Positions 1 through 64,000 of a DNA stretch of 64,000 bases are shown here, piece by piece. Below the pieces are notes generated by a model. The model ran no database searches and had not been told where the DNA came from. It saw only the letters and a program-made list of their open reading frames with translations. How positions within the stretch are numbered: position 1 is the stretch's first letter; each line of letters opens with the position of its first letter. The position numbers and the translations under genes were made by a program. The DNA is from Gammaproteobacteria bacterium (ex Lamellibrachia satsuma) (GTDB lineage Bacteria; Pseudomonadota; Gammaproteobacteria; Chromatiales; Chromatiaceae), in assembly GCA_019623805.1 (NCBI GenBank), contig CP053680.1, positions 992,001-1,056,000 on the forward strand. Direction: 5' to 3'.

Positions 1-442
1 GAATGACACCTGAAATGGAGATGTTGTGGTCAAAAGCCTGGTATCCCAGCAGCAACGGAGCAATTCCGCGGGTCATGCCTTTTGTATTGATAACCAGAAC
101 AACGGGGACATCCAACAGGGCTGCCAGAGCGGCATTGCTGTTGCTGCCTTCAATATCCAAGCCATCATAGAGTCCCTTGTTACCCTCGATGAGGCCAATA
201 TCTGCCCCTTGCATTCGACGGCGATAGAGCGCTTCAATCTCTTCCCTATGCATGGTATAGAAATCGAGATTGTAACAGCCACGCCCAGTTGCTGAGTGCA
301 ACCAAAGCGGGTCAATGTAGTCGGGGCCTTTTTTGAAGGACTGGACCGTCAGGCCGCGACTGGCAAGAGCACGTCCCAATCCAATAGAGAGGGTGGTCTT
401 CCCGGATGACTTATGCGCAGCAGAAATATAGATAGAGGCCAC
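1..442 (-). CDS. dsrN: DsrN, cobyrinic acid a,c-diamide synthase-like glutamine amidotransferase (partial, N-terminus)
   Basis: Only the N-terminal ~147 residues are present; the gene runs off the left edge. The chosen start is GTG at 442, giving V-A-S-I-Y-I-S-A-A-H-K-S-S-G-K-T-T. The P-loop is AAHKSSGKTT, followed by KKGPDYIDPLW and EGNKGLYDG, which are typical of the CobB/CbiA family. Known role of the family: DsrN is thought to amidate siroheme to the siro(heme)amide used by reverse DsrAB, in the cytoplasm. It lies downstream of dsrP in the usual dsr order, but a strong terminator hairpin (467-500) separates it from dsrP and its start falls about 20 nt past the T-tract. Translation upstream of 442 in this frame runs through the terminator, so no earlier start is credible. 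There is only a weak A-rich ribosome binding site. Plain CobB of cobalamin synthesis is the alternative, but position and the HKSSGKTT motif favour DsrN. Confidence 0.88.
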   Translation of the reverse strand, partial: MASIYISAAHKSSGKTTLSIGLGRALASRGLTVQSFKKGPDYIDPLWLHSATGRGCYNLDFYTMHREEIEALYRRRMQGADIGLIEGNKGLYDGLDIEGSNSNAALAALLDVPVVLVINTKGMTRGIAPLLLGYQAFDHNISISGVI

Positions 443-460
443 AAGCTTTTTCTTTTGTGC

Positions 461-500
461 AAAAAAATACCCACCGTCAGCACATGCTGACGGTGGGTAT
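461..500 (-). terminator. Rho-independent terminator between dsrP and dsrN
   Basis: A perfect 16-bp inverted repeat (arms 467-482 and 485-500, arm sequence ATACCCACCGTCAGCA, 2-nt loop) is followed on the minus strand by seven T residues (461-467). It sits 34 bp after the dsrP stop and just before the dsrN start. It should end, or attenuate, transcription of dsrA-P before dsrN. Confidence 0.9.
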
Positions 501-534
501 TCTTATTGTCTTAATGCCAGATTACAAGCTGTAA

Positions 535-1737
535 TCAGGTGCTCTCCCCTGGATCTTCCAGGGTTTCCGGGAACACCTTGAACATACGGGCACCGACAGC
601 GACCATTGTCATAGCGATGGCAATGCCGCCAATACCCAGTAGCATTTCCGGAAAGCTGGGCGCATAGGCGTTCACTGTCCCATCGTAGAAGCTGCTCTCA
701 AGCACTTCCTTACCCGGAAAAATAGACATCGGGAAGGCCTGTCCACCTATTACGATCACGTAGATCTGGAAGAAACCGCCGATCAATACCATCACTGAAG
801 CTGCAGCAACAGCCCACCGTGCTTTATCGAACGCCGGAGAGTAGATCAGGAACAGCGGAATAACACCGCCAATCAACACCTGACCAATCCAGAACATTGC
901 GGTATACACCCCGCCATTGAGCAGAATAAAACTCTCGACGCCGTGGTGCTGAGTCACATACAGATTGGTGAGATTGAAGACAAGTGCAAAGTAGAGCACC
1001 GCACCGACAAATACCCCCAACAAGTTCTTCAGGCGAGTCAGACGCAAATCACCCAGTTCACGATCACCCCACATATAGGCGGCAATCAGCGTAATGATGA
1101 AGAATGCCAGTCCATAGCTGAAGGACATGATAATAAACATCGGCGCCATGATTGCTGCATCATAGGCCTCGCGGGCAACCAGAAAACCAAAGATTGAGCC
1201 GGTACCGGTGGTCAGTGCAAGGCGCCAAAAGAATGCTGCGAAACCAAGCGGACGGTAGTAACGGTTGGCTTTTCTGTCCATCATGGCCCAAAGATAGAGG
1301 CCCACGATAGCGAAGAAACCGGAATAGAGGATAATGTTCCAGGCGAAGATCGATTTGAAATTGTAGTAGGTCATGGCAATGATCAGACGATCAGGCCGCC
1401 CTAGATCCAGCAGCAGCACTACCAAGCCCCCTGCCAGTAAACCAATCGCCAGCAGACTCGAAAAACGTCCGAGGGGCTTGTACATCGGCCCGCCGAACAC
1501 CGAGCCAATCGACGCCACATTCAAAGCGCCGGACGCAGCAACAATCAGGAAGATTGCAAAGACATGCGGTAATCCCCAAACAATCTGGTTGGACATCCCG
1601 GTCACCCAGTGACCATTATGCTCCATGTAGAATGCTGCCCCAAGTGCAATAGCGACGATTGCACCGAGTAACGCCAACCCTGCCCAGTAGCGGACAGGTG
1701 TTCCGCAGTAGAGCTCACGATAATACATCTTACTCAT
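535..1737 (-). CDS. dsrP: DsrP, NrfD-family integral membrane quinone-interacting subunit
   Basis: The 400-aa protein has about ten hydrophobic segments spread over its whole length and the polar C-terminal tail usual for NrfD/PsrC-type proteins. It is the membrane anchor of the DsrMKJOP complex and is expected to exchange electrons with the quinone pool, working with the periplasmic ferredoxin DsrO and cytochrome DsrJ. The start ATG at 1737 lies 20 bp after dsrO. Length and order (J-O-P) match purple sulfur bacteria. It is the last gene before the terminator at 461-500. Confidence 0.95.
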   Translation of the reverse strand: MSKMYYRELYCGTPVRYWAGLALLGAIVAIALGAAFYMEHNGHWVTGMSNQIVWGLPHVFAIFLIVAASGALNVASIGSVFGGPMYKPLGRFSSLLAIGLLAGGLVVLLLDLGRPDRLIIAMTYYNFKSIFAWNIILYSGFFAIVGLYLWAMMDRKANRYYRPLGFAAFFWRLALTTGTGSIFGFLVAREAYDAAIMAPMFIIMSFSYGLAFFIITLIAAYMWGDRELGDLRLTRLKNLLGVFVGAVLYFALVFNLTNLYVTQHHGVESFILLNGGVYTAMFWIGQVLIGGVIPLFLIYSPAFDKARWAVAAASVMVLIGGFFQIYVIVIGGQAFPMSIFPGKEVLESSFYDGTVNAYAPSFPEMLLGIGGIAIAMTMVAVGARMFKVFPETLEDPGEST

Positions 1738-1757
1738 GTTCTATATGCCCCCTGCTA

Positions 1758-2510
1758 TCACAGATTCGAATACCGAACACCGGTATTCAGTTTGAGATCT
1801 GCCCGAATCTGCCGACTATTCTGTGATTTAAGTGCTTGACTGATTTCGCTATCTGGATCCTTCAGATCGCCAAAGACAATCGCCCCGTGTCCAGTATTGT
1901 GGCAGGCCTCCTGGCAGGCAGTCATCGTCTCACCACGATCAATACGGTGTACACACATCGTGCAGCCCTCAACACACCCCTTACCTCGAGGGGCGTTAAC
2001 GGACTGCTCCTCAAGGTCTTCATGCACGAAGGAACGCGCCTTGTAGGGGCAAGCCATCATGCAGTAGCGGCAGCCGATACAGATATGGCGATCCACCAAC
2101 ACGATTCCATCTGTGCGCTTGAAAGATGCCCCTGTTGGGCAGACATCAACACAAGGTGGATGTTCACAATGCTGGCACATCATCACCAGGCGATTGATAT
2201 GCCCTGTACTGTTATCCTTCAATTTGACGGCGCGAATCCACTGTGCATCCGTCGCCGGTCTGTCGTGCCCGGTCAAGCCGTGTTCACTGTTACAGGCATC
2301 GACACAGGCACTACAGCCTTGCGCGCATTTGTTCGCGTCGATCAACATCCCCCAGCGATGCTTGGCGGACGCACCCTTGGATTCAGGATCAGCGCCGGCC
2401 ACTGTATGCAGGAGTACACCTGGAGCGACGACAACCGCTCCAGCCGCTGCAACTGTCGTTCCGACAAACTTGCGGCGGTTCATGTCCGGCTGGTCATTTT
2501 TAACACTCAC
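1758..2510 (-). CDS. dsrO: DsrO, periplasmic four-cluster ferredoxin, Tat-exported
   Basis: A 250-aa iron-sulfur protein. The N-terminus has a twin-arginine signal (MNRRKFVGT followed by an Ala/Val-rich stretch) predicting Tat export. Four cysteine groups are visible: CAQGCSACVDAC, CQHCEHPPCVDVCP, CIGCRYCMMACP and CVEGCTMC...CQEAC, the pattern for four [4Fe-4S] clusters as in NrfC/PsrB/HybA-type subunits. By homology it passes electrons between DsrJ and the membrane protein DsrP in DsrMKJOP. It sits between dsrJ and dsrP with gaps of about 20 bp, so the three are presumably co-translated. Confidence 0.95.
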   Translation of the reverse strand: MSVKNDQPDMNRRKFVGTTVAAAGAVVVAPGVLLHTVAGADPESKGASAKHRWGMLIDANKCAQGCSACVDACNSEHGLTGHDRPATDAQWIRAVKLKDNSTGHINRLVMMCQHCEHPPCVDVCPTGASFKRTDGIVLVDRHICIGCRYCMMACPYKARSFVHEDLEEQSVNAPRGKGCVEGCTMCVHRIDRGETMTACQEACHNTGHGAIVFGDLKDPDSEISQALKSQNSRQIRADLKLNTGVRYSNL

Positions 2511-2528
2511 GATCAGTCTCTCCGCATA

Positions 2529-3029
2529 TTACCTGGCAGACTCGCTGCCGGCATGGATAACAGGATGCCACTCTTTCAACGATGAGGCGTTGAGGCTCTG
2601 GAACTTCATCCGTTCGAGGTCCACTGCTCCAAGGGAACCCTTACCCTGCATAGGTGTCGTCCGGTGACACTGGAAACAAGCTGGACTCACAGCCACATAG
2701 GCATGACAAGCCTCGCAGAACTGGCCTTCATCAGTCACCGGAACCGCATTGCCATCATGATCTTTGGATGCATGGCATTCAACACAGTCAATAAGACTGA
2801 ACTTAGCTCCACGAATACCACCATGCACGGTCTCAACCCGCTGGTGCTTGAGGTAATCCATGTGGTTTCGACGAATATCATTCGTCTCTGCCACACAGCT
2901 CTCCATCGAAGCCGCCTTCGAGCCCTTGATCACGGCGGTATCACCTACCGCCTGCAGGCTGGTTACTACAAAAGCAGCACCTGCCAACAAGTAGGTGAAA
3001 CGCCTGACGCTGTTGAAAGAACTTCGCAT
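2529..3029 (-). CDS. dsrJ: DsrJ, periplasmic triheme c-type cytochrome
   Basis: A 166-aa protein with an N-terminal hydrophobic signal/anchor (YLLAGAAFVVTSLQAVG) and three CxxCH haem sites: CVECH, CEACH and CFQCH. A further cysteine near residue 45 (MESC) lies where DsrJ of Allochromatium has its unusual Cys haem ligand. The ATG at 3029 was chosen over the GTG three bases upstream because TAGGAG lies 5 nt before it. It is the periplasmic cytochrome of DsrMKJOP and is thought to take part in sulfur-substrate oxidation. The gene is 12 bp downstream of dsrL. Confidence 0.94.
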   Translation of the reverse strand: MRSSFNSVRRFTYLLAGAAFVVTSLQAVGDTAVIKGSKAASMESCVAETNDIRRNHMDYLKHQRVETVHGGIRGAKFSLIDCVECHASKDHDGNAVPVTDEGQFCEACHAYVAVSPACFQCHRTTPMQGKGSLGAVDLERMKFQSLNASSLKEWHPVIHAGSESAR

Positions 3030-3041
3030 CACAGCTCCTAT

Positions 3042-4997
3042 TTATTCACCGAGACCCATCTGAATGTAGCCTGTGGGACAGACATCTGTGCAAACGTGAC
3101 AACCGATACACTTGAAGTAGTCAGTATCCACATAGCGACCAATGGTTGACTCACCACGTTTGACACGGAATACCGCGTCCTGTGGACAGAAGATGATGCA
3201 GTTGTCGCACTCGAAGCACATGCCGCAGCTCATGCAACGCTTTGCCTCTGCCTGAACCTGGTCCGTATTCAGAGGAATCAGACGCTCTTTGAAGTGACCA
3301 AGCACGTCGTCTGAACTGGGGACTTCTTCATTACGAATATTGCGGGGCGTCGGCTCGAAATGTCCCAGGAAAAGCTCGTCTGCAGGGATGATCTCCTGCT
3401 TGGAACGATCCTCAAAGTTATGCACCGCATATTTGGCAGAATTAGTGCCTCGCAGGTCACCTTCGGATTTATCGAAGTGCTCAGGTTCCATGTGCGCCTC
3501 TTTCAGCTTCTCCAGGAGGCTGAAATGGTGAACATCGACCTTCGGACGTTTGCCCTGTTCTTCATGCTTGAGGAAGTGATCAATACTTTCGGAGGCGATG
3601 GAAGCCTGGCCAATCGCAGTCGTCAGCAGATGCGGGCGAATGATGTCCCCTGCCACGAAGTGACCCGGTTTACCTGGAATCTGATAAAGTTTGTCGGAAT
3701 CAATGAGACCACGACCATTATCGAAATCCTCAAGGCCGGTCATGTCACCACCCTGACCAATCGCTGCTACGATGAGATCCGCTTCGAGAACACGCTCTGT
3801 GCCCTCTGTGGGGATAGGCGTCATGCCATCCATGGTGCAGTCGCACACTCTCAGTGCCTTTGCCCGACCGTCTTCGCCCTTGATCACTTCCAGGGGCATC
3901 ACACCGTCGAGGATGGTAACACCCTCTGTCGTCGCATCACTGATCTCGTGTTCTGCGGCCATCATCTCAGCTTTAACGAAGAGAGAGGTCAGTGTTACAT
4001 CAGAACCCTGTGCTGCTGCGGCATTTGCGGCATCGTGAGCCACGAAGCCATCCTTCACAACCAGCTCAGGGCGGTCAGTCGGATTGGTATGTTCGATGTG
4101 TCCAAGGCGGCGGGCAACCGACACCACGTCGATAGAGGTATCACCACCACCGATACAGATCACCTTGTCGGCGGTCACTTTCATGCGGCCTTCGTTAAAG
4201 GCCTTCAGGAAGGCAACACCGCTAACGCAGTTGGGGGTATCGTCCCAACCGGGAATAGGCAGGCCACGGCCACTCTGGCAACCCAACGCCCAGAGAAGCG
4301 CATCATACTCTTTCTCGACATCGGCAACCGTCACGTCTTTACCAACACGTGTCTCCATGCGCAATTCGACGCCCATATCGACAATACGCTGAAGTTCTGC
4401 GCCCAGCTTGTCACGGGGAATACGATAGCCGGGAATACCATAGCGCATCATGCCGCCAAGCTCCTTGTTCTCGTCGAACAGGGTGACGGCATGGCCCATG
4501 CGGCGCAGCTGGAAGGCTGCAGCCATACCGGCAGGACCACCACCAATGACCGCTACCTTCTTACCGGTATCTTCACCAGCGGTAAACGAGTAACCCTGCT
4601 CAATGGCGTTGTCGCCGATGAACTGCTCAACAGAGTTGATACCGACGAAGTCTTCAACCTCGTTACGGTTACAGCCATCCTGACAAGGCGCAGGGCAGAC
4701 ACGTCCCATCATTGAAGGAAAAGGATTGGAGCCGGTGGCACGCTCGAACGCATACTGTTGCCACTCTTCACCCTCTACAGGCTTCTCCTGTTCACGAACG
4801 ATCGCCAACCAACCACGGATATCGTGTCCGGAAGGGCAGCTGCCCTGGCACGGTGGGGTGCGATGGATATAGGTAGGACACTTATGGGAGGTATCCTGAA
4901 CAAAAATCTTATCTGTCCAGTCATCCCACTGATCGTCACCCTCTTCATACCGACGCCAGGTGATATCTTTTTTCATCTCTTCACTAGGAGTAGCCAT
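3042..4997 (-). CDS. dsrL: DsrL, NAD(P)H:acceptor iron-sulfur flavoprotein oxidoreductase
   Basis: A 651-aa protein of the GltD/small-subunit glutamate synthase type. Visible features are N-terminal cysteine groups (residues 40-54 and CPAPCQDGC at 101-109), an FAD-binding GGGPAG at 152-157, a second Rossmann motif IGGGDTS for NAD(P), and a C-terminal ferredoxin domain with CMSCGMCFECDNC and CIGCHVCTDVC. It is cytoplasmic. Family knowledge: DsrL is found with oxidative DsrAB, is essential for sulfur oxidation in Allochromatium, and takes electrons from DsrAB to NAD+. An AAGGAG site lies 6 nt before the ATG. Its presence is a main reason to read this dsr cluster as oxidative. Confidence 0.96.
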   Translation of the reverse strand: MATPSEEMKKDITWRRYEEGDDQWDDWTDKIFVQDTSHKCPTYIHRTPPCQGSCPSGHDIRGWLAIVREQEKPVEGEEWQQYAFERATGSNPFPSMMGRVCPAPCQDGCNRNEVEDFVGINSVEQFIGDNAIEQGYSFTAGEDTGKKVAVIGGGPAGMAAAFQLRRMGHAVTLFDENKELGGMMRYGIPGYRIPRDKLGAELQRIVDMGVELRMETRVGKDVTVADVEKEYDALLWALGCQSGRGLPIPGWDDTPNCVSGVAFLKAFNEGRMKVTADKVICIGGGDTSIDVVSVARRLGHIEHTNPTDRPELVVKDGFVAHDAANAAAAQGSDVTLTSLFVKAEMMAAEHEISDATTEGVTILDGVMPLEVIKGEDGRAKALRVCDCTMDGMTPIPTEGTERVLEADLIVAAIGQGGDMTGLEDFDNGRGLIDSDKLYQIPGKPGHFVAGDIIRPHLLTTAIGQASIASESIDHFLKHEEQGKRPKVDVHHFSLLEKLKEAHMEPEHFDKSEGDLRGTNSAKYAVHNFEDRSKQEIIPADELFLGHFEPTPRNIRNEEVPSSDDVLGHFKERLIPLNTDQVQAEAKRCMSCGMCFECDNCIIFCPQDAVFRVKRGESTIGRYVDTDYFKCIGCHVCTDVCPTGYIQMGLGE

Positions 4998-5084
4998 TTT
5001 TGTCTCCTTAACCTATATCTAATTTTTCGAATCGCCGGTCAGCATCACAACCAACCGGTGAATATTTAACCGCTAGTCTAAACT

Positions 5085-6623
5085 TTAATCGTCGTCATCT
5101 TCGCCATAACCGGGTGCCTCTTCCGGCGGCGTTTTTCTGTTCAGCACGATGGCATCGCTTACCAACTGGTGAACACTGACAATCTGATACATGTCCATGC
5201 CGTAGTAGGGGAGAACCTTGGTAAACTGGCTCTTACAGATGGCGCAGATCGCCGCCATGTGGGTAACACCTTTCTCGTTCATGACGTTCTGAAGCGCAGT
5301 CATGCGGGGCAGTGCGCCCTTGACCCGAATTTCCATCAGGTCATCAGTCAACAGACCGCCACCACCACCGCAGCAGAAGGTCCGTTCGTGGATCGTATCC
5401 CACTCCATGTCATAAAAATTGTTGCAAACCGCCTTGATGACATTACGTGGAATATCGAACTGCCCCCCCGGGGTGTCCCCCATGCGGGTGGCACGCGCCA
5501 CATTGCAGGAGTCGTGGAACGTGAGCGTCTTGTCATCATTCTCGGACTTATCCAGCTCCAGGGTACCCTGCTGGATCTCATTCCAGGTAAATTCGCAGAT
5601 ATGCTGCGGCACCGGGTAGTCTGGATCACAGAAGTCGAACGGGCCGGCCAGTGTATTCAGAAAGCTGTAGGCCACGCGCCAGGCATGTCCACACTCGCCA
5701 AACACGATGCGTTTGACACCCAGTTCCAGTGCCGCCTCACGTACCCGCAGGGAGATACGTCGCATGTTTTCGTAGGAACCGATAAACATACCGAAGTTGG
5801 CCGCCTCTGACGCCGTGGTACTCAGAGTCCAGCTAACGCCCGCTTCGTGAAATACCTTTCCGTAACCGATCAGGCCGTCTACATGGGGCTCAGCAAAGAA
5901 GTCGGCAGATGGGGTAACCAGGAGGATATCCGCACCCTTGACGTCCAGGGGATATTTAACAGCGACTTCGTCCTCGTCGTAAACATCCTCTTCAAGACCC
6001 TCGAGGGTATCGGCCAGCGGAGGTCCAGGCAGACCCAGGTTGTTTCCGATCTTAAATACCTTCGCGATGATCTCGTTACAGTACTTCTGACCTACGCCGA
6101 CCTGCGCCATAATCTCGCGGGCAGCCATGGATATCTCTGCAGTATCGATACCGTAGGGGCAGAATACTGAGCAGCGACGACACTGCGAACACTGATGAAA
6201 ATAGCTATACCAGTCGTCGAGTACCTCTTCCGTCAGGTCTGCCGCACCAACCAGTTTTGGGAAGTATTTACCCGCAAAAGTAAAGTAGCGGCGATAGACT
6301 TTGCGCAGTAGATCCTGGCGCCCGACAGGCATGTTCTTGGGATCCTTGGTGCCCAGAAAGTAGTGACACTTGTCCGTGCAGGAACCACATTTCACACAGG
6401 AATCAAGGTAGACCCGAAACGAGCGGTAGCGACTCAGCAGGTCACCCATCTTCTCGATGGCTCTATCATGCCAGTCGTCAACCTTTTCACCCGGAAAACC
6501 CAGTGGTTCCTGGTGCTCAGGTTTGGCCACAAAGCACGTAGTGTGCGCCATAGCCCCTTCTTCGATATTCGGAACATCAACAAATTCTGAAAGTTCCGGT
6601 GTGTCAAATTTCGCCTTAGCCAT
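5085..6623 (-). CDS. dsrK: DsrK, HdrD-like catalytic Fe-S subunit of DsrMKJOP
   Basis: A 512-aa cytoplasmic-face protein. Two [4Fe-4S] ferredoxin motifs are seen (CVKCGSCTDKC at 76-86, CSQCRRCSVFC at 145-155). They are followed by two CCG-type domains, the second with CCGGGGG, which bind the special catalytic cubane cluster of heterodisulfide reductases. The role, by homology, is redox chemistry on the DsrC trisulfide/thiol cysteines, coupled to the membrane haem subunit DsrM. The gene sits 30 bp after dsrM. The tail is very acidic (YGEDDDD). Confidence 0.95.
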   Translation of the reverse strand: MAKAKFDTPELSEFVDVPNIEEGAMAHTTCFVAKPEHQEPLGFPGEKVDDWHDRAIEKMGDLLSRYRSFRVYLDSCVKCGSCTDKCHYFLGTKDPKNMPVGRQDLLRKVYRRYFTFAGKYFPKLVGAADLTEEVLDDWYSYFHQCSQCRRCSVFCPYGIDTAEISMAAREIMAQVGVGQKYCNEIIAKVFKIGNNLGLPGPPLADTLEGLEEDVYDEDEVAVKYPLDVKGADILLVTPSADFFAEPHVDGLIGYGKVFHEAGVSWTLSTTASEAANFGMFIGSYENMRRISLRVREAALELGVKRIVFGECGHAWRVAYSFLNTLAGPFDFCDPDYPVPQHICEFTWNEIQQGTLELDKSENDDKTLTFHDSCNVARATRMGDTPGGQFDIPRNVIKAVCNNFYDMEWDTIHERTFCCGGGGGLLTDDLMEIRVKGALPRMTALQNVMNEKGVTHMAAICAICKSQFTKVLPYYGMDMYQIVSVHQLVSDAIVLNRKTPPEEAPGYGEDDDD

Positions 6624-6653
6624 CTGCAGCCCTCTTAGGCCAAGTTGATATTC

Positions 6654-7376
6654 TTAGGATTCTTCGAGCTTTTTCGCCCAAGGTGCCAAGTGTCGTTTCT
6701 CACGTGGATTATCGACCTGGTTTCGGGACGGGCTGAAGAATATTCCAGGGATATGCAGCAATTTGCTGAAGGGCAAAATGATCATCAGCACAGCGACAAG
6801 TGTCAGATGCATGATCAGCGCAAAATCCATCGGAAGTTCGCCACCACTGAGGGTAAACAGTCCGTCGAAGAACTGTTTGACCATAACGACGTCAGTGTGG
6901 ATGAGGAACGTCATCATCAGGCCGCTAAAGCCAATGAAGATGAGCAGTAGCAACATCAGGTAATCTGAAGGTGCTGAAATATAACGTACACGATCAACGA
7001 AGATACGACGCAGGAAGAGGCCGCCGAGTCCGGCAACCATGGCAAACCCTGCATAGATGCCAAAAGGCTGGATCAATGCGATCGGAAGCGGAACGGGATC
7101 GACAAAATAACGGACATGCCGCGCCAGCACCACAAACAACCCCATGTGGAACATCCAGGAAAAGATCCAGGTCCACTTGGTGCTTTTGAAAAGGCTTTCA
7201 AAGAAAACCACTTCACGGAACATACGCATTACCACACCGGTCTGAGTCACAGGGGCCGGGGTGGTGGGAATCTTTAATGGTGCAGGTGTCTTGGCGTACT
7301 GCACAATTTTACGTGCCAGACCAAGTACCAGAACGATGGTCGCTACGATAAACAGCAACGCGTAGACTGTTGACAT
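6654..7376 (-). CDS. dsrM: DsrM, NarI-like membrane cytochrome b subunit
   Basis: A 240-aa protein with five to six hydrophobic helices, including histidines in MFHMGLFVVLARHVRYF and LIMHLTLVAV that can serve as haem b ligands. It is the membrane partner of DsrK, modelled on NarI, and links DsrC redox state to the quinone pool. An AGGAAC ribosome site precedes the ATG at 7376. It follows dsrC after a 68-bp gap that contains a hairpin (7407-7430). Length is shorter than DsrM of many sulfate reducers but normal for sulfur oxidisers. Confidence 0.93.
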   Translation of the reverse strand: MSTVYALLFIVATIVLVLGLARKIVQYAKTPAPLKIPTTPAPVTQTGVVMRMFREVVFFESLFKSTKWTWIFSWMFHMGLFVVLARHVRYFVDPVPLPIALIQPFGIYAGFAMVAGLGGLFLRRIFVDRVRYISAPSDYLMLLLLIFIGFSGLMMTFLIHTDVVMVKQFFDGLFTLSGGELPMDFALIMHLTLVAVLMIILPFSKLLHIPGIFFSPSRNQVDNPREKRHLAPWAKKLEES

Positions 7377-7406
7377 GTTCCTGCGTTCCTCAGAAGGATT
7401 AAATGA

Positions 7407-7430
7407 CCGGGAGGAAAAATCCCCTCCCGG
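7407..7430 (-). promoter_or_regulatory. Intercistronic hairpin between dsrC and dsrM
   Basis: Perfect 8-bp GC-rich arms CCGGGAGG (7407-7414) and CCTCCCGG (7423-7430) with an 8-nt loop. There is no T-tract after it on the minus strand, so it is not a classical terminator. It lies just after dsrC, whose product is needed in large excess, so an mRNA-stabilising or partial-termination role is a reasonable inference. Confidence 0.6.
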
Positions 7431-7444
7431 ACTTCAGCTACTGC

Positions 7445-7777
7445 TTAGATACAGCCAGTAGGCTTGGGCAGACCAGCGAAGCGGCAAGCCTGCTTACCAG
7501 GACCGTATGGGAACAGACCGTACAGGTACTTGCTGTTACCCTTCTCTTTACCCAGTTTCTTACCAACAGCCTTGGTCAGAACCCGGACAGCAGGAGCGAT
7601 CTGATACTCTTCGTAGTACTCACGCAGGAAGTTGATGATATCCCAGTGCTCATCAGTCAGCTCAAGGTCATCTTCCTTCGCCATCTCTTCTGCAACTACG
7701 GGCTCCCAATCAGCCAGAGTTACCAGGTAACCCTCTTCGTCAGTCTCAAAAACTTTACCGTTAGCTTCGATAGCCAT
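7445..7777 (-). CDS. dsrC: DsrC, sulfur-carrier protein with both redox cysteines
   Basis: A 110-aa protein ending in GPGKQACRFAGLPKPTGCI. The penultimate Cys109 (CysA) and Cys98 (CysB), ten residues apart, are the two conserved cysteines that carry sulfur to DsrAB as a persulfide/trisulfide. It accepts sulfur from DsrEFH in the cytoplasm and its oxidised form is handled by DsrMKJOP. A GGAGAAAT site lies before the ATG. A second, cysteine-free paralogue is encoded at 13609-13953. Confidence 0.97.
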   Translation of the reverse strand: MAIEANGKVFETDEEGYLVTLADWEPVVAEEMAKEDDLELTDEHWDIINFLREYYEEYQIAPAVRVLTKAVGKKLGKEKGNSKYLYGLFPYGPGKQACRFAGLPKPTGCI

Positions 7778-7819
7778 AGTATTTCTCCAATCAGAGTTAA
7801 ATTATTTGGTTGGGATTTA

Positions 7820-8125
7820 TCAGACCCAGGCCGAAACTTTATCGTTTTCGACGGCCAAGCTGACAAAACCCGCGTAATCCACAACTTCAATGCCTTCAGC
7901 AAGCTTCTCTTCCGAGATGCCGCGGGCTTTCAGGTCAGGGCCAAGGGCATAAAACTTGACACCCGATGCTGCAGCCACCTTCTCAGCAACGGCGTTACCC
8001 TTCATTGCCCCATAAACGCCATCTTCATACATCAGAACAGCGCTACCCTCTTTTGCATAACCCAGGCAATCTGCCAGTGAGTTCTTCTCAAAAGGGGATT
8101 TGTTAACAGTATGCAAAGTACTCAT
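7820..8125 (-). CDS. dsrH: DsrH, sulfurtransferase subunit (TusB-like)
   Basis: A 101-aa protein of the DsrH/TusB family, starting MSTLHTVNKSPF, a typical beginning for the family, with a Cys in the motif LADCLGYAKEG. It is one of three subunits of the cytoplasmic DsrE2F2H2 hexamer, which relays sulfur to DsrC. It starts 15 bp after dsrF with GGAGAG upstream and lies just before dsrC. Confidence 0.94.
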   Translation of the reverse strand: MSTLHTVNKSPFEKNSLADCLGYAKEGSAVLMYEDGVYGAMKGNAVAEKVAAASGVKFYALGPDLKARGISEEKLAEGIEVVDYAGFVSLAVENDKVSAWV

Positions 8126-8140
8126 GCGATCTCTCCGCCT

Positions 8141-8551
8141 TTAGAAGCTATAGACAACATCCTGGTCATCCAGGACGTCAGCCAATTCAGCGCGACTGAC
8201 GAGACGGATGGAATCCTTCTCAGCCCAATCGTCATCTTCGTCTTCCCAGGTGAGAGGCATCAGGTCATCAAGCGTCAGACCCCGCTCTTCCAGAGACTCT
8301 TTCTCCACATAGAGCTTGGTAACATCATAATCACCCAGCGCCTTGTAAGTGGTGGAGAAGTTCTTCATTTCGGACTCAGAGGTATCCTGACCTTCGAGCA
8401 GCTGATAGACCCCATCTCCGATAAACGCCAGACTGACATCCTGATCGAATGCAGCACCGATCAGCACAACCTCCAGTGACTCCCACGCATAGATAGTGCC
8501 ATAGGGGGCACGGCGGTTGAGATACATGAACTTCTTGATATTTTCAGACAT
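8141..8551 (-). CDS. dsrF: DsrF, sulfurtransferase subunit (TusC-like)
   Basis: A 136-aa DsrF/TusC-family protein (KKFMYLNRRAPYGT, VLIGAAFDQDVSLAFIGDGV). It is a structural subunit of the DsrEFH complex and carries no cysteine. The second of two adjacent ATGs (8551) was chosen because GAGG lies 7 nt upstream and the resulting start MSENIKKFMYL fits the family. It lies between dsrE and dsrH with very short gaps. Confidence 0.95.
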   Translation of the reverse strand: MSENIKKFMYLNRRAPYGTIYAWESLEVVLIGAAFDQDVSLAFIGDGVYQLLEGQDTSESEMKNFSTTYKALGDYDVTKLYVEKESLEERGLTLDDLMPLTWEDEDDDWAEKDSIRLVSRAELADVLDDQDVVYSF

Positions 8552-8567
8552 CATTCAACCTCTATAC

Positions 8568-8960
8568 TCAATCACCAAAAACCATGAGACGCTCGGACTG
8601 AATACCCGCTTCGATCAGCTGACCGAGACCGGAGATCCGGAAACCGTCGGCGATGTTCTGGGCATCTTTACCGTTACGCTGCATCTCGCCCTCATCCACG
8701 ATACCGCGACGTTGTGCGGCTGCCACGCAGACAACCAGGTCAAGATCATGTGCCTTACCCAGTTCTGACCAGCGATTGACGATATTCCGGTCATCCTGGG
8801 GAGGAGTGGTGAGATTGGTACCGTTGTTCACGCCGTCGTGATAGAAGAAGACACGCATAATCTCGTGCCCTGCATCCAACGCGGCTTTGGCGAACTGGTA
8901 GGCCGAATCAGTCGCTTGATGCTGATAGGGCCCTTCGTTTACCTGAATCGCAAATTTCAT
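8568..8960 (-). CDS. dsrE: DsrE, catalytic sulfurtransferase subunit (TusD-like)
   Basis: A 130-aa protein with the single cysteine Cys78 in DLVVCVAAAQRRG, the position of the active-site persulfide cysteine of DsrE. In the DsrEFH hexamer this residue receives sulfane sulfur and hands it to DsrC. An AAGG site precedes the ATG. dsrEFH next to oxidative dsrAB marks a sulfur-oxidising organism. Confidence 0.96.
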   Translation of the reverse strand: MKFAIQVNEGPYQHQATDSAYQFAKAALDAGHEIMRVFFYHDGVNNGTNLTTPPQDDRNIVNRWSELGKAHDLDLVVCVAAAQRRGIVDEGEMQRNGKDAQNIADGFRISGLGQLIEAGIQSERLMVFGD

Positions 8961-9004
8961 CAGTTATAACCTTATCTGTTGAAAGACTTGAGCTTCGATC
9001 CGAA

Positions 9005-10078
9005 TCAGAAGCGGATATGGGCAGAAGCGTTCAGGTTTGCACGACCACCGCGCCAGTTATCGATGTGATATTTGGTGAAAGGCAGTCCGGTCTTCTCAAA
9101 GAAGCTCGGCCATCCAATACGTTCCGCCCACTCGCCCATACGCTCGTAGTCTTTTGCGTCTGCCTTGTAGGCAGCCAGGATCTGCTTGACGATCTTGGAG
9201 ACCTCAGGCCAACGCGGAGGATTGTTCGGAATGCCGGATGCAACCAGTTTGTGGAAGGTAGGCTTGGAACGTGCGTTGGAGTGTTTGCCACCAACCCAGA
9301 CAGCGAAGTTGGAGTGCTCCGGATCGTTGATCTGCATCGGAGGACATGGCGGAAAGCATGCGCCGCAGCAGATACACTTCTTCTCATCAACTTCGAGAGA
9401 AGGTTTGCCGTTAACCATTGCAGGACGAATAGCCGCCACCGGGCAGCGAGCCACAACTGTAGGACGCTCACAAACGTTACCAACCTGAGAGTGATCGATC
9501 TTCGGCGGCTTGGTGTGCTGAATGTTGATCGCGATATCACCCTGGCCACCACAATTGATCTGGCAGCAGGAAGAGGTCAGACGAACACGGTTCGGCATCT
9601 CTTCATGTGTGAACTCATCGATGATCTCATCCATCAGCGCTTTAACAGCACCGGACGCGTCCGTACCTGGAATATCGCAGTGCAACCAACCCTGGGTATG
9701 GGATACGGTGGAGACGGAGTTACCGGTACCACCAATCGGGTTGCCGTGAGCTGCCAGTGCGTCAATCAGCGGCTGAACCTTGGATTCCTCACTAACCATG
9801 AACTCCATGTTGGAGCGAATGGTAAAACGGACATAGCCTTCTGCAAAATCATCAGCGATATCCATCAACTCGCGAATCTGATGGATGTCCATCTGACGGG
9901 ACGTGGCCGCACGGACAGTCCAGATCTCATCACCGCTGTGAGCCACGTGATGCAAAACACCAGGACGTGGACGATCGTGATACTTCCAGTTGCCGTAATT
10001 CTTCTTCATTACAGGGTGCAGGAACTCCTGTATATCACGTACGCCTATCTCGTCTGGCATGCGAGGTGCTTCAGCCAT
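9005..10078 (-). CDS. dsrB: DsrB, reverse dissimilatory sulfite reductase beta subunit
   Basis: A 357-aa protein. It carries a siroheme/[4Fe-4S] cysteine set (SSCCQINCGG with C in NVCERP and ARCPVAAIRP) and an inserted ferredoxin domain (CICCGACFPPCPP). With DsrA it forms the cytoplasmic a2b2 enzyme that oxidises DsrC-bound sulfur to sulfite. The ATG at 10078 (MAEAPRMPDEIG) was chosen over a codon four residues upstream because GGAGG is 5 nt before it. It lies 111 bp after dsrA, and that gap contains a hairpin. Confidence 0.96.
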   Translation of the reverse strand: MAEAPRMPDEIGVRDIQEFLHPVMKKNYGNWKYHDRPRPGVLHHVAHSGDEIWTVRAATSRQMDIHQIRELMDIADDFAEGYVRFTIRSNMEFMVSEESKVQPLIDALAAHGNPIGGTGNSVSTVSHTQGWLHCDIPGTDASGAVKALMDEIIDEFTHEEMPNRVRLTSSCCQINCGGQGDIAINIQHTKPPKIDHSQVGNVCERPTVVARCPVAAIRPAMVNGKPSLEVDEKKCICCGACFPPCPPMQINDPEHSNFAVWVGGKHSNARSKPTFHKLVASGIPNNPPRWPEVSKIVKQILAAYKADAKDYERMGEWAERIGWPSFFEKTGLPFTKYHIDNWRGGRANLNASAHIRF

Positions 10079-10148
10079 GCTAACCTCCAAATTTCAAAAA
10101 TCGAATTCTATTCTACGCAACAGCGTTGATGTGTGAATGACATGAAAC

Positions 10149-10175
10149 AAGTCACCGGGATATTCCCGGTGGCTT
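10149..10175 (-). promoter_or_regulatory. Intercistronic hairpin between dsrA and dsrB
   Basis: Arms AAGTCACCGGGA (10149-10160) and TCCCGGTGGCTT (10164-10175) pair over 12 bp with one G-T wobble and a 3-nt loop. No T-run follows on the minus strand. It is likely an mRNA processing or stability element rather than a full terminator, because dsrB must be expressed in balance with dsrA. Confidence 0.6.
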
Positions 10176-10189
10176 GCTTCAATATCTTA

Positions 10190-11428
10190 CTAAGCCTTGC
10201 GCTCTTCCCACTTGGCTGCCTCTTCATCCCAAGCGTCCATACGGACATAAGGGTTGGTGCGAGGCTGAGCGATCATATTCGGATCGATCTCAATACCGAT
10301 ACCTTCCAGGAAGTTGGTCAGACCGATACGCTCGATCATCTCACCGGTACGTTCGTGCTCCAGTGCATTCTCTGCAAAGAAGTCGAGAACCTCGGTGCCC
10401 AGCTCTTCCAGCCATTCGTAATCTTCATCGGTTTCCATCTTGTGGAAAGGCACGATCACGGTACCCATCAGATCACCGATCTTCAGGGTGCGCTTACCGC
10501 CAATCAGGACGCTAACGCCACCATCATCGCCCGGAGAGAGAGCCTTGTTCATGACGTTCAGGCAGTGCATGCAGCGCACGCAGTTGCCATTATCAACAGC
10601 CAGGGTATCGTCGTCGTTCAGCGAGAGCGCCTGGGTCGGGCAGCGGGTGATGACATTGTCAATCACATACTTGCGGCCTTTGTTCTCCACGAAAGCCTTG
10701 ACCTCAGCCTGGTCAACCTTCATGTCGTCGCGCCATGTACCAATGACTGCGAAATCAGAACGATGAATAGCGTTCATGCAGTCGTTCGCGCAGCCGGAAA
10801 CCTTATACTTCATCTTGTAAGGGAGAGCCGGACGATGCAGATCGTCAAGCGCATTGTTCACCAGGGTGCGCATTGCCCGGCCTTCGTCGAAGTTGGACTG
10901 CTCACAGCGGGCAGCACCGACGCAGGACATGGAGGTACGCACGGCGGGACCCGCACCACCCATGTCAAAACCCAGCTCATTGATTTCATTAAAGAAGGGC
11001 TGAACGTTCGCAGAAGAGCAGCCCTGGAACATGATATCGCCGGACTGGCCGATACCGCAGATCAGGCCGGAGCCGTACTTCTCCCAGATATCGCACATAC
11101 TACGCAGCGTCTTGCTGTCGAAGTGAGAGCCTGGAGGCGGCATGATGCGGATGGTGTGAAATTCAGCCGCGTCTGGAAATTTAGGAGTTCCATCCTCGTT
11201 CTTCAGCTCGGTAAAGCGGGGAATGACACCACCACCGTAGCCTACAACACCAACGGTGCCGCCCTTCCAGTAACCCTTCTTGGTCTCGTAGGAGGTCTCC
11301 AGCTGACCCAGCAGGTCAACTGCAATGTTGTTATCTTTCGCAAGGCGCTTGATACCGCTGATAAAGCTCGGCCAGGGGCCGCTCTCAAGCTGATCAAGCA
11401 TGGGGGTGTCATGCATCTGTTTTGCCAT
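10190..11428 (-). CDS. dsrA: DsrA, reverse dissimilatory sulfite reductase alpha subunit
   Basis: A 412-aa protein. It has CVGAARC (Cx5C) and SGCANDC (Cx3C) as the siroheme-[4Fe-4S] ligand set, and an inserted ferredoxin domain with CVRCMHC and a partner Cys in RCPTQAL. It is the catalytic partner of DsrB. The ATG at 11428 (MAKQMHDTPMLDQLESGPWP) was chosen over one five codons upstream, because GGAGAAAGAG precedes it and the N-terminus matches Allochromatium-type DsrA. It is the first gene of the minus-strand dsr operon; its promoter should lie in 11429-11936, but I could not assign a clear -35/-10 pair. Confidence 0.97.
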   Translation of the reverse strand: MAKQMHDTPMLDQLESGPWPSFISGIKRLAKDNNIAVDLLGQLETSYETKKGYWKGGTVGVVGYGGGVIPRFTELKNEDGTPKFPDAAEFHTIRIMPPPGSHFDSKTLRSMCDIWEKYGSGLICGIGQSGDIMFQGCSSANVQPFFNEINELGFDMGGAGPAVRTSMSCVGAARCEQSNFDEGRAMRTLVNNALDDLHRPALPYKMKYKVSGCANDCMNAIHRSDFAVIGTWRDDMKVDQAEVKAFVENKGRKYVIDNVITRCPTQALSLNDDDTLAVDNGNCVRCMHCLNVMNKALSPGDDGGVSVLIGGKRTLKIGDLMGTVIVPFHKMETDEDYEWLEELGTEVLDFFAENALEHERTGEMIERIGLTNFLEGIGIEIDPNMIAQPRTNPYVRMDAWDEEAAKWEERKA

Positions 11429-11642
11429 CACTCTTTCTCCCAATGGTCGTTTGTGTAGGGTATTTGGCCGGTTGATATCCTGTTTTAATTAGCCCGGCCA
11501 TAACACCGTGCGCAGGAACAGCCTCTTCCCCTGCAATACATTACCGCTGCAGGTTGAAGACCTGCTCCTACTGGCGGCCAATTTTAGGAGTTCCTAATGC
11601 AGCACCATATCCTTCCGATGGGGGGGGACTCCGACTTTCTTC

Positions 11643-11658
11643 TATCCCATATGGGATA
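11643..11658. promoter_or_regulatory. Perfect 16-bp palindrome, possible operator
   Basis: TATCCCATATGGGATA is a perfect 16-bp palindrome in the dsrA upstream region, about 215 bp from the dsrA start. A dimeric regulator could bind it; no regulator is identified here. Confidence 0.4.
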
Positions 11659-11889
11659 TACGCACTCGCTCCACGATGTATTCCACACTCAATCAGTGGC
11701 ACTAAATATCTAACAATTACAATCAGTAAGGAAATATAATTGAGTTTGCAGACATATAAACGACCGTAAATATCAATATGCTATATCCCCATTAATGAAA
11801 TATGATTGGGTCAACAATCTGGACCGCGCACTACAAATACCTCATGAATAGTTGAGTAATTTACTATGTAATCACGCTCTCCAATTCGT

Positions 11890-11895
11890 TATAAT
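11890..11895 (+). promoter_or_regulatory. Possible -10 box for the Cas6-like/RspA block
   Basis: A consensus TATAAT lies 41 bp before the ATG at 11937. The -35 at the normal distance is poor (TGTAAT at 17 bp), so an activator may be needed if it is used. Confidence 0.45.
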
Positions 11896-11936
11896 CTCAC
11901 CCCTGAAACAATTTTGAGCCAAGCGTAACCCAAACA

Positions 11937-12113
11937 ATGCTCTATCTAAGTGAAGTAATGATGCAGAATCCTGACTTCGAGACATTTGAACAGCTTCAGA
12001 TCGCCGTCAAGGAGCGCTCGAAAACAGAGATGTTTTTCCGCATTGACGTAAAACCACCCTATCCGGATACACCGGAGAACTGGGAAGACCGACTGGAAGC
12101 CAGTTTTACCTAA
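11937..12113 (+). CDS. Small hypothetical protein (58 aa)
   Basis: The ORF begins MLYLSEVMMQNPDF and ends PENWEDRLEASFT. It is compact, acidic, has no signal or membrane segment, and I do not recognise it. It is the first ORF downstream of the TATAAT at 11890 and stops 26 bp before the next gene in the same direction, so it probably belongs to that operon. No strong ribosome site is seen; an in-frame ATG at 11958 is an alternative start. Confidence 0.5.
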   Translation: MLYLSEVMMQNPDFETFEQLQIAVKERSKTEMFFRIDVKPPYPDTPENWEDRLEASFT

Positions 12114-12139
12114 CACTTGTTATACAACGAGAAGTACCC

Positions 12140-12850
12140 GTGAAATATCTCGAATCAGAAACCTTCATCGGTGATGCCGAATGCTCAGATGATGCCGTCA
12201 AACCGACCCAGCAGCTCGAGCAACGCCTCAAAAAGCTGCTTGGAGAAGTCAGCGCACTACCAAACGATATCTCTGTCGAACAACGTCTCAAGCCCATCCT
12301 TGAGAGCGGCTATATCATGCTCGATCTTGACCGCATGGATGAAGCCTGGGAGATAACCCGCCCCACACTTGATCAAGCCATATCAGCCGGGTTGTGGCTG
12401 CAGGCGGTCGAAGCCTGCGATATTCTCTATCAGACCGGCACAAACGACTCCCTCGGGGCACTGGCCCACGGTATCTGGCTTGGAGTCACCTTCCCCATAG
12501 AGCCGGGATTGAGTGTCGCCATGCTGCAGCACCTGGTCGACGAAACACCGGATAATTCCGACGGTGCGGCTGTCGCCGCCGCCACTGCTGGCTATATCGC
12601 CGACATGCGTGCCGAGGGACCGGATCGGCAGGAATTGAAGTTTTTCACCAACCAATTGATGGGGCAGGTCGCCCGCCGCCACAGTCAGGTCGAGGAGCAG
12701 GAGATCTTCGACTTCTGGGTGGAGCGCATGGAACTGGATGACCCCTCCAAGTTTTTACCCCGACTGGCCCAGGTGCTGGACATCGTCAACGAGAGCGGTT
12801 GGTGGTTCGATCGCGATGAACTAAGAGACAGAATCCCGGCGGAACATTAA
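12140..12850 (+). CDS. Hypothetical protein beside the dsr cluster (236 aa)
   Basis: Starts with GTG at 12140, preceded by GAGAAG. It is soluble and acidic, with no signal peptide, membrane helix or cysteine cluster. Alternating helix-like segments (DRMDEAWEITRPTLDQAI, SVAMLQHLVDETPD, EEQEIFDFWVERMEL) suggest an all-helical, possibly TPR-like fold. Function is not recognised. It is followed after 19 bp by the Cas6-like gene, so co-expression and a shared role are likely. Confidence 0.75.
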   Translation: MKYLESETFIGDAECSDDAVKPTQQLEQRLKKLLGEVSALPNDISVEQRLKPILESGYIMLDLDRMDEAWEITRPTLDQAISAGLWLQAVEACDILYQTGTNDSLGALAHGIWLGVTFPIEPGLSVAMLQHLVDETPDNSDGAAVAAATAGYIADMRAEGPDRQELKFFTNQLMGQVARRHSQVEEQEIFDFWVERMELDDPSKFLPRLAQVLDIVNESGWWFDRDELRDRIPAEH

Positions 12851-12869
12851 TCTGTGAGAGGGGCCTAGT

Positions 12870-13529
12870 ATGCACTGGCAAGAAGAAATCGATGAAACGG
12901 CCTACATCGTTCCTGATGATGTAATGGACCTTGCCTACCAGATGAAATGCCGGACACTGCCGGTCGACCACGCCTGGCCGCTGGCTGCTGCGATACATCA
13001 GGCACTGCCCTGGTTTGCAGAAGAGCCGTTGGCAGGATTACACCTCATCTATGGCGCCGACTCCGGCAATGGCTGGGAACGTCCCAGTGATGCCGCTGAT
13101 ACCCTCTATCTCTCACGCCGCACCCGCCTTGTCCTGCGTCTTCCCAAACATCGCCTTCCCGACGCCGAGGCCCTCACAGGTCGGACACTGGATGTAGCAG
13201 ACAATCCACTGGAGATCGGCAAGGGCACACCCCGGCTGCTCAGCATGACCACCACCCTCTACTCCCGCTTCGTCGTGGATGAAATGGAAGGCGACGAGGA
13301 TCAGTTCATTTCAGCTGCAGTCGAAGGCCTGCGCGCCCTTAATCTGCGCTTCAAGAAAGTACTCAGCGGCAGGCGCTTTGCCTTCTCCACACCGGAGGGC
13401 GAGATTTCGACACGGAGCTTGATGGTAGCCGGTCTGCCCCTCGATGACGCAGTGAAGTTACAGGAGAAAGGTCTCGGCCCCCTCCGAAATCGCGGATTCG
13501 GCTTGTTCGTTCCCCAAAAGTCTGTTTAA
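12870..13529 (+). CDS. Orphan Cas6/Cmx6-like RNA-binding protein
   Basis: A 219-aa protein that reads as the type I-MYXAN Cas6/Cmx6 family. Family-like segments in order are TLPVDHAWPLAAAIHQALPW, GLHLIYG, LSRRTRLVLRLPKHRLPDA, LTGRTLDVADNPLEIG, TTTLYSRFVV and, at the C-terminus, QEKGLGPLRNRGFGLFVPQK. The last is the glycine-rich loop of the RAMP fold. His in PVDH is a candidate general acid, but catalysis is unproven. True Cas6 cuts pre-crRNA; here there is no other cas gene and no array in 64 kb. It lies between an unknown gene and a cysteine-less DsrC paralogue next to dsrA, so a host RNA-processing or regulatory job in sulfur metabolism is the more likely inference. A GAGAGG site precedes the ATG. 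Confidence 0.78.
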   Translation: MHWQEEIDETAYIVPDDVMDLAYQMKCRTLPVDHAWPLAAAIHQALPWFAEEPLAGLHLIYGADSGNGWERPSDAADTLYLSRRTRLVLRLPKHRLPDAEALTGRTLDVADNPLEIGKGTPRLLSMTTTLYSRFVVDEMEGDEDQFISAAVEGLRALNLRFKKVLSGRRFAFSTPEGEISTRSLMVAGLPLDDAVKLQEKGLGPLRNRGFGLFVPQKSV

Positions 13530-13608
13530 TATATAGCGTTTTAATGATTTTCTTGATTGGCGGGTGTACGCAAATCATCCGTCACAAATGCACACGAAGG
13601 AGAAATCA

Positions 13609-13953
13609 ATGTCGTACGAAGTTAATGGCGCAACCGTCGAGGCCGACGATCACGGTTACCTGGTCAACACAGCCGATTGGAACGAAGATGTCGCCAAAGC
13701 CATCGCTGCTGCCGAGGGAGTTGAACTGTCCGAGAAGGGTTGGGATATCGTCAACTACCTGCGTGATGAGTACCTCAACAACAACGGCAACCAGCCCAAT
13801 GAACGAAATATGGTCAAGCACTTCAAGAAAGTCTGGACCGATCTCCCAAAGGTGGACACCAAGGCGCTCTACAATGAGTTCCCCACCGGCCCCGCAAAGC
13901 AGGCAGGTAAGATCGCCGGCACGCCCGAGACCAAACGCAAAGGCGGTTATTGA
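13609..13953 (+). CDS. Cysteine-less DsrC-family protein (RspA-type)
   Basis: A 114-aa protein clearly of the DsrC/TusE family (DDHGYLVNTADWNEDVAKAI, GWDIVNYLRDEY, FPTGPAKQAGKIAG). Both sulfur-handling positions are lost: the C-terminal arm has QAG where DsrC has QAC (Gly100), and the tail reads KRKGGY instead of ending near Cys. There is no cysteine in the whole protein, so it cannot carry sulfur. Such proteins have been called RspA (regulatory sulfur-related protein), with a proposed regulatory role. The start ATG at 13609 has AAGGAG 6 nt upstream; the ATG seven codons earlier is rejected. It follows the Cas6-like gene by 79 bp. Confidence 0.9.
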   Translation: MSYEVNGATVEADDHGYLVNTADWNEDVAKAIAAAEGVELSEKGWDIVNYLRDEYLNNNGNQPNERNMVKHFKKVWTDLPKVDTKALYNEFPTGPAKQAGKIAGTPETKRKGGY

Positions 13954-14020
13954 TTAGTAAAAACAGGTTAAAGGTCAAAGGTTTCGACTGGAACACATCT
14001 GTTCCAACCACGCACCTTTT

Positions 14021-14055
14021 ACCTTTAACCTTTAACCTTTAACCTTTAACCTTCA
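14021..14055. repeat. Heptanucleotide tandem repeat (ACCTTTA)n
   Basis: Four copies of ACCTTTA plus one variant copy lie between convergent genes. The complementary run GGTTAAAGGTCAAAG occurs at 13966-13980, so the region can fold into a long slippage-tolerant hairpin and may act as a bidirectional terminator. Confidence 0.7.
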
Positions 14056-14071
14056 ATAGGTTAGCTCCCCG

Positions 14072-14446
14072 TTACAACGCCTCTAAAACCGCTTCCACAT
14101 CCGACTCCCGAACAGGAAAGGCACAAACCCCGGACAGTGGATAGCGCTGCTGCACCTTGTCGAGCCGGTATTGGTGGCTGGGATCATATAGAACGATGAC
14201 CCGGCTATCAGGACTGTATTTCTGCAGGGTCGCCATCAGCGATTCCAGATTACTCATCCTGTCACGGAATTCCGCATCAAAATTAAACTCAGCGACCACC
14301 ACTGCTGGCGTGTGTAATTTCAGCCAGGCCTGCGCCTTCCGCACCGAATTGACTGTCTCGACCTGATAGCTGTGACGTTGATAGAGCGACGTAAAGTTGG
14401 GATAACCACCAAACTCCACCACCGCAAGTAATTCCCGATCTTTCAT
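14072..14446 (-). CDS. Degenerate receiver-like protein (124 aa)
   Basis: The sequence has the alternation of a CheY-like fold (LLAVVEFGGYPNF, TPAVVVAEFNFDAEF, DSRVIVLYDPSH, LSGVCAFPVRESDVEAVLEAL), but the usual acidic pair near the N-terminus and the phospho-Asp context are not clearly kept. It may therefore bind partners without being phosphorylated. It is read away from the gene at 14549 and toward the DsrC paralogue. Assignment to the receiver superfamily is an inference from pattern only. Confidence 0.55.
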   Translation of the reverse strand: MKDRELLAVVEFGGYPNFTSLYQRHSYQVETVNSVRKAQAWLKLHTPAVVVAEFNFDAEFRDRMSNLESLMATLQKYSPDSRVIVLYDPSHQYRLDKVQQRYPLSGVCAFPVRESDVEAVLEAL

Positions 14447-14548
14447 GTGCTTGATTTTATCACCTTGGGAAACGAAGATTTAGACCGAAGTTTAACTGCC
14501 ACGGCGAGTTTGTTCATGCTACTTAATCTGATTATTGGTGAATATTCC

Positions 14549-14833
14549 ATGGATATGGAGATCCAGGAGAACTACCTGGAGACGATGACTGACTCCTTCG
14601 ACAAAATGGACCAGGACATGAGTCAGGGTGTGCAACTCGGTCAGCAGTGGGTGGAAAAACCCACTCAGCTCCAGCGTTGCCAGGTCGCAGCGGACAAACT
14701 GCTGTCTGCGATTGAAAACCACAATGAAACCCTGGCGATGTTGACGGGGGGGTATATCGCTTCACACCTTTCCGGCATCAAGCAGATCAAGATCAACACC
14801 GACGGCGAACCGGCGGGGACTGAATTCCACTAG
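14549..14833 (+). CDS. Hypothetical protein (94 aa)
   Basis: Begins MDMEIQENYLETMTDSFDKM and ends EPAGTEFH. It is predicted soluble and helical, with one cysteine. The start at 14549 is chosen because GGTGA lies about 8 nt upstream; the frame stays open back to a GTG at 14447, which abuts the divergent gene. No family recognised. Confidence 0.55.
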   Translation: MDMEIQENYLETMTDSFDKMDQDMSQGVQLGQQWVEKPTQLQRCQVAADKLLSAIENHNETLAMLTGGYIASHLSGIKQIKINTDGEPAGTEFH

Positions 14834-14847
14834 GGATAGTTTAGTCC

Positions 14848-14937
14848 GTAGGCCTGATCAAGCGTAGCGGATCAGGCAGTGGGTTCGGTACAACCAACAG
14901 GCTTCGCGCCGGTTCCGATACGCTTGAACCGGCCTAC
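14848..14937. repeat. REP-like double palindrome between convergent genes
   Basis: Outer ends GTAGGCC and GGCCTAC enclose two hairpins: GCCTGATC-(AAGCGTAGCG)-GATCAGGC at 14852-14877 and CCGGTTC-(CGATACGCTT)-GAACCGG at 14909-14932. The second loop is nearly the reverse complement of the first. It sits between the 3' ends of the genes at 14549 and 14950. Confidence 0.7.
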
Positions 14938-14949
14938 ATCCCTGTTCTC

Positions 14950-15993
14950 TCATAGTTTATTCTGCTCGACCAATACAGCCATCGGCTGCGCGGACTCAGT
15001 ACCATGCTTGTCGAACAGGTTGAGCAGACGCGTTCCCAGATGCGCCCAGTGCTGTTCCCCACTGGCGGCTACACGCGTCAATCTTGACAGATCCCCGGTT
15101 GCGACCCATCTGTCATAGGCTTTGATCAAGGTGGGAAAGATGGTCTTGCGCATCCCCCCGAGGCTGCCAACATAGAAGTGCAGTGAGGCAGCATCCGCCT
15201 TTTTCACAAGCGCAGGGAGGGTCACAAGACAGTCGGCCCAGTGATCTCTCACGGCACGGGCCATAAGCTCCGCCGGAGTATGGACCACCGACATCACCAT
15301 CTCATTCCAGACGTCGCCAACCTCCTTGCCGACCCAATACTCACCCTGCTCATGCAGCAGCACAGCGTTCAACTCATTCTCAACCATTGCATCGAGTGAA
15401 GCATCCAGATCACCCTCGAAATCGTAACAGGCAAAGGCCCGTCCCAGTGCATTTTCTGGCCGACTCCAGCGCCAGCTCTCCAGCTTCTCCCACAACAGGC
15501 GCCGGAAAGACTCCCGGCGGATATAGATTCTGTCACCCTGAGTCATGGCCGCCGGCGCCGCCAGGTCCCGGGCCAGCTCCCGGCCCGCCACCAGCACAGA
15601 GACCGTCCCCGGCTCCTCCCTGCGTTCCAAGTGACCAAGAAAAAACAGCGGCTTGTTTTTAACCCCATAGCCGGCACTGTAAATCAATCCCAAGGGTTCC
15701 AGCTCCCGATTGATCTCCTCTACCGCGAAGGGGTCGAAAACCCGCCCACCCAAGGACAGATTTGCAAAAGCCACATCATCGAGTTCACCCCAGAGGGCCT
15801 CCCGCTCACTCAGCCAATCTCCAATATCAGCTTTCGGCAGCTGGGCATCGTAGGCCAACCCCTTCTCCCAGCGGTAGAACTCACGCATCTTCATCAGGTA
15901 GGTGCAGAGACCGTACTCCGCACCGTGATGGGCATCGGAGATGTGGCAGTTGTGCTGCACCGCTGCAGTAAACTGTTGCAGAGAATCACGCAT
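14950..15993 (-). CDS. Conserved-looking hypothetical protein (347 aa), possibly Sfum_1244 family
   Basis: A soluble protein without signal peptide or membrane helices. N-terminal features include HNCHISDAHHGAEYGLCTYL, with clustered His/Cys that could bind a metal, then KMREFYRWEKGLAYDAQLPK. The middle is charged and Trp-rich (LESWRWSRPE, GEYWVGKEVGDVWNE). It resembles proteins that I recall being called the Sfum_1244 family, of unknown function, but I cannot confirm this. It is divergent from the AAA+/VWA operon at 16099-19114, with which it may share a control region. Confidence 0.6.
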   Translation of the reverse strand: MRDSLQQFTAAVQHNCHISDAHHGAEYGLCTYLMKMREFYRWEKGLAYDAQLPKADIGDWLSEREALWGELDDVAFANLSLGGRVFDPFAVEEINRELEPLGLIYSAGYGVKNKPLFFLGHLERREEPGTVSVLVAGRELARDLAAPAAMTQGDRIYIRRESFRRLLWEKLESWRWSRPENALGRAFACYDFEGDLDASLDAMVENELNAVLLHEQGEYWVGKEVGDVWNEMVMSVVHTPAELMARAVRDHWADCLVTLPALVKKADAASLHFYVGSLGGMRKTIFPTLIKAYDRWVATGDLSRLTRVAASGEQHWAHLGTRLLNLFDKHGTESAQPMAVLVEQNKL

Positions 15994-16098
15994 AAATATG
16001 GCCGTTGAAATTCACTATTTTCCCAGTAAAATAGTTGGGTATTCGTTGAAGGTAGCACGCCCACCGAACGCATCCAAGTCGGAATATCCCGCAAAAAA

Positions 16099-16719
16099 GT
16101 GCCTAAACTCACTGCCACTCAGGCTGTTGAGATGTGGACGCGTGCAGTTACAGGAGAGACCATCTTGGGCATCCGCATCAAAAGCCAGTGGCACCGCGAG
16201 GAGACCGACCGTTCTCCCAAAGAGATCGGCGGCGCCATCGCCTTCATCGCCTGGAGGATCGCCCTCGACAAAGCGATCGCCCTCCACGGTGAAGACTACG
16301 TTTATCATAATGACCATCAGCGCCTCGGCGTCATCGCAGAGTACCTGGCATTCGAGACACAGATCGCAGACCGCATCGTTTATGAACAGATGAAACCGGA
16401 AGAGCGCCAGGAACTGGTAACCGAGCTGGTACTGAAACTGGCTAATAACTATCAGGACAATGCACAAGAGATGGTAGGCCCAGGCGATCATGCCGACCAG
16501 TTCATCAAGCTGTTCAACCAGCGTTCCGGCGAATATGCCGGATTCAAGCTCACCGACGACGGCCCCAGCTATCCCTTCTTCCGCCATCTCGGCTTCGAGA
16601 TCCAGCAGGTTATGGGCGGGGAGCAGGAGAATCACTGGGTCATCGATCAGGTGATGGATAGAGACGCACCTGACGTCTACAAACAGTTGGCCCGCGCGGT
16701 CAAAAACCTCTTTTACTAG
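16099..16719 (+). CDS. Hypothetical protein of the MoxR/VWA operon (206 aa)
   Basis: Starts GTG at 16099 (MPKLTATQAVEMW); an ATG at 16132 is also possible. It is soluble and mostly helical, with no recognised motif. It ends 8 bp before the MoxR-type ATPase gene, so the two are surely co-transcribed. It may be a partner or substrate adaptor of that ATPase; this is inference from position. Confidence 0.65.
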   Translation: MPKLTATQAVEMWTRAVTGETILGIRIKSQWHREETDRSPKEIGGAIAFIAWRIALDKAIALHGEDYVYHNDHQRLGVIAEYLAFETQIADRIVYEQMKPEERQELVTELVLKLANNYQDNAQEMVGPGDHADQFIKLFNQRSGEYAGFKLTDDGPSYPFFRHLGFEIQQVMGGEQENHWVIDQVMDRDAPDVYKQLARAVKNLFY

Positions 16720-16727
16720 GATTCAAA

Positions 16728-17771
16728 ATGCGTCCCACACAGTTGTTGACCATTCTTGAGCAAGAGTTCACCAGCACCCGATTCGGGCACCACACCCCGG
16801 TCATGCTCTGGGGACCACCCGGCGTCGGCAAGTCCGATATGGTGCGGCAGGTGGGCGAAAACCACACTGTGCCGGTAATCGATATCCGCCTCTCCCAGAT
16901 GGAACCCAGCGATCTGCGCGGCATCCCCTTCCGGGTGGAGAGCCGGGTCGATTGGGCGATCCCCTCGATCCTGCCGGATGCAGCGCGTCATGGAGAAGCG
17001 GGCATCCTCTTTCTGGACGAGATCACCTCTGCCCCGCCCACTGTTTCCGCCGCCGCCTATCAATTGATCCTTGACCGCCGGTTGGGGGAGTACCAGGTGC
17101 CCGATGGCTGGGCCATCTTCGCTGCCGGCAACCGCCAGGGCGACCGGGGCGTCACCTACAGTATGCCTGCACCGCTGGCCAACCGTTTCTCTCACTTCGA
17201 GGTGGAGGTAAACCTGGACGACTGGGTGGCATGGGCTTATCGCAACAACATCGATGAGCGGGTCATCGCCTTCCTGCGCTTTCGCCCTGAACTGTTGTTC
17301 GACTTCGATCCTGCCCACAACCCGGTGGCCTTCCCCTCTCCCCGTTCTTGGGAGTTCGCCCATCGGGGACTGCACAAATTCGACAGTCATCCCAACTTGC
17401 TGCAGGGGGCGCTGCAGGCCTGTATCGGTCCCGCTGCTGGCATTGAGTTGAAGGCATTTGTGGACAGTCTCGACAAGATGCCCGACCTCGATGCAATCCT
17501 CGCCGGTGAGGATGTCCCGGTACCCACCGAGATCGACCTGCAGTACGCCGTCGCCGCCGCATTGGTTGGACGCGCCATCCGCGCCCAAGCGGGAGACGAC
17601 CGCAAGGAGATTCATGGCCGCATTCTCGACTACGCCGGGCGTTTCCCACAGCGCGAAATGGGGGTGATGCTGGTCTCAGACATGCACCGCGCCATCGGCA
17701 ATGAACTCTTCGAAGTACCCCAGTTTTCCACTTGGGCACAGGCAATCTCTGATGTGATGTTGTTTGAATAA
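16728..17771 (+). CDS. MoxR-family AAA+ ATPase
   Basis: A 347-aa AAA+ protein. Walker A GPPGVGKS is at residues 29-36 and Walker B ILFLDE ends at residue 98, followed by TSAPPTVSAAAYQLILD and a sensor-1 AAGN. MoxR ATPases usually act as chaperones that insert metal or remodel a protein complex together with a VWA-domain partner, and such a partner follows directly (17891-19114). CbbQ/NorQ-type roles are alternatives, but no Rubisco or NO-reductase genes are nearby. Confidence 0.88.
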   Translation: MRPTQLLTILEQEFTSTRFGHHTPVMLWGPPGVGKSDMVRQVGENHTVPVIDIRLSQMEPSDLRGIPFRVESRVDWAIPSILPDAARHGEAGILFLDEITSAPPTVSAAAYQLILDRRLGEYQVPDGWAIFAAGNRQGDRGVTYSMPAPLANRFSHFEVEVNLDDWVAWAYRNNIDERVIAFLRFRPELLFDFDPAHNPVAFPSPRSWEFAHRGLHKFDSHPNLLQGALQACIGPAAGIELKAFVDSLDKMPDLDAILAGEDVPVPTEIDLQYAVAAALVGRAIRAQAGDDRKEIHGRILDYAGRFPQREMGVMLVSDMHRAIGNELFEVPQFSTWAQAISDVMLFE

Positions 17772-17828
17772 TTATTACCACTAAGGGCACAAAGGTAGAA
17801 TTTTGCCGACCTATCCGTGCCGAGCAAG

Positions 17829-17862
17829 GTAGGTTGGATTAGCGAAGCGTAATCCAACCTAC
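17829..17862. repeat. REP-like palindrome in the MoxR-VWA gap
   Basis: Perfect 13-bp arms GTAGGTTGGATTA (17829-17841) and TAATCCAACCTAC (17850-17862) with loop GCGAAGCG. It lies in the 119-bp gap between the ATPase and VWA genes, so it would be an intra-operon hairpin. The loop resembles that of the 14848 element. Confidence 0.75.
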
Positions 17863-17890
17863 TTTACGTCCTTCGTGGCTAAACAGGCTT

Positions 17891-19114
17891 ATGGACATAG
17901 AACATATCGAAACCAAGCTGGCCGCAGCCCGCACCAAGCTGATCCTGGATAAGCCGTTCCTGGGCGCGCTGGTCTTGCGCCTGCCCATGGAAGAGGCCGA
18001 TGAAGCCTGGTGCCCCACCACTGCCACGGATGCGCGCAAGTTTTACTACAATCCTGAATACATCTACGGGCTGACCCTGGACGAAACCCAGTTCATGCTG
18101 GCCCACGAGGCACTGCACTGCGCCCTCTCCCACTTCGCCCGCCGCCAGCATCGCCACAAGCTGCACTGGGATATGGCCTGCGACTACGCCATCAACCCAC
18201 TGCTGATCGGCGAAGACCTGAAACCACCTCCCGGCTCTCTCATCATGCCCATGTTCAAGGACATGACCGCCGAGGAGATCTACCCCTGTCTGGACGAAAA
18301 GAACGACGACGTACCGCTGGACAACCACATCTACGACAAAGAGAACACCAAAGGTTCCGGCAGCAGCAAGAGCGAAAGGGATCTCTCCTCCAGCAAGCCG
18401 GATACAGAGACTTCGGAATCGGGGGATAACGGCCAGGACGCCCGTGACGGTGGCGCCTCCCAGCCTCCGCCCCTGTCGGCAGAAGAGCAGGATACCCTCA
18501 ACATCCAGTGGCAGCAGCGCCTGGCGGGAGCCGCCCAGCAGGCGATGCAGGCCGGTAAGCTGGATGGTGCCATGGCCCGCATGGTGGACCATCTACTGCA
18601 GCCCCAGCTCCCCTGGCGGGTTCTGCTGGCCCATTACATGACCGCCGCCGCACGGGACGATTTCAGTTACATGCGCCCCTCCCGCCGTGAGGGGGAGTTC
18701 ATCCTGCCCAGCCTGCGCAGCAACCAGGTGGAACTGGTGGTGGCGTTGGACACCAGCGGCTCCATCCAGGAGAAAGAGATGGGGGAGTTTCTGGCCGAGG
18801 TCAACGCCCTCAAAGGACAGATACGCGCACGGGTCACCCTGCTCGCCTGCGACTCGCAACTGGCGGAGGAGTCACCCTGGATCTACGAGACCTGGGACGA
18901 GTTCGAGCTGCCGGAGGCCATCTCCGGCGGTGGCGGCACCAGCTTCAGGCCAGTGTTCGAGTGGGTTAACCAGCAGGGACTGCAACCTGATCTGCTGGTC
19001 TACTTCACCGATGCGGAGGGAGCCTTCCCTGAACACGAGCCCCCCTATCCCGTGATCTGGCTGGTCAAAGGCAAGGAGAAAGCCCCTTGGGGACAGCGCA
19101 TTCAGCTGAACTAG
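17891..19114 (+). CDS. Putative metallopeptidase with C-terminal VWA domain (DUF2201-like)
   Basis: A 407-aa soluble protein. The N-terminal half has an HExxH zinc motif, HEALH at 72-76 with a further His81 (HEALHCALSH). After a low-complexity acidic linker (Ser/Glu/Asp-rich, about 150-195), the C-terminal half is von Willebrand factor A-like with the MIDAS motif DTSGS near residue 285 and a second metal-site segment YFTDAEG. This is the layout of the DUF2201 VWA-like metallopeptidase family. With the MoxR-type ATPase upstream it forms a typical ATPase-VWA pair, probably for maturation of a metalloenzyme or protein complex. Whether the peptidase site is active is unknown. Confidence 0.85.
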   Translation: MDIEHIETKLAAARTKLILDKPFLGALVLRLPMEEADEAWCPTTATDARKFYYNPEYIYGLTLDETQFMLAHEALHCALSHFARRQHRHKLHWDMACDYAINPLLIGEDLKPPPGSLIMPMFKDMTAEEIYPCLDEKNDDVPLDNHIYDKENTKGSGSSKSERDLSSSKPDTETSESGDNGQDARDGGASQPPPLSAEEQDTLNIQWQQRLAGAAQQAMQAGKLDGAMARMVDHLLQPQLPWRVLLAHYMTAAARDDFSYMRPSRREGEFILPSLRSNQVELVVALDTSGSIQEKEMGEFLAEVNALKGQIRARVTLLACDSQLAEESPWIYETWDEFELPEAISGGGGTSFRPVFEWVNQQGLQPDLLVYFTDAEGAFPEHEPPYPVIWLVKGKEKAPWGQRIQLN

Positions 19115-19200
19115 GAACAACAGCCCAACATACCACGCTGGCACCACCGACAAACAGTCGATATTATTAAGGGAACTCCAGCCGCCAAATACAATCCATT

Positions 19201-20715
19201 ATGGGTATGGATAGACACAGCAGCACCCCGATTTTTCCGCTATTCGCCCTCCTCATCTCCCTCTGCATCGGCTTCACCGCTACCGCATTCGGTGCAGTGC
19301 CTGTCAATGGGACAAACGAAGAGAAGATCCGCCTGCCGGAACTGGGATCACCATCAGATCAATATCTGACGCCAGCCGACGAGGCCCGCCTCGGACGCGC
19401 CTTCATGCAGAGCATCCTGGAAACGCAGCCGGTTCTGGATGACCCGCTGATCACGGAATATATTCAGACGCTGGGCAACCGACTGCTCAATAAAAGTGAA
19501 GCTGCTGGCCAGGAATACCGCTTTTTTGTCATCGAAGAACCGATGATCAATGCATTCGCCGGACCCGGTGGGCATATCGGTATCTACACCGGTCTCATCC
19601 TGGCTACCCAGAGTGAAAGTGAACTGGCTTCTGTCATCGCCCACGAAATCGCCCATGTCACACAGAAACATCTACTGCGCGCTTTCGATGCAGCCAACCG
19701 CATGAGCGGCAAGACCGCCGTGCTCATGCTGGCTGCCATCCTGGTGGGCATCGCCGGTTCCACCGATGCCGGTATCGCCTTGGCCTCGGGCGTTCAGGCC
19801 GGAGCACTGCAGGAGCAGATCAATTTCACCCGCAGCAACGAGCAGGAGGCTGATCACGTCGGTATCAAGATATTGGCAGATGCCGAACTGGATCCCCGCT
19901 CCATGCCGGTCTTCTTCGAGCGCCTGACCCACGCCAACCGGCTCTTTGACAGCGGCATCCCGGAGATGCTGCGCACCCATCCGGTCACCACCAATCGTAT
20001 TGCGGACGCATTGGGACGCGCCGAGACCTATTCCTACAAGCAGTACAGCAGCAACCTGCGCTACTTTCTCACCCGTGAGACTCTGCGCATGCGGCAGTTC
20101 GAAAAGTCTGACGAGGCTGTGAAGCATTTTCGTAGTGGCCTCGAAGAGGGACGTTATCTGAACAAAGAAGCACACCAGTTTGGTTATGCCCTGGCTCTTG
20201 CCAAGGATCGCAACTTCCCGGCTGCAAACAAACTGATCACCGAACTGCTGATAAAACGGCCTGACCAAGTCGAATATATCCTTGCAGAAGCTAATATAGC
20301 CAAGGAGAGCGGGGGGCGCCAGAAGGCACTGAGATCCCTCGAAACGGCCCACATGCTACTTCCGGACAGCTATCCCGTCACAATCGCCTACAGTGAAATC
20401 CTTCTGGAAGCAGGCAAGGCGGAAGAGGCGAAAAAGACCATTGATCAGGCCCGCTCATTTCGTCCGAATGACCCCCGTCTCTTTCGCCTGCTTGCAAAAG
20501 CAGAGGAAAACCTAAATAACAATGCTCAATCACATCGACTGCTGTCAGAAGCCTACGTCGCTGAAGGCAAGCTGAGTGCCGCAATTCAGCAGTTGGATAT
20601 CGCCCTGAAACAGAAGAAGACGCAGGATTTTTATCAGGCTTCACAAATTGAGGCCAGACTCAGGGAACTCAAAGCACTGAAAAAGCTCGAAGATACAAAG
20701 AATAAGAAGAAGTAA
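19201..20715 (+). CDS. bepA: BepA-like periplasmic M48 metalloprotease with TPR repeats
   Basis: A 504-aa protein. It has an N-terminal signal peptide (FALLISLCIGFTATAFGA), an M48 peptidase domain with HEIAH near residue 147, the third zinc ligand in NEQEADHVG near 213, and a C-terminal half of tetratricopeptide-like repeats. E. coli BepA (YfgC, 487 aa) has the same architecture; it works in the periplasm in outer-membrane protein and LptD quality control. The gene stands alone. The in-frame ATG two codons in is an alternative start; neither has a strong ribosome site. Confidence 0.88.
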   Translation: MGMDRHSSTPIFPLFALLISLCIGFTATAFGAVPVNGTNEEKIRLPELGSPSDQYLTPADEARLGRAFMQSILETQPVLDDPLITEYIQTLGNRLLNKSEAAGQEYRFFVIEEPMINAFAGPGGHIGIYTGLILATQSESELASVIAHEIAHVTQKHLLRAFDAANRMSGKTAVLMLAAILVGIAGSTDAGIALASGVQAGALQEQINFTRSNEQEADHVGIKILADAELDPRSMPVFFERLTHANRLFDSGIPEMLRTHPVTTNRIADALGRAETYSYKQYSSNLRYFLTRETLRMRQFEKSDEAVKHFRSGLEEGRYLNKEAHQFGYALALAKDRNFPAANKLITELLIKRPDQVEYILAEANIAKESGGRQKALRSLETAHMLLPDSYPVTIAYSEILLEAGKAEEAKKTIDQARSFRPNDPRLFRLLAKAEENLNNNAQSHRLLSEAYVAEGKLSAAIQQLDIALKQKKTQDFYQASQIEARLRELKALKKLEDTKNKKK

Positions 20716-20866
20716 CGGTTTTTGACTTAACAAAAAAACAGGGATTACGGTTTACCCCAAGGAGAGATCAACTAAACCCAAGCTGCTAACACAAGGAAAC
20801 CCAAGCAGCGCTAGGAAAAACTGCGCCAAAAACATTATAAATCGCTAATAGATAGGCAATTTTTGC

Positions 20867-20894
20867 TTGCCATAGCCCGGCTTTTCGGTATTCT
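20867..20894 (+). promoter_or_regulatory. Possible sigma-70 promoter for sox genes
   Basis: TTGCCA (20867-20872) and TATTCT (20889-20894) are separated by 16 bp, about 90 bp before the soxX start. The rest of 20716-20981 shows no gene. Confidence 0.4.
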
Positions 20895-20981
20895 AACGGC
20901 CTACCTGTTACAGGGTACAAGTGAGCGCACCGATATAGACATTATAATGAGCGCTGCTTGTGTGGAAACAGGAGGATAGAA

Positions 20982-21349
20982 ATGCGGGCAACCGCAGCTC
21001 AAACAGTCTTGCTGTCTCCTCCTTTGTATTGCTTAGCGGACTTACTGCGATTTTATCTGTCCACGCAACGGATATTTCAAATATTGCCGAAGGCTGGAAA
21101 ATTGCCTTCGACAAAGAGCGAAGTAACTGTCTTGCCTGCCATATGATTGATGATGGGTTCAGCCCGGGTGACATAGGTCCCCTCTGATCGCCATTAAAGG
21201 CCGCTAACCCGGATATAAAAGAGCTTCGAGTTCAGATCTGGGATACAACAAAAAATAAACCCGACAGTCGGATGCCGCCGTTTGGCAGACTCAGGATTCT
21301 GTCGGAAAGTGATATCGATAAAGTAGTCGATTTTCTTTACACCCTTTGA
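20982..21349 (+). pseudogene. soxX: soxX, c-type cytochrome, frame-disrupted
   Basis: Read across three frames, this is a SoxX cytochrome: signal peptide (LAVSSFVLLSGLTAILSVHA), haem site CLACH, SPGDIGP, IWDTTKNKPDSRMPPFGR with the distal Met, and VVDFLYTL at the end. The start ATG at 20982 has GGAGG 7 nt upstream but lies in another frame from the signal peptide, so one base appears to be missing near 21000-21010. After GDIGPL there is an in-frame TGA (21185-21187). It would vanish if one C were added in the CCCC run and one G removed at AAAGG (21196-21200), restoring PPLIAIKAANPD. SoxX is the haem partner of SoxA in thiosulfate oxidation. Either a decaying gene or local sequencing error; soxA is absent here. 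Confidence 0.75.
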
Positions 21350-21380
21350 AACAACCTATTCTCAATCTGGAGAGTATTTG

Positions 21381-21857
21381 ATGAGTACTGACATGAAACG
21401 CAGGATCTTCCTTAAAGGATCTTTGGCCGCTAGCGCGGTCGGTGTTGCTGCAGGCGCCGGTCTGCTGATGCCCCAGCAGGTACTGGCCGCATGGCCTAAA
21501 GCCGCTTTCGAAGCCAAATCGATTCCCGATGCGCTAACTGCGCTGATGGGTTCTGGCGATACCACCACTTCCGACAAAATCAAGATAAAGGCCCCGGATA
21601 TCGCGGAAAACGGCGCAGTTGTACCGATCACCGTCGAGTCTTCCATGGAAGGCATCGAGTCGATGGCCATCATCGCCTCTGCCAATCCTGTTCCCCTGAT
21701 TGCTTCTTTCAACCTGTCGGGTAGCGCGATGGGCTTCGTCTCCACCCGTATCAAAATGGGCAAGACCGGTGATGTCGTCGGTGTCGTCAAGGCTGGCGGA
21801 AAACTCTACAGTGCCAGCAAAAGCGTAAAAGTCACCATCGGCGGTTGCGGCGGTTAA
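21381..21857 (+). CDS. soxY: SoxY, sulfur-compound carrier subunit
   Basis: A 158-aa protein with a Tat signal (MKRRIFLKGS, then an Ala-rich stretch ending VLAAWPKAAF) and the C-terminal GGCGG motif, whose Cys156 carries the sulfur substrate in the Sox cycle. It works in the periplasm as the SoxYZ heterodimer. GGAGAG is 6 nt before the ATG at 21381. soxX lies upstream and soxZ 48 bp downstream. Confidence 0.96.
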   Translation: MSTDMKRRIFLKGSLAASAVGVAAGAGLLMPQQVLAAWPKAAFEAKSIPDALTALMGSGDTTTSDKIKIKAPDIAENGAVVPITVESSMEGIESMAIIASANPVPLIASFNLSGSAMGFVSTRIKMGKTGDVVGVVKAGGKLYSASKSVKVTIGGCGG

Positions 21858-21905
21858 TCTACCCCCGGACAACAACGACCCGAATATTCTAGAGGTAAAC
21901 TGAAC

Positions 21906-22223
21906 ATGGCAAAATCTAGCATTAAGATCCGCGCCAAGGCCAAGAAAGATGTCACCACCGTAAAGGCACTGATGACCCATCCTATGGAGACTGGCGGCCG
22001 CAAAGACAAGAAAACAGGCAAGCTGATCCCTGCCCACTACATCCAGGAAGTCGTCTGCAAGCACAACGGAGCAACTGTGCTGACTGCTAACTGGAGCGGT
22101 GGTGTTTCCAAGAACCCCTATGTGTCATTCAAGTTCGGAGGCGGTGCCAAGGGCGACTCCGTCGAGATCACCTGGAGTGACAACAAGGGTGGTAGCGGCA
22201 CTCAGACTGCAAAAATCAAATAA
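21906..22223 (+). CDS. soxZ: SoxZ, SoxY-binding partner
   Basis: A 105-aa protein of the SoxZ family (SSIKIRAKAKKDVTTVKALMTHPMETG and later TANWSGGVSKNPYVSFKFGG). It has no signal peptide and is exported together with SoxY. It forms the sulfur-binding SoxYZ complex. No soxA, soxB or soxCD follows in this window, so the Sox genes are split in this genome. Confidence 0.96.
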   Translation: MAKSSIKIRAKAKKDVTTVKALMTHPMETGGRKDKKTGKLIPAHYIQEVVCKHNGATVLTANWSGGVSKNPYVSFKFGGGAKGDSVEITWSDNKGGSGTQTAKIK

Positions 22224-22269
22224 GGCACGCCTGAAGGGCGCTCTATCAAACCTACTTTGATGAAGCGCC

Positions 22270-22299
22270 GGTCCGGGACACATTGCGGTGTCCCGGACC
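22270..22299 (+). terminator. Strong hairpin downstream of soxZ
   Basis: Perfect 12-bp arms GGTCCGGGACAC (22270-22281) and GTGTCCCGGACC (22288-22299) with a 6-nt loop, 46 bp after the soxZ stop. No T-tract follows, so it may be a weak or Rho-assisted terminator or an mRNA 3'-end stabiliser. The rest of 22224-22521 shows no gene. Confidence 0.55.
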
Positions 22300-22521
22300 C
22301 CAACACCACAGATCTCCCCTGTGGAAACTCCTGTTATCCTCCCTGGCCCTTTCGATGCTGGCCAGTTCCTACACTGCTGCGGCAAGCTCCCCGGCAAACG
22401 GCTAAACTTTTCCCTCTCAAACGTTTTATGGATGCGCATCTGGACTGGAATATTGTCTCATCTACATGAGCAACGGCGTCCCTTCTCGCCCTATCAACGC
22501 GCAAGCAACCCGGATCCCACT

Positions 22522-23811
22522 ATGCAGCTGGAACAATTGACCGCACTGGATCGCGAGATCGTCTGGCACCCCTACAGCGCCATCGGTGCCGATCTGCCCA
22601 TCTATGCCGTCGAATCAGCTCAGGGTGTACGACTGCGTCTGTGCGACGGCCGTGAACTGATCGACGGCATGTCATCCTGGTGGTGCGCCATCCACGGCTA
22701 CAACCACCCACAGATGAACGCCGCACTGCAGCGGCAGATGGCATCAATGTCCCACGTCATGTTCGGCGGTCTCACCCACCAACCTGCGGTCGAACTGGCG
22801 GAAAAACTGGTGGCAATCACACCCGAGCCGCTCCATTCAGTCTTCTTCGCCGATTCGGGTTCCGTCTCCGTCGAGGTCGCCATGAAGATGGCAATCCAGT
22901 ACTGGCACGCCAAGGGTAAGAGAGAAAAACAGCGTTTTCTGGCCCTGCGCCACGGCTATCACGGTGACACCTTTGGTGCCATGTCGGTCTGCGACCCGGT
23001 CACCGGTATGCACAGCCTCTTCAGTGGAACACTGGCACAGCAGTTTTTCGTGGAGACTCCAGCATGTCGTTTCGGCAAACCCTGCGCCGCGGAGGATATC
23101 GCACCACTGGCCGACAGCCTCAAACAAAATCATGAGAACATCGCAGCGCTGATTTTGGAGCCGATCGTGCAGGGTGCCGGCGGCATGCGTTTCTACTCGG
23201 CGGACTATCTGCGTCAGGCAAGGGCATTGTGTGACCAATACGGCGTACTGCTCATCCTCGATGAGATCGCCACCGGCTTCGGGCGCACCGGCAAACTGTT
23301 CGCCTGTGAGCATGCGGGTATCTCGCCGGATATCCTCTGTCTCGGGAAATCACTGACCGGTGGGTATATAACACTGGCGGCGACCCTGGCCACCAGGGAA
23401 ATCAGCGGCACCATCAGCCAGGGAGACCCCGGACTCTTTATGCACGGCCCGACCTTCATGGCCAACCCCCTCGCCTGCTCGGCCGCGCTCGCCAGTCTGC
23501 AACTACTGCTCGAATCTCCCTGGCAAAAAAATATTGCCCGATTACAACAAGGTCTGGAGCAAGGACTGGCCCCCTGCAGCCACTTCAAGCATGTCGCCGA
23601 AGTCAGGGTACTGGGTGCAATCGGTGTAGTGGAGATGAAGAAGCCGGTAGATATGAAAGAGATCCAGCCCAGGTTTGTAGAGGCTGGCGTCTGGGTTCGC
23701 CCCTTCGGAAAACTCGTCTATCTGATGCCACCCTTTGTGATGGAATCCGAAGACTTGGCGATACTGACCAAAACCGTGGTTGGAGTGGTGAACAGCATAT
23801 CCCCATCATGA
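22522..23811 (+). CDS. bioA: Adenosylmethionine-8-amino-7-oxononanoate aminotransferase
   Basis: A 429-aa class-III PLP aminotransferase, the same length as E. coli BioA. Seen: IVWHPYSAIG at the start, DGMSSWWCAIHGYNHP, FFADSGSVSVEVAMKMA, HGYHGDTFGAMSVCDP, LDEIATGFGRTGKLFACEH and the PLP-lysine motif LGKSLTGGY near residue 275. It makes 7,8-diaminopelargonate from KAPA and S-adenosylmethionine in biotin synthesis. The frame is open 78 codons further up, but the ATG at 22522 fits the family start. No other bio gene is adjacent. Confidence 0.95.
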   Translation: MQLEQLTALDREIVWHPYSAIGADLPIYAVESAQGVRLRLCDGRELIDGMSSWWCAIHGYNHPQMNAALQRQMASMSHVMFGGLTHQPAVELAEKLVAITPEPLHSVFFADSGSVSVEVAMKMAIQYWHAKGKREKQRFLALRHGYHGDTFGAMSVCDPVTGMHSLFSGTLAQQFFVETPACRFGKPCAAEDIAPLADSLKQNHENIAALILEPIVQGAGGMRFYSADYLRQARALCDQYGVLLILDEIATGFGRTGKLFACEHAGISPDILCLGKSLTGGYITLAATLATREISGTISQGDPGLFMHGPTFMANPLACSAALASLQLLLESPWQKNIARLQQGLEQGLAPCSHFKHVAEVRVLGAIGVVEMKKPVDMKEIQPRFVEAGVWVRPFGKLVYLMPPFVMESEDLAILTKTVVGVVNSISPS

Positions 23812-23927
23812 GGGTGGGCATGTACTGAGAAGCATTGCCTGGCAACTAACAACCAAGAGTTGACTTTCAAGATAGAACGGGGCGTTATGATAACTATGTT
23901 TCCTCTCGATATCTTCACATAATTATA

Positions 23928-25277
23928 ATGACTGTTCAGACTTCTGATGCAGTATCCCCAGGGTTGACCTCTTTGGTTCAGCGTAGCTGGATATTACCTA
24001 CTGCTCTGGCCATCCTGCTGATTGCCATCAGTTTTCATAACTATTTGTTATTCCATACCCTGGTGGAGCTATTTAGCATTGTGGTGGCCGTCCTTGCCAC
24101 GGTAGTGGTATGGCAGACCTATCCGTTTTCACGCAATAACTACCTGATGTATCTTGGATGCGGATATATTTGGATCGCGGCATTGGCTATCGCGCATACC
24201 GTGGTCTACAAAGGAATGGCTATATATCCCGATACAGGCCCTAACTATCCCACGCAATTCTGGATTGCAAACCGCTACCTTGAGGCATTCCTTCTACTCT
24301 CTGCACCTTTCTTCATTAATAGATCGATCAACAGATATGCTGCTATTTCTCTATTCGGATTAGTTGCTGTCACCCTGTTCACCCTGATCGTGCTGGGTAA
24401 GTTCCCGGACGCCTATATCGAAGGGCAAGGACTCACCCCCTTCAAGGTAACCAGCGAGTATGTGGCTAACACACTTCTTCTCGGCGCTATAGTTTATTTG
24501 TGGAAACGTCGAAGCTTAATTGATCCAAGTATTCTTTTCCTCATGACGGCTTCCATAATCCTGACTATCTGTGCCGGGTTCGCCTACACTTTTTATGTGA
24601 GCGTATATGGCCTTTCTAATCTAGTGGGACATATCTTTGTGCTGTTCTCTTTTTGGCTTATCTTTAAGGCCATCATATCCACCACCCTGAAAGAGCCTGT
24701 CAGGGTGATGAGTCACAATCTGCTAAATGAGATCAAAGAGCGCAAACAAGCTGAGACTGAATTGAAGTATTTGGCAACCCACGACTCCTTAACCGGGCTG
24801 TACAACCGTAAAGTAATGGAGGAACGGATAACCGATGAAATACTCAGGGCCGCCCGGTATAACCATGTTCTGTCGGTCTTCATGCTGGACATAGACCATT
24901 TCAAACAGACCAATGACACCTATGGTCACAAAGCCGGGGATACTGCACTCAGAAAAATCGCATCGATTGTAGAGAGTTCAATCCGGAAAACAGATTATGT
25001 GGCACGTTACGGAGGCGAAGAATTTGCAGTTGTCTTACCAGAAACTCCCCTCTCCGAGGCTGAAGAACTGGCGGAGCGACTGCGTAGTCAGGTTGCCGAT
25101 CACGCTATTTCAATATCTGGTGACCAAGAAATCAATATCACCGCCAGCATAGGCGTTGCCACCTTTCCGGAACATGCCCAAACCTGGGATGAGTTACTGG
25201 AAGCCGCGGACAAGGCGATGTATTCCGCAAAGGAAAACGGGCGGAACTGCGTTCAAACAGCTAATAGTGCAGGATAG
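23928..25277 (+). CDS. Membrane diguanylate cyclase, MASE3-GGDEF
   Basis: A 449-aa protein. About eight hydrophobic helices in residues 20-260 match the MASE3 sensory membrane domain (NYLLFHTLVELFSIVVAVLA, FWIANRYLEAFLLLSAPFF). A short linker (LLNEIKERKQAETELKYLA) is followed by a GGDEF domain with THDSLTGLYNRKV, DIDHFKQTNDTYGHKAGD and an intact GGEEF active site near residue 363. It should make cyclic di-GMP in response to a membrane signal. No I-site RxxD is obvious at the usual position. There is no clear ribosome site before the ATG. It is the last plus-strand gene before the minus-strand envelope genes. Confidence 0.92.
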   Translation: MTVQTSDAVSPGLTSLVQRSWILPTALAILLIAISFHNYLLFHTLVELFSIVVAVLATVVVWQTYPFSRNNYLMYLGCGYIWIAALAIAHTVVYKGMAIYPDTGPNYPTQFWIANRYLEAFLLLSAPFFINRSINRYAAISLFGLVAVTLFTLIVLGKFPDAYIEGQGLTPFKVTSEYVANTLLLGAIVYLWKRRSLIDPSILFLMTASIILTICAGFAYTFYVSVYGLSNLVGHIFVLFSFWLIFKAIISTTLKEPVRVMSHNLLNEIKERKQAETELKYLATHDSLTGLYNRKVMEERITDEILRAARYNHVLSVFMLDIDHFKQTNDTYGHKAGDTALRKIASIVESSIRKTDYVARYGGEEFAVVLPETPLSEAEELAERLRSQVADHAISISGDQEINITASIGVATFPEHAQTWDELLEAADKAMYSAKENGRNCVQTANSAG

Positions 25278-25345
25278 CGTCTGAAGATTACAATTTAATT
25301 GAGGCGATTTTTCCTCTGACCCAAGTTACATTCCACGCAAAAATA

Positions 25346-26424
<1,079 letters not shown>

Positions 26425-26428
<4 letters not shown>

Positions 26429-28299
26429 GCCGCCTCCTTTACTTCTGCAGCAGGCAGGTTTTCTGGCAGCTCCTCATCCAGCAGGCTCACCAAGCCTTGC
26501 TGGTTGCGACGACGCATCCACCAAAAACCTCCACCCAAGGCCAGCAACAGGAGCAGGTTGCCTCCGCCAAGCCAAACAGCGGTCATCAGTAAGCTCTCCT
26601 CCTCTTCCTCAACAGCCGGTTCAGGTTTTTCTGCGCGCTTTTCCTCAACCGCTTCAGCAGGCGATTCCGCCGCTGGTGTGGGTGTTGGCTCAGTTACCGG
26701 CTCGGGTTTCGGCTCAACCGCAGCGGGTGGCGGCATGATACCTTCCACCTCAACCGGTGCATCGAAATACTCAACGGACTCGCCCGCAACAGTTTTTGCA
26801 TCCACACTGACGACAATTTTTCGCGCTCCGGAAAAGGTTGTGATGTCCAGATTCCCCTGGCTGACACCACCTGCATCCTGTATCAAATCAAGGGGTGTCT
26901 GCTCACCCTCCGCCGTTTCAAGCCAGACTTGGCTCTTCACACTGGCAGGGTCGACAAGATCCGCTGCGGGCATCAGGGTCAACAGCAGCTGATTGGGAAT
27001 CTCTCCGGGTTTTACTTCCAGCATGACTGGCGGAACCACTTCATAACTCATGCGCTTTTCTCGCACGAAGGTTCTGCCTTTGGCGCTGATGATCAATTCA
27101 CCGTTACCACTACTGAGAGACTCTCCACCGAACCGCATGGAGAAAAAACCGTCCCCTGCCTTGGGGTCGGGACCCTTGCCGTCATCAAGCAGGGGCCTTG
27201 GCTCCGACTCACCGTTACCATCACGCTGCTGAGCCGTCGCTTCGACCACATTTAGGAAGGACTTTTTCCTGATACGTTTACCGTGATCGGTAAAGCTCGT
27301 CAGAAACGGAAGTGACTGTCCGTGGATCAGCCGGCTGGGCAGGTCCGTGGTATTCATCTTGAGATCGGTGACCACCATCACCCGGTTGTCCGGATCGACC
27401 TCGGCCCGAATACGCCACTCCCCGGATTTAGGATCACTGATAGTCAGCATGTCGTAACCTTCATCACGATGCCAACTGATTGAATCCGGCGCTGACTCCG
27501 CATCGATAGGTTTGCCGCCCGGAGGGATAAGCTGTGTGGGCTTGGCACCTGGCTTGTGGAACACCAGCACCGTGGCCTCGGTGATGCTGTCGTCGATAGT
27601 GAATTGGTTGTCTTTCAGAGGCACGGCATCCGGTTTGCCCACCTTCTCGAAGATACGCAGAAAGACTCTCTGCAGCTGATTGGCATCATTGACCTGCTCG
27701 TACCAGCCCCCAGTGGCCTCTGCCAATTTTCGCATCAGCTCATGATCGGCATTTTCAGAGAGCGCGATGGTATTGACGGCGACGCCCATTTTTTTCAGCC
27801 GTGGAAGTATCTTGTTCAAAATCTGTTTGCGGGACGCCTTGTTCTTCGCTTTGTTACGCGAAACGTCGACCATGCCATCGGTAAGTAGAATCAGGCTGCG
27901 GCGATAGAGTGTGGGAGACCCTTCCCAATCTTCGCTGGCCCGTTTCAGGGCCATCTCGATATTGGTTCTTTGACCTGGAGAGCCGATCTTTTTCGACTCA
28001 TTCCTCGCCTTCCGCTTCCACGCCGCATCGACCTGCCCCAGTGGGATCTGCATGTTGACGTACTGGCCGAATGTCCATACTCCGGCACGCGTTTCGGTGG
28101 GCAGTAATCCCACCAGTAGCCGCAAGGCGGGACGACGCAGATTCTCGGGATCGTTTTTCTTCATACTCCCGGAGATATCGATCAGGATACGGACATCCGC
28201 CTTCTCTCCCGTCGCCGGTTTTGCCTGTGTGGGTGGTGCTCCCAGTCCCAGCACCACCAATATCAAAACTGGAAATATCCAGCCACCGCGCATCTTCAT
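26425..28299 (-). CDS. Exported VWA-domain membrane protein (624 aa)
   Basis: Signal peptide ([18 protein letters not shown]), then a von Willebrand factor A domain from about residue 33 with the MIDAS motif [10 protein letters not shown] and [15 protein letters not shown] further on. A central beta-rich region follows, then a Pro/Glu-rich stretch and one C-terminal transmembrane helix ([17 protein letters not shown]), so most of it lies in the periplasm. It resembles the TIGR03503-type VWA proteins of gammaproteobacteria, but I cannot confirm that. It is coupled by an ATGA overlap to the EP-repeat gene. The 173 bp between it and the acyltransferase gene upstream show no gene. Confidence 0.82.
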
Positions 28300-28472
28300 G
28301 CCTGTTCTCTCTTGCCGTGAAAATCTGTCTACTCCCTGTAGTAGCGGCGGAATCCGTTAACACTTTAATTCTGTGGAGTGAACAGGCGTATTGGTCGTAA
28401 GGCCTGGGTCGGACTTAAACCAGGCGCAATAGTGGGCAATCAGTATGAGGTGTGACGGTTCGACACCGCCAC

Positions 28473-29363
28473 CTACGAACGTGGTTGATTATAGGGAGAG
28501 GGTTTGCCCTCCGGCTGCATGTCAAAGCGTTTGTAGGACCAGAGGTACTGCTCAGGACTGATCCGCACACAAGCTTCGACTCCCTGATTCAAGGCGGCCA
28601 CGGCTGTCTCCGGATCCGGGGAATCGATCCCTTCCGGAACGGGAACAATGTGTATGTGGTACCCCTTGCCTTCCGGCAGGCGCTCGGCAAAACCCAAAAC
28701 CACGTTGGCACCGCTCTTTCTCGCCAATCGGGAAACCAGCAAAATAGTCAACGCCGGCACACCAAAGAATGGGGCAAAAGCCGCGCCTTTGAGCGACTTT
28801 GGCTGCTGATCCGGCAGGATGCCGACAATATTCCCCTCCCGCAGGGTCTGATAGAGCCGTTTGATCCCATTGGGGGTCGTCGGTACCAGTTCAGCCCCCG
28901 TACGTGAGCGGGCCTGCGTAATCAGTAACTCCAACGCCTGATTTCTGGGTGGACGGTAAAGTGTCGTCACCTGCCCGTAGGTCGCCAGGTAGAGTCCGGA
29001 AATCTCCCAGGAACCCAGGTGTGGGGTGAGCACGATCAAACCCCGTCCCGGCTCACACTTTACATACTCCATCCCGGAGACCTCTTTCACCAGTCCCAGC
29101 ACCCGCTCTTTGGGCCAGAACCAGAGCGGTGACATCTCGGCAAATACCTTTCCCGTCTCCTCCAGCGAGCGATTACGCAAGGCCAGACGCTCCGCTTCAC
29201 TAAGGTCAGGAAAACAGAGTTGCAGATTAATATCCGCATTTCGGCGTTCCCGGTTGGGCAACAGGATGAAGAGTCGGCCCAGCAGCCGGCCTAGTCCATG
29301 CACTCTGCGTAACGGCAGGAAGGTCAGCGAACGTAACAACGCAATGATGATTTTCGTACCCAT
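28473..29363 (-). CDS. Lysophospholipid/lipid A acyltransferase, LpxL/HtrB family
   Basis: A 296-aa inner-membrane-associated protein with the catalytic HxxxxE motif (H115-LGSW-E120 in TPHLGSWE), and NRERRNADINLQLCFP and GILPDQQP, as in LpxL/LpxM. It should add a secondary acyl chain to lipid A or a related lipid on the cytoplasmic face of the inner membrane. Which of LpxL, LpxM or LpxP it is cannot be told. Divergent from the rhodanese gene across about 126 bp. Confidence 0.88.
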   Translation of the reverse strand: MGTKIIIALLRSLTFLPLRRVHGLGRLLGRLFILLPNRERRNADINLQLCFPDLSEAERLALRNRSLEETGKVFAEMSPLWFWPKERVLGLVKEVSGMEYVKCEPGRGLIVLTPHLGSWEISGLYLATYGQVTTLYRPPRNQALELLITQARSRTGAELVPTTPNGIKRLYQTLREGNIVGILPDQQPKSLKGAAFAPFFGVPALTILLVSRLARKSGANVVLGFAERLPEGKGYHIHIVPVPEGIDSPDPETAVAALNQGVEACVRISPEQYLWSYKRFDMQPEGKPSPYNQPRS

Positions 29364-29489
29364 GTCGGGAATTCTACACTGAATGATTTTCCGCGGTGAC
29401 TCTCTTTCCTGGGGTGGTTGTTGTTTTCATCTGAAAACCATCTACCATGAAGGAAAACCGCCACCCTTCACAAAAGACGGAAACTGAAA

Positions 29490-29918
29490 ATGACCGAGAC
29501 CCTACCGCACGGGATGACACCCCAGCAGGCATTGCAGATGATGCAGGATGATCCACGCACTGTATTGGTGGATATCCGTTCCAGCATGGAGTTCCTTTTT
29601 GTTGGCCATCCCAAAGGCTCGGTGCATATCCCCTGGATCGATGAGCCGGACTGGACCATCAATCCCCATTTCGTCACTGACATTCGTAAGTTGTTGCTGG
29701 GCGGCAGTATCTGCACCATCGACGAAGGCTGCGCCCCGGTCATCCTGATCTGCCGCAGCGGCAAACGTTCGCTGGAAGCGGGCAAGGCCCTGCTGGAGGC
29801 AGACTTCACCCGGGTATTCCATATTGACGAGGGGTTTGAAGGAGACCTGGATGACGACCACCACCGCAGTACTACTGGCGGATGGCGGTTCCGCGGACTG
29901 CCTTGGGAGCAGTGCTAG
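29490..29918 (+). CDS. Single-domain rhodanese-like protein
   Basis: A 142-aa cytoplasmic protein with one rhodanese domain: VLVDIRSSMEFLFVGHPKGS, HIPWIDEPDW and the active-site loop CRSGKRS with Cys88 as the persulfide cysteine. It could act as a sulfurtransferase in this sulfur-oxidising background, but no partner gene is adjacent. The ATG at 29490 is preceded by ACGGAAAC. It converges with the giant gene ending at 30111. Confidence 0.9.
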   Translation: MTETLPHGMTPQQALQMMQDDPRTVLVDIRSSMEFLFVGHPKGSVHIPWIDEPDWTINPHFVTDIRKLLLGGSICTIDEGCAPVILICRSGKRSLEAGKALLEADFTRVFHIDEGFEGDLDDDHHRSTTGGWRFRGLPWEQC

Positions 29919-30110
29919 GAAGGTAAAACTTCCAAAGCTTGTCTCAGAGCCTCTGGAGAGGTATACGCTGATTAAAGCGTAGCAGAACCGGCAACCTTAT
30001 AGTCCTGCCAATTCAAAAACGCCCAATCCACCATGCTTGATCGTGCCTACGCCTTGAGCAGTAGCAAGCCCGTCTTCACAATTGAACCTGTTCGCCGAAC
30101 CAGCACCCTG

Positions 30111-33100
30111 TCAGCGTCGGCTTCTAGAACTCCTGGCTTGCGGCGTGGCACTTGCTTCGTTCGAGGAGAGGGACTCGGAGCCGTTCTTCACTGATGTGAC
30201 CACATAGTAGTAGGTCACGCCGTTGGTCAGACCCGGATTGTAGTAGGCGCAATAGTCGCAGACATGCCCGCTTGCGATCTGCGCATAAGGACCACCGGAC
30301 GTGGTGCTGCGGTAGATATTGTAGCTATCAGCCCCTGCCACCGGTGCCCAAGTCAAGAAAACTTCGTTCGACTTGGGACGGGCCGACAGGTTGAAGATCG
30401 TCTGCACTGCTCCAGCCTGCACGGTCACCGTCAAGGTGTCACTACCGACACCGCCGTCCTTGTCCGTGACAGTCAACCTCACTGTATAGACGCCGGCTGT
30501 CAGATAGGTATGGCTCGGGGTCAGACTGCCGCTCACCGGCGCACTGCCGTCACCGAAGTTCCACTCGATGGTGTGCGTATCGACCGATCCAGGATCGCTG
30601 AAACTGCCGCTGAAGCTGGCGCTGCCACCTTCGTTGATCGTCTGGTCCGGCCCGGCGTTTGCGGTTGGTGCAACGTTATTGACTGTCACCGTGGCAGTGT
30701 CGGTGGCCGTAAGCAGGCCGTCACTGACTTGGAGTCCAACTGTGAAGCTGCTGTTGTCAGGTTGGATCGGCAGGGTCACGGTGACGCCGGTAGCATCATC
30801 GTACTGGCCGTCGCCGTCCAGATCCCAAGCGTAGCTGAGTGGGCTCGGTCCGCTGTCAGGATCATTGGAGGCGCTGCCGTCGAGGGTGACGCCTTGGCCT
30901 TCGTTGATTGTGTAGGGGCCACCTGCATTAGCGGTGGGTCCAACGTTGGCGGTGGTGAGGATCACCTGGAAGCTGTCGCTGCCGAAGAGGCCGTCATCAT
31001 CGGTTACCGTGACGGTGACTGTGTAGTTGCCGTCAGCGGCATAGGTATGACTGCCTGCCACGCTGCCATTGCCTGCTCCCTGGGTCACTGTACCTGCGTC
31101 AGTGGTGCCGTCGCCCCAGTCGATGGTGGCTGTGTGGGTATCCTCTACACCGGCATCGGTGAAGGTTGCCGGGGCCAGATTGATAGTATCGCCCGGTGCT
31201 CCGCCCTGGTTCGGACCGGCCTCTACAACAGGCCTGGCATTGCTCACCGAGATGGTTAGGCTGTTGCTGCCGAGGGTGCCATCATCATCGGTCACGCTGA
31301 CAGTGACAGTGTAGATGCCGTCTTCGGCATAGATGTGGTTGCCCAGTGCAACGCTGCCGTTGCCTGCGCCTTGGGTCACTGTACCGAGTTCGGCGGTGCC
31401 ATCACCCCAATCGATGGTCGCTGTATGGGTATCCCCGGTACCGGCATCGGTGAAGCTGGCGTCAGGCAGGGTCACCGTATCGCCTTCGGTGATCGTCTGA
31501 CCTGTGGGTACGGCGACTACCGGCGCCACATTGCCGACGGTGACTGTGAGCGTGTCTGTGTCCATACCGCCGTCCTTGTCGGTAACCGTCAGGGTGACCG
31601 TGTAGACCCCGTTGTCTGCGTAGGTGTGGCTTGGAGTCAGACTGCCGCTCACCGGCGCACTGCCGTCACCGAAGTTCCATTCGATGGTGTGGGTGTCTAC
31701 CGTTCCCGGATCAGTAAAGCTACCTGCGAAGTTGGCCGTATTACCTTCATTGGCTGTCTGGTCAGGACCGGCGTTTGCTGTCGGCGCCACGTTGTTGACC
31801 GTCACCGTGGCAGTGTCGGTGGCCGTAAGTAGGCCGTCACTGACTTGGAGTCCAACGGTGAAACTGGTGTTGTCGGGCTGGATCGGCAGGATGACTGTCA
31901 CGCCTGTGGCGTCATCATATTGGCCATCGCCATCCAGATCCCAGGCGTAGCTGAGCGGGCTCGGACCGTTGTCCGGATCACTGGAGCCACTGCCGTCGAA
32001 GGTGACCGTACCACCTTCGTCGGTGGTGTAGGGACCACCCGCACCCGCAGTGGGCCTAACATTGGCGGTGCTAAGGTTCACCTGGAAGTTGTCGCTGGCT
32101 GATGCACCTTCATCATCGGTTACCGTTACTGTGACCGTGTAGCTGCCGTCCGCCGCATAGACATGGCTGCCTGCCACGTTGCCGCTGCCTGCGCCCTGGG
32201 TCACAGTACCGGCCTCGATGGTGCCGTCACCCCAGTCGATGCTCGCTGTGTGAGTGTCCTCTACACCGGCATCGGTGAAGGTTGCCGGGGCCAGATTGAT
32301 AGTATCGCCCGGTGCGCCGCCCTGGTTCGGACCGGCCTCTACAACAGGCCTGGCATTGCTCACCGAGATGGTTAGGCTGTTGCTGCCGACGGTGCCATCA
32401 TCATCGGTCACGCTGACAGTGGCAGTGTAGATGCCGTCTTCGGCATAGCCGTGGCTGCCCAGTGCAACACTACCGTTGCCTGCACCTTGGGTGACTGCCG
32501 CGTTATCAACAGTGCCGTCTCCCCAATCGACCGTTGCGGTATGGGTATCCCCGGTACCGACATCGTTGAAGGTAGCATCGGGCAGGGTAACCGTACCGCC
32601 TTCGGTGGTCGTCTGGCCTGCGGGTACAGTGACTACCGGCGCCACGTTGCTGACGGTAACCGTCAGGGTATCGCTACCCACACCGCCGTCCTTGTCGATG
32701 ACCGTCAGGGTGACCGTGTAGACACCATTATCAGTATATACGTGGCTTGAGATCAGACTACCGCTCACTGGTGCGCTGCCATCACCGAAGTTCCACTCGA
32801 AACTGTGAGTGTCGGCTGTGCCCGGATCGGTGAAGCTACCGCTGAAACTGGCGGTGTCTCCTTCGTTGATCGCCTGATCGGATCCGGCTTCCACGCTCGG
32901 TGCGGCGTTGTTGACCGCTACGATCAAGGTATCGTTACCCACGCCGCCATCACTGTCGGTAACCGTCAGGGTGACCGTATAAGTACCGTTATCCACAAAG
33001 GTATGACTCGGAGTCAGGCTGCCGCTCACTGTCGCGCTGCCGTCACCAAAATCCCACTCGTAGGTGTGGGTATCGACCGTACCGGGATCGGTGAAACTAC

Positions 33101-36100
33101 CGGCAAAGTTTGTCGTGTCACCTTCGCCGGTGGTTTGATCGGGACCGGCATCCACAAGCGGCACTGCATTGCTGACCGATACCGTTAAGGTATCGGTTCC
33201 TACACCGCCATCGTCATCCGTTACCGTGAGGGTTACTGTGTAGGTACCATCCTCTGGAAATGAATGGCTTGGCGTCAGGCTGCCACTTACACTGCTGCCG
33301 TCACCAAAATCCCATGTGAAACTGTGGGTATCCTGGCTCCCGGGGTCACTGAAAGTGCCGCTAAAGTTGACTGACTCACCCTCTTCTACACTCTGATCCG
33401 CACCGGCATCAACCGTCGGCGATACGTTGTTGACCGTAACCGTGGTGTCAGCTGCGTCGGCCAACAGGCTGTCGCTTACCTGCAGATGGATCGGATAGAT
33501 GCCATCATCCAATGCGTTGAAATTGGGATTCTGTCCGGTGGCATCGCCGAAGCCGCCATCATCATCCAGATCCCAAAGATAGACCAGCGAGTCGCCATTG
33601 GGATCGGCGCCGCTGCCATTCAGCACGACATCATCACCCTCATCGACTGTATAGGGACCACCCACCACCGCTGATGGTCCAAGGTTCTCCACCACGGTGG
33701 CCCGGGTGAACTCCTGGTCGGTCTTGCGCTCGTTCTCGTCAACTTCACCATCACCATCTATATCGTTGAGGAAGCCGTTGTCCCAAACCTTGAGGCCGAT
33801 ATCGAAGGTGCCCAGGTCGATGAAGGTATGTTGCGCAGTTGCTCCGGTCGCGTCGTCGAAGTCCCTCGGTACCTCGGCCAAGTCGAGTTCCCATCCGAAA
33901 CGGACGATGAAGTCATGTGGCTCGTCCAGATCGAATGAGGCAGATCCATCGAGTTGGCAGGCAATGCCCTGGGTGCAGGTATAGGGACCACCCACATCGG
34001 CCACCGGCGGACGGGGCGGAATGCTGATGGTGATCTCGGCGCTATCCGAAGAGGTCAGCGCAGGAACATTATTGTCGGTGACGCGCAAGGTAACGGTGAT
34101 GGTCTGTGGCAGACTGGACTCGGGGTAATCAGCGGAAGCGTAGATATGTTCGACTGTCGGCTCGCTACTCACATGATCGAAGGTACCGTCCCCATCGAAA
34201 TCCCACTCGTACTTGACGATACTGCGGAAGGGATCCAGGTGGAAGGAACCGGAACCGTCGAGGGTAAGTGAACGGTCAACCGCCCAGGTACGGTCCCTGC
34301 CTGCATCCGCCACAGGCGGCTGCACGAACAGACTACGGCTGAGGATGATCACGCCCCAGGCGCTGCGCAACTGGGCGGTAACCCATTCGCTGCCGGGGAA
34401 GCTGCCATCGGTGGACTGGTCGTCCACCAGGGTACGGGCGATGCCAAGTTCCGGGTCGTTGAACCAGTCGAACCCATTGAGCGCGAACTGTTCCACCGGA
34501 CCGGGCTGCGCCAGTCGCATAGACTTGGTCAATGCGTAATAAGGGTAGTAGGGCCGATTACCCAAATTCTTGATGTACTCGGTCTGCCAGTTCTCTGCGA
34601 TCCAATTCTCCGAGGCTCGCCACATGGGACTAGCGGTGTCCATGCCATCCAAGATCAATTGCACCAACCCGGAAGGCGCACCCGTATTGCTGGTGCCACC
34701 CGCCGTATAACCGAATCCAGTGCCGTTGAAACTACTGCCCAGCCAGACGAGGTTTCTCTCCTTCACCCACTGAGATACAGGGATGCCGAAGACATCCTCA
34801 GCGGCGAGTAATCCGACTGCTCCCCACTGCGCCGCCGAGTTGTCGATGGAGTTGTTCCAGCCATAGCGCCAGCCGCCACCGCTACCCTGCTCGGTCTGGC
34901 CCCAGGCGTACTGGTCTGCCATGTCGGTAAGGATGTCGAAATAGGCGCGACGATTTACGTTGGTACCGCCGGTAATGCTCCGCGCCAGCGGTGTTCCCGA
35001 ACTTGCGATGGCATCCATCACCTGGCCACCCTGGTAGATCGGCTGACCGCCGGAGCTACTGGAACGACCATTGATGATGCTGCTCTGACCGGTTTGTATA
35101 CCGATGCCGTTGCCGTTGGTATCCGGCTCGCCGTAAGTCTGGACCGCGATATCCACCGAACCCAGATCACGGAACAGTTGGCGAAAACCGCGCATCACGG
35201 TTTCCGCGTAAGGATCTTCGTGGTGGCTGGAGGTCTCCAGGTGACCGTTGACCAGGAATGCCTGCAAGGCGGAAGCTGTGGCACTTGCCCGTGCGTTACT
35301 GGTCCAGTAACCAACATCGTAGCCGTCCTCGACCCGGCGGCTCTGGGTCTGATGCAGGTACCAGAGTCCCTCGTCGATGGCGACATTGATCTCAGTGTTC
35401 ATGACCTGGGGCTTGACCACGATATTGTAGTTGTCCTGACCCATCTGACCGGCGCTGTCCCAGACCTTGAGGGTGGCCACGAACGGTGTATCGTTCGGCA
35501 CATCAGGATAGGTGTGTTCTATGGATAGGTCGTAACTGTTGGTGACAGCTGTGACAGCCGAAGAGGTACCGTCGCCGAAGTCCCACTGGAATTCAACAGG
35601 ATCGGCATCACGTACCATACCCTTGAGCCGAATCGCCCGACCATTGTAGGTCTCATGGGGCGCCAGCGGATCGTGGGCCACCCAGGGCACGGTAATTACA
35701 TTCGGCGGCAGATTGGGGGCAACCGGCACGGTGACCTGGGCAGTGCTGGTCTGACCGGCGCCGTCCTCTACCGTCAACAGCGCCACATAGCCACCAAGCG
35801 ACTCGACCTTGAAATCATCGAATGTTGCCGTGCTGTGGCTCACCGTAGCGGCAATCTTGAGCGGAGCTATGCTCTGGTTGCGGGAACTGTATGAGGTTAG
35901 CGCGGTCCAGATTGCCGCACCCGCTTCCCGGATGTAGTAATCGGCACCCTGCCCCTTGATATCAATGCGTACCTCATAAGTCGTTCCACGAACATAGCTG
36001 CCTACAGTGCCGCGACCGGAACCATTTTCATAAATCGCCAGACTACCACCGTCGAAATAGATGGCATGGGCCATCGCGTTATAATGCCCACTGGTACCGC

Positions 36101-39100
36101 TGTCTTTGACACCCCACATGATGCGCTGGGTACCACCATCTGCGGCGGGTTGTACCGTACCGGTAAAGCTGAAACGCTCGCGCTCAAAGTTAGCAGTACT
36201 GTAGACATAGCGCTGCCCCCAAATACCACTTCCAGTGATCGACAAAACACCGCTGTCCTGGGTCGCCCCAGCTGAAGTCCACATGGCCGCATCGAGAGAG
36301 GCACCTTCGAAATCATCCGAAAGCAGCACACCATTTACTCCGGTTATCAGGGAATAAGTATGGAAGGGTCGTTGTCCCACTGCGTCGATATCGTTAGTGG
36401 GGTCTCCGTCACCATCACTGTCGGCCTGGTCATCGAAATCCCAACGGTATTCAACAATGCCGTAGTCGTCGCTCGATTGGGAAGCATCGAAATAGGCCGG
36501 TGGCCCACCCGCACCTGCCTGAGAGGGTGGTGTTACCAGCGCGACGGGCATATCACCGGTCACCACTGAGACCGTCGCCGTATCCACGCTGGTCTGACCT
36601 GTGTTGTCAGTCACTGTCAGAGTGACGGGATAATCTCCGGCAGCACGGTAGAAATGGTCAGGATTCGGCCCTTTGCTGGTATACGGAAGATCCGCATCCC
36701 CAGGACCGCCGGAGGTGTCACCGAAATCCCAATGGTAGCTGGCAATTGCGGTATCGTCACTGGAACCATTACCGTCGAAGCGGATGAAACTGCCAACTTC
36801 TGCGGTATAAGGGCCACCGACATCGGCAACAGGGGGAGCGCCCTGCTCCACGCTTACCGTCACGGTCTGGGAGGAGGACTGCAACGCCTGGTCTCGCACT
36901 GTCAGATTGACCTCATGATCACCTGTAGTTGCAAAACCGTACTCCACCATCTCGCCATAGATAACCTGTGCACCGAATGATGGGTTGTCGAATTCAAAGA
37001 CGCCCGAATGTACCGTGCCGCCGATTTTTAGTGGCGTCTCGGTACGGGTGCTGGTCTCATGCAGTAGACTCCAGACGGTTTCGTCAGCCGGCTTCATCTC
37101 GTAGATGGCGCCTTCCGTTTTCAAGGTGATGCGAACATCATAGAGCCTGCCACGAGTATAGCCGCCTTTTACCCCAAGGTTACTACCGTTCTCATAGATG
37201 TTAATTGCTCCGTTCACGAAGTAGACGGCATGGGGCATCTGGTTGTAGTGAAAGTTGCTGGTGCTGCTGTTTTTGAGTCCCCACATACCGTACTGGTTAC
37301 CCGCCAGATTTACCGGCCGGACCTGGAGCTGGAAGACCTTGCCGTCGGTTCTGTCGTGATTGTCCACGCTGGAAAGATAACGATTGCTCCAGCTGCCGAC
37401 ACCGGCCACGACGATCCTTTCTTCCTGATAGACACCCGTGGGTGCGATCCAGCGAGAGACATCCAGGGTGTCTCCTGCAAAGTCGTCGATCAGCAGGGCG
37501 GGATTGAAGACCCACTCATATTCATAGATGCCGAAGTCATCGGTGGAGCCGCTACCGTCGAAGGTACCGTTCCAGAGGCCGTTGCTCGCGTGGCTCTCAT
37601 CCAGCAGTACCGGACCGGCGATGACCGGCTCCGGCGGCGCACCCAGGCTGACAGTTACTGTGGATAACGCCGTGTCGGTCTGGCCCGCCCTGTCGGTGGC
37701 TGCCACGCTCAGGTCGTAGGTGCCGGGAGAGGTATAACGGTGACGCGTGGAGACGCCGCCCAGCCATGTTCCCAGGTCGTTATAGGCGCTCGCCCCACCC
37801 AGGGTCTGGATGACCACCGGCTGACTCGCAGTGATCTGGTGAGGCGCAGTTCCGCTGAAATCGGTAGCATTCAGGCGTAGGTAGCCATCCTGGCCCAGGG
37901 TATCGGCAAGCAGGCCGTTGAGCCTTACCTCGGTACCATCATGGGGCGCAAACACAACCACGCCATCCCCCAGTTCGTGCAGCAGAAAATCCGTACCGCC
38001 AAGGCCGGTGGTGGTGGAGGTATCGTCACCCAGATATGCCAGGGTATCGCCACCCTCGGTATCTCCGGCCCAGACCTCGACGTCACCGTTGGCCACCAGA
38101 CGCAGACGACGGGTTCCGAGGCCATTCTGATACCACATCTGCCCGGCGCTGACCGACTGGGTGTGGAGAGAGACACCGGAATCCATGTCGATGATTTCGA
38201 GGTCAGCATCCTCATGGGCAAAGGCGGCAACGGCACCTGTGGTCGAGCCGACCACGGCAAACTGGAACTCCCACCCGACCGGTGAGCCGTTGGATGAAGG
38301 CACAGTGGTGTAGCCGTTGTTGCCGGTAGTCTGCATCGAGACGGGACCACTGGAGACCACCCGGTAGCGGGTGGTGCCAAGGATCGTCGGCTGCCAATAA
38401 GTACCTGCAGACATCGCCTGTTCTGCAACCAGGTTGTCACTGGTATCAAAAACCCTGACCAAGCTGTCGGCATAGGCGAACAGATAGAAACCGTCGTTGG
38501 GATCGCGGTGGAAGATAAATTCGTTGCCCACCGGCTCCTGATCGAGGGAGGGGACAAAGGCGGAGTGGCGATCGAAATCGCTTTCGTAGACGACGACCGG
38601 CTTGTTCGCCTCGACCTTGAAGTAGACACCGTCACCCGGTGAATAGTCCCACTGGCCGAAGCGGTTCAGGCTGTTTCTGCCAAGTTCCTGGCCGGTTGCC
38701 AGATCAATGACCCGCAGTGCCGTGTCATCTTCAACAGCGATGATGCGCAGAGACGCTTGTGTCAGATCGTAGCCATAGAGATCGGTACCGGCGGTAAAAT
38801 AACCCGTGTTCAGTGAACCGCTTTGGGCCGTGGTGTGAGTGGTGCCATCGCCAAAATCTATGGTGAAACGCTGGATGGCCTGATCATCCGTAGAGGCCGT
38901 CAGATCGGGTTCCAGCAGCCAGCGACCAGCTTGGGCATCCGCCTCGGTGAGTTCATAGGGGCCGCCATTATCGGCTACCGGAGCCACACCCGCTTCCACC
39001 ACAACCTGCTGTAACGAAATGGTGCTTTGGCCTGCATGATCGGTGGCGGTCAACTGGATATCGTAAATACCCTCGGCAGAATAGCTATGGGGTACGGCGC

Positions 39101-42100
39101 GAGCATCGCTGCCAAGTCGTGTGATGCGTACATTGTCATAGACCAGGCTCTGAGCGTAGGAGAGCAGGCCTATGCCTCCAGAGGTATGTCTGGGGTCATC
39201 AGCTTCCACCTGCAGGCTTTCGGTGCCGCCTTCCGGCGTCACGTAGAGTTTCATGTTGCCGCCGACCACCCGCAGGCGCAGGTGGTACCAGTAGCCGGGA
39301 TCCCAGCCAGAGCCGTTGTCAACCAGGGTTTCTTCGGTGCTCCAGTCATGGAAACGCCAGAAGTCCCAACTGTTGCGCGAATACATCAGGAAACCGTCTT
39401 TGGTTCCCGATTGGTTGTCGCTGCGGAAGAGGATACCCATGTAACCATCGCCGGTACTCACGGCACGGAAATCGAGTTCCAGTTCGAAATCCCGGTACTC
39501 CCCGGTGAACTCCTGGAGATATCGCCAAGCGTTGCTGGTATTGGTCTGGTGCAGACGGCCGTTCTCCACCAGCCAGGTGCCACCGGAAGCGGTCCAGGCT
39601 GGGTTGGCAGTAAAATCGCCGTCGTCAAAATCGTCACGCAGGGTAGCGACGATCTCCTCGCTGTTCCCATCACCCCAATCGATCAGGTAGCCCGCCAACG
39701 CGTTGTCGTCGCTGGAAGCACCGATATCGAACCAACCCGTCCACTCACCGAGCGAGGCGTGACTTTCGTTCAATACTGCAGGACCGTTCAACACTGGCAC
39801 CGGTGTTGCCCCAGTCCCTACTGTAACCGTGGCGGTAGCGATGGCAGACTGGCCCGCCCCATTGTAGACCGTCAGGGTCGCCAGGTAGACACCAGCTACA
39901 TCATACATATGCTGCGGCTCTGAGCCCGTGGCATCCACGCCGATGCCGTCGCTATCATCGAAGTCCCACTCGTAGCGGGCAATGCCGCTCTCGGGATCAC
40001 TGGAACCGCTGCCGTCAAACGAGGCACGCCAGGTTCCATTCAGGGCAACTTCTTCACCAAAATGATAGGGACCACCCGCATCAGCCACAGGGGGCGTGCC
40101 ACTGACAGTGACCTTGACACTGCTGCGGTCCCGCTTGCCCTCATCGTCGGTTATGGTGACCTTGACGAGGAAAGTGCCTTCGCCATTGAAGGTATGGTTG
40201 ATGGTGTCGCCTTCACCAGTGGTGCCATCACCGAAATCCCAGGCGTAGTGGACGATAGTGCCGTCATCGGTGGAATCGCTGGCATCAAAGTCCACCGATC
40301 CACCGGTTCCGGTGACATCGGTACTGGCGGCCAACTGGCTGTAGGGCTGGCCAAAGACACGACCGGCGGGGGCGGCCACACCCAGGGTATTGGAGGGCAG
40401 ACCACTAATCTCGACCCGATCGCCGAAACTGGAGTCGCCGTTACCTGGGTGGTACCAAGCCTTGCGACCATTGTAATCGACGGAGACGATGTCCTGGTTG
40501 CCGTCATTGTCGAAATCATAGACACCGTAGGCGGCATGCCGGTTGAAATCCAGGCTCGGCACATAGACGCCTTCCTGGAAGGTGCCGTCGCCGTTGCCAC
40601 GGAAAAAGGCAACGTCTCCCCAGTCTCCGGAAACCGCAATGACGTCGGGAATACCATCGCTATCAAAGTCCGCAGTTACCACGCCATAAGGATCGTTGTT
40701 GCTTGGCTGGGGATTCCCGATATAGGAACGCGTGAAACCGCCGGCCCCGTCACCACGGTAGAGATGGATTTCTCCGCTCGAATAGTTGCCTCGGACGAAG
40801 TCCATGTTGCCGTCGTGGTCGACGTCCGCCGCATCTGTACCCCTGCCAGACCCCGGATTGTTCTCCAGCAGGCCGATGTCAAACCCGGATTCGTAGGTTC
40901 GCCGCGTCACACGGAAATCGTCGAACCAGAACTGGTCGCCACTAACAGCATTGTTGGCGGTATACCACTCAAATTCGGTGAGGTACCAGGCATCCGACCA
41001 ATGCTTTTTGACTGCTGCGTTGACGTCGAAGCTGATGGTGTGCCAGTTGCCGTCGTCGATCAACGTGACCTTTGGTACTTCAGGATAGTCGTATACGCCA
41101 CCATCGGCTGTGGAACTGCCGCCGAGATAGATCCATCCCAGATCCTGGCTATACATGTTTCCCGCGCGGAACAGCAGGCCCGCCGGTACGCCAGGCGGAA
41201 TCCGATAGGCGAAAGAAACGGTGGATCCATTACGGAAATACCAGCTCGCAGGATTGATGTCGTTGGAGAGACAGGAGCCATCGGCGGTGGCAGTCAGGCG
41301 CATACTCCAGCTGCCGGTCGCAGCAGTGGCATCATCCCTCGCCATGGTGGTGCTGCACTGCGCGCCACCCCAGCCTTCGTTGCCAGTCTCGAAGCCTGAC
41401 TCGAAAAAGATCTCTTCGCCGAAGGTGATCTGGCCATGGTTGGTCAACAACCACATGTTGCCGCTGTTGCCGTTGACCACGAAGTCCATGTGGCCGTCGC
41501 CGTTGAAATCCTCGGCGGCCATGTCCATTGGCCAATCGTAGGCGGGATTGAGCTGATCGCCCAGGCTGCCCAAGAAGACCGCGGCCTTGAAGCCATCACC
41601 CTCTTTTTCGTAGTAGTAGAGGTCGATATCGGGGCTGCTGTAGCCGTGGCCGGAGACGAAGTCGAAATCCCCGTCCTTGTCGAAGTCAGCGATGGCCGCA
41701 CCGCGGGTATAGTGGCCGGTATCATCCACGAATCGGAGCGGCTGGAAGGTGCCGTCGCCGTTGCTGCGGGCATAGTAGGTACGGGCGCTGTCGTCCGTCG
41801 CCACCATGTAGATATCGGCGCCGACGCTGACCTCGTAGGCCTGGGTATCGCTGAGGCCGTTGGAATCCTCGACCCTGACAGCTACCGGCAGACTGAGGTT
41901 GGCGCCGGTGGGCGGTGTCCAGGTGATCAAGCCGTTTGCCGTGTCGATGGACATGCCGACAGGTGCACCTGTGAGGGAATAGACCAGCACGTCACCGAAG
42001 GCCACTTCCGGATCCTGCACCGTTACCTGGTAGTTGTATTCAATGCCTTCCGCAGCCGAGAGTACCGGTGAGGAGACGATGGTCGGACCGAGATCGCCTA

Positions 42101-42989
42101 CCACGATCTGCAAGGTATCAGTACCCTGGTTGCCGTTATCGTCGGTAACTGTCAGGGAGACCTGGTAGATACCGTCCTGGCTGTATGAATAGAAAGGCGT
42201 GGGTCCGACCAGGGTATCTCCGTTGCCCATGTCCCATGCATAGCTGACGATAGTGCCGTCATCGCCGGAACCGGCAGCACTGAGAGGAAAGACATCGTTG
42301 GGAGCCGCAGTAAAATAGTCAATCCCGGCCGCTGCATGGGGATCATCCGCATCGGCAAAGTGGAGGTTGTCGAGGAACACCGCGCTGTCCAACCGGCCAT
42401 CACCGTCATCGGCCAGTTCGATCTCCAGGGTAAGCAGATCAACACCGCTAGCATGGGTGGAGACATCAGCCCGCATGAGACGAAAACCAGTCTGGCGCTC
42501 ATACCCCGTCCAGACCGAGGGGAACGCCGGTTCGAAGGTATCCTCCTGCAGCAGCACATCTTCACCACCCGGGGTCAACAGACGCACCGTAAAGCGGTCG
42601 TTCATGTAACTGGGGTTGGGCTCGTTACTGAGGAAGTTGTAGTCGAGCCGCAGTTCCGTAGCACCTGCGGGAACAGTGAAATCCACGATACGGATACGGC
42701 TGACATCGACATCGAGCAGCGCTGGACCGCTGTCGGGTTGACTGGTGAGCAGGGCTGCCTGTCCGCCCTGGGTCGGCAGCAGCGGACCGTGGCCGGTGAC
42801 GATCTGGGCATCGCCTTCGCTGACCATGCCGACAAAGCCGCTCTCGAAACTGCCGTCGGCGGTGCCGATATTATGGTCGACGGCAAAGGCGATCAGGGAT
42901 GAAAAGACACACACACAGGCAGTCACCACCATTCCGCGCGACACGAAAGAGCGTTTGCCCTGATCACCTTTTTCCATTCGCCTAAGCAT
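30111..42989 (-). CDS. Giant exported PKD/FG-GAP/toroid multidomain protein, copy 1 (4292 aa)
   Basis: Hydrophobic signal near residues 19-36 (GMVVTACVCVFSSLIAFA). In order: a beta-sandwich domain (to ~210), a PKD domain, a cadherin/Ig-like domain, FG-GAP/VCBS repeats (about 390-880, DxDxDG-type calcium loops such as DFDKDGDFDF), and PKD domains alternating with LamG-like domains and an adhesin-like domain (about 885-2500). Next is a helical QW-motif domain like squalene cyclase/prenyltransferase toroids (about 2525-2890, GGWRYGWNNSIDNSAAQWG). Then a long run of PKD repeats (about 3170-4185) and a C-terminal fibronectin-III domain with CDYC and a basic tail RSSRSRR. No RTX, sortase or autotransporter signal is seen. 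Probably a surface or secreted adhesin, enzyme scaffold or toxin partner. It begins 12 bp after an RHS gene. ATG at 42977 is an alternative start. Confidence 0.85.
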   Translation of the reverse strand: MLRRMEKGDQGKRSFVSRGMVVTACVCVFSSLIAFAVDHNIGTADGSFESGFVGMVSEGDAQIVTGHGPLLPTQGGQAALLTSQPDSGPALLDVDVSRIRIVDFTVPAGATELRLDYNFLSNEPNPSYMNDRFTVRLLTPGGEDVLLQEDTFEPAFPSVWTGYERQTGFRLMRADVSTHASGVDLLTLEIELADDGDGRLDSAVFLDNLHFADADDPHAAAGIDYFTAAPNDVFPLSAAGSGDDGTIVSYAWDMGNGDTLVGPTPFYSYSQDGIYQVSLTVTDDNGNQGTDTLQIVVGDLGPTIVSSPVLSAAEGIEYNYQVTVQDPEVAFGDVLVYSLTGAPVGMSIDTANGLITWTPPTGANLSLPVAVRVEDSNGLSDTQAYEVSVGADIYMVATDDSARTYYARSNGDGTFQPLRFVDDTGHYTRGAAIADFDKDGDFDFVSGHGYSSPDIDLYYYEKEGDGFKAAVFLGSLGDQLNPAYDWPMDMAAEDFNGDGHMDFVVNGNSGNMWLLTNHGQITFGEEIFFESGFETGNEGWGGAQCSTTMARDDATAATGSWSMRLTATADGSCLSNDINPASWYFRNGSTVSFAYRIPPGVPAGLLFRAGNMYSQDLGWIYLGGSSTADGGVYDYPEVPKVTLIDDGNWHTISFDVNAAVKKHWSDAWYLTEFEWYTANNAVSGDQFWFDDFRVTRRTYESGFDIGLLENNPGSGRGTDAADVDHDGNMDFVRGNYSSGEIHLYRGDGAGGFTRSYIGNPQPSNNDPYGVVTADFDSDGIPDVIAVSGDWGDVAFFRGNGDGTFQEGVYVPSLDFNRHAAYGVYDFDNDGNQDIVSVDYNGRKAWYHPGNGDSSFGDRVEISGLPSNTLGVAAPAGRVFGQPYSQLAASTDVTGTGGSVDFDASDSTDDGTIVHYAWDFGDGTTGEGDTINHTFNGEGTFLVKVTITDDEGKRDRSSVKVTVSGTPPVADAGGPYHFGEEVALNGTWRASFDGSGSSDPESGIARYEWDFDDSDGIGVDATGSEPQHMYDVAGVYLATLTVYNGAGQSAIATATVTVGTGATPVPVLNGPAVLNESHASLGEWTGWFDIGASSDDNALAGYLIDWGDGNSEEIVATLRDDFDDGDFTANPAWTASGGTWLVENGRLHQTNTSNAWRYLQEFTGEYRDFELELDFRAVSTGDGYMGILFRSDNQSGTKDGFLMYSRNSWDFWRFHDWSTEETLVDNGSGWDPGYWYHLRLRVVGGNMKLYVTPEGGTESLQVEADDPRHTSGGIGLLSYAQSLVYDNVRITRLGSDARAVPHSYSAEGIYDIQLTATDHAGQSTISLQQVVVEAGVAPVADNGGPYELTEADAQAGRWLLEPDLTASTDDQAIQRFTIDFGDGTTHTTAQSGSLNTGYFTAGTDLYGYDLTQASLRIIAVEDDTALRVIDLATGQELGRNSLNRFGQWDYSPGDGVYFKVEANKPVVVYESDFDRHSAFVPSLDQEPVGNEFIFHRDPNDGFYLFAYADSLVRVFDTSDNLVAEQAMSAGTYWQPTILGTTRYRVVSSGPVSMQTTGNNGYTTVPSSNGSPVGWEFQFAVVGSTTGAVAAFAHEDADLEIIDMDSGVSLHTQSVSAGQMWYQNGLGTRRLRLVANGDVEVWAGDTEGGDTLAYLGDDTSTTTGLGGTDFLLHELGDGVVVFAPHDGTEVRLNGLLADTLGQDGYLRLNATDFSGTAPHQITASQPVVIQTLGGASAYNDLGTWLGGVSTRHRYTSPGTYDLSVAATDRAGQTDTALSTVTVSLGAPPEPVIAGPVLLDESHASNGLWNGTFDGSGSTDDFGIYEYEWVFNPALLIDDFAGDTLDVSRWIAPTGVYQEERIVVAGVGSWSNRYLSSVDNHDRTDGKVFQLQVRPVNLAGNQYGMWGLKNSSTSNFHYNQMPHAVYFVNGAINIYENGSNLGVKGGYTRGRLYDVRITLKTEGAIYEMKPADETVWSLLHETSTRTETPLKIGGTVHSGVFEFDNPSFGAQVIYGEMVEYGFATTGDHEVNLTVRDQALQSSSQTVTVSVEQGAPPVADVGGPYTAEVGSFIRFDGNGSSDDTAIASYHWDFGDTSGGPGDADLPYTSKGPNPDHFYRAAGDYPVTLTVTDNTGQTSVDTATVSVVTGDMPVALVTPPSQAGAGGPPAYFDASQSSDDYGIVEYRWDFDDQADSDGDGDPTNDIDAVGQRPFHTYSLITGVNGVLLSDDFEGASLDAAMWTSAGATQDSGVLSITGSGIWGQRYVYSTANFERERFSFTGTVQPAADGGTQRIMWGVKDSGTSGHYNAMAHAIYFDGGSLAIYENGSGRGTVGSYVRGTTYEVRIDIKGQGADYYIREAGAAIWTALTSYSSRNQSIAPLKIAATVSHSTATFDDFKVESLGGYVALLTVEDGAGQTSTAQVTVPVAPNLPPNVITVPWVAHDPLAPHETYNGRAIRLKGMVRDADPVEFQWDFGDGTSSAVTAVTNSYDLSIEHTYPDVPNDTPFVATLKVWDSAGQMGQDNYNIVVKPQVMNTEINVAIDEGLWYLHQTQSRRVEDGYDVGYWTSNARASATASALQAFLVNGHLETSSHHEDPYAETVMRGFRQLFRDLGSVDIAVQTYGEPDTNGNGIGIQTGQSSIINGRSSSSGGQPIYQGGQVMDAIASSGTPLARSITGGTNVNRRAYFDILTDMADQYAWGQTEQGSGGGWRYGWNNSIDNSAAQWGAVGLLAAEDVFGIPVSQWVKERNLVWLGSSFNGTGFGYTAGGTSNTGAPSGLVQLILDGMDTASPMWRASENWIAENWQTEYIKNLGNRPYYPYYALTKSMRLAQPGPVEQFALNGFDWFNDPELGIARTLVDDQSTDGSFPGSEWVTAQLRSAWGVIILSRSLFVQPPVADAGRDRTWAVDRSLTLDGSGSFHLDPFRSIVKYEWDFDGDGTFDHVSSEPTVEHIYASADYPESSLPQTITVTLRVTDNNVPALTSSDSAEITISIPPRPPVADVGGPYTCTQGIACQLDGSASFDLDEPHDFIVRFGWELDLAEVPRDFDDATGATAQHTFIDLGTFDIGLKVWDNGFLNDIDGDGEVDENERKTDQEFTRATVVENLGPSAVVGGPYTVDEGDDVVLNGSGADPNGDSLVYLWDLDDDGGFGDATGQNPNFNALDDGIYPIHLQVSDSLLADAADTTVTVNNVSPTVDAGADQSVEEGESVNFSGTFSDPGSQDTHSFTWDFGDGSSVSGSLTPSHSFPEDGTYTVTLTVTDDDGGVGTDTLTVSVSNAVPLVDAGPDQTTGEGDTTNFAGSFTDPGTVDTHTYEWDFGDGSATVSGSLTPSHTFVDNGTYTVTLTVTDSDGGVGNDTLIVAVNNAAPSVEAGSDQAINEGDTASFSGSFTDPGTADTHSFEWNFGDGSAPVSGSLISSHVYTDNGVYTVTLTVIDKDGGVGSDTLTVTVSNVAPVVTVPAGQTTTEGGTVTLPDATFNDVGTGDTHTATVDWGDGTVDNAAVTQGAGNGSVALGSHGYAEDGIYTATVSVTDDDGTVGSNSLTISVSNARPVVEAGPNQGGAPGDTINLAPATFTDAGVEDTHTASIDWGDGTIEAGTVTQGAGSGNVAGSHVYAADGSYTVTVTVTDDEGASASDNFQVNLSTANVRPTAGAGGPYTTDEGGTVTFDGSGSSDPDNGPSPLSYAWDLDGDGQYDDATGVTVILPIQPDNTSFTVGLQVSDGLLTATDTATVTVNNVAPTANAGPDQTANEGNTANFAGSFTDPGTVDTHTIEWNFGDGSAPVSGSLTPSHTYADNGVYTVTLTVTDKDGGMDTDTLTVTVGNVAPVVAVPTGQTITEGDTVTLPDASFTDAGTGDTHTATIDWGDGTAELGTVTQGAGNGSVALGNHIYAEDGIYTVTVSVTDDDGTLGSNSLTISVSNARPVVEAGPNQGGAPGDTINLAPATFTDAGVEDTHTATIDWGDGTTDAGTVTQGAGNGSVAGSHTYAADGNYTVTVTVTDDDGLFGSDSFQVILTTANVGPTANAGGPYTINEGQGVTLDGSASNDPDSGPSPLSYAWDLDGDGQYDDATGVTVTLPIQPDNSSFTVGLQVSDGLLTATDTATVTVNNVAPTANAGPDQTINEGGSASFSGSFSDPGSVDTHTIEWNFGDGSAPVSGSLTPSHTYLTAGVYTVRLTVTDKDGGVGSDTLTVTVQAGAVQTIFNLSARPKSNEVFLTWAPVAGADSYNIYRSTTSGGPYAQIASGHVCDYCAYYNPGLTNGVTYYYVVTSVKNGSESLSSNEASATPQARSSRSRR
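30430..33480 (-). repeat. Tandem PKD-coding array, copy 1
   Basis: About a dozen PKD-domain units of roughly 240-330 bp in tandem. They also form a larger period of about 1.1 kb, seen for example in the near-identical DNA at 30761-30850 and 31870-31960 (QYDDATGVTV unit). Confidence 0.85.
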
Positions 42990-43001
42990 ATCCGTTCGTC
43001 T

Positions 43002-46000
43002 CTACCTCGGTCCCAGCGAGCCGATGTATGTAAGCGCTGCGTTGTAGCCGTTCTCGAACCCACCACCTTCGGCCTTGATGCTGGCCTTACCAAGGGAGTC
43101 ACCATTAAACAGCTTGATTTCGATACCGAATTCAAAGGAAACACCGCCGGCAAAAGCGCCTGGCATCCCGGCAACACCCAATAGTTCCGCGCCCTTACCG
43201 AATTTGCCTAACGCACTTTTTGCCTCTTCCATTACCGCCTTGGTGTTCTCCAGCGCGTTGGCCCAGATAGCGCCCAGATCCCCGGGATGGATAGTGGCCT
43301 GCACCATTACTTCACCGGCGAAGACCATGTTGGTGAGCCCGAAGCCCTGGAGCCAGCCGATCGCCGCCGTCACCACCTCACGGCCATTGGGATAGGTCAA
43401 CAGGAATGTGTACTGAATAAGGGCGATCCGTCCCGTCGGGTCGACAAAGTTCACCGGGTTGTTGCGCACATAGGCATAGGGATGCAGGGTCTGCGGAACC
43501 ATACGAAGCCCTTGATCCGGATCCTTCTGCAGGAAGCGGCCGAGTGTCGGATCGTAGGTCCTGGCACGGTAGTGGTAGAGCCCGCTCTCGGCATCATACT
43601 CACGACCGGTGTAGGTGCGGGTATTGACCTGACTGCCGCTACCGCTAAAAGCGAAGGGGCCGTCGCTGAGGATGATGTTGCCCCAGGCGTCATAACCATA
43701 ACGCTGCACCAGGTTGCCGGCCACATCGGTGATTGCAATCACGCTGCCGAGACCATCTGTGTGGTAGAACCAGACCTGGCCGCTACGTTCCATCATCAGC
43801 AACTGATCCATGCCGGGGGCATAGGTATAGCTAGCAAGACGGTTACCGGCACCATCGTACTCCGCCAGCACATCCTGATCGTGGTAGAAATACTGGGTGG
43901 TGTCAGTGTTCACCGTCCGCTCGATACGGCGACCGAGATAGTCATAGGCGTAGCTTGCATTGCTGGCCCCATCGTTGTAACCGGTCAGACGCTGGCTGGA
44001 GTCATACGTGAAGCTCTCACTGCCCCGTCCGGTAACGTTACCGTTGTCGTCGTGGGTGTAGGTCGCACCGCCATGAGTCAACAGACGACTGTCGGCACCG
44101 AAGGTCGCACCGCTGTCCAGACGGTTGCCAACTGCATCATAGGCGTAGTTGCTGGCGAAGGCGCCGAGGCTCGCAGTATTCACCTCCTCACGGATCAGAC
44201 GATAGAGCGCATCGTAATCGTAGCTGATACTACCGTCCTCGGTAGTAACGACGGTGCGTAGATTGTTGCCGTCAAGCCCGTAACCATAGGAGGAGATGAC
44301 ACTGCCCCCGCCGTCCCGGATGACCAGGCCGGTCAGTTCGCCCAGGGTATCGTAGCCATATTCGGCAGCAGTACCGTTGCTGTAGTCAATGCGGCTACGA
44401 CGCCCCGCGCCATCGTAGCTGTATTCTGCCCAGTGAGCGCCGGTGGTGACCCGTTTGACGCGGCTTGCATCATCATAGGTATAGGTTGTATTCAGCCCGT
44501 CGCTGCTGGTAAGGCTGGTGATGTCGCCACGGGTATTCCAGCCGTAGTCGATGCGGCGGCCATTACGGTCGGTAACCTCGGTAACCAGACCGTTGCCGTC
44601 GTAACTGTAGCTGGTGACATGCTCGGTGCCGCCGGTGTGCTCGGTCACCGAGGTTATGCGGCTGTTGCCATCGACAATGAAGTCGACCGTGCGCTCGGGT
44701 TCGGTACGGCGCACCATCCGGTCCATGTTATCCAGGTCGTGAACGACCGCCCTCAAGTCCGGACTGGTGAAGCGATCGATCAGACCATTCAGTGAATAGC
44801 CATAACCCCAGGTACCGCCGTCAGGTCCGGTGCGCCCGGTCATCCGGTTGCTGCCGTCGAAGTCCAACTGAACCAGGTTGCCGTTGGGCAGGGTGATACC
44901 ACTCAGGTTGCCTACCGCATCGAAGCCAAAATCGGTGGTCTGGCCATGAGCATCAACCACCTGGGCCATGTTGCCCATGCAGTCGTAGTTGTAGGTGGTG
45001 ATATCACCGTTTGCATCGGTAAGCGTCTCCACCTCAGCCTCGGCAGTATAGGAGATGGCATACCTTGGCGATGCCTCCCCGGCATGGGTCATGCTGGTTG
45101 GCTTGTTCAGACCATTGAAGGTGAACACGCTACGGTTCCCCAGTCCATCGATCAAGGCCGTCCGATTGCCGTTGGCATCGTATTCCAGGGTTGATGTGAC
45201 GCCGGTCGGGTCGGTAATACTCGTCTGGTTGCCGAGGGCATCGTAGGCGTAACCGGTGGTCTTGCCGCCTGCGTCAGTCCAACTCAGACGGTTGCCGTTG
45301 GCATCATAGGTGAAGGTTTCCACACCGATCGAAACGCCTGCTGCATCAAACAGTTCCCTGCGAACCTGGTTACCGTCAGCGTCATAGGTCTTGTCGGTGC
45401 GATCACCCTCCGGGTTGATGTAACGGGTGACCTGTCCATAGGTGTTGTACTCTGAGGTAAAGCTCACCGGCCTACCAGGCTCAGGCTCGAAGGTCCGTGT
45501 CAGTGCATTGCCGTTGGCGTCATAAGTGTAGTTCGTCACCATGCCGGAGGGATCGACCACTCTGATCCTATTGCCACTCTCGTCATATTCATTGAGCGTG
45601 GTGGTGCCCAGCGCATCATCAACCCGTACAACCCGGCCTGCCCTGTCGTAGTAATAGGTGGTGGCAAAACCGCGCGCATTGGTGACCGTTTCTGTGCTCG
45701 CGGCCGTGTCGTACGTGTAGGTGGTACTGTTGCCTGCCGCATCCTGGCGCTCGACCAGGTTACCGTCGACATCAAAGATATTCTTGAGCGGGAAACAACC
45801 CCCTGGTGTCATCACGTCATCGAGCAGATGGCTCGAACCCTGATAGATGAAGTCGGTCTCGTTGCCCTGCTGGTCGATGGTCTGAGTCAAGCGGCCATCG
45901 ACATCGTAGAGATAGCTGAATGCATTGCCGAGGGGATCAACCACCGAGGTGATGCGGCCCTCTGCGTTGCGATAGAAGACCACCTCTTTCACCAGGGCAC

Positions 46001-49000
46001 CGGCGCTGTCACGACTGACGATGCCGTTGTCGCCGATCTCCAGGGTGTTGCCGTTGCGATCCTCGATCCGCGTCACACCAAGGGTCTGGTTGATGTCGTA
46101 GACCATGCCCTCCTTGGTGGTGATGCGGTAGTTTTCCGGATTGAACGGGACTGTACCCAAACCGCAGAACCACTGCCCACCTGAATAGACCAGGGAGGAG
46201 CAGTCGGGAGTTTCAAGCTTGTCATAGATACCCGGAGGTGCCTGGTATTCCGGCAGGTAGATCGGGAAGAACGGCGACGGCATTGTTGGACGAAAGACAA
46301 ACGCAGTGCGCCGGCCGTTTGGCAGGGTGACAAAGACATTACCCTGGGCATCCTCGCGCAGGTCGCTGTCGAGCAGGGAAAGTTTCCAGCCAGGACCAAA
46401 ATCACCCACCTGATCGGAAGCACTGTCATAGTTGCGTTGTACGTTGATAGCTATGCCCATGGAGGGAATAGACAGATCCTGGTAGTCCAGGGTGAAACGA
46501 CCCAACTGGATACCATCGATATAGACAAAGTACCTGGAGGTCGATGCGGTCACACCGTTGCCGTCCTGGGCAGTGAGCCGTACTTCGTAGAGCCCCTCGC
46601 TGAAACCGCTGGTATCCAGTGTGCCCAGCAGGCCGCCAAGCACCTCAACATTGCCGCTGGCAAACTCGGTGAAGCTGCCGCCCACCGGCGCATACTCCAT
46701 CCGGTATGAGGCCAGCGTCTCATCGGTGACCGTGCCGTGAATATCCACCTGTCCCACGATCTCGGCATTTTCCAGAGGCGTGTCTATCTCGACGGTGGGC
46801 GGTGTGACATCGTCTGCCAAATCCACTGCCATCAGTGTGTCTGTCGCAATACCCTCATTGCCCCAGTCGTCCCAGGCTCGGGCCACGGCACTGTAGGAGC
46901 CTGCAGCAAGCAGGGTAAACACGGCGTGTCCATCCCCGTCGAGCACCACCGGCGAGCCGTTGATCTCGAGCGTAGCGACGGTAACGCCAATGTTGTCGCT
47001 GGCGGAGACGTTGATATCGATACTGCCACCAGTGGCCACTGAATGCGGCACCACGCTCAGCGTAACCACGGGCGCTTCGTTATCGGGAGTACCGACCGCT
47101 TCGAAGGTGGTGGATGCGAAACTCTCGTTACCCGCTGGATCCCGTGCAGTGACATCGACGGTATAGGTCCCGGGCAGCATCGGCCGGTAGTTACCGTTGC
47201 CACTCCGACTTGCGGGATCACCGCTCAGCACCAGTGCGACACTAACGCCTTCGGGTGGTGTGTCTGGGCCGCTAACCTTGGCGGTCAGTTGATCGACAGA
47301 GACGTTGTCATTGGCTGTAACAGAGATGACCGCCAATGTGTTCAGGGCAACCGGATTCGGCGTAACACTAACAGTGACATCGGTGGGCGCACCCGTATCA
47401 GGCTGGACATCGAACTGTGCTGGCGCACTCAAACCTGCATTGCCCGCTCTGTCGGTAACGGTTACCGATACCGTATGTACGCCTAGCGAAGCAGCCGTAT
47501 AATCCGCATGACCACTATTGTCGACCGGTATAACAACTCCGTTGACAGTCAACTCGATACTGTCGACACCACTCTCCGCATCGCTGGCACTGACATCTAT
47601 GCCGACCGATTCACCCACCATGGGGAGGGTCGTGTTGAGCGCAATGGTAACGCCAGGCGCTGTCACATCAGGCAGGACAACCGTAAAGGGCTGACTGCGG
47701 GCGTAACTGCTGCCTCCGCTATCCTCAGCCTCCACCGTCACAACGTGCAAGCCAGCCACGTCAGTGACATAACTGGCGAGGTCGCCCATCAGGGAAACGG
47801 TTACATCGGTGGCATCGGGCTTGCGCACAGTCACTGTGGTGCTGGCAATACCCTCTTCATCAAACACCTGGACGCCGAATTCTGCAGTGTCGCCCACCTC
47901 TATATAGTCGGGTGAAACGACCAGTTGAATACGTGGCAGGTCTGTCTCGTTTTCTAGCAGGCGGTTCTGTGCACCCGGAACGGCAAGCAGGATATCCTGA
48001 TCCATATCGGCATCGAGATCCCGCACGAGCAGACCGAACACACGCCCACTGTTCACAGGCATCATGCTGTCTGTCTGATCAGTAAAAAAACCGCTGCCGT
48101 CATTGACGAATAACCGGGCGCTGTCACCAAAGCCCGCCAGGATGTCGGGGGCACCATCCGGCTCGACATCGATGACAGCCGCTTTTACGCTGAAACCTGC
48201 ATAGACTGGCAGCCTCGCTGACGTTGCATCAGTAAAAATCCCGCCACCGTCATTCAATAGCAGCCGCAATCCATCTGCGCCTTCAGCAACCAGGAGATCC
48301 AGATCTCCGTCGCCATCAAGGTCGGCAGCAACCACACCATTACTCTGACCGCTACCTGAGGGCAGACGGGCGGCGGTTTCATCGTTGAAATGCCCAAGAC
48401 CGTTGTTGATCAGCAGCCTGTTTTGAGCACCTCGATTGGCAAAAAAGATGTCGTCAGAGCCATCACCATCAACATCCAGCATACTGAGATCAAAAGTATG
48501 GCGAATACCAATAATCCCACGGACATTGCTCTCCTCAGCAAAGATACCTGAACCGTTATTGATCAGAAGTTTGTTTTCTCCCCCCCGGTTCGCCACCAGA
48601 ACATCCTGGTCACCATCGGCATCGACATCTGAAATTTCCAATGCCATGCTGCTGTTGGCATCGCCTGGCATACGGCCTGCAGAAGCGTCAGAAAAGTGAC
48701 CGAAGCCGTCATTCAACCAAAGGCTGTTAACTTCTGGTGAATTGGCGAGTAGCAGATCCTGATCTCCATCACCGTCGACATCAACAAATCCAGCATCCGT
48801 GGTAGTTGCCAAAGATTGAGGCAACCGCGTGGCCGACTCATCTATATAGGAACCCCCACCATCATTGATGAGCAGAAAGTTGTTACCCCTGTTGGCAACA
48901 AAGAGGTCAACTGCACTGTCACCGTTGATATCGCTATCGGCAAAACGGTAGCTGACACTGGGTTGAAGTGGGAGATTGGTAGCAGAGCGGTCAGTGAACG

Positions 49001-49166
49001 CCGCTTCGGCTGTCGGGGAGAAGAGCAGAAAAGATATGACGGAACCAAGCAGAAGAGGAAGAATAGCAAGGCCTTTAGCAACAGATCGACCACTCTTCCA
49101 GAGCCTCGAAACAGCTCTCAAAATCAATTCAGCTGTTTTTGTTCTGGGCCTGCTATCCTTGGTCAA
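43002..49166 (-). CDS. RHS/YD-repeat protein with VCBS N-terminus, copy 1 (about 2054 aa)
   Basis: Signal/anchor helix (LAILPLLLGSVISFLLFSP), then FG-GAP/VCBS repeats (about 60-415, FVDVDGDGDQDLLLAN), bacterial Ig-like domains (about 430-900), an RHS entry domain (RFTLDYQDLSIPSMGIAIN) and many YD repeats. These lead to the RHS core end RTYDPTLGRFLQKDP and DPTGR near residue 1910. The last ~146 residues are unrelated to copy 2 and may be a toxin-like or variable tip. A TTG at 49166 is preferred over the one at 49172 because GGGAGAG is then 6 nt upstream. The protein may fold as an RHS cocoon. The next gene, 12 bp on, is the giant PKD protein rather than a small immunity gene. Confidence 0.85.
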   Translation of the reverse strand: MTKDSRPRTKTAELILRAVSRLWKSGRSVAKGLAILPLLLGSVISFLLFSPTAEAAFTDRSATNLPLQPSVSYRFADSDINGDSAVDLFVANRGNNFLLINDGGGSYIDESATRLPQSLATTTDAGFVDVDGDGDQDLLLANSPEVNSLWLNDGFGHFSDASAGRMPGDANSSMALEISDVDADGDQDVLVANRGGENKLLINNGSGIFAEESNVRGIIGIRHTFDLSMLDVDGDGSDDIFFANRGAQNRLLINNGLGHFNDETAARLPSGSGQSNGVVAADLDGDGDLDLLVAEGADGLRLLLNDGGGIFTDATSARLPVYAGFSVKAAVIDVEPDGAPDILAGFGDSARLFVNDGSGFFTDQTDSMMPVNSGRVFGLLVRDLDADMDQDILLAVPGAQNRLLENETDLPRIQLVVSPDYIEVGDTAEFGVQVFDEEGIASTTVTVRKPDATDVTVSLMGDLASYVTDVAGLHVVTVEAEDSGGSSYARSQPFTVVLPDVTAPGVTIALNTTLPMVGESVGIDVSASDAESGVDSIELTVNGVVIPVDNSGHADYTAASLGVHTVSVTVTDRAGNAGLSAPAQFDVQPDTGAPTDVTVSVTPNPVALNTLAVISVTANDNVSVDQLTAKVSGPDTPPEGVSVALVLSGDPASRSGNGNYRPMLPGTYTVDVTARDPAGNESFASTTFEAVGTPDNEAPVVTLSVVPHSVATGGSIDINVSASDNIGVTVATLEINGSPVVLDGDGHAVFTLLAAGSYSAVARAWDDWGNEGIATDTLMAVDLADDVTPPTVEIDTPLENAEIVGQVDIHGTVTDETLASYRMEYAPVGGSFTEFASGNVEVLGGLLGTLDTSGFSEGLYEVRLTAQDGNGVTASTSRYFVYIDGIQLGRFTLDYQDLSIPSMGIAINVQRNYDSASDQVGDFGPGWKLSLLDSDLREDAQGNVFVTLPNGRRTAFVFRPTMPSPFFPIYLPEYQAPPGIYDKLETPDCSSLVYSGGQWFCGLGTVPFNPENYRITTKEGMVYDINQTLGVTRIEDRNGNTLEIGDNGIVSRDSAGALVKEVVFYRNAEGRITSVVDPLGNAFSYLYDVDGRLTQTIDQQGNETDFIYQGSSHLLDDVMTPGGCFPLKNIFDVDGNLVERQDAAGNSTTYTYDTAASTETVTNARGFATTYYYDRAGRVVRVDDALGTTTLNEYDESGNRIRVVDPSGMVTNYTYDANGNALTRTFEPEPGRPVSFTSEYNTYGQVTRYINPEGDRTDKTYDADGNQVRRELFDAAGVSIGVETFTYDANGNRLSWTDAGGKTTGYAYDALGNQTSITDPTGVTSTLEYDANGNRTALIDGLGNRSVFTFNGLNKPTSMTHAGEASPRYAISYTAEAEVETLTDANGDITTYNYDCMGNMAQVVDAHGQTTDFGFDAVGNLSGITLPNGNLVQLDFDGSNRMTGRTGPDGGTWGYGYSLNGLIDRFTSPDLRAVVHDLDNMDRMVRRTEPERTVDFIVDGNSRITSVTEHTGGTEHVTSYSYDGNGLVTEVTDRNGRRIDYGWNTRGDITSLTSSDGLNTTYTYDDASRVKRVTTGAHWAEYSYDGAGRRSRIDYSNGTAAEYGYDTLGELTGLVIRDGGGSVISSYGYGLDGNNLRTVVTTEDGSISYDYDALYRLIREEVNTASLGAFASNYAYDAVGNRLDSGATFGADSRLLTHGGATYTHDDNGNVTGRGSESFTYDSSQRLTGYNDGASNASYAYDYLGRRIERTVNTDTTQYFYHDQDVLAEYDGAGNRLASYTYAPGMDQLLMMERSGQVWFYHTDGLGSVIAITDVAGNLVQRYGYDAWGNIILSDGPFAFSGSGSQVNTRTYTGREYDAESGLYHYRARTYDPTLGRFLQKDPDQGLRMVPQTLHPYAYVRNNPVNFVDPTGRIALIQYTFLLTYPNGREVVTAAIGWLQGFGLTNMVFAGEVMVQATIHPGDLGAIWANALENTKAVMEEAKSALGKFGKGAELLGVAGMPGAFAGGVSFEFGIEIKLFNGDSLGKASIKAEGGGFENGYNAALTYIGSLGPR

Positions 49167-49333
49167 GACCAACTCTCCCTTTCACAAAAGTAACCTGCTT
49201 TGTTGTTTTTCCGGTTCCCCGGCAGTCTTTTTGAGCCTTGTCTCTATAAATTAGAGGCTTCTTAGGGCCAATAAGCACAAAACGCTATCAGCCGAAACTT
49301 CAAGCACACAATGTTACACAGCATTTTCCGTGC

Positions 49334-49350
49334 ACAATATTATATATTGT
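49334..49350 (-). promoter_or_regulatory. AT-rich inverted repeat overlapping a -10-like box
   Basis: ACAATAT and ATATTGT arms flank TAT. A minus-strand TATAAT (49344-49339) lies inside, pointing to the RHS gene 170 bp downstream. No good -35 is seen, so this may be a regulated promoter. Confidence 0.4.
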
Positions 49351-49614
49351 TGATATTAATGGGTTTTATTTATGGCGGATTAGATCACCCTTAAATAATG
49401 TAAAATATCTCGACAGTTTAGGAACAATTGCCCCTAAACAGCAGTGAATTCCACTAGAAAGTCAGCCCTGACAGGCCATTTATTGCTGATCAGATCCAGA
49501 AAGACTTCGTAAGCCTATGTAATTGCACTGCTCTTTCAGCATTCGGTAGATTACTGATAGTGTAAAAATAACCGACACTAAAAGAGCATCAAGCAAGAGA
49601 GACTGGCATAGAAC

Positions 49615-49680
49615 GTAGGGTGTACCGCACGCACCATTATTGCTGCAATTGCTTATTCTGGTGCGCACGGCGCACCCTAC
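49615..49680. repeat. REP-like inverted repeat
   Basis: 21-bp arms beginning GTAGGGTG (49615-49635) and ending CACCCTAC (49660-49680) pair at 17 of 21 positions around a 24-nt centre. GTAGGGTGCGC elements of this sort are common between genes in gammaproteobacteria. Confidence 0.7.
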
Positions 49681-49813
49681 CATATGAATTAAATACCCCT
49701 ATACCGCTGGGTTAGGTTGCGTAGAATGTTTGACTCCAAGTCCAATTATGCCGAGTTGCGCATCTGACCTACGATGCTTTGTGCAGCGGGGCGCCGTTCC
49801 TACAGGTCGTTTA

Positions 49814-52800
49814 TCAACGCCTTCTGCCCCTGGATGTCCGTTCCTGCGGCGTTGCGCTGGCTTCGTTGGAGTGCAGTGACTCGGCACCACCAATCACCGA
49901 GGTGACCACGTAGTAGTAGGTCATACCGTTGGTCAGACCCTGATCCCAGTAGCTGCAGTAGTCACAGACGTAGCCGTTGGCGATCTGCGCGTAGGGTCCG
50001 CCGGACGTGGTACTGCGGTAGACGTTGTAGCTGTCAGCACCGGTTACCGGCGTCCACATCACAAACACTTCTGTCGGCTTCGCACGGGCTGTCACGTTGA
50101 AGATGGTCTGTACCGCACCGGCCTGTACCGTCACCGTCAGGGTGTCACTACCCACGCCGCCGTCCTTGTCGGTCACCGTCAGGATGACCGTGTAGACACC
50201 GGCCGTGGCATAGGTGTGGGTCGGGGTCAGGCTGCCGCTTACCGATGCGCTACCATCACCGAAGTTCCATTCGATGCTATGGGTGTCCTGGGTGCCAGGA
50301 TCAGTGAAGCTGCCTGCGAAGCTGGCGGTATCGCCTTCATCGATCGCCTGGTCAGGACCGGCGTCTGTTGTCGGCGCCACGTTGTTCACCGTTACCGTGG
50401 CACTGTCGACGTCGGTGAGTACGCCATCACTAACCTGCAGGCCCACGGTGAAGCTGGTGTTGTCGGGCTGGATGGGTAGGGTCACGGTGACACCGGTGGC
50501 ATCATCGTACTGGCCGTCGTTATCCAGATCCCAAGCGTAGCTGAGTGGGCTCGGGCCGTTGTCCGGGTCGTTGGAGCCACTGCCGTCGAGGGTGACACCT
50601 ACACCTTCATTGATGGTGTAGGGGCCGCCCGCGTTCGCGGTGGGTCCGACATTGGCGGTGGTGAGGTTCACCTGGAGGCTGTCGCTGCCGAAGGCACCTT
50701 CATCATCGGTGACGGTGACGGTGACGGTGTAGCTGCCGTCTGCTGCGTAGCTGTGGCTGCCCGCCACGCTGCCGCTGCCTGCGCCCTGGGTCACTATGCC
50801 GGGTTCGATAGTGCCGTCACCCCAGTCGATGGTTGCTGCGTGGGTATCCTGCACACCAAGATCGGTGAAGGTTGCCGGGGCCAGTGCAATGGCGGTTCCC
50901 GGCGCACCACTCTGGTTCGGACCTGCCTCGACCACTGGTGCGGCATTGTTCACCGTGACGGTGAGGCTGTTGCTGCCGACTGCGCCGTCATCATCGGTCA
51001 CTGTGACTGTCACCGTGTAGACACCGTCTTCCGCATAGGTATGGCTGCCCAGTGCGACGCTGCCGCCGCCTGCGCCCTGGGTCACTGCGGAGCTTGCGGT
51101 CGTACCGTCACCCCAGTTCACCGTGGCGGTGTGGGTATCCCCGGTGCCGACATCGTTGAAGGTGGCGTCAGGCAGGGTCACCGTATCCCCTTCAGTGATC
51201 GTCTGGCCCGCGGGCACTGCGACGACCGGGGCCACGTTGCCGACGGTGACTGTGAGCGTATCTGTGCCCACACCGCCGTCCTTGTCGGTGACCGTCAGGG
51301 TCACGGTGTAGACACCGTTGTCCGCGTAGGTGTGGGTCGGGTTCAGGCTGCCGCTGGTGCTGCTGCCATCACCGAAGTTCCATTCAGTGGTGTGGGTATC
51401 GGCCGTGCCGGGATCAGTGAAGCTTCCGGCGAAGTTGACTGTATCGCCTTCGTTGGCTGTCTGATCTGCACCCGCATCCACGCTCGGTGACACGTTGTTG
51501 ACCCTCACTGTTGCGGTATCGGTGGCTGTGAGCAGGCCGTCACTGACTTCGAGTCCGATGGTGAAGCTGGTGTTGTCTGGTTGGACAGGCAGGGTCACGG
51601 TGACGCCGGTGGCGTCATCGTACTGGCCGTCGTTGTCCAGATCCCAGGCGTAGCTGAGTGGGCTCGGGCCGTTGTCAGGATCACTGGAGCCGCTGCCGTC
51701 CAGGGTGACTGTGTCGCCTTCGTTGATCGTGTAGGGGCCACCCGCATCGGCGGTGGGTCCGGCGTTACCGCTGGCCAGGATCACCTGGAAGCTATCGCTG
51801 CCGACTGCGCCTTCATCGTCGGTGACGGTAACGGTGACGGTATATGTGCCGTCTGCCGTATGGGCATGGCTGCCTGCCACGCTGCCGCTGCCGGCGCCTT
51901 GGGTCAGTGTACCGGGTTCAGTGGCGCCGTCGCCCCAATCGATGGTGGCTGTGTGGGTGTCCTGTACACCGGCATCGGTAAAGGTTGCCGGGGCCAGGGA
52001 GATGGTGTCGCCCAGAACACCGCTCTGATCCGGACCTGCCTCAACGATTGGTGCGGCGTTGTTCACGGTAACCGTGAGGCTATCCGTGCCGACGGCGCCT
52101 TCATCGTCGGTGACGGTGAGGGTCACTGTGTAGGTGCCGTCTTCCGCATAGGTATGGGTCGGGCTGAGGGTGCCGCTCTCGGTGGTACCGTCGCCGAAGT
52201 TCCACTCGGTAGTGTGGGTGTCCAGGGTGCCGGGGTCGGTGAAGCTGCCGGCAAAGCTGGCAGTGTCACCTTCGGTGATCGTCTGGTCTGCGCCTGCATC
52301 GACGGTGGGGGTGACGTTCTCCACCGTGACGATCATGCTGGCTGTACCCACACCGCCGTCATCGTCTGTCACGGTGAGCGTGACAGTGTAGACGCCGTCT
52401 TCAGCATAGACATGGCTCGGGGTCACGCTGCCGCTGGCGCTGTTGCCATCACCGAAATCCCACGCGATGGTGTGAGTGTCGGCGGTGCCAGGATCGCTGA
52501 AGCTGCCGGTAAAGTTGACCGTGTCTCCTTCGTTGACTGTCTGGTCAGCGCCCGCATCTGCGGTGGGTGCCACGTTGTTGACCGTGACCGTAGTGCCGGA
52601 AGTGTTATCCAGCAGGCCGTCGCTCACCTGGAGTTCGACCGGATAGATGCCGTCGTCCAAACCCGTGTAGACCGGTGCCGGGCCGGTGGCGTCATCATAG
52701 GCACCATCGTTGTTGTAGTCCCAACCGTAGGTCAGAGCATCCCCGTTGGGATCGCTGGAGCCTGTACCGTCCAAGGCGATGCTGCTGCCCTCGTCAACGG

Positions 52801-55800
52801 TGTAGGGGCCGTTGGCGTCGGCGATGGGGGCCAGGTTGGCGACCACTGTCACGGTAGTGAAGACCTGGTCACTCAGGCGCTCGTTCTCGTCGAGTTCGCC
52901 GTCGCCATCGAGGTCGTTGAGTACGCCGTTGTCCCAGACTCGCAGGCCGACATTAAAGGTGCCCAGGTTGCTGAATACCGGTGACGGGTTGCTGCCGGTC
53001 GCTTCGTCGAAGTCGAACGGGAAGACAGCGTCCAGCTCCCACTCAAAGCGGGCGATGAAATCGGTGGGATCGATATCAAACGAACCCGTGCCATCCAGTG
53101 TGCAGGGCAGACCCTGGGTACAGGTGTAGGGACCGCCTATCTCAGCCACCGGTGGATGGGGCGGAATCGCGATGACCACATTCAGCGTATCGGTGTCTGT
53201 CAATGCCGGTACATTGTTATCAGTCACCCGCAGGCTCACGGTAATGGTCTGGGGCAGTGTAGCTTCCGGATACTGCGACAATGGATAGGTGTGGGTTGCC
53301 GTCGGATCGGTACTGCTGGTATCAAAGTTACCATCACCATCGAAGTCCCACTCGTACCTGATCAGGCTGCGGAAAGGATCAAGATGGAATGAATCGGAGC
53401 CGTCGAACTCTAGGGGCAGATCAACCGCCCACACACGGTCACGACCGGCTACCGCCACCGGCGGCTGTACGAACAGGGTACGACTGAGAATGATGACACT
53501 CCAGGCAGAGCGCAGTTGCTTCGTAATCCATTGGATACCCGCGAACTCACCGGTGGTAAGCTGCTCATCGATCAGGATACGTGCCAGCCCCTCGGCCGGG
53601 TCACTGAACCAGTCGAAACCGTCATGGTCGAATTTGACCACGGGCGTCGGCTTGGCCAGGCGCATCGCCTTGGTCATCGCATAGTAGGAGTAGATCGGAC
53701 GGTTGCTCACATTTATATCGTACTGGGCATCCCAGTTGTCGCGCATCCACCTCTCAGATGTGATCCAGCGAACGTCCGAAGTCTCCAGCTCATCGAAGAC
53801 CATCTGCACTAGGCCGGAAGGCGTGCCGGCTTGAGTGGTGGCGGGACCGGAATATCCAAAGCCGACACCGCTATAGCTGTTGGTGATCCACACCAGGTTC
53901 CGGTCCTTGACCCATTGGGGAATCGCAACGCCGAAGACATCCTGGGCCGCCAGCAGACCGATGGCGCCCCACTGGGCCGCAGAGTTGTCGATACTGCTGT
54001 TCCAGCTATACCGCCAGCCACCGCCGCTACCCTGCTCGGTCTGACCCCAGCCAAACTGATCGGCCATATCGGTGAGGATATCGAAATAGCTGCGCCGGTT
54101 GATGTTGGCTGCGCCCGTGATGGTGCGCGCAAGGGGCGTACCGGTACTGGCAATGGCATCCATCACTTGGCCGCCCTGGTAGATTGGCTGAGCGCCGGAA
54201 CTGTTCTGTCCCGTCTCGATACCGATACCGTTACCGTTGGTGTCCGGTTCGCCGTAGGTCTGGGTCGCGATGTCCACCGTACCGAGATCCCGGAACAGTT
54301 GCCGCAGTCCACGCACCACCGTCTCCTGGTAGGGATCTTCTGCCGGGTCGACACTCTCCAGGTGACCATTGATCAGGAAGGACTGGATCGATGAGGCAGT
54401 GGCACTCGCCCTGGCGTTACTGGTCCAGTAGCCCGTCTCATAGCCTTCGGCCATGGTACGGGTCTGCTCCTGGTGCAGGTACCAGAGACCCTCATCGATG
54501 GCGACGTTGATCTCGGTATTCAGGGTCTTGGGCTTGACCACGACATTGTAGTTGTCCTGGCCCATCTGGCCGAGGCTATCCCATACCTTCAGAATTGCCA
54601 CAAACGGCGTACCGGCGGGGGCATCGGGATAGGTATGGCTCATCGACAGATCATGGGCATCAGTGATGGTCGTAACCGCCGATGAAGTGCCATCACCGAA
54701 ATCCCACTGGAAGGTCATGGCGTCTGCGTCACGCACGATACCTTTCACACGGATAGTCTTACCGTTGTAGATTTCATGCGGTGCGATGGGATCTTGGGCC
54801 ACCCAGGGCACGGTAATGACATTCGGCGGCAGATTCGGCGCCACATGCTGTTCCAACTGGGTCGAGTGGGTCTGGCCTGCGCCGTCTTCCACGGTCAGGG
54901 TCACGACCTTGGGTCCGGTACCTTCGATCTGCGCTTCATCGATCTCAAAACTACCGCCCCAGACATCCATGCCAATACGAAGCGGTGAGCCGGTTCTGTT
55001 CAGGGATGAGTAGGTGGTCAACGGCGTCCAGGGGTTGGGATTGGCCGCGTCGTGCTCACGAATGAAATAGTCTGCACCTGCCACTTTGGTATCGATACGT
55101 ATTTCGTACCAGGTGCCTGGCACATAGGTGCCTACAACGCCGCGATTGGAGCCGTCCTCATAGACGTGGAGCGCTCCGTTGTTGAAATAGATGGCATGAT
55201 GCAACTGATTGTAGTGACCGCTGGTTGCGTGGTTGCTTCTCAGTCCGATCATCATGTAGCTGGCGATCGCGTCATTCTCCCGCACCAGAGACTGGAAGCG
55301 CATTCCCTCAGCACGAGCCTGATTATCATTGGTGAATGCGTAGGTACGGCCCCAGGCACCATCACCAGTCAGTTTGAGCAGACCATTCTCTTCGGCCACC
55401 ACGCCACTGAAGGTATTGGTGGTCCAGCCGGTGATAGTCCCGTTATTGAAATCATCACCCAACAGCGTCACGCCCGAGGGAGCCGTGGCAGTGCTGTAGA
55501 CATGGTACGCGCGCGGGCCGACGGCATCGATGTCGTTGGTGAAATTCCCGTCGCCATCCCTGTCGGCATCAGCATCGAAATCCCAGCGGTATTCGACGAT
55601 GCCGTAGTCATCCACGGAGGTAGTAGCGTCAAAGTAGGCCGGCGGTCCGCCTGCAGCAGGCTCGGCAAGAACCTGGAAGTTGGCGTTGGGACCACCACCA
55701 GTGACCACCTCGACAGCCGCGGTCGCGGTATGGGATTGGCCCACATTGTCTGTCACCGTCAGGCTGGCAGTATAGGTGCCTGTCTGTTGGTAGAAGTGCT

Positions 55801-58800
55801 TGGTTATCGAACCCTTGCCCTTGTACGGCAGGTCGGCGGTCTCGGCCCCTGGAGCCACTACCCCACCCGTCATGTCACCAAAGGTCCAGTCGTAGTGCTG
55901 GATGGCCGTATCGTCGGTGGAGGCGGTGCCGTTGAAGAGTAGCATGCTGCCCACTTCGACCGTGTAGGGGCCACCTGGATCCGCCACCGGTAGTGCGCCG
56001 GTTTCAAGGGTAATGGTGGTGGTATCGAAGGCCGCCTGCAGTGCATTGTCCCGGACCCGCAAGGTCACGCTGTCGATAGTGGGCGCCGAGTATTTGCGAC
56101 TGACAACCGGCCCGTCCAAAACGCTGGCTGGCAGCTTGGCATTGTCGAACTCGAAGGTGCCATTGTTGATCGTTCCGCCAGCCTTCAGCAGCAACTCGGT
56201 GGAGTAAGCGGAATCATAGAGCAGCGTCCAATCGGTCGCCGAAGCCTCTTTCATTTCGTAGATCGCCCCACCCGCTTGCTTGGTGGTGATGCGGATGTCG
56301 TAGAGCACACCACGGGTATAGGTGCCTATATTGCCCCGGTAGGCACCATCTTCATAGACAGCAATAGCGCCATTATTGAAATAGATCGCATGAGGCATCT
56401 GATTATAGTGGTAGCTGTCACTGGTGTTCTTCAACCCCCACATGGCGCGCTGAGTGCCCGACAGATTGACCGGCAATATCTGCGCTTCGAATACGGTAGC
56501 GCCTGTCCGCTTGGTATTCTCCTTGGAGAAGATATAGCGGTTGCCCCAATTATTTGCCCCGGTAACGATTACCCGTTCATCCTGGGTCAATCCGGCGCTT
56601 CTCAACCAGCGGGTGTGATCGGTATCAGTGCCGGCAAAATCGTGGGTCTCCGGGGTAAAGGTCCACTCATAATCGAAGAGCGCGCTGTCGTCGGTTGAGT
56701 TCGTACCGTCCAGCGATACGGTCCAGACACCATAGCTGGCCTCCGCCTCACCAAGTTCATACGGGCCGCCTGCATCGGCCACCGGCGGCACGCCGGTTTT
56801 CACCAGGACATCGAAGGTGGTGGAAGTCTGCTGTCCCGCACGATCCGTCACAGTCAGGGTGACGGTGAAGGTTTGTTCGTTAACACCTGCCGGCAGGTTG
56901 AAGATGTGGGTCGGATTGACGCCGGTTGCACTACCGCCATCGCCGAAGTCCCATTCGTAGAGAATGATCTCGGAATCATCCGTGGATGCACTGGCGTCGA
57001 ACGCAACGGAGTAATCACCACCGCTTGCGAAGGATTCGTCAACGGTTGCCGGTGCATCGATAGCTGGCACAGGGGGATTCCCCTGCTGTACGTCAACGGT
57101 GGTGACGCTGGTATGGTTCTGCCCTGCACGGTCGGTGACTGTCAGCGTGACGTCGTACTGACCGACAGTCGTGTACAAGTGCCGCGTCGAGACGCCGCCG
57201 AGATAGGTACCAAGATCGTTGAAGGCATTCGCTCCACCCAGCGTCATTATCACTACCGGCTTGGAGGCAGTAATGTGATGCACACCGCTACCGGATGGGA
57301 AATCGGTCGGCGCCAGATGCAGATAGCCGTCGCGGGCGAGTGTCTGGTTGATAGCACCTCCATCGATATCGACCACAGCGCCATCGTTGGGGGAGAAGAT
57401 AACAATGCCGTTTCCGAGGTTGTGCAGATGGAACTCGGTCCCACCCTGCCCCGTGGTCATGGAATAATCGTCACCCAGGTTAAGGATGCCGGTACCGCCT
57501 TCAGTGTCGCCGGCCCATACCTCCACGTTGCCGGTGCTGGCGAAACGCAACCGCCTCAACCCGACGCCGTTCTGGAACCACATCTCACCTGATGCCAGGG
57601 TATGGGTGTACAGAGAGGCTCCGGTATCCAGATCGAAGACTTCAAGATCGGCCGCCTGATGGGCAAACACCGCAAAAGCACCTGTCCCCTGATTATGAAC
57701 AGCAGCATAGAAATCGGTTCCCGCCGCGCTGCCGCTGAACGAAGGCACCGTGGTATACCCGTTGCCACCCACTGTCTGCATCGCTATCCGGCCTGATGAA
57801 ACGACTTGGTAAACCCTTGCGGCAAAACTGGTCTGCCAGTAATCACCTGCACGCAGGTTGCGCTCACCGACCAGGGCCCCTGCCGAGTCGAGGAAACGCA
57901 CTTGTGTATCTTCAATTGCGTAGACGTAGAACCCGAGATTCAGATCCTGATAGAAGATGTACTCATTTCCGACCGGAGTGCCGTTCATGGACGGCATGAA
58001 TGCGGAGTGTTGAGCAAAGTCCGTCTGGTAGACCGTCACCGGCTTGTTTGCCTTGACCTTGTAATAGGTCCCCGCCGGCATGGAAGTGTAGCTCCAGCTC
58101 TGCATCCTGTTCAGGACGTTGGTGGCAATTATATTTCCTGTGGCCAGATCAATCAGCTCCACCTGGGTACCATCTTCGGTGGCAATGACATAGGGATAAC
58201 CATCACCGAGATCGTAGCCGTATAGATCGGTACCGGTTTGGAAATAACCGACTTGTCCACCATCGCCGGAACCTGTGGTGTAACTCGTGCCATCACCGAA
58301 ATCTATGCTGTAGCGTTGAACATCGACATCATCGGTAGAGCCTGAAGCATCGAGAATGAAGTCCCAACGGCCGTTCCAGGCTTCGAGTTCCGTCAGCACA
58401 TAGGGACCGCCTGGATCCGCAACGGGCGGGGCATTGGCAGTCACGTTGGTGTTCAGGACTGAGGTGTCTGTCTGGCCAGCATGATCGGTGGCGGTCAGGG
58501 TGACGTTCTGCACACCGGTAGTGGTAAAGCCGTGAGCGAAGTCGTCGAGGCTCTGGCCGTTTTGCGTCCAGGCAACATCATGTGGCGTCACCTTGACGTT
58601 GTCGTACATCACATGCTGGCCATTGGCCAGTAACCCGATGCCGCCCATGGGATGGGCCGCACTGGTGGTCTCGACCTGCAAGGTCTCGACGCCACCTTCC
58701 GGTGTAACGAAGAGTTGCATGGTGTCACCGACCACCACCATTCTCAGGTGATACCAGGTTTCGGGATCCCAGCCGGTGCCGCCTTCCGCCAAAGTGGTGC

Positions 58801-61800
58801 CCGTATTCCAGTCGTAGAAGCGCCAGAAGTCCCACTCTTCTTTCGAGTACATCAGGAAGGTGTTCTGGCTGCCCTTGGCGTTTGGATTGTGGAACACTAT
58901 ACCTATGTAGCCCTGGGTCGTGCCGACACCCTTGAAATCGACTTCCAGGGTGAAATCCTTGTAACTGCGATTGAGATCCTGCAGCCAGCGCCAGGCAGCG
59001 CCGGTACTTGTCTGCTGCAGGACTTCATTCGGTGCATTCCAGGTTCCGCCGTTGACGGTCCAGACCGGATCGGCCGTGTAGTTGCCGTCGCTGAAATCAT
59101 CCGCGAGGGGTGCCACGGTCGAACTGCTGCCGTCGCCCCAGTCGATATCCAGACGGGCGATGCTCTCTGCATCACTTGAACCGCTGGCGCCATACCAACC
59201 GCTCCACTCGGCGAGAGATGCCTGGTTTTCATCCAGGCTCAGCGGCCCGGTGAACATTGCAACCGGTGTTGCGCCACCCTGGACAGTAACCGTTGTCGTT
59301 GCGCTGTGGACCTGATCGACTTCATCGTAGACAGTCAGTGTGACGGTGTAGATACCTGGCGCATTGTAGGTGACCCTTGGCAGGATATTGCTTGAATCCA
59401 CCGTGATGCCATCGCTGGCATCGAAATCCCATTCGTAGCGGGCAATGCTGGTATCAGCATCGCTGGAGCCTCTTGCATCCAATGCCCCGTGCCAGCGGCC
59501 GCTGAGTGCCATTGCTTCATCGAACACATAGGGACCTGTCGGCACGGCAACCGGGAGTTCGCCGAGTACCCGCACCTTGACGCTGTCTCTGTCGGTCTGT
59601 CCCTGGTCATCGGTAACGGTGAGTACAACTGTATAGTCGCCCTCATCCACATAGGTGTAGGTGACGTCGGATCCGGTCGCACTGCCACCGTCACCAAAAT
59701 CCCACTCATAGCTGAGGATGCTGCCGTCATCGAAAGAACCAGCACCACTGAAGTCGACAGAGCCCCCTTCGTTGATCAAATCGCTGCTGCCGGTAGCGGC
59801 ACTGAGGGGCTGTCCAGGAACACGACCTGCCGGTGCTGCCACACCCAGCATAGTGGTGGGCCCAGTGCCTATCTCGATCCGGGCACCGAAGGTAGCGTCT
59901 CCATTGCCAGGATAGAACCACGCCTTGCGACCCGTGTAATCGACCGAGACCACATCCTGGTTGCCGTCGTTATTGAAATCGTAGTGGCCATAGGCAGAAT
60001 AGTTGTTGGCATCCAGGGAGGGGACGCTGATACCGGCCTGGAAGGTGCCGTTGCCGTTGCCCTTGAAGAACCAGGGATCTCCACTGCTACCGTTGTTTGC
60101 AATCAGGTCGGGTGTCCCGTCTCCATCGAAATCCGCCAGGGCGACACCGTAAGGATCATTACCTGGATCAGCGACTTCGGCCGAGATCGTGAAGGCAGCG
60201 GTGCCGTCACCCATATGCATATGGACCTTGCCGCCGCTGGAGTGGGCGCGGGCGAAATCCATGTTGCCGTCGCCGTCCACGTCATCTGCGTCCATGCCGC
60301 GACCAGCGGTGCCTGCGGTAGGCTGATGGGTGATGTCAAAACCGGAGACCATGTTGCGGTAGGAAATTCGGAAATCATCGAACCAGAAGTGATCGCTGGC
60401 GCCTGCGTTGGAGTTGCTCCAGAATTCGAACTCGGTAATCTGGTTGGCGTTTGGCCAGTGGGGGCGTAGCACCTCGTAGAGGTCGATGGTCACCGTGCGC
60501 CAGGTATCGTCGTCGATCAGGTTGACCGCCCCAAGGTCGGTATAGATCCCGGAATCCCGGTTGGGGGTACCGCCCAGCGAGATCCAGCCGTGGCTAAACA
60601 CATTGACGAAGAGGCCGGTGGGCACGCCATTGGGAATGCGGTAGGCAAAAGTCACCTTGGAACCCGCATAGAGGTACCAACTGGACGGGTTGACATCGAG
60701 CTGCAGACAGGAGTTCACAGCAGTAGCGCTGACCTTCATCGACCAGGTGCCGCTGTTGGCGGTTGTGTCATCCCGGGCGATGCCTGTCCTGCAAGCCTGT
60801 CCGCCCCAGCCCTCGTTGCCTGTCTCGAAGCCGCTGTTGAAGAAGTCCTGTTCGTCGATCACCAGCGCGCCCTGGTTGCGCAGCAGCCAGGTATTCGCGT
60901 TGTTACCATTGAGCAGGAAGTCCATCTGGCCATCATTGTCGAAGTCTTCCGCAACCATATCCATCAGGTAGCTGGTGATAGACTGGGAGCTATCGCCGAC
61001 CGCCCCAATATAGGCCGGCGATTTGAATCGGGGTCCGTCCTTCTCGTAGAAGTAGAGATGCACACTCGGATTGGAGGGACGACCGGTAACAAAATCGAAA
61101 TCGCCATCGTGGTCGAAATCGCCGATGACGGCACCCCGGGTCAGACTGCCGGCGAAGTCATCCATGAAGGTGAGCGGCTGGAAGGTGCCGTCCCCGTTGC
61201 TGCGGGCGGTATAGATCTGGGCACTGTCGGTGGTGGAGACCATGTAGATCTCCGGCCCGATGCTGACCTGGAAGGATTGGGTATCGAACAGCCCTTCGCT
61301 GTCTTCCACCCGGACGGTGACATCGCTCTTGAGCGGATCGGCTGCGGTGGGCGTCCAGCTGATCAGACCAGTTGCGGAATCGACCGTCATTCCTGCCGGA
61401 GCAGTGGTGAGCGAGTAGCTCATCACATCGCCGTAGACGGCTTCTGGATCATTCACCTGCACCTGGTAGCGATAGGGTACATTCTCGGCCGCGGTGGTGG
61501 CCGCGGTGGAAACGATGCTTGGTGCATGGTTCAGGTCACCGACCACCACGGTCAGATCCTGGGTGCTGGTATTGCCCCCATCATCGGTAACCTGCAGTTG
61601 AACCTGGTAGACACCCTCATCAGGATAGGTGTAGGGCACCACAGGTCCTATCGCCTGGAAGCCGTTTTGCAGGGTCCAGAGATATTGGGTGACAGTGCCG
61701 TCAGAGTCGCTCGATCCCGTACCGTCCAGTACCACCTCTGTGCCGGTCGCCACATGGATGTAGGTCGGTGTCGTTGCCGCCAGGGGTTCACCATCGGCGG

Positions 61801-62461
61801 CGAACATCAGGTTATCGAGGAAGACCGCTGAGTCGGCCCGACCGTCACCGACATCCTCCACCCTGAGTTCAAGGGTAAAACTGTCTCCGCTGCCGGCATG
61901 GGCGGAAACATCGGTTACCAGCTTCTGGAAACCGGTCTGTTTATCATAGCCGCTCCAGGGCGCCGGATAGAAAGCACCAAAGGTATCCTGCACCAGCAGG
62001 ATCTCCTCGCCACCGGCAGTCACCAGCAGAAGTTTGACCGTAAAACGGTCGTTGGTTTTGCTCGGTGTGGTTTCGTTGGTGAGGAAGTTATAGTCGAGGC
62101 GCAGGGTGGAAGCATCCACCGGGATGATGAAGTTCTCAATGGTCAAGGTGCTGACGTCTGCATCTGTCGGTTGTGTGCCTGCATCCGGGCTGGTGGTCAT
62201 CAGCACTGCCTGAACGCCTTCGGTGGGCTGCAGTATGCCGATACCGGCCGAGGTAGCCACATCGCCGGTGGTCACTGTGCCGCCCAAGCCTGATTCGAAG
62301 GTTCCATCCGCTGCGCCGATGGCATGGTCAGCGGCCCACAAGGCATTCGAACTCACCCCTGCCTGAAGCCCAAGAAGCAGCGCAAGAGAGAGCGCGCCGG
62401 AACCGATCCTGTCGCGGATTCCGGCGATCATCCCATTAACTGTTCTCGGTCGTTTCATCAT
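49814..62461 (-). CDS. Giant exported PKD/FG-GAP/toroid multidomain protein, copy 2 (4215 aa)
   Basis: A full-length paralogue of the 30111-42989 protein with the same domain order. Signal peptide (LSLALLLGLQAGVSSNALWA), beta-sandwich domain, PKD and Ig-like domains, FG-GAP/VCBS repeats (about 400-880), and PKD/LamG-like/adhesin-like middle. Then the squalene-cyclase-like helical domain (about 2645-2990, GGWRYSWNSSIDNSAAQWGA), a long tandem PKD run, and a C-terminal fibronectin-III domain with CDYC and basic tail TSRGRRR. Aligned segments around the toroid look about three-quarters identical to copy 1. It lacks a short Ser-rich insertion (SSIINGRSSSS) seen in the copy-1 toroid. It begins 12 bp after its RHS gene, the same spacing as copy 1. 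Function is not known. Confidence 0.85.
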   Translation of the reverse strand: MMKRPRTVNGMIAGIRDRIGSGALSLALLLGLQAGVSSNALWAADHAIGAADGTFESGLGGTVTTGDVATSAGIGILQPTEGVQAVLMTTSPDAGTQPTDADVSTLTIENFIIPVDASTLRLDYNFLTNETTPSKTNDRFTVKLLLVTAGGEEILLVQDTFGAFYPAPWSGYDKQTGFQKLVTDVSAHAGSGDSFTLELRVEDVGDGRADSAVFLDNLMFAADGEPLAATTPTYIHVATGTEVVLDGTGSSDSDGTVTQYLWTLQNGFQAIGPVVPYTYPDEGVYQVQLQVTDDGGNTSTQDLTVVVGDLNHAPSIVSTAATTAAENVPYRYQVQVNDPEAVYGDVMSYSLTTAPAGMTVDSATGLISWTPTAADPLKSDVTVRVEDSEGLFDTQSFQVSIGPEIYMVSTTDSAQIYTARSNGDGTFQPLTFMDDFAGSLTRGAVIGDFDHDGDFDFVTGRPSNPSVHLYFYEKDGPRFKSPAYIGAVGDSSQSITSYLMDMVAEDFDNDGQMDFLLNGNNANTWLLRNQGALVIDEQDFFNSGFETGNEGWGGQACRTGIARDDTTANSGTWSMKVSATAVNSCLQLDVNPSSWYLYAGSKVTFAYRIPNGVPTGLFVNVFSHGWISLGGTPNRDSGIYTDLGAVNLIDDDTWRTVTIDLYEVLRPHWPNANQITEFEFWSNSNAGASDHFWFDDFRISYRNMVSGFDITHQPTAGTAGRGMDADDVDGDGNMDFARAHSSGGKVHMHMGDGTAAFTISAEVADPGNDPYGVALADFDGDGTPDLIANNGSSGDPWFFKGNGNGTFQAGISVPSLDANNYSAYGHYDFNNDGNQDVVSVDYTGRKAWFYPGNGDATFGARIEIGTGPTTMLGVAAPAGRVPGQPLSAATGSSDLINEGGSVDFSGAGSFDDGSILSYEWDFGDGGSATGSDVTYTYVDEGDYTVVLTVTDDQGQTDRDSVKVRVLGELPVAVPTGPYVFDEAMALSGRWHGALDARGSSDADTSIARYEWDFDASDGITVDSSNILPRVTYNAPGIYTVTLTVYDEVDQVHSATTTVTVQGGATPVAMFTGPLSLDENQASLAEWSGWYGASGSSDAESIARLDIDWGDGSSSTVAPLADDFSDGNYTADPVWTVNGGTWNAPNEVLQQTSTGAAWRWLQDLNRSYKDFTLEVDFKGVGTTQGYIGIVFHNPNAKGSQNTFLMYSKEEWDFWRFYDWNTGTTLAEGGTGWDPETWYHLRMVVVGDTMQLFVTPEGGVETLQVETTSAAHPMGGIGLLANGQHVMYDNVKVTPHDVAWTQNGQSLDDFAHGFTTTGVQNVTLTATDHAGQTDTSVLNTNVTANAPPVADPGGPYVLTELEAWNGRWDFILDASGSTDDVDVQRYSIDFGDGTSYTTGSGDGGQVGYFQTGTDLYGYDLGDGYPYVIATEDGTQVELIDLATGNIIATNVLNRMQSWSYTSMPAGTYYKVKANKPVTVYQTDFAQHSAFMPSMNGTPVGNEYIFYQDLNLGFYVYAIEDTQVRFLDSAGALVGERNLRAGDYWQTSFAARVYQVVSSGRIAMQTVGGNGYTTVPSFSGSAAGTDFYAAVHNQGTGAFAVFAHQAADLEVFDLDTGASLYTHTLASGEMWFQNGVGLRRLRFASTGNVEVWAGDTEGGTGILNLGDDYSMTTGQGGTEFHLHNLGNGIVIFSPNDGAVVDIDGGAINQTLARDGYLHLAPTDFPSGSGVHHITASKPVVIMTLGGANAFNDLGTYLGGVSTRHLYTTVGQYDVTLTVTDRAGQNHTSVTTVDVQQGNPPVPAIDAPATVDESFASGGDYSVAFDASASTDDSEIILYEWDFGDGGSATGVNPTHIFNLPAGVNEQTFTVTLTVTDRAGQQTSTTFDVLVKTGVPPVADAGGPYELGEAEASYGVWTVSLDGTNSTDDSALFDYEWTFTPETHDFAGTDTDHTRWLRSAGLTQDERVIVTGANNWGNRYIFSKENTKRTGATVFEAQILPVNLSGTQRAMWGLKNTSDSYHYNQMPHAIYFNNGAIAVYEDGAYRGNIGTYTRGVLYDIRITTKQAGGAIYEMKEASATDWTLLYDSAYSTELLLKAGGTINNGTFEFDNAKLPASVLDGPVVSRKYSAPTIDSVTLRVRDNALQAAFDTTTITLETGALPVADPGGPYTVEVGSMLLFNGTASTDDTAIQHYDWTFGDMTGGVVAPGAETADLPYKGKGSITKHFYQQTGTYTASLTVTDNVGQSHTATAAVEVVTGGGPNANFQVLAEPAAGGPPAYFDATTSVDDYGIVEYRWDFDADADRDGDGNFTNDIDAVGPRAYHVYSTATAPSGVTLLGDDFNNGTITGWTTNTFSGVVAEENGLLKLTGDGAWGRTYAFTNDNQARAEGMRFQSLVRENDAIASYMMIGLRSNHATSGHYNQLHHAIYFNNGALHVYEDGSNRGVVGTYVPGTWYEIRIDTKVAGADYFIREHDAANPNPWTPLTTYSSLNRTGSPLRIGMDVWGGSFEIDEAQIEGTGPKVVTLTVEDGAGQTHSTQLEQHVAPNLPPNVITVPWVAQDPIAPHEIYNGKTIRVKGIVRDADAMTFQWDFGDGTSSAVTTITDAHDLSMSHTYPDAPAGTPFVAILKVWDSLGQMGQDNYNVVVKPKTLNTEINVAIDEGLWYLHQEQTRTMAEGYETGYWTSNARASATASSIQSFLINGHLESVDPAEDPYQETVVRGLRQLFRDLGTVDIATQTYGEPDTNGNGIGIETGQNSSGAQPIYQGGQVMDAIASTGTPLARTITGAANINRRSYFDILTDMADQFGWGQTEQGSGGGWRYSWNSSIDNSAAQWGAIGLLAAQDVFGVAIPQWVKDRNLVWITNSYSGVGFGYSGPATTQAGTPSGLVQMVFDELETSDVRWITSERWMRDNWDAQYDINVSNRPIYSYYAMTKAMRLAKPTPVVKFDHDGFDWFSDPAEGLARILIDEQLTTGEFAGIQWITKQLRSAWSVIILSRTLFVQPPVAVAGRDRVWAVDLPLEFDGSDSFHLDPFRSLIRYEWDFDGDGNFDTSSTDPTATHTYPLSQYPEATLPQTITVSLRVTDNNVPALTDTDTLNVVIAIPPHPPVAEIGGPYTCTQGLPCTLDGTGSFDIDPTDFIARFEWELDAVFPFDFDEATGSNPSPVFSNLGTFNVGLRVWDNGVLNDLDGDGELDENERLSDQVFTTVTVVANLAPIADANGPYTVDEGSSIALDGTGSSDPNGDALTYGWDYNNDGAYDDATGPAPVYTGLDDGIYPVELQVSDGLLDNTSGTTVTVNNVAPTADAGADQTVNEGDTVNFTGSFSDPGTADTHTIAWDFGDGNSASGSVTPSHVYAEDGVYTVTLTVTDDDGGVGTASMIVTVENVTPTVDAGADQTITEGDTASFAGSFTDPGTLDTHTTEWNFGDGTTESGTLSPTHTYAEDGTYTVTLTVTDDEGAVGTDSLTVTVNNAAPIVEAGPDQSGVLGDTISLAPATFTDAGVQDTHTATIDWGDGATEPGTLTQGAGSGSVAGSHAHTADGTYTVTVTVTDDEGAVGSDSFQVILASGNAGPTADAGGPYTINEGDTVTLDGSGSSDPDNGPSPLSYAWDLDNDGQYDDATGVTVTLPVQPDNTSFTIGLEVSDGLLTATDTATVRVNNVSPSVDAGADQTANEGDTVNFAGSFTDPGTADTHTTEWNFGDGSSTSGSLNPTHTYADNGVYTVTLTVTDKDGGVGTDTLTVTVGNVAPVVAVPAGQTITEGDTVTLPDATFNDVGTGDTHTATVNWGDGTTASSAVTQGAGGGSVALGSHTYAEDGVYTVTVTVTDDDGAVGSNSLTVTVNNAAPVVEAGPNQSGAPGTAIALAPATFTDLGVQDTHAATIDWGDGTIEPGIVTQGAGSGSVAGSHSYAADGSYTVTVTVTDDEGAFGSDSLQVNLTTANVGPTANAGGPYTINEGVGVTLDGSGSNDPDNGPSPLSYAWDLDNDGQYDDATGVTVTLPIQPDNTSFTVGLQVSDGVLTDVDSATVTVNNVAPTTDAGPDQAIDEGDTASFAGSFTDPGTQDTHSIEWNFGDGSASVSGSLTPTHTYATAGVYTVILTVTDKDGGVGSDTLTVTVQAGAVQTIFNVTARAKPTEVFVMWTPVTGADSYNVYRSTTSGGPYAQIANGYVCDYCSYWDQGLTNGMTYYYVVTSVIGGAESLHSNEASATPQERTSRGRRR
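50110..52600 (-). repeat. Tandem PKD-coding array, copy 2
   Basis: PKD units of about 240-330 bp in tandem, with higher-order repeats (for example 50467-50560 against 51580-51670) and strong similarity to the array at 30430-33480. Confidence 0.85.
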
Positions 62462-62473
62462 TCAAACCGTCCG

Positions 62474-64000
62474 TTAGAAGCTCGGCATAATGCTGAGCAG
62501 AGTATCGGCATTGTCGTCCAGGAAGGTGAACTGGTCGCAGGCCGAACCGATAGTGAAGGCTTCGTAGCCCTCTTTGGCCTTTCTATAACCCTCCTCGAAT
62601 CCATCGACCCAGCCGCTTGCCTGTTCGTAGAAATTGATCACTTCCGCAATCTCGGGCGGCAAGGGCAATGAACCAAACGGGTCACTGAGCATATCCTGGA
62701 TGTCATCGACGACAGTGCGGAATTCAACCTTGAAATCGATCACTTCATTGAGGGTATCTTCGTAGACTTGTGCCGCACGGCGACCGATGGCCTTATAGCC
62801 TGCAGCGATCTGGCCGTGGGCCTGCATCACCAGATGCTCACCACCCGGCATGTTGTTGGCGATCATGTCCAGGCCCATGGTCTGCATCTTGTAGGCCGGT
62901 TCGAGAGTGCAGTAGGCAATCTTTGCCGCTGCAAAGAAGAACTTGACCAGGTTCTTGGTATAGATCGAACGGATGGTGGTCTGGATCGACATGCTGACGC
63001 TGAGCGATACCAGAGTAAAACGGCCTGTCGGATCTGTATAGTTGACCGGGTTGTCGTTGGCGTAGAGGTAACGGTGCAGACTGACCGGGGTCATAGGATC
63101 GCCTACCGCCGGATCGACAGAGACGAAACGTCCGTTAACAGGATCATAGTAACGCTTACGCAGATAATAGAACCCGGAGTTGGGATCAAACTGCTCACCG
63201 GCAAAGCGATAGTTATTCTGGGTGGTTCCGGTGGAGGCGATCTCGTTGCCGTAGGCATCGAAGGTGTAGGTATCGGTGACTGCCTCACCCGCACCCGTCA
63301 GGGTTCGGATGCTACCGAGACCATCCGGATGGTATTGGCTCAGGGCAGTACCGCGCCGCTGGGTCAGAAGTTCCAGGCCATAGGTGTATTCCGATAGCAC
63401 CGCTCCCGTATCGCTCTGTTCCTCGATGACCTGCACCAGTCCGGTATTGCTTCGAATATCGGTCAGGAAACGTTGTGTTCCCGATGTATCAGTACGACCA
63501 ACACGGAAATCATCGGCATCGTATTCATAAGTCGTTACCGCGCCACCCGGTGCTGTGGTCGACACCATGCTGTTACCGGCATCGTAGCCAAAGAGTGTTG
63601 CAGCAGCACCCACCGTAATACTGATCAGGTTGCCGTTATCGTCATAGACATAGGCGCCCGTGCCATCACTGACGATGCGGTCGTTGACATCATAGGTATA
63701 GCTCGTGAGCGTGCCATCCTTGTCCATCGAGGTACGGTTGCCCACGGCATCGTATGCATACTGGGTGTCGTAGGCGTTGCCACCGGTGCGCGTCTCCCGC
63801 AACAGTCGGGCATTATCATCATAGAGGTAGACCACGTTGTTACCCAAGGGCAGCTCATCCATGCGGGTACGCAGGCCGTTGGTATCCAATGTATAGATAT
63901 GCTGACTGATAACGCTGTCATCACTGCGTTTGTGTACCACCCCGGTCAACTGATTGCGGTTGTTGTAACCGTATTCAGTGTAGGTACCGTTAGCCCGCTC
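62474..64000 (-). CDS. RHS/YD-repeat protein, copy 2 (partial, C-terminal 508 aa)
   Basis: The frame is open to the right edge, so the N-terminus lies outside. YD repeats (YAYDAVGNRTSMD, YEYDADDFRVGRT) lead into the RHS core end YYDPVNGRFVSVDP and DPTGR. The ~178-residue tail that follows (RFTLVSLSVSMS... to LLSIMPSF) is unlike the tail of copy 1. It has a hydrophobic patch (LVKFFFAAAKIAY) and a helical region. Variable tails after DPxGR are typical of polymorphic RHS proteins. The stop is 12 bp before the giant PKD gene. Confidence 0.85.
   Translation of the reverse strand, partial: ERANGTYTEYGYNNRNQLTGVVHKRSDDSVISQHIYTLDTNGLRTRMDELPLGNNVVYLYDDNARLLRETRTGGNAYDTQYAYDAVGNRTSMDKDGTLTSYTYDVNDRIVSDGTGAYVYDDNGNLISITVGAAATLFGYDAGNSMVSTTAPGGAVTTYEYDADDFRVGRTDTSGTQRFLTDIRSNTGLVQVIEEQSDTGAVLSEYTYGLELLTQRRGTALSQYHPDGLGSIRTLTGAGEAVTDTYTFDAYGNEIASTGTTQNNYRFAGEQFDPNSGFYYLRKRYYDPVNGRFVSVDPAVGDPMTPVSLHRYLYANDNPVNYTDPTGRFTLVSLSVSMSIQTTIRSIYTKNLVKFFFAAAKIAYCTLEPAYKMQTMGLDMIANNMPGGEHLVMQAHGQIAAGYKAIGRRAAQVYEDTLNEVIDFKVEFRTVVDDIQDMLSDPFGSLPLPPEIAEVINFYEQASGWVDGFEEGYRKAKEGYEAFTIGSACDQFTFLDDNADTLLSIMPSF

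Follow-up and report, generated by a model that had tools for sequence, protein, structure and literature searches.

The question raised by this locus is whether genes for RHS proteins and for very large, apparently exported proteins, which lie side by side in repeated modules, encode one functional unit and of what kind. The window, meaning the whole stretch of 64,000 nucleotides under analysis, is G000:C1:992001-1056000, taken from a genome (G000) assembled as a single contig of 4,323,754 bp. A sequence-only reading had described two RHS genes, each followed 12 bp on by a gene for a protein of more than 4200 aa, with the two giants paralogous to each other. This description was confirmed, with the following features in window coordinates.

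30111..42989, minus strand: giant1, 4292 aa, with a signal-like N-terminus (by eye), PKD, He_PIG and FG-GAP repeats, lectin-like inserts between PKDs, an IgGFc-binding-like domain, an (alpha/alpha) toroid, a PKD array and an Fn3-like C-terminus with an Arg-rich tail
30114..30434, minus strand: C-terminal Fn3-like domain with Arg-rich tail of giant1
34311..35405, minus strand: predicted (alpha/alpha) toroid domain of giant1, aa 2529-2893
37710..38804, minus strand: IgGFc-binding-like domain of giant1, aa 1396-1760
43002..49172, minus strand: RHS1, 2056 aa, with a signal-like N-terminus (by eye), FG-GAP repeats, Ig-type domains, DUF6531, RHS shell, RHS core and C-terminal tip
43005..43430, minus strand: C-terminal tip of RHS1, 142 aa, type A
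49814..62461, minus strand: giant2, 4215 aa, architecture as in giant1
62474..64000, minus strand: C-terminal part of RHS2 (full RHS2 2368 aa, genome 1054474-1061580)
62477..63022, minus strand: C-terminal tip of RHS2, 182 aa, type B1

Reading the sequence to the right of the window completed RHS2 at 2368 aa and revealed a third pair, RHS3 (2299 aa) and giant3 (4364 aa), so that three RHS-giant pairs lie within about 87 kb, the whole locus on the minus strand. In order of transcription these are RHS3, 51 bp, giant3, ORFs of 4612, 3731 and 445 aa, then RHS2, 12 bp, giant2, 641 bp, RHS1, 12 bp and giant1. The spacing of exactly 12 bp noted earlier therefore holds for two pairs but not for the third. 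The giants are mostly 47–66% identical to each other and the RHS proteins 33–54%, and judged by sequence the three pairs are old paralogues. A genome search with a 2550-aa piece of giant1 returned giants 1–3, the remaining matches being single PKD-type stretches.

The genus of the window includes deep-sea tubeworm symbionts, and four of its six genomes match Escarpia or Lamellibrachia symbiont records. Among these records, G074 matches the Escarpia spicata symbiont, G075 the E. laminata symbiont, G077 and G078 match Lamellibrachia anaximandri symbionts and, outside the genus, G048 matches Halochromatium glycolicum. Judging by its genus, the bacterium that carries the window is probably a tubeworm symbiont as well. 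The toroid occurs in 11 of 210 family genomes, comprising all six of the genus and 5 of the 204 others, among which it is sporadic; the order-level search covers the same 210 genomes. In wider samples it was found in 2 of 369 genomes of the class sample including the window's own (1 of 368 others) and in 1 of 398 of the phylum sample, again including its own (0 of 397 others). The IgGFc-binding-like domain is likewise present in all six genomes of the genus. In each of these six at least one RHS gene is directly followed by a giant or a giant start, with three such pairs in G000. A pairing confined to this site, which the sequence-only reading had named as its refutation, was therefore not what the search showed: RHS followed by a toroid giant is found again within the genus, in G027, G048 and G150, which represent three further genera of the family, and in Candidatus Litorirhabdus (locus L045, Candidatus Litorirhabdus singularis).

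The locus varies between genomes of the genus. The E. laminata symbiont has pairs 1 and 3, with only a 377-aa ORF carrying a giant C-terminus at the expected site of pair 2. G074 has pair 3 and a giant remnant, with a recombined or decayed copy of the locus at G074:C2:464000-483000, and in G076 the locus is rearranged and contains N gaps (G076:C1:262000-322000). Assembly errors may contribute to these differences. Two further giants lie between pairs 2 and 3 of G000. The 4612-aa one (genome 1074778-1088616) has Ig-type domains and a subtilase, the other (genome 1063554-1074749) is 3731 aa long, and the compared pieces of the two are 89–93% identical in the E. laminata symbiont.

Pairing was counted over a broad set of 23 toroid loci, consisting of 20 family loci, L044, L045 and the full-length L048 locus. 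An RHS gene lies directly upstream in 14 (three in G000, two each in G075, G078 and G027, one each in G074, G077, G150, G048 and Litorirhabdus), is fused to the toroid in one, is lacking in three and is not judgeable in five. The single fused locus, G048:C1:4418-12640, encodes toroid and RHS in one ORF (Pfam). Of the five that are not judgeable, G077 C21 and L044 abut the ends of their contigs, one is a remnant in G074 and two are G076 pieces from a gapped, rearranged stretch. No RHS gene was found directly upstream of the toroid gene in G205, G152 and L048, indicating that the toroid does not always need RHS; all three lack the IgGFc-like domain. Left out of the set was a second, short toroid ORF of 443 aa near the full-length toroid protein of the L048 contig (L048:18045-19612, minus strand), which gives two overlapping tblastn segments, as if its frame were broken.

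The pairing is stricter for giants that combine the toroid with the IgGFc-like domain (n=14). RHS precedes all 11 with a readable 5' flank (three in G000, two in G075, one each in G074, G078, G027, G150, G048 and Litorirhabdus), while the other three are not judgeable due to contig ends (G077 C21, L044) or an N gap (G076). In G076 the giant starts ~80 bp after RHS, and the gap separates this start from the IgGFc-like domain. RHS-to-giant spacing in relatives ranges from a 22-bp overlap to 84 bp. PKD/FG-GAP giants of environmental bacteria share the long PKD and Ig-type arrays with lectin-like inserts, but differ from these giants, which have an IgGFc-like domain, a toroid and an adjoining RHS gene in 11/11 judged cases.

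The same two parts are also found on one chain. When proteins were searched with the toroid region, 186 of the 1652 candidates scored proved to be relatives at E<=1e-10; 120 of these relatives were listed, and toroid and RHS (a core or >=6 YD motifs) share a chain in 35 of the 120. The toroid precedes RHS in all 34 fused chains with an RHS core match, among the matches listed, which is the reverse of the split gene order. A further relative, P0066, has PF05593 in its precomputed domain list. Some sources name such one-chain giants PKD domain-containing or RHS repeat-associated. They resemble the split pair in having a homologous toroid-PKD region, an RHS shell and some tip types in common. They differ in being a single chain with the toroid first and in lacking the IgGFc-like domain, for which none of the 35 gave an HMM match. 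A tree of 122 toroid sequences gathers most fused forms in a single group but places P0037 and P0052 apart from it; fusions occupy at least three places in this tree, whose basal support is weak. Separate genes in one lineage and a single chain in another are a classic hint of joint function, so the fusion supports a functional pair and makes the split genes look like one unit.

The identities of RHS core and toroid region also correlate over 14 pairs (r 0.71, with 0/10000 permutations as high), two of the pairs being 98% identical. This is supportive rather than decisive, as species relatedness contributes. When partners are swapped within genomes, the real arrangement ranks second of 48, and the top one exchanges two G027 pairs. 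Adjacency by chance or by a shared mobile history, without joint function, might be suspected of a locus that recombines, as the remnants or rearrangements in G074, G075 and G076 indicate. However, the adjacency is retained at close spacing across genera and in Litorirhabdus despite divergence, and the toroid-RHS fusions recur across the weakly supported tree. Adjacency of this kind, without joint function, is therefore regarded as highly improbable.

What the pair does depends on the nature of its RHS member. RHS1 matches PF05593 (E 1.8e-71) and TIGR03696 (E 8.2e-22), and Pfam also finds PF05593 in RHS2 and RHS3. Likeness to RHS/YD-repeat polymorphic toxins (PF05593 with an RHS core) lies in the RHS repeats, the DUF6531 of RHS1, the core ending in DPxG and the C-terminal tip. 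The differences are an N-terminal half of FG-GAP and Ig-type domains, a giant partner in place of the small downstream gene, and tips that are unreplaced between orthologues. An N-terminal PAAR domain defines a T6SS Rhs effector, and this identity was rejected for RHS1–3, in which PAAR is not among the Pfam hits at E<=1e-3. A toxin exported by another route is an alternative to be weighed: the RHS barrel would enclose a toxic tip and the giant would serve as a delivery or receptor-binding stalk, with bacteria or host cells as the target. The DPxG motif kept at the end of the RHS core speaks for such a toxin, and many YD-repeat genes of mussel symbionts have been read as toxin-related, according to excerpted text of PMC4612132. 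Against it, no immunity-size ORF fits between RHS and giant, either in the gaps of 12, 12 and 51 bp or in the spacings of relatives, and no small immunity gene was found directly downstream of RHS, where the giant is the next gene. Nor did the RHS1 tip match a Pfam family above cut-off or the RHS2 tip any at E<=1, and PADLOC returned no match in RHS1 or RHS2.

Elsewhere in the genome a fourth RHS gene (2381 aa; genome 3043141-3050286) has the conventional layout, with a hydrophobic-looking ORF of 118 aa 6 bp behind it (together L012:7141-14649, genome 3043141-3050649). This ORF is a possible immunity gene.

The tips themselves bear on the toxin from both sides. They differ between the pairs of G000, being 26% identical between RHS1 and RHS2 and 24% between RHS2 and RHS3 (two comparisons), although profile comparison shows the tips of RHS2 and RHS3 to be related. 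Profiles of the split-RHS tips match 9 of 34 fused tips at E<=0.01, covering types A, B and C. This suggests that tips are mobile over long times, as expected of effector modules. Between orthologues, by contrast, tips can be aligned in 20/20 comparisons, and replacement of the tip with the shell kept was not seen in any of these; a change of type was seen only at large distance, in the fused proteins. In 13 of the 20 the tip is within 10 points of shell identity, and in the other seven it is lower by more than 10, which would suit a toxin. Among G000, G074, G076 and G078 the RHS3 tips are 91–96% and the shells 91–93% identical (RHS3 of G000 against the other three, tip 91–94%, shell 91–92%), whereas RHS3 of the E. 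laminata symbiont has 66–67% in the tip versus 89–90% in the shell. RHS2-type tips are 58–66% identical versus 58–70% for their shells, the RHS2 tip being 58% identical to those of G150 and G048. For the RHS1 type, tip versus shell is 73% versus 89% in the E. laminata symbiont and 57% versus 58% in G027. Among orthologues, tips therefore evolve mostly with their shells, and a toxin is considered rather unlikely. The interpretation of the sequence-only reading thus holds in part: recurrence of the pair and fusion support a functional pair, while intercellular competition loses ground, given that no candidate immunity gene was found at the pair and that tip and shell mostly evolve together among orthologues. 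The tip types on distant fused proteins still count in its favour.

The domains of the giants offer further clues. PF17517 (IgGFc_binding) matches 8 of 13 homologous domains at E<=1 (best E 2.3e-6), the window member itself being unmatched. The toroid is predicted to fold as a double ring of helices across the whole domain, and terpene cyclases rank first for it in both Foldseek and VIA. DxDD is the catalytic motif of squalene-hopene cyclase, a class II terpene cyclase, and this identity was rejected as the motif is absent from the giant1 toroid (by eye). A second alternative, a surface glycan-processing complex, would assign enzymatic activity (glycosidase, lyase or epimerase-like) to the toroid, substrate binding to the lectin-like domains and the role of a structural or storage shell to RHS. 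This appears quite improbable, as a fold match to terpene cyclases shows no activity and no credible catalytic family was found by Pfam or by profile search against PDB sequences.

C-terminal to the toroid, giant1 has 11 PKD units (own HMM), followed by the Fn3-like tail. Similar Fn3-like, Arg-rich C-termini are present in all three giants and in those of G075, G150, G048 and G027. The Fn3 part of the giant1 tail matches seven places in the genome, of which three lie outside the locus, with one match weak and interrupted. Among many of the listed relatives, giants of distant bacteria have this C-terminus in common (by eye, uncounted). The tails of other giants are MYXO-CTERM-like or dockerin-like, and the shared Fn3-like, Arg-rich C-terminus may be a sorting signal that has no name yet. 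An Fn3 domain is reported in all sampled siboglinid symbiont genomes, as a possible adhesion protein, in a part of PMC6194059; it may be the same element as the giant tail.

With moderate confidence, RHS and giant are taken as a conserved pair whose products, predicted to be exported, would likely form one surface contact apparatus; a surface delivery or adhesion role, as first suggested, appears to fit the domain make-up. Export of both proteins would use Sec at the inner membrane and probably type II secretion at the outer one. The genome has four secretin matches, and a section of PMC6194059 reports core components of type II secretion in siboglinid symbionts. The giant may then act as a long adhesive scaffold, a retained stalk with binding domains, in which the PKD array sets a variable length, the lectin-like and IgGFc-binding-like domains attach to glycans or mucin-like surfaces, and the C-terminal Fn3 and Arg-rich tail serves as a retention signal. 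The RHS protein, predicted to be a closed barrel, would be held near the toroid and face the host or an adjacent cell. Since the toroid is fused to RHS elsewhere, the toroid region may dock or process the barrel. The two would thereby assemble into a complex, and the tip could be displayed or released on contact with the target.

Teneurins combine Ig and propeller modules, a YD shell and a C-terminal domain with a transmembrane anchor; the corresponding parts that Pfam finds in the RHS proteins are FG-GAP, Ig-type and YD. The order of parts appears similar to that of teneurins and of the BC shell of Tc toxins, with Ig-like and propeller-type modules first, then a predicted YD shell and, at the C-terminus, a cargo-like domain; a giant partner is not known from either system. 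An SpvB N-terminal domain and a TcA partner define TcB/TcC of a Tc toxin. Neither family is among the Pfam hits at E<=1e-3 of the five proteins scanned (RHS1–3, giant1 and giant2), and a TcB/TcC identity was rejected. Teneurins are described as adhesion proteins in an excerpt of PMC6693077. A tentative extension, possible though doubtful, is that an unrecognised machine for surface contact is built from toroid and RHS and comes in two versions, a one-chain toroid-PKD-RHS protein and the split gene pair. The toroid would be a dedicated RHS docking or processing domain, with tubeworm symbionts using tandem split copies, as a bacterial counterpart of teneurin adhesion, for host recognition and entry. 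A host role cannot be general, as the Litorirhabdus and Halochromatium carriers are not known as symbionts.

None of the individual domains is new. Apparently undescribed are the split RHS-giant pair, the corresponding one-chain form and the occurrence of the pair in all six genomes of the genus. The pair was not found described in open-licence literature, judged by titles and term look-ups. The terms 'RHS' and 'PKD' are absent from the main text of the tubeworm papers PMC6194059, PMC12045306, PMC5787263, PMC8476170, PMC6918071 and PMC7787665, and a further one, PMC7540712, has a single 'Rhs', in its reference list. The pairs bear on host recognition and colonisation by vestimentiferan symbionts, since their presence in all six genomes of the genus narrows the search to a few proteins that may contact the host. 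The existence of both split and fused forms also allows a direct test of the toroid as a partner domain for RHS shells.

Two short repeats lie elsewhere in the window. About 26 TCGGGC hexamers occupy 25569-25723, within a 360-aa ORF (25346-26428) beside a VWA-domain gene. At 14014-14053, ACCTTTA is repeated 5.7 times with 96% matches, between ORFs at 13544-13957 (plus strand) and 14072-14446 (minus strand).
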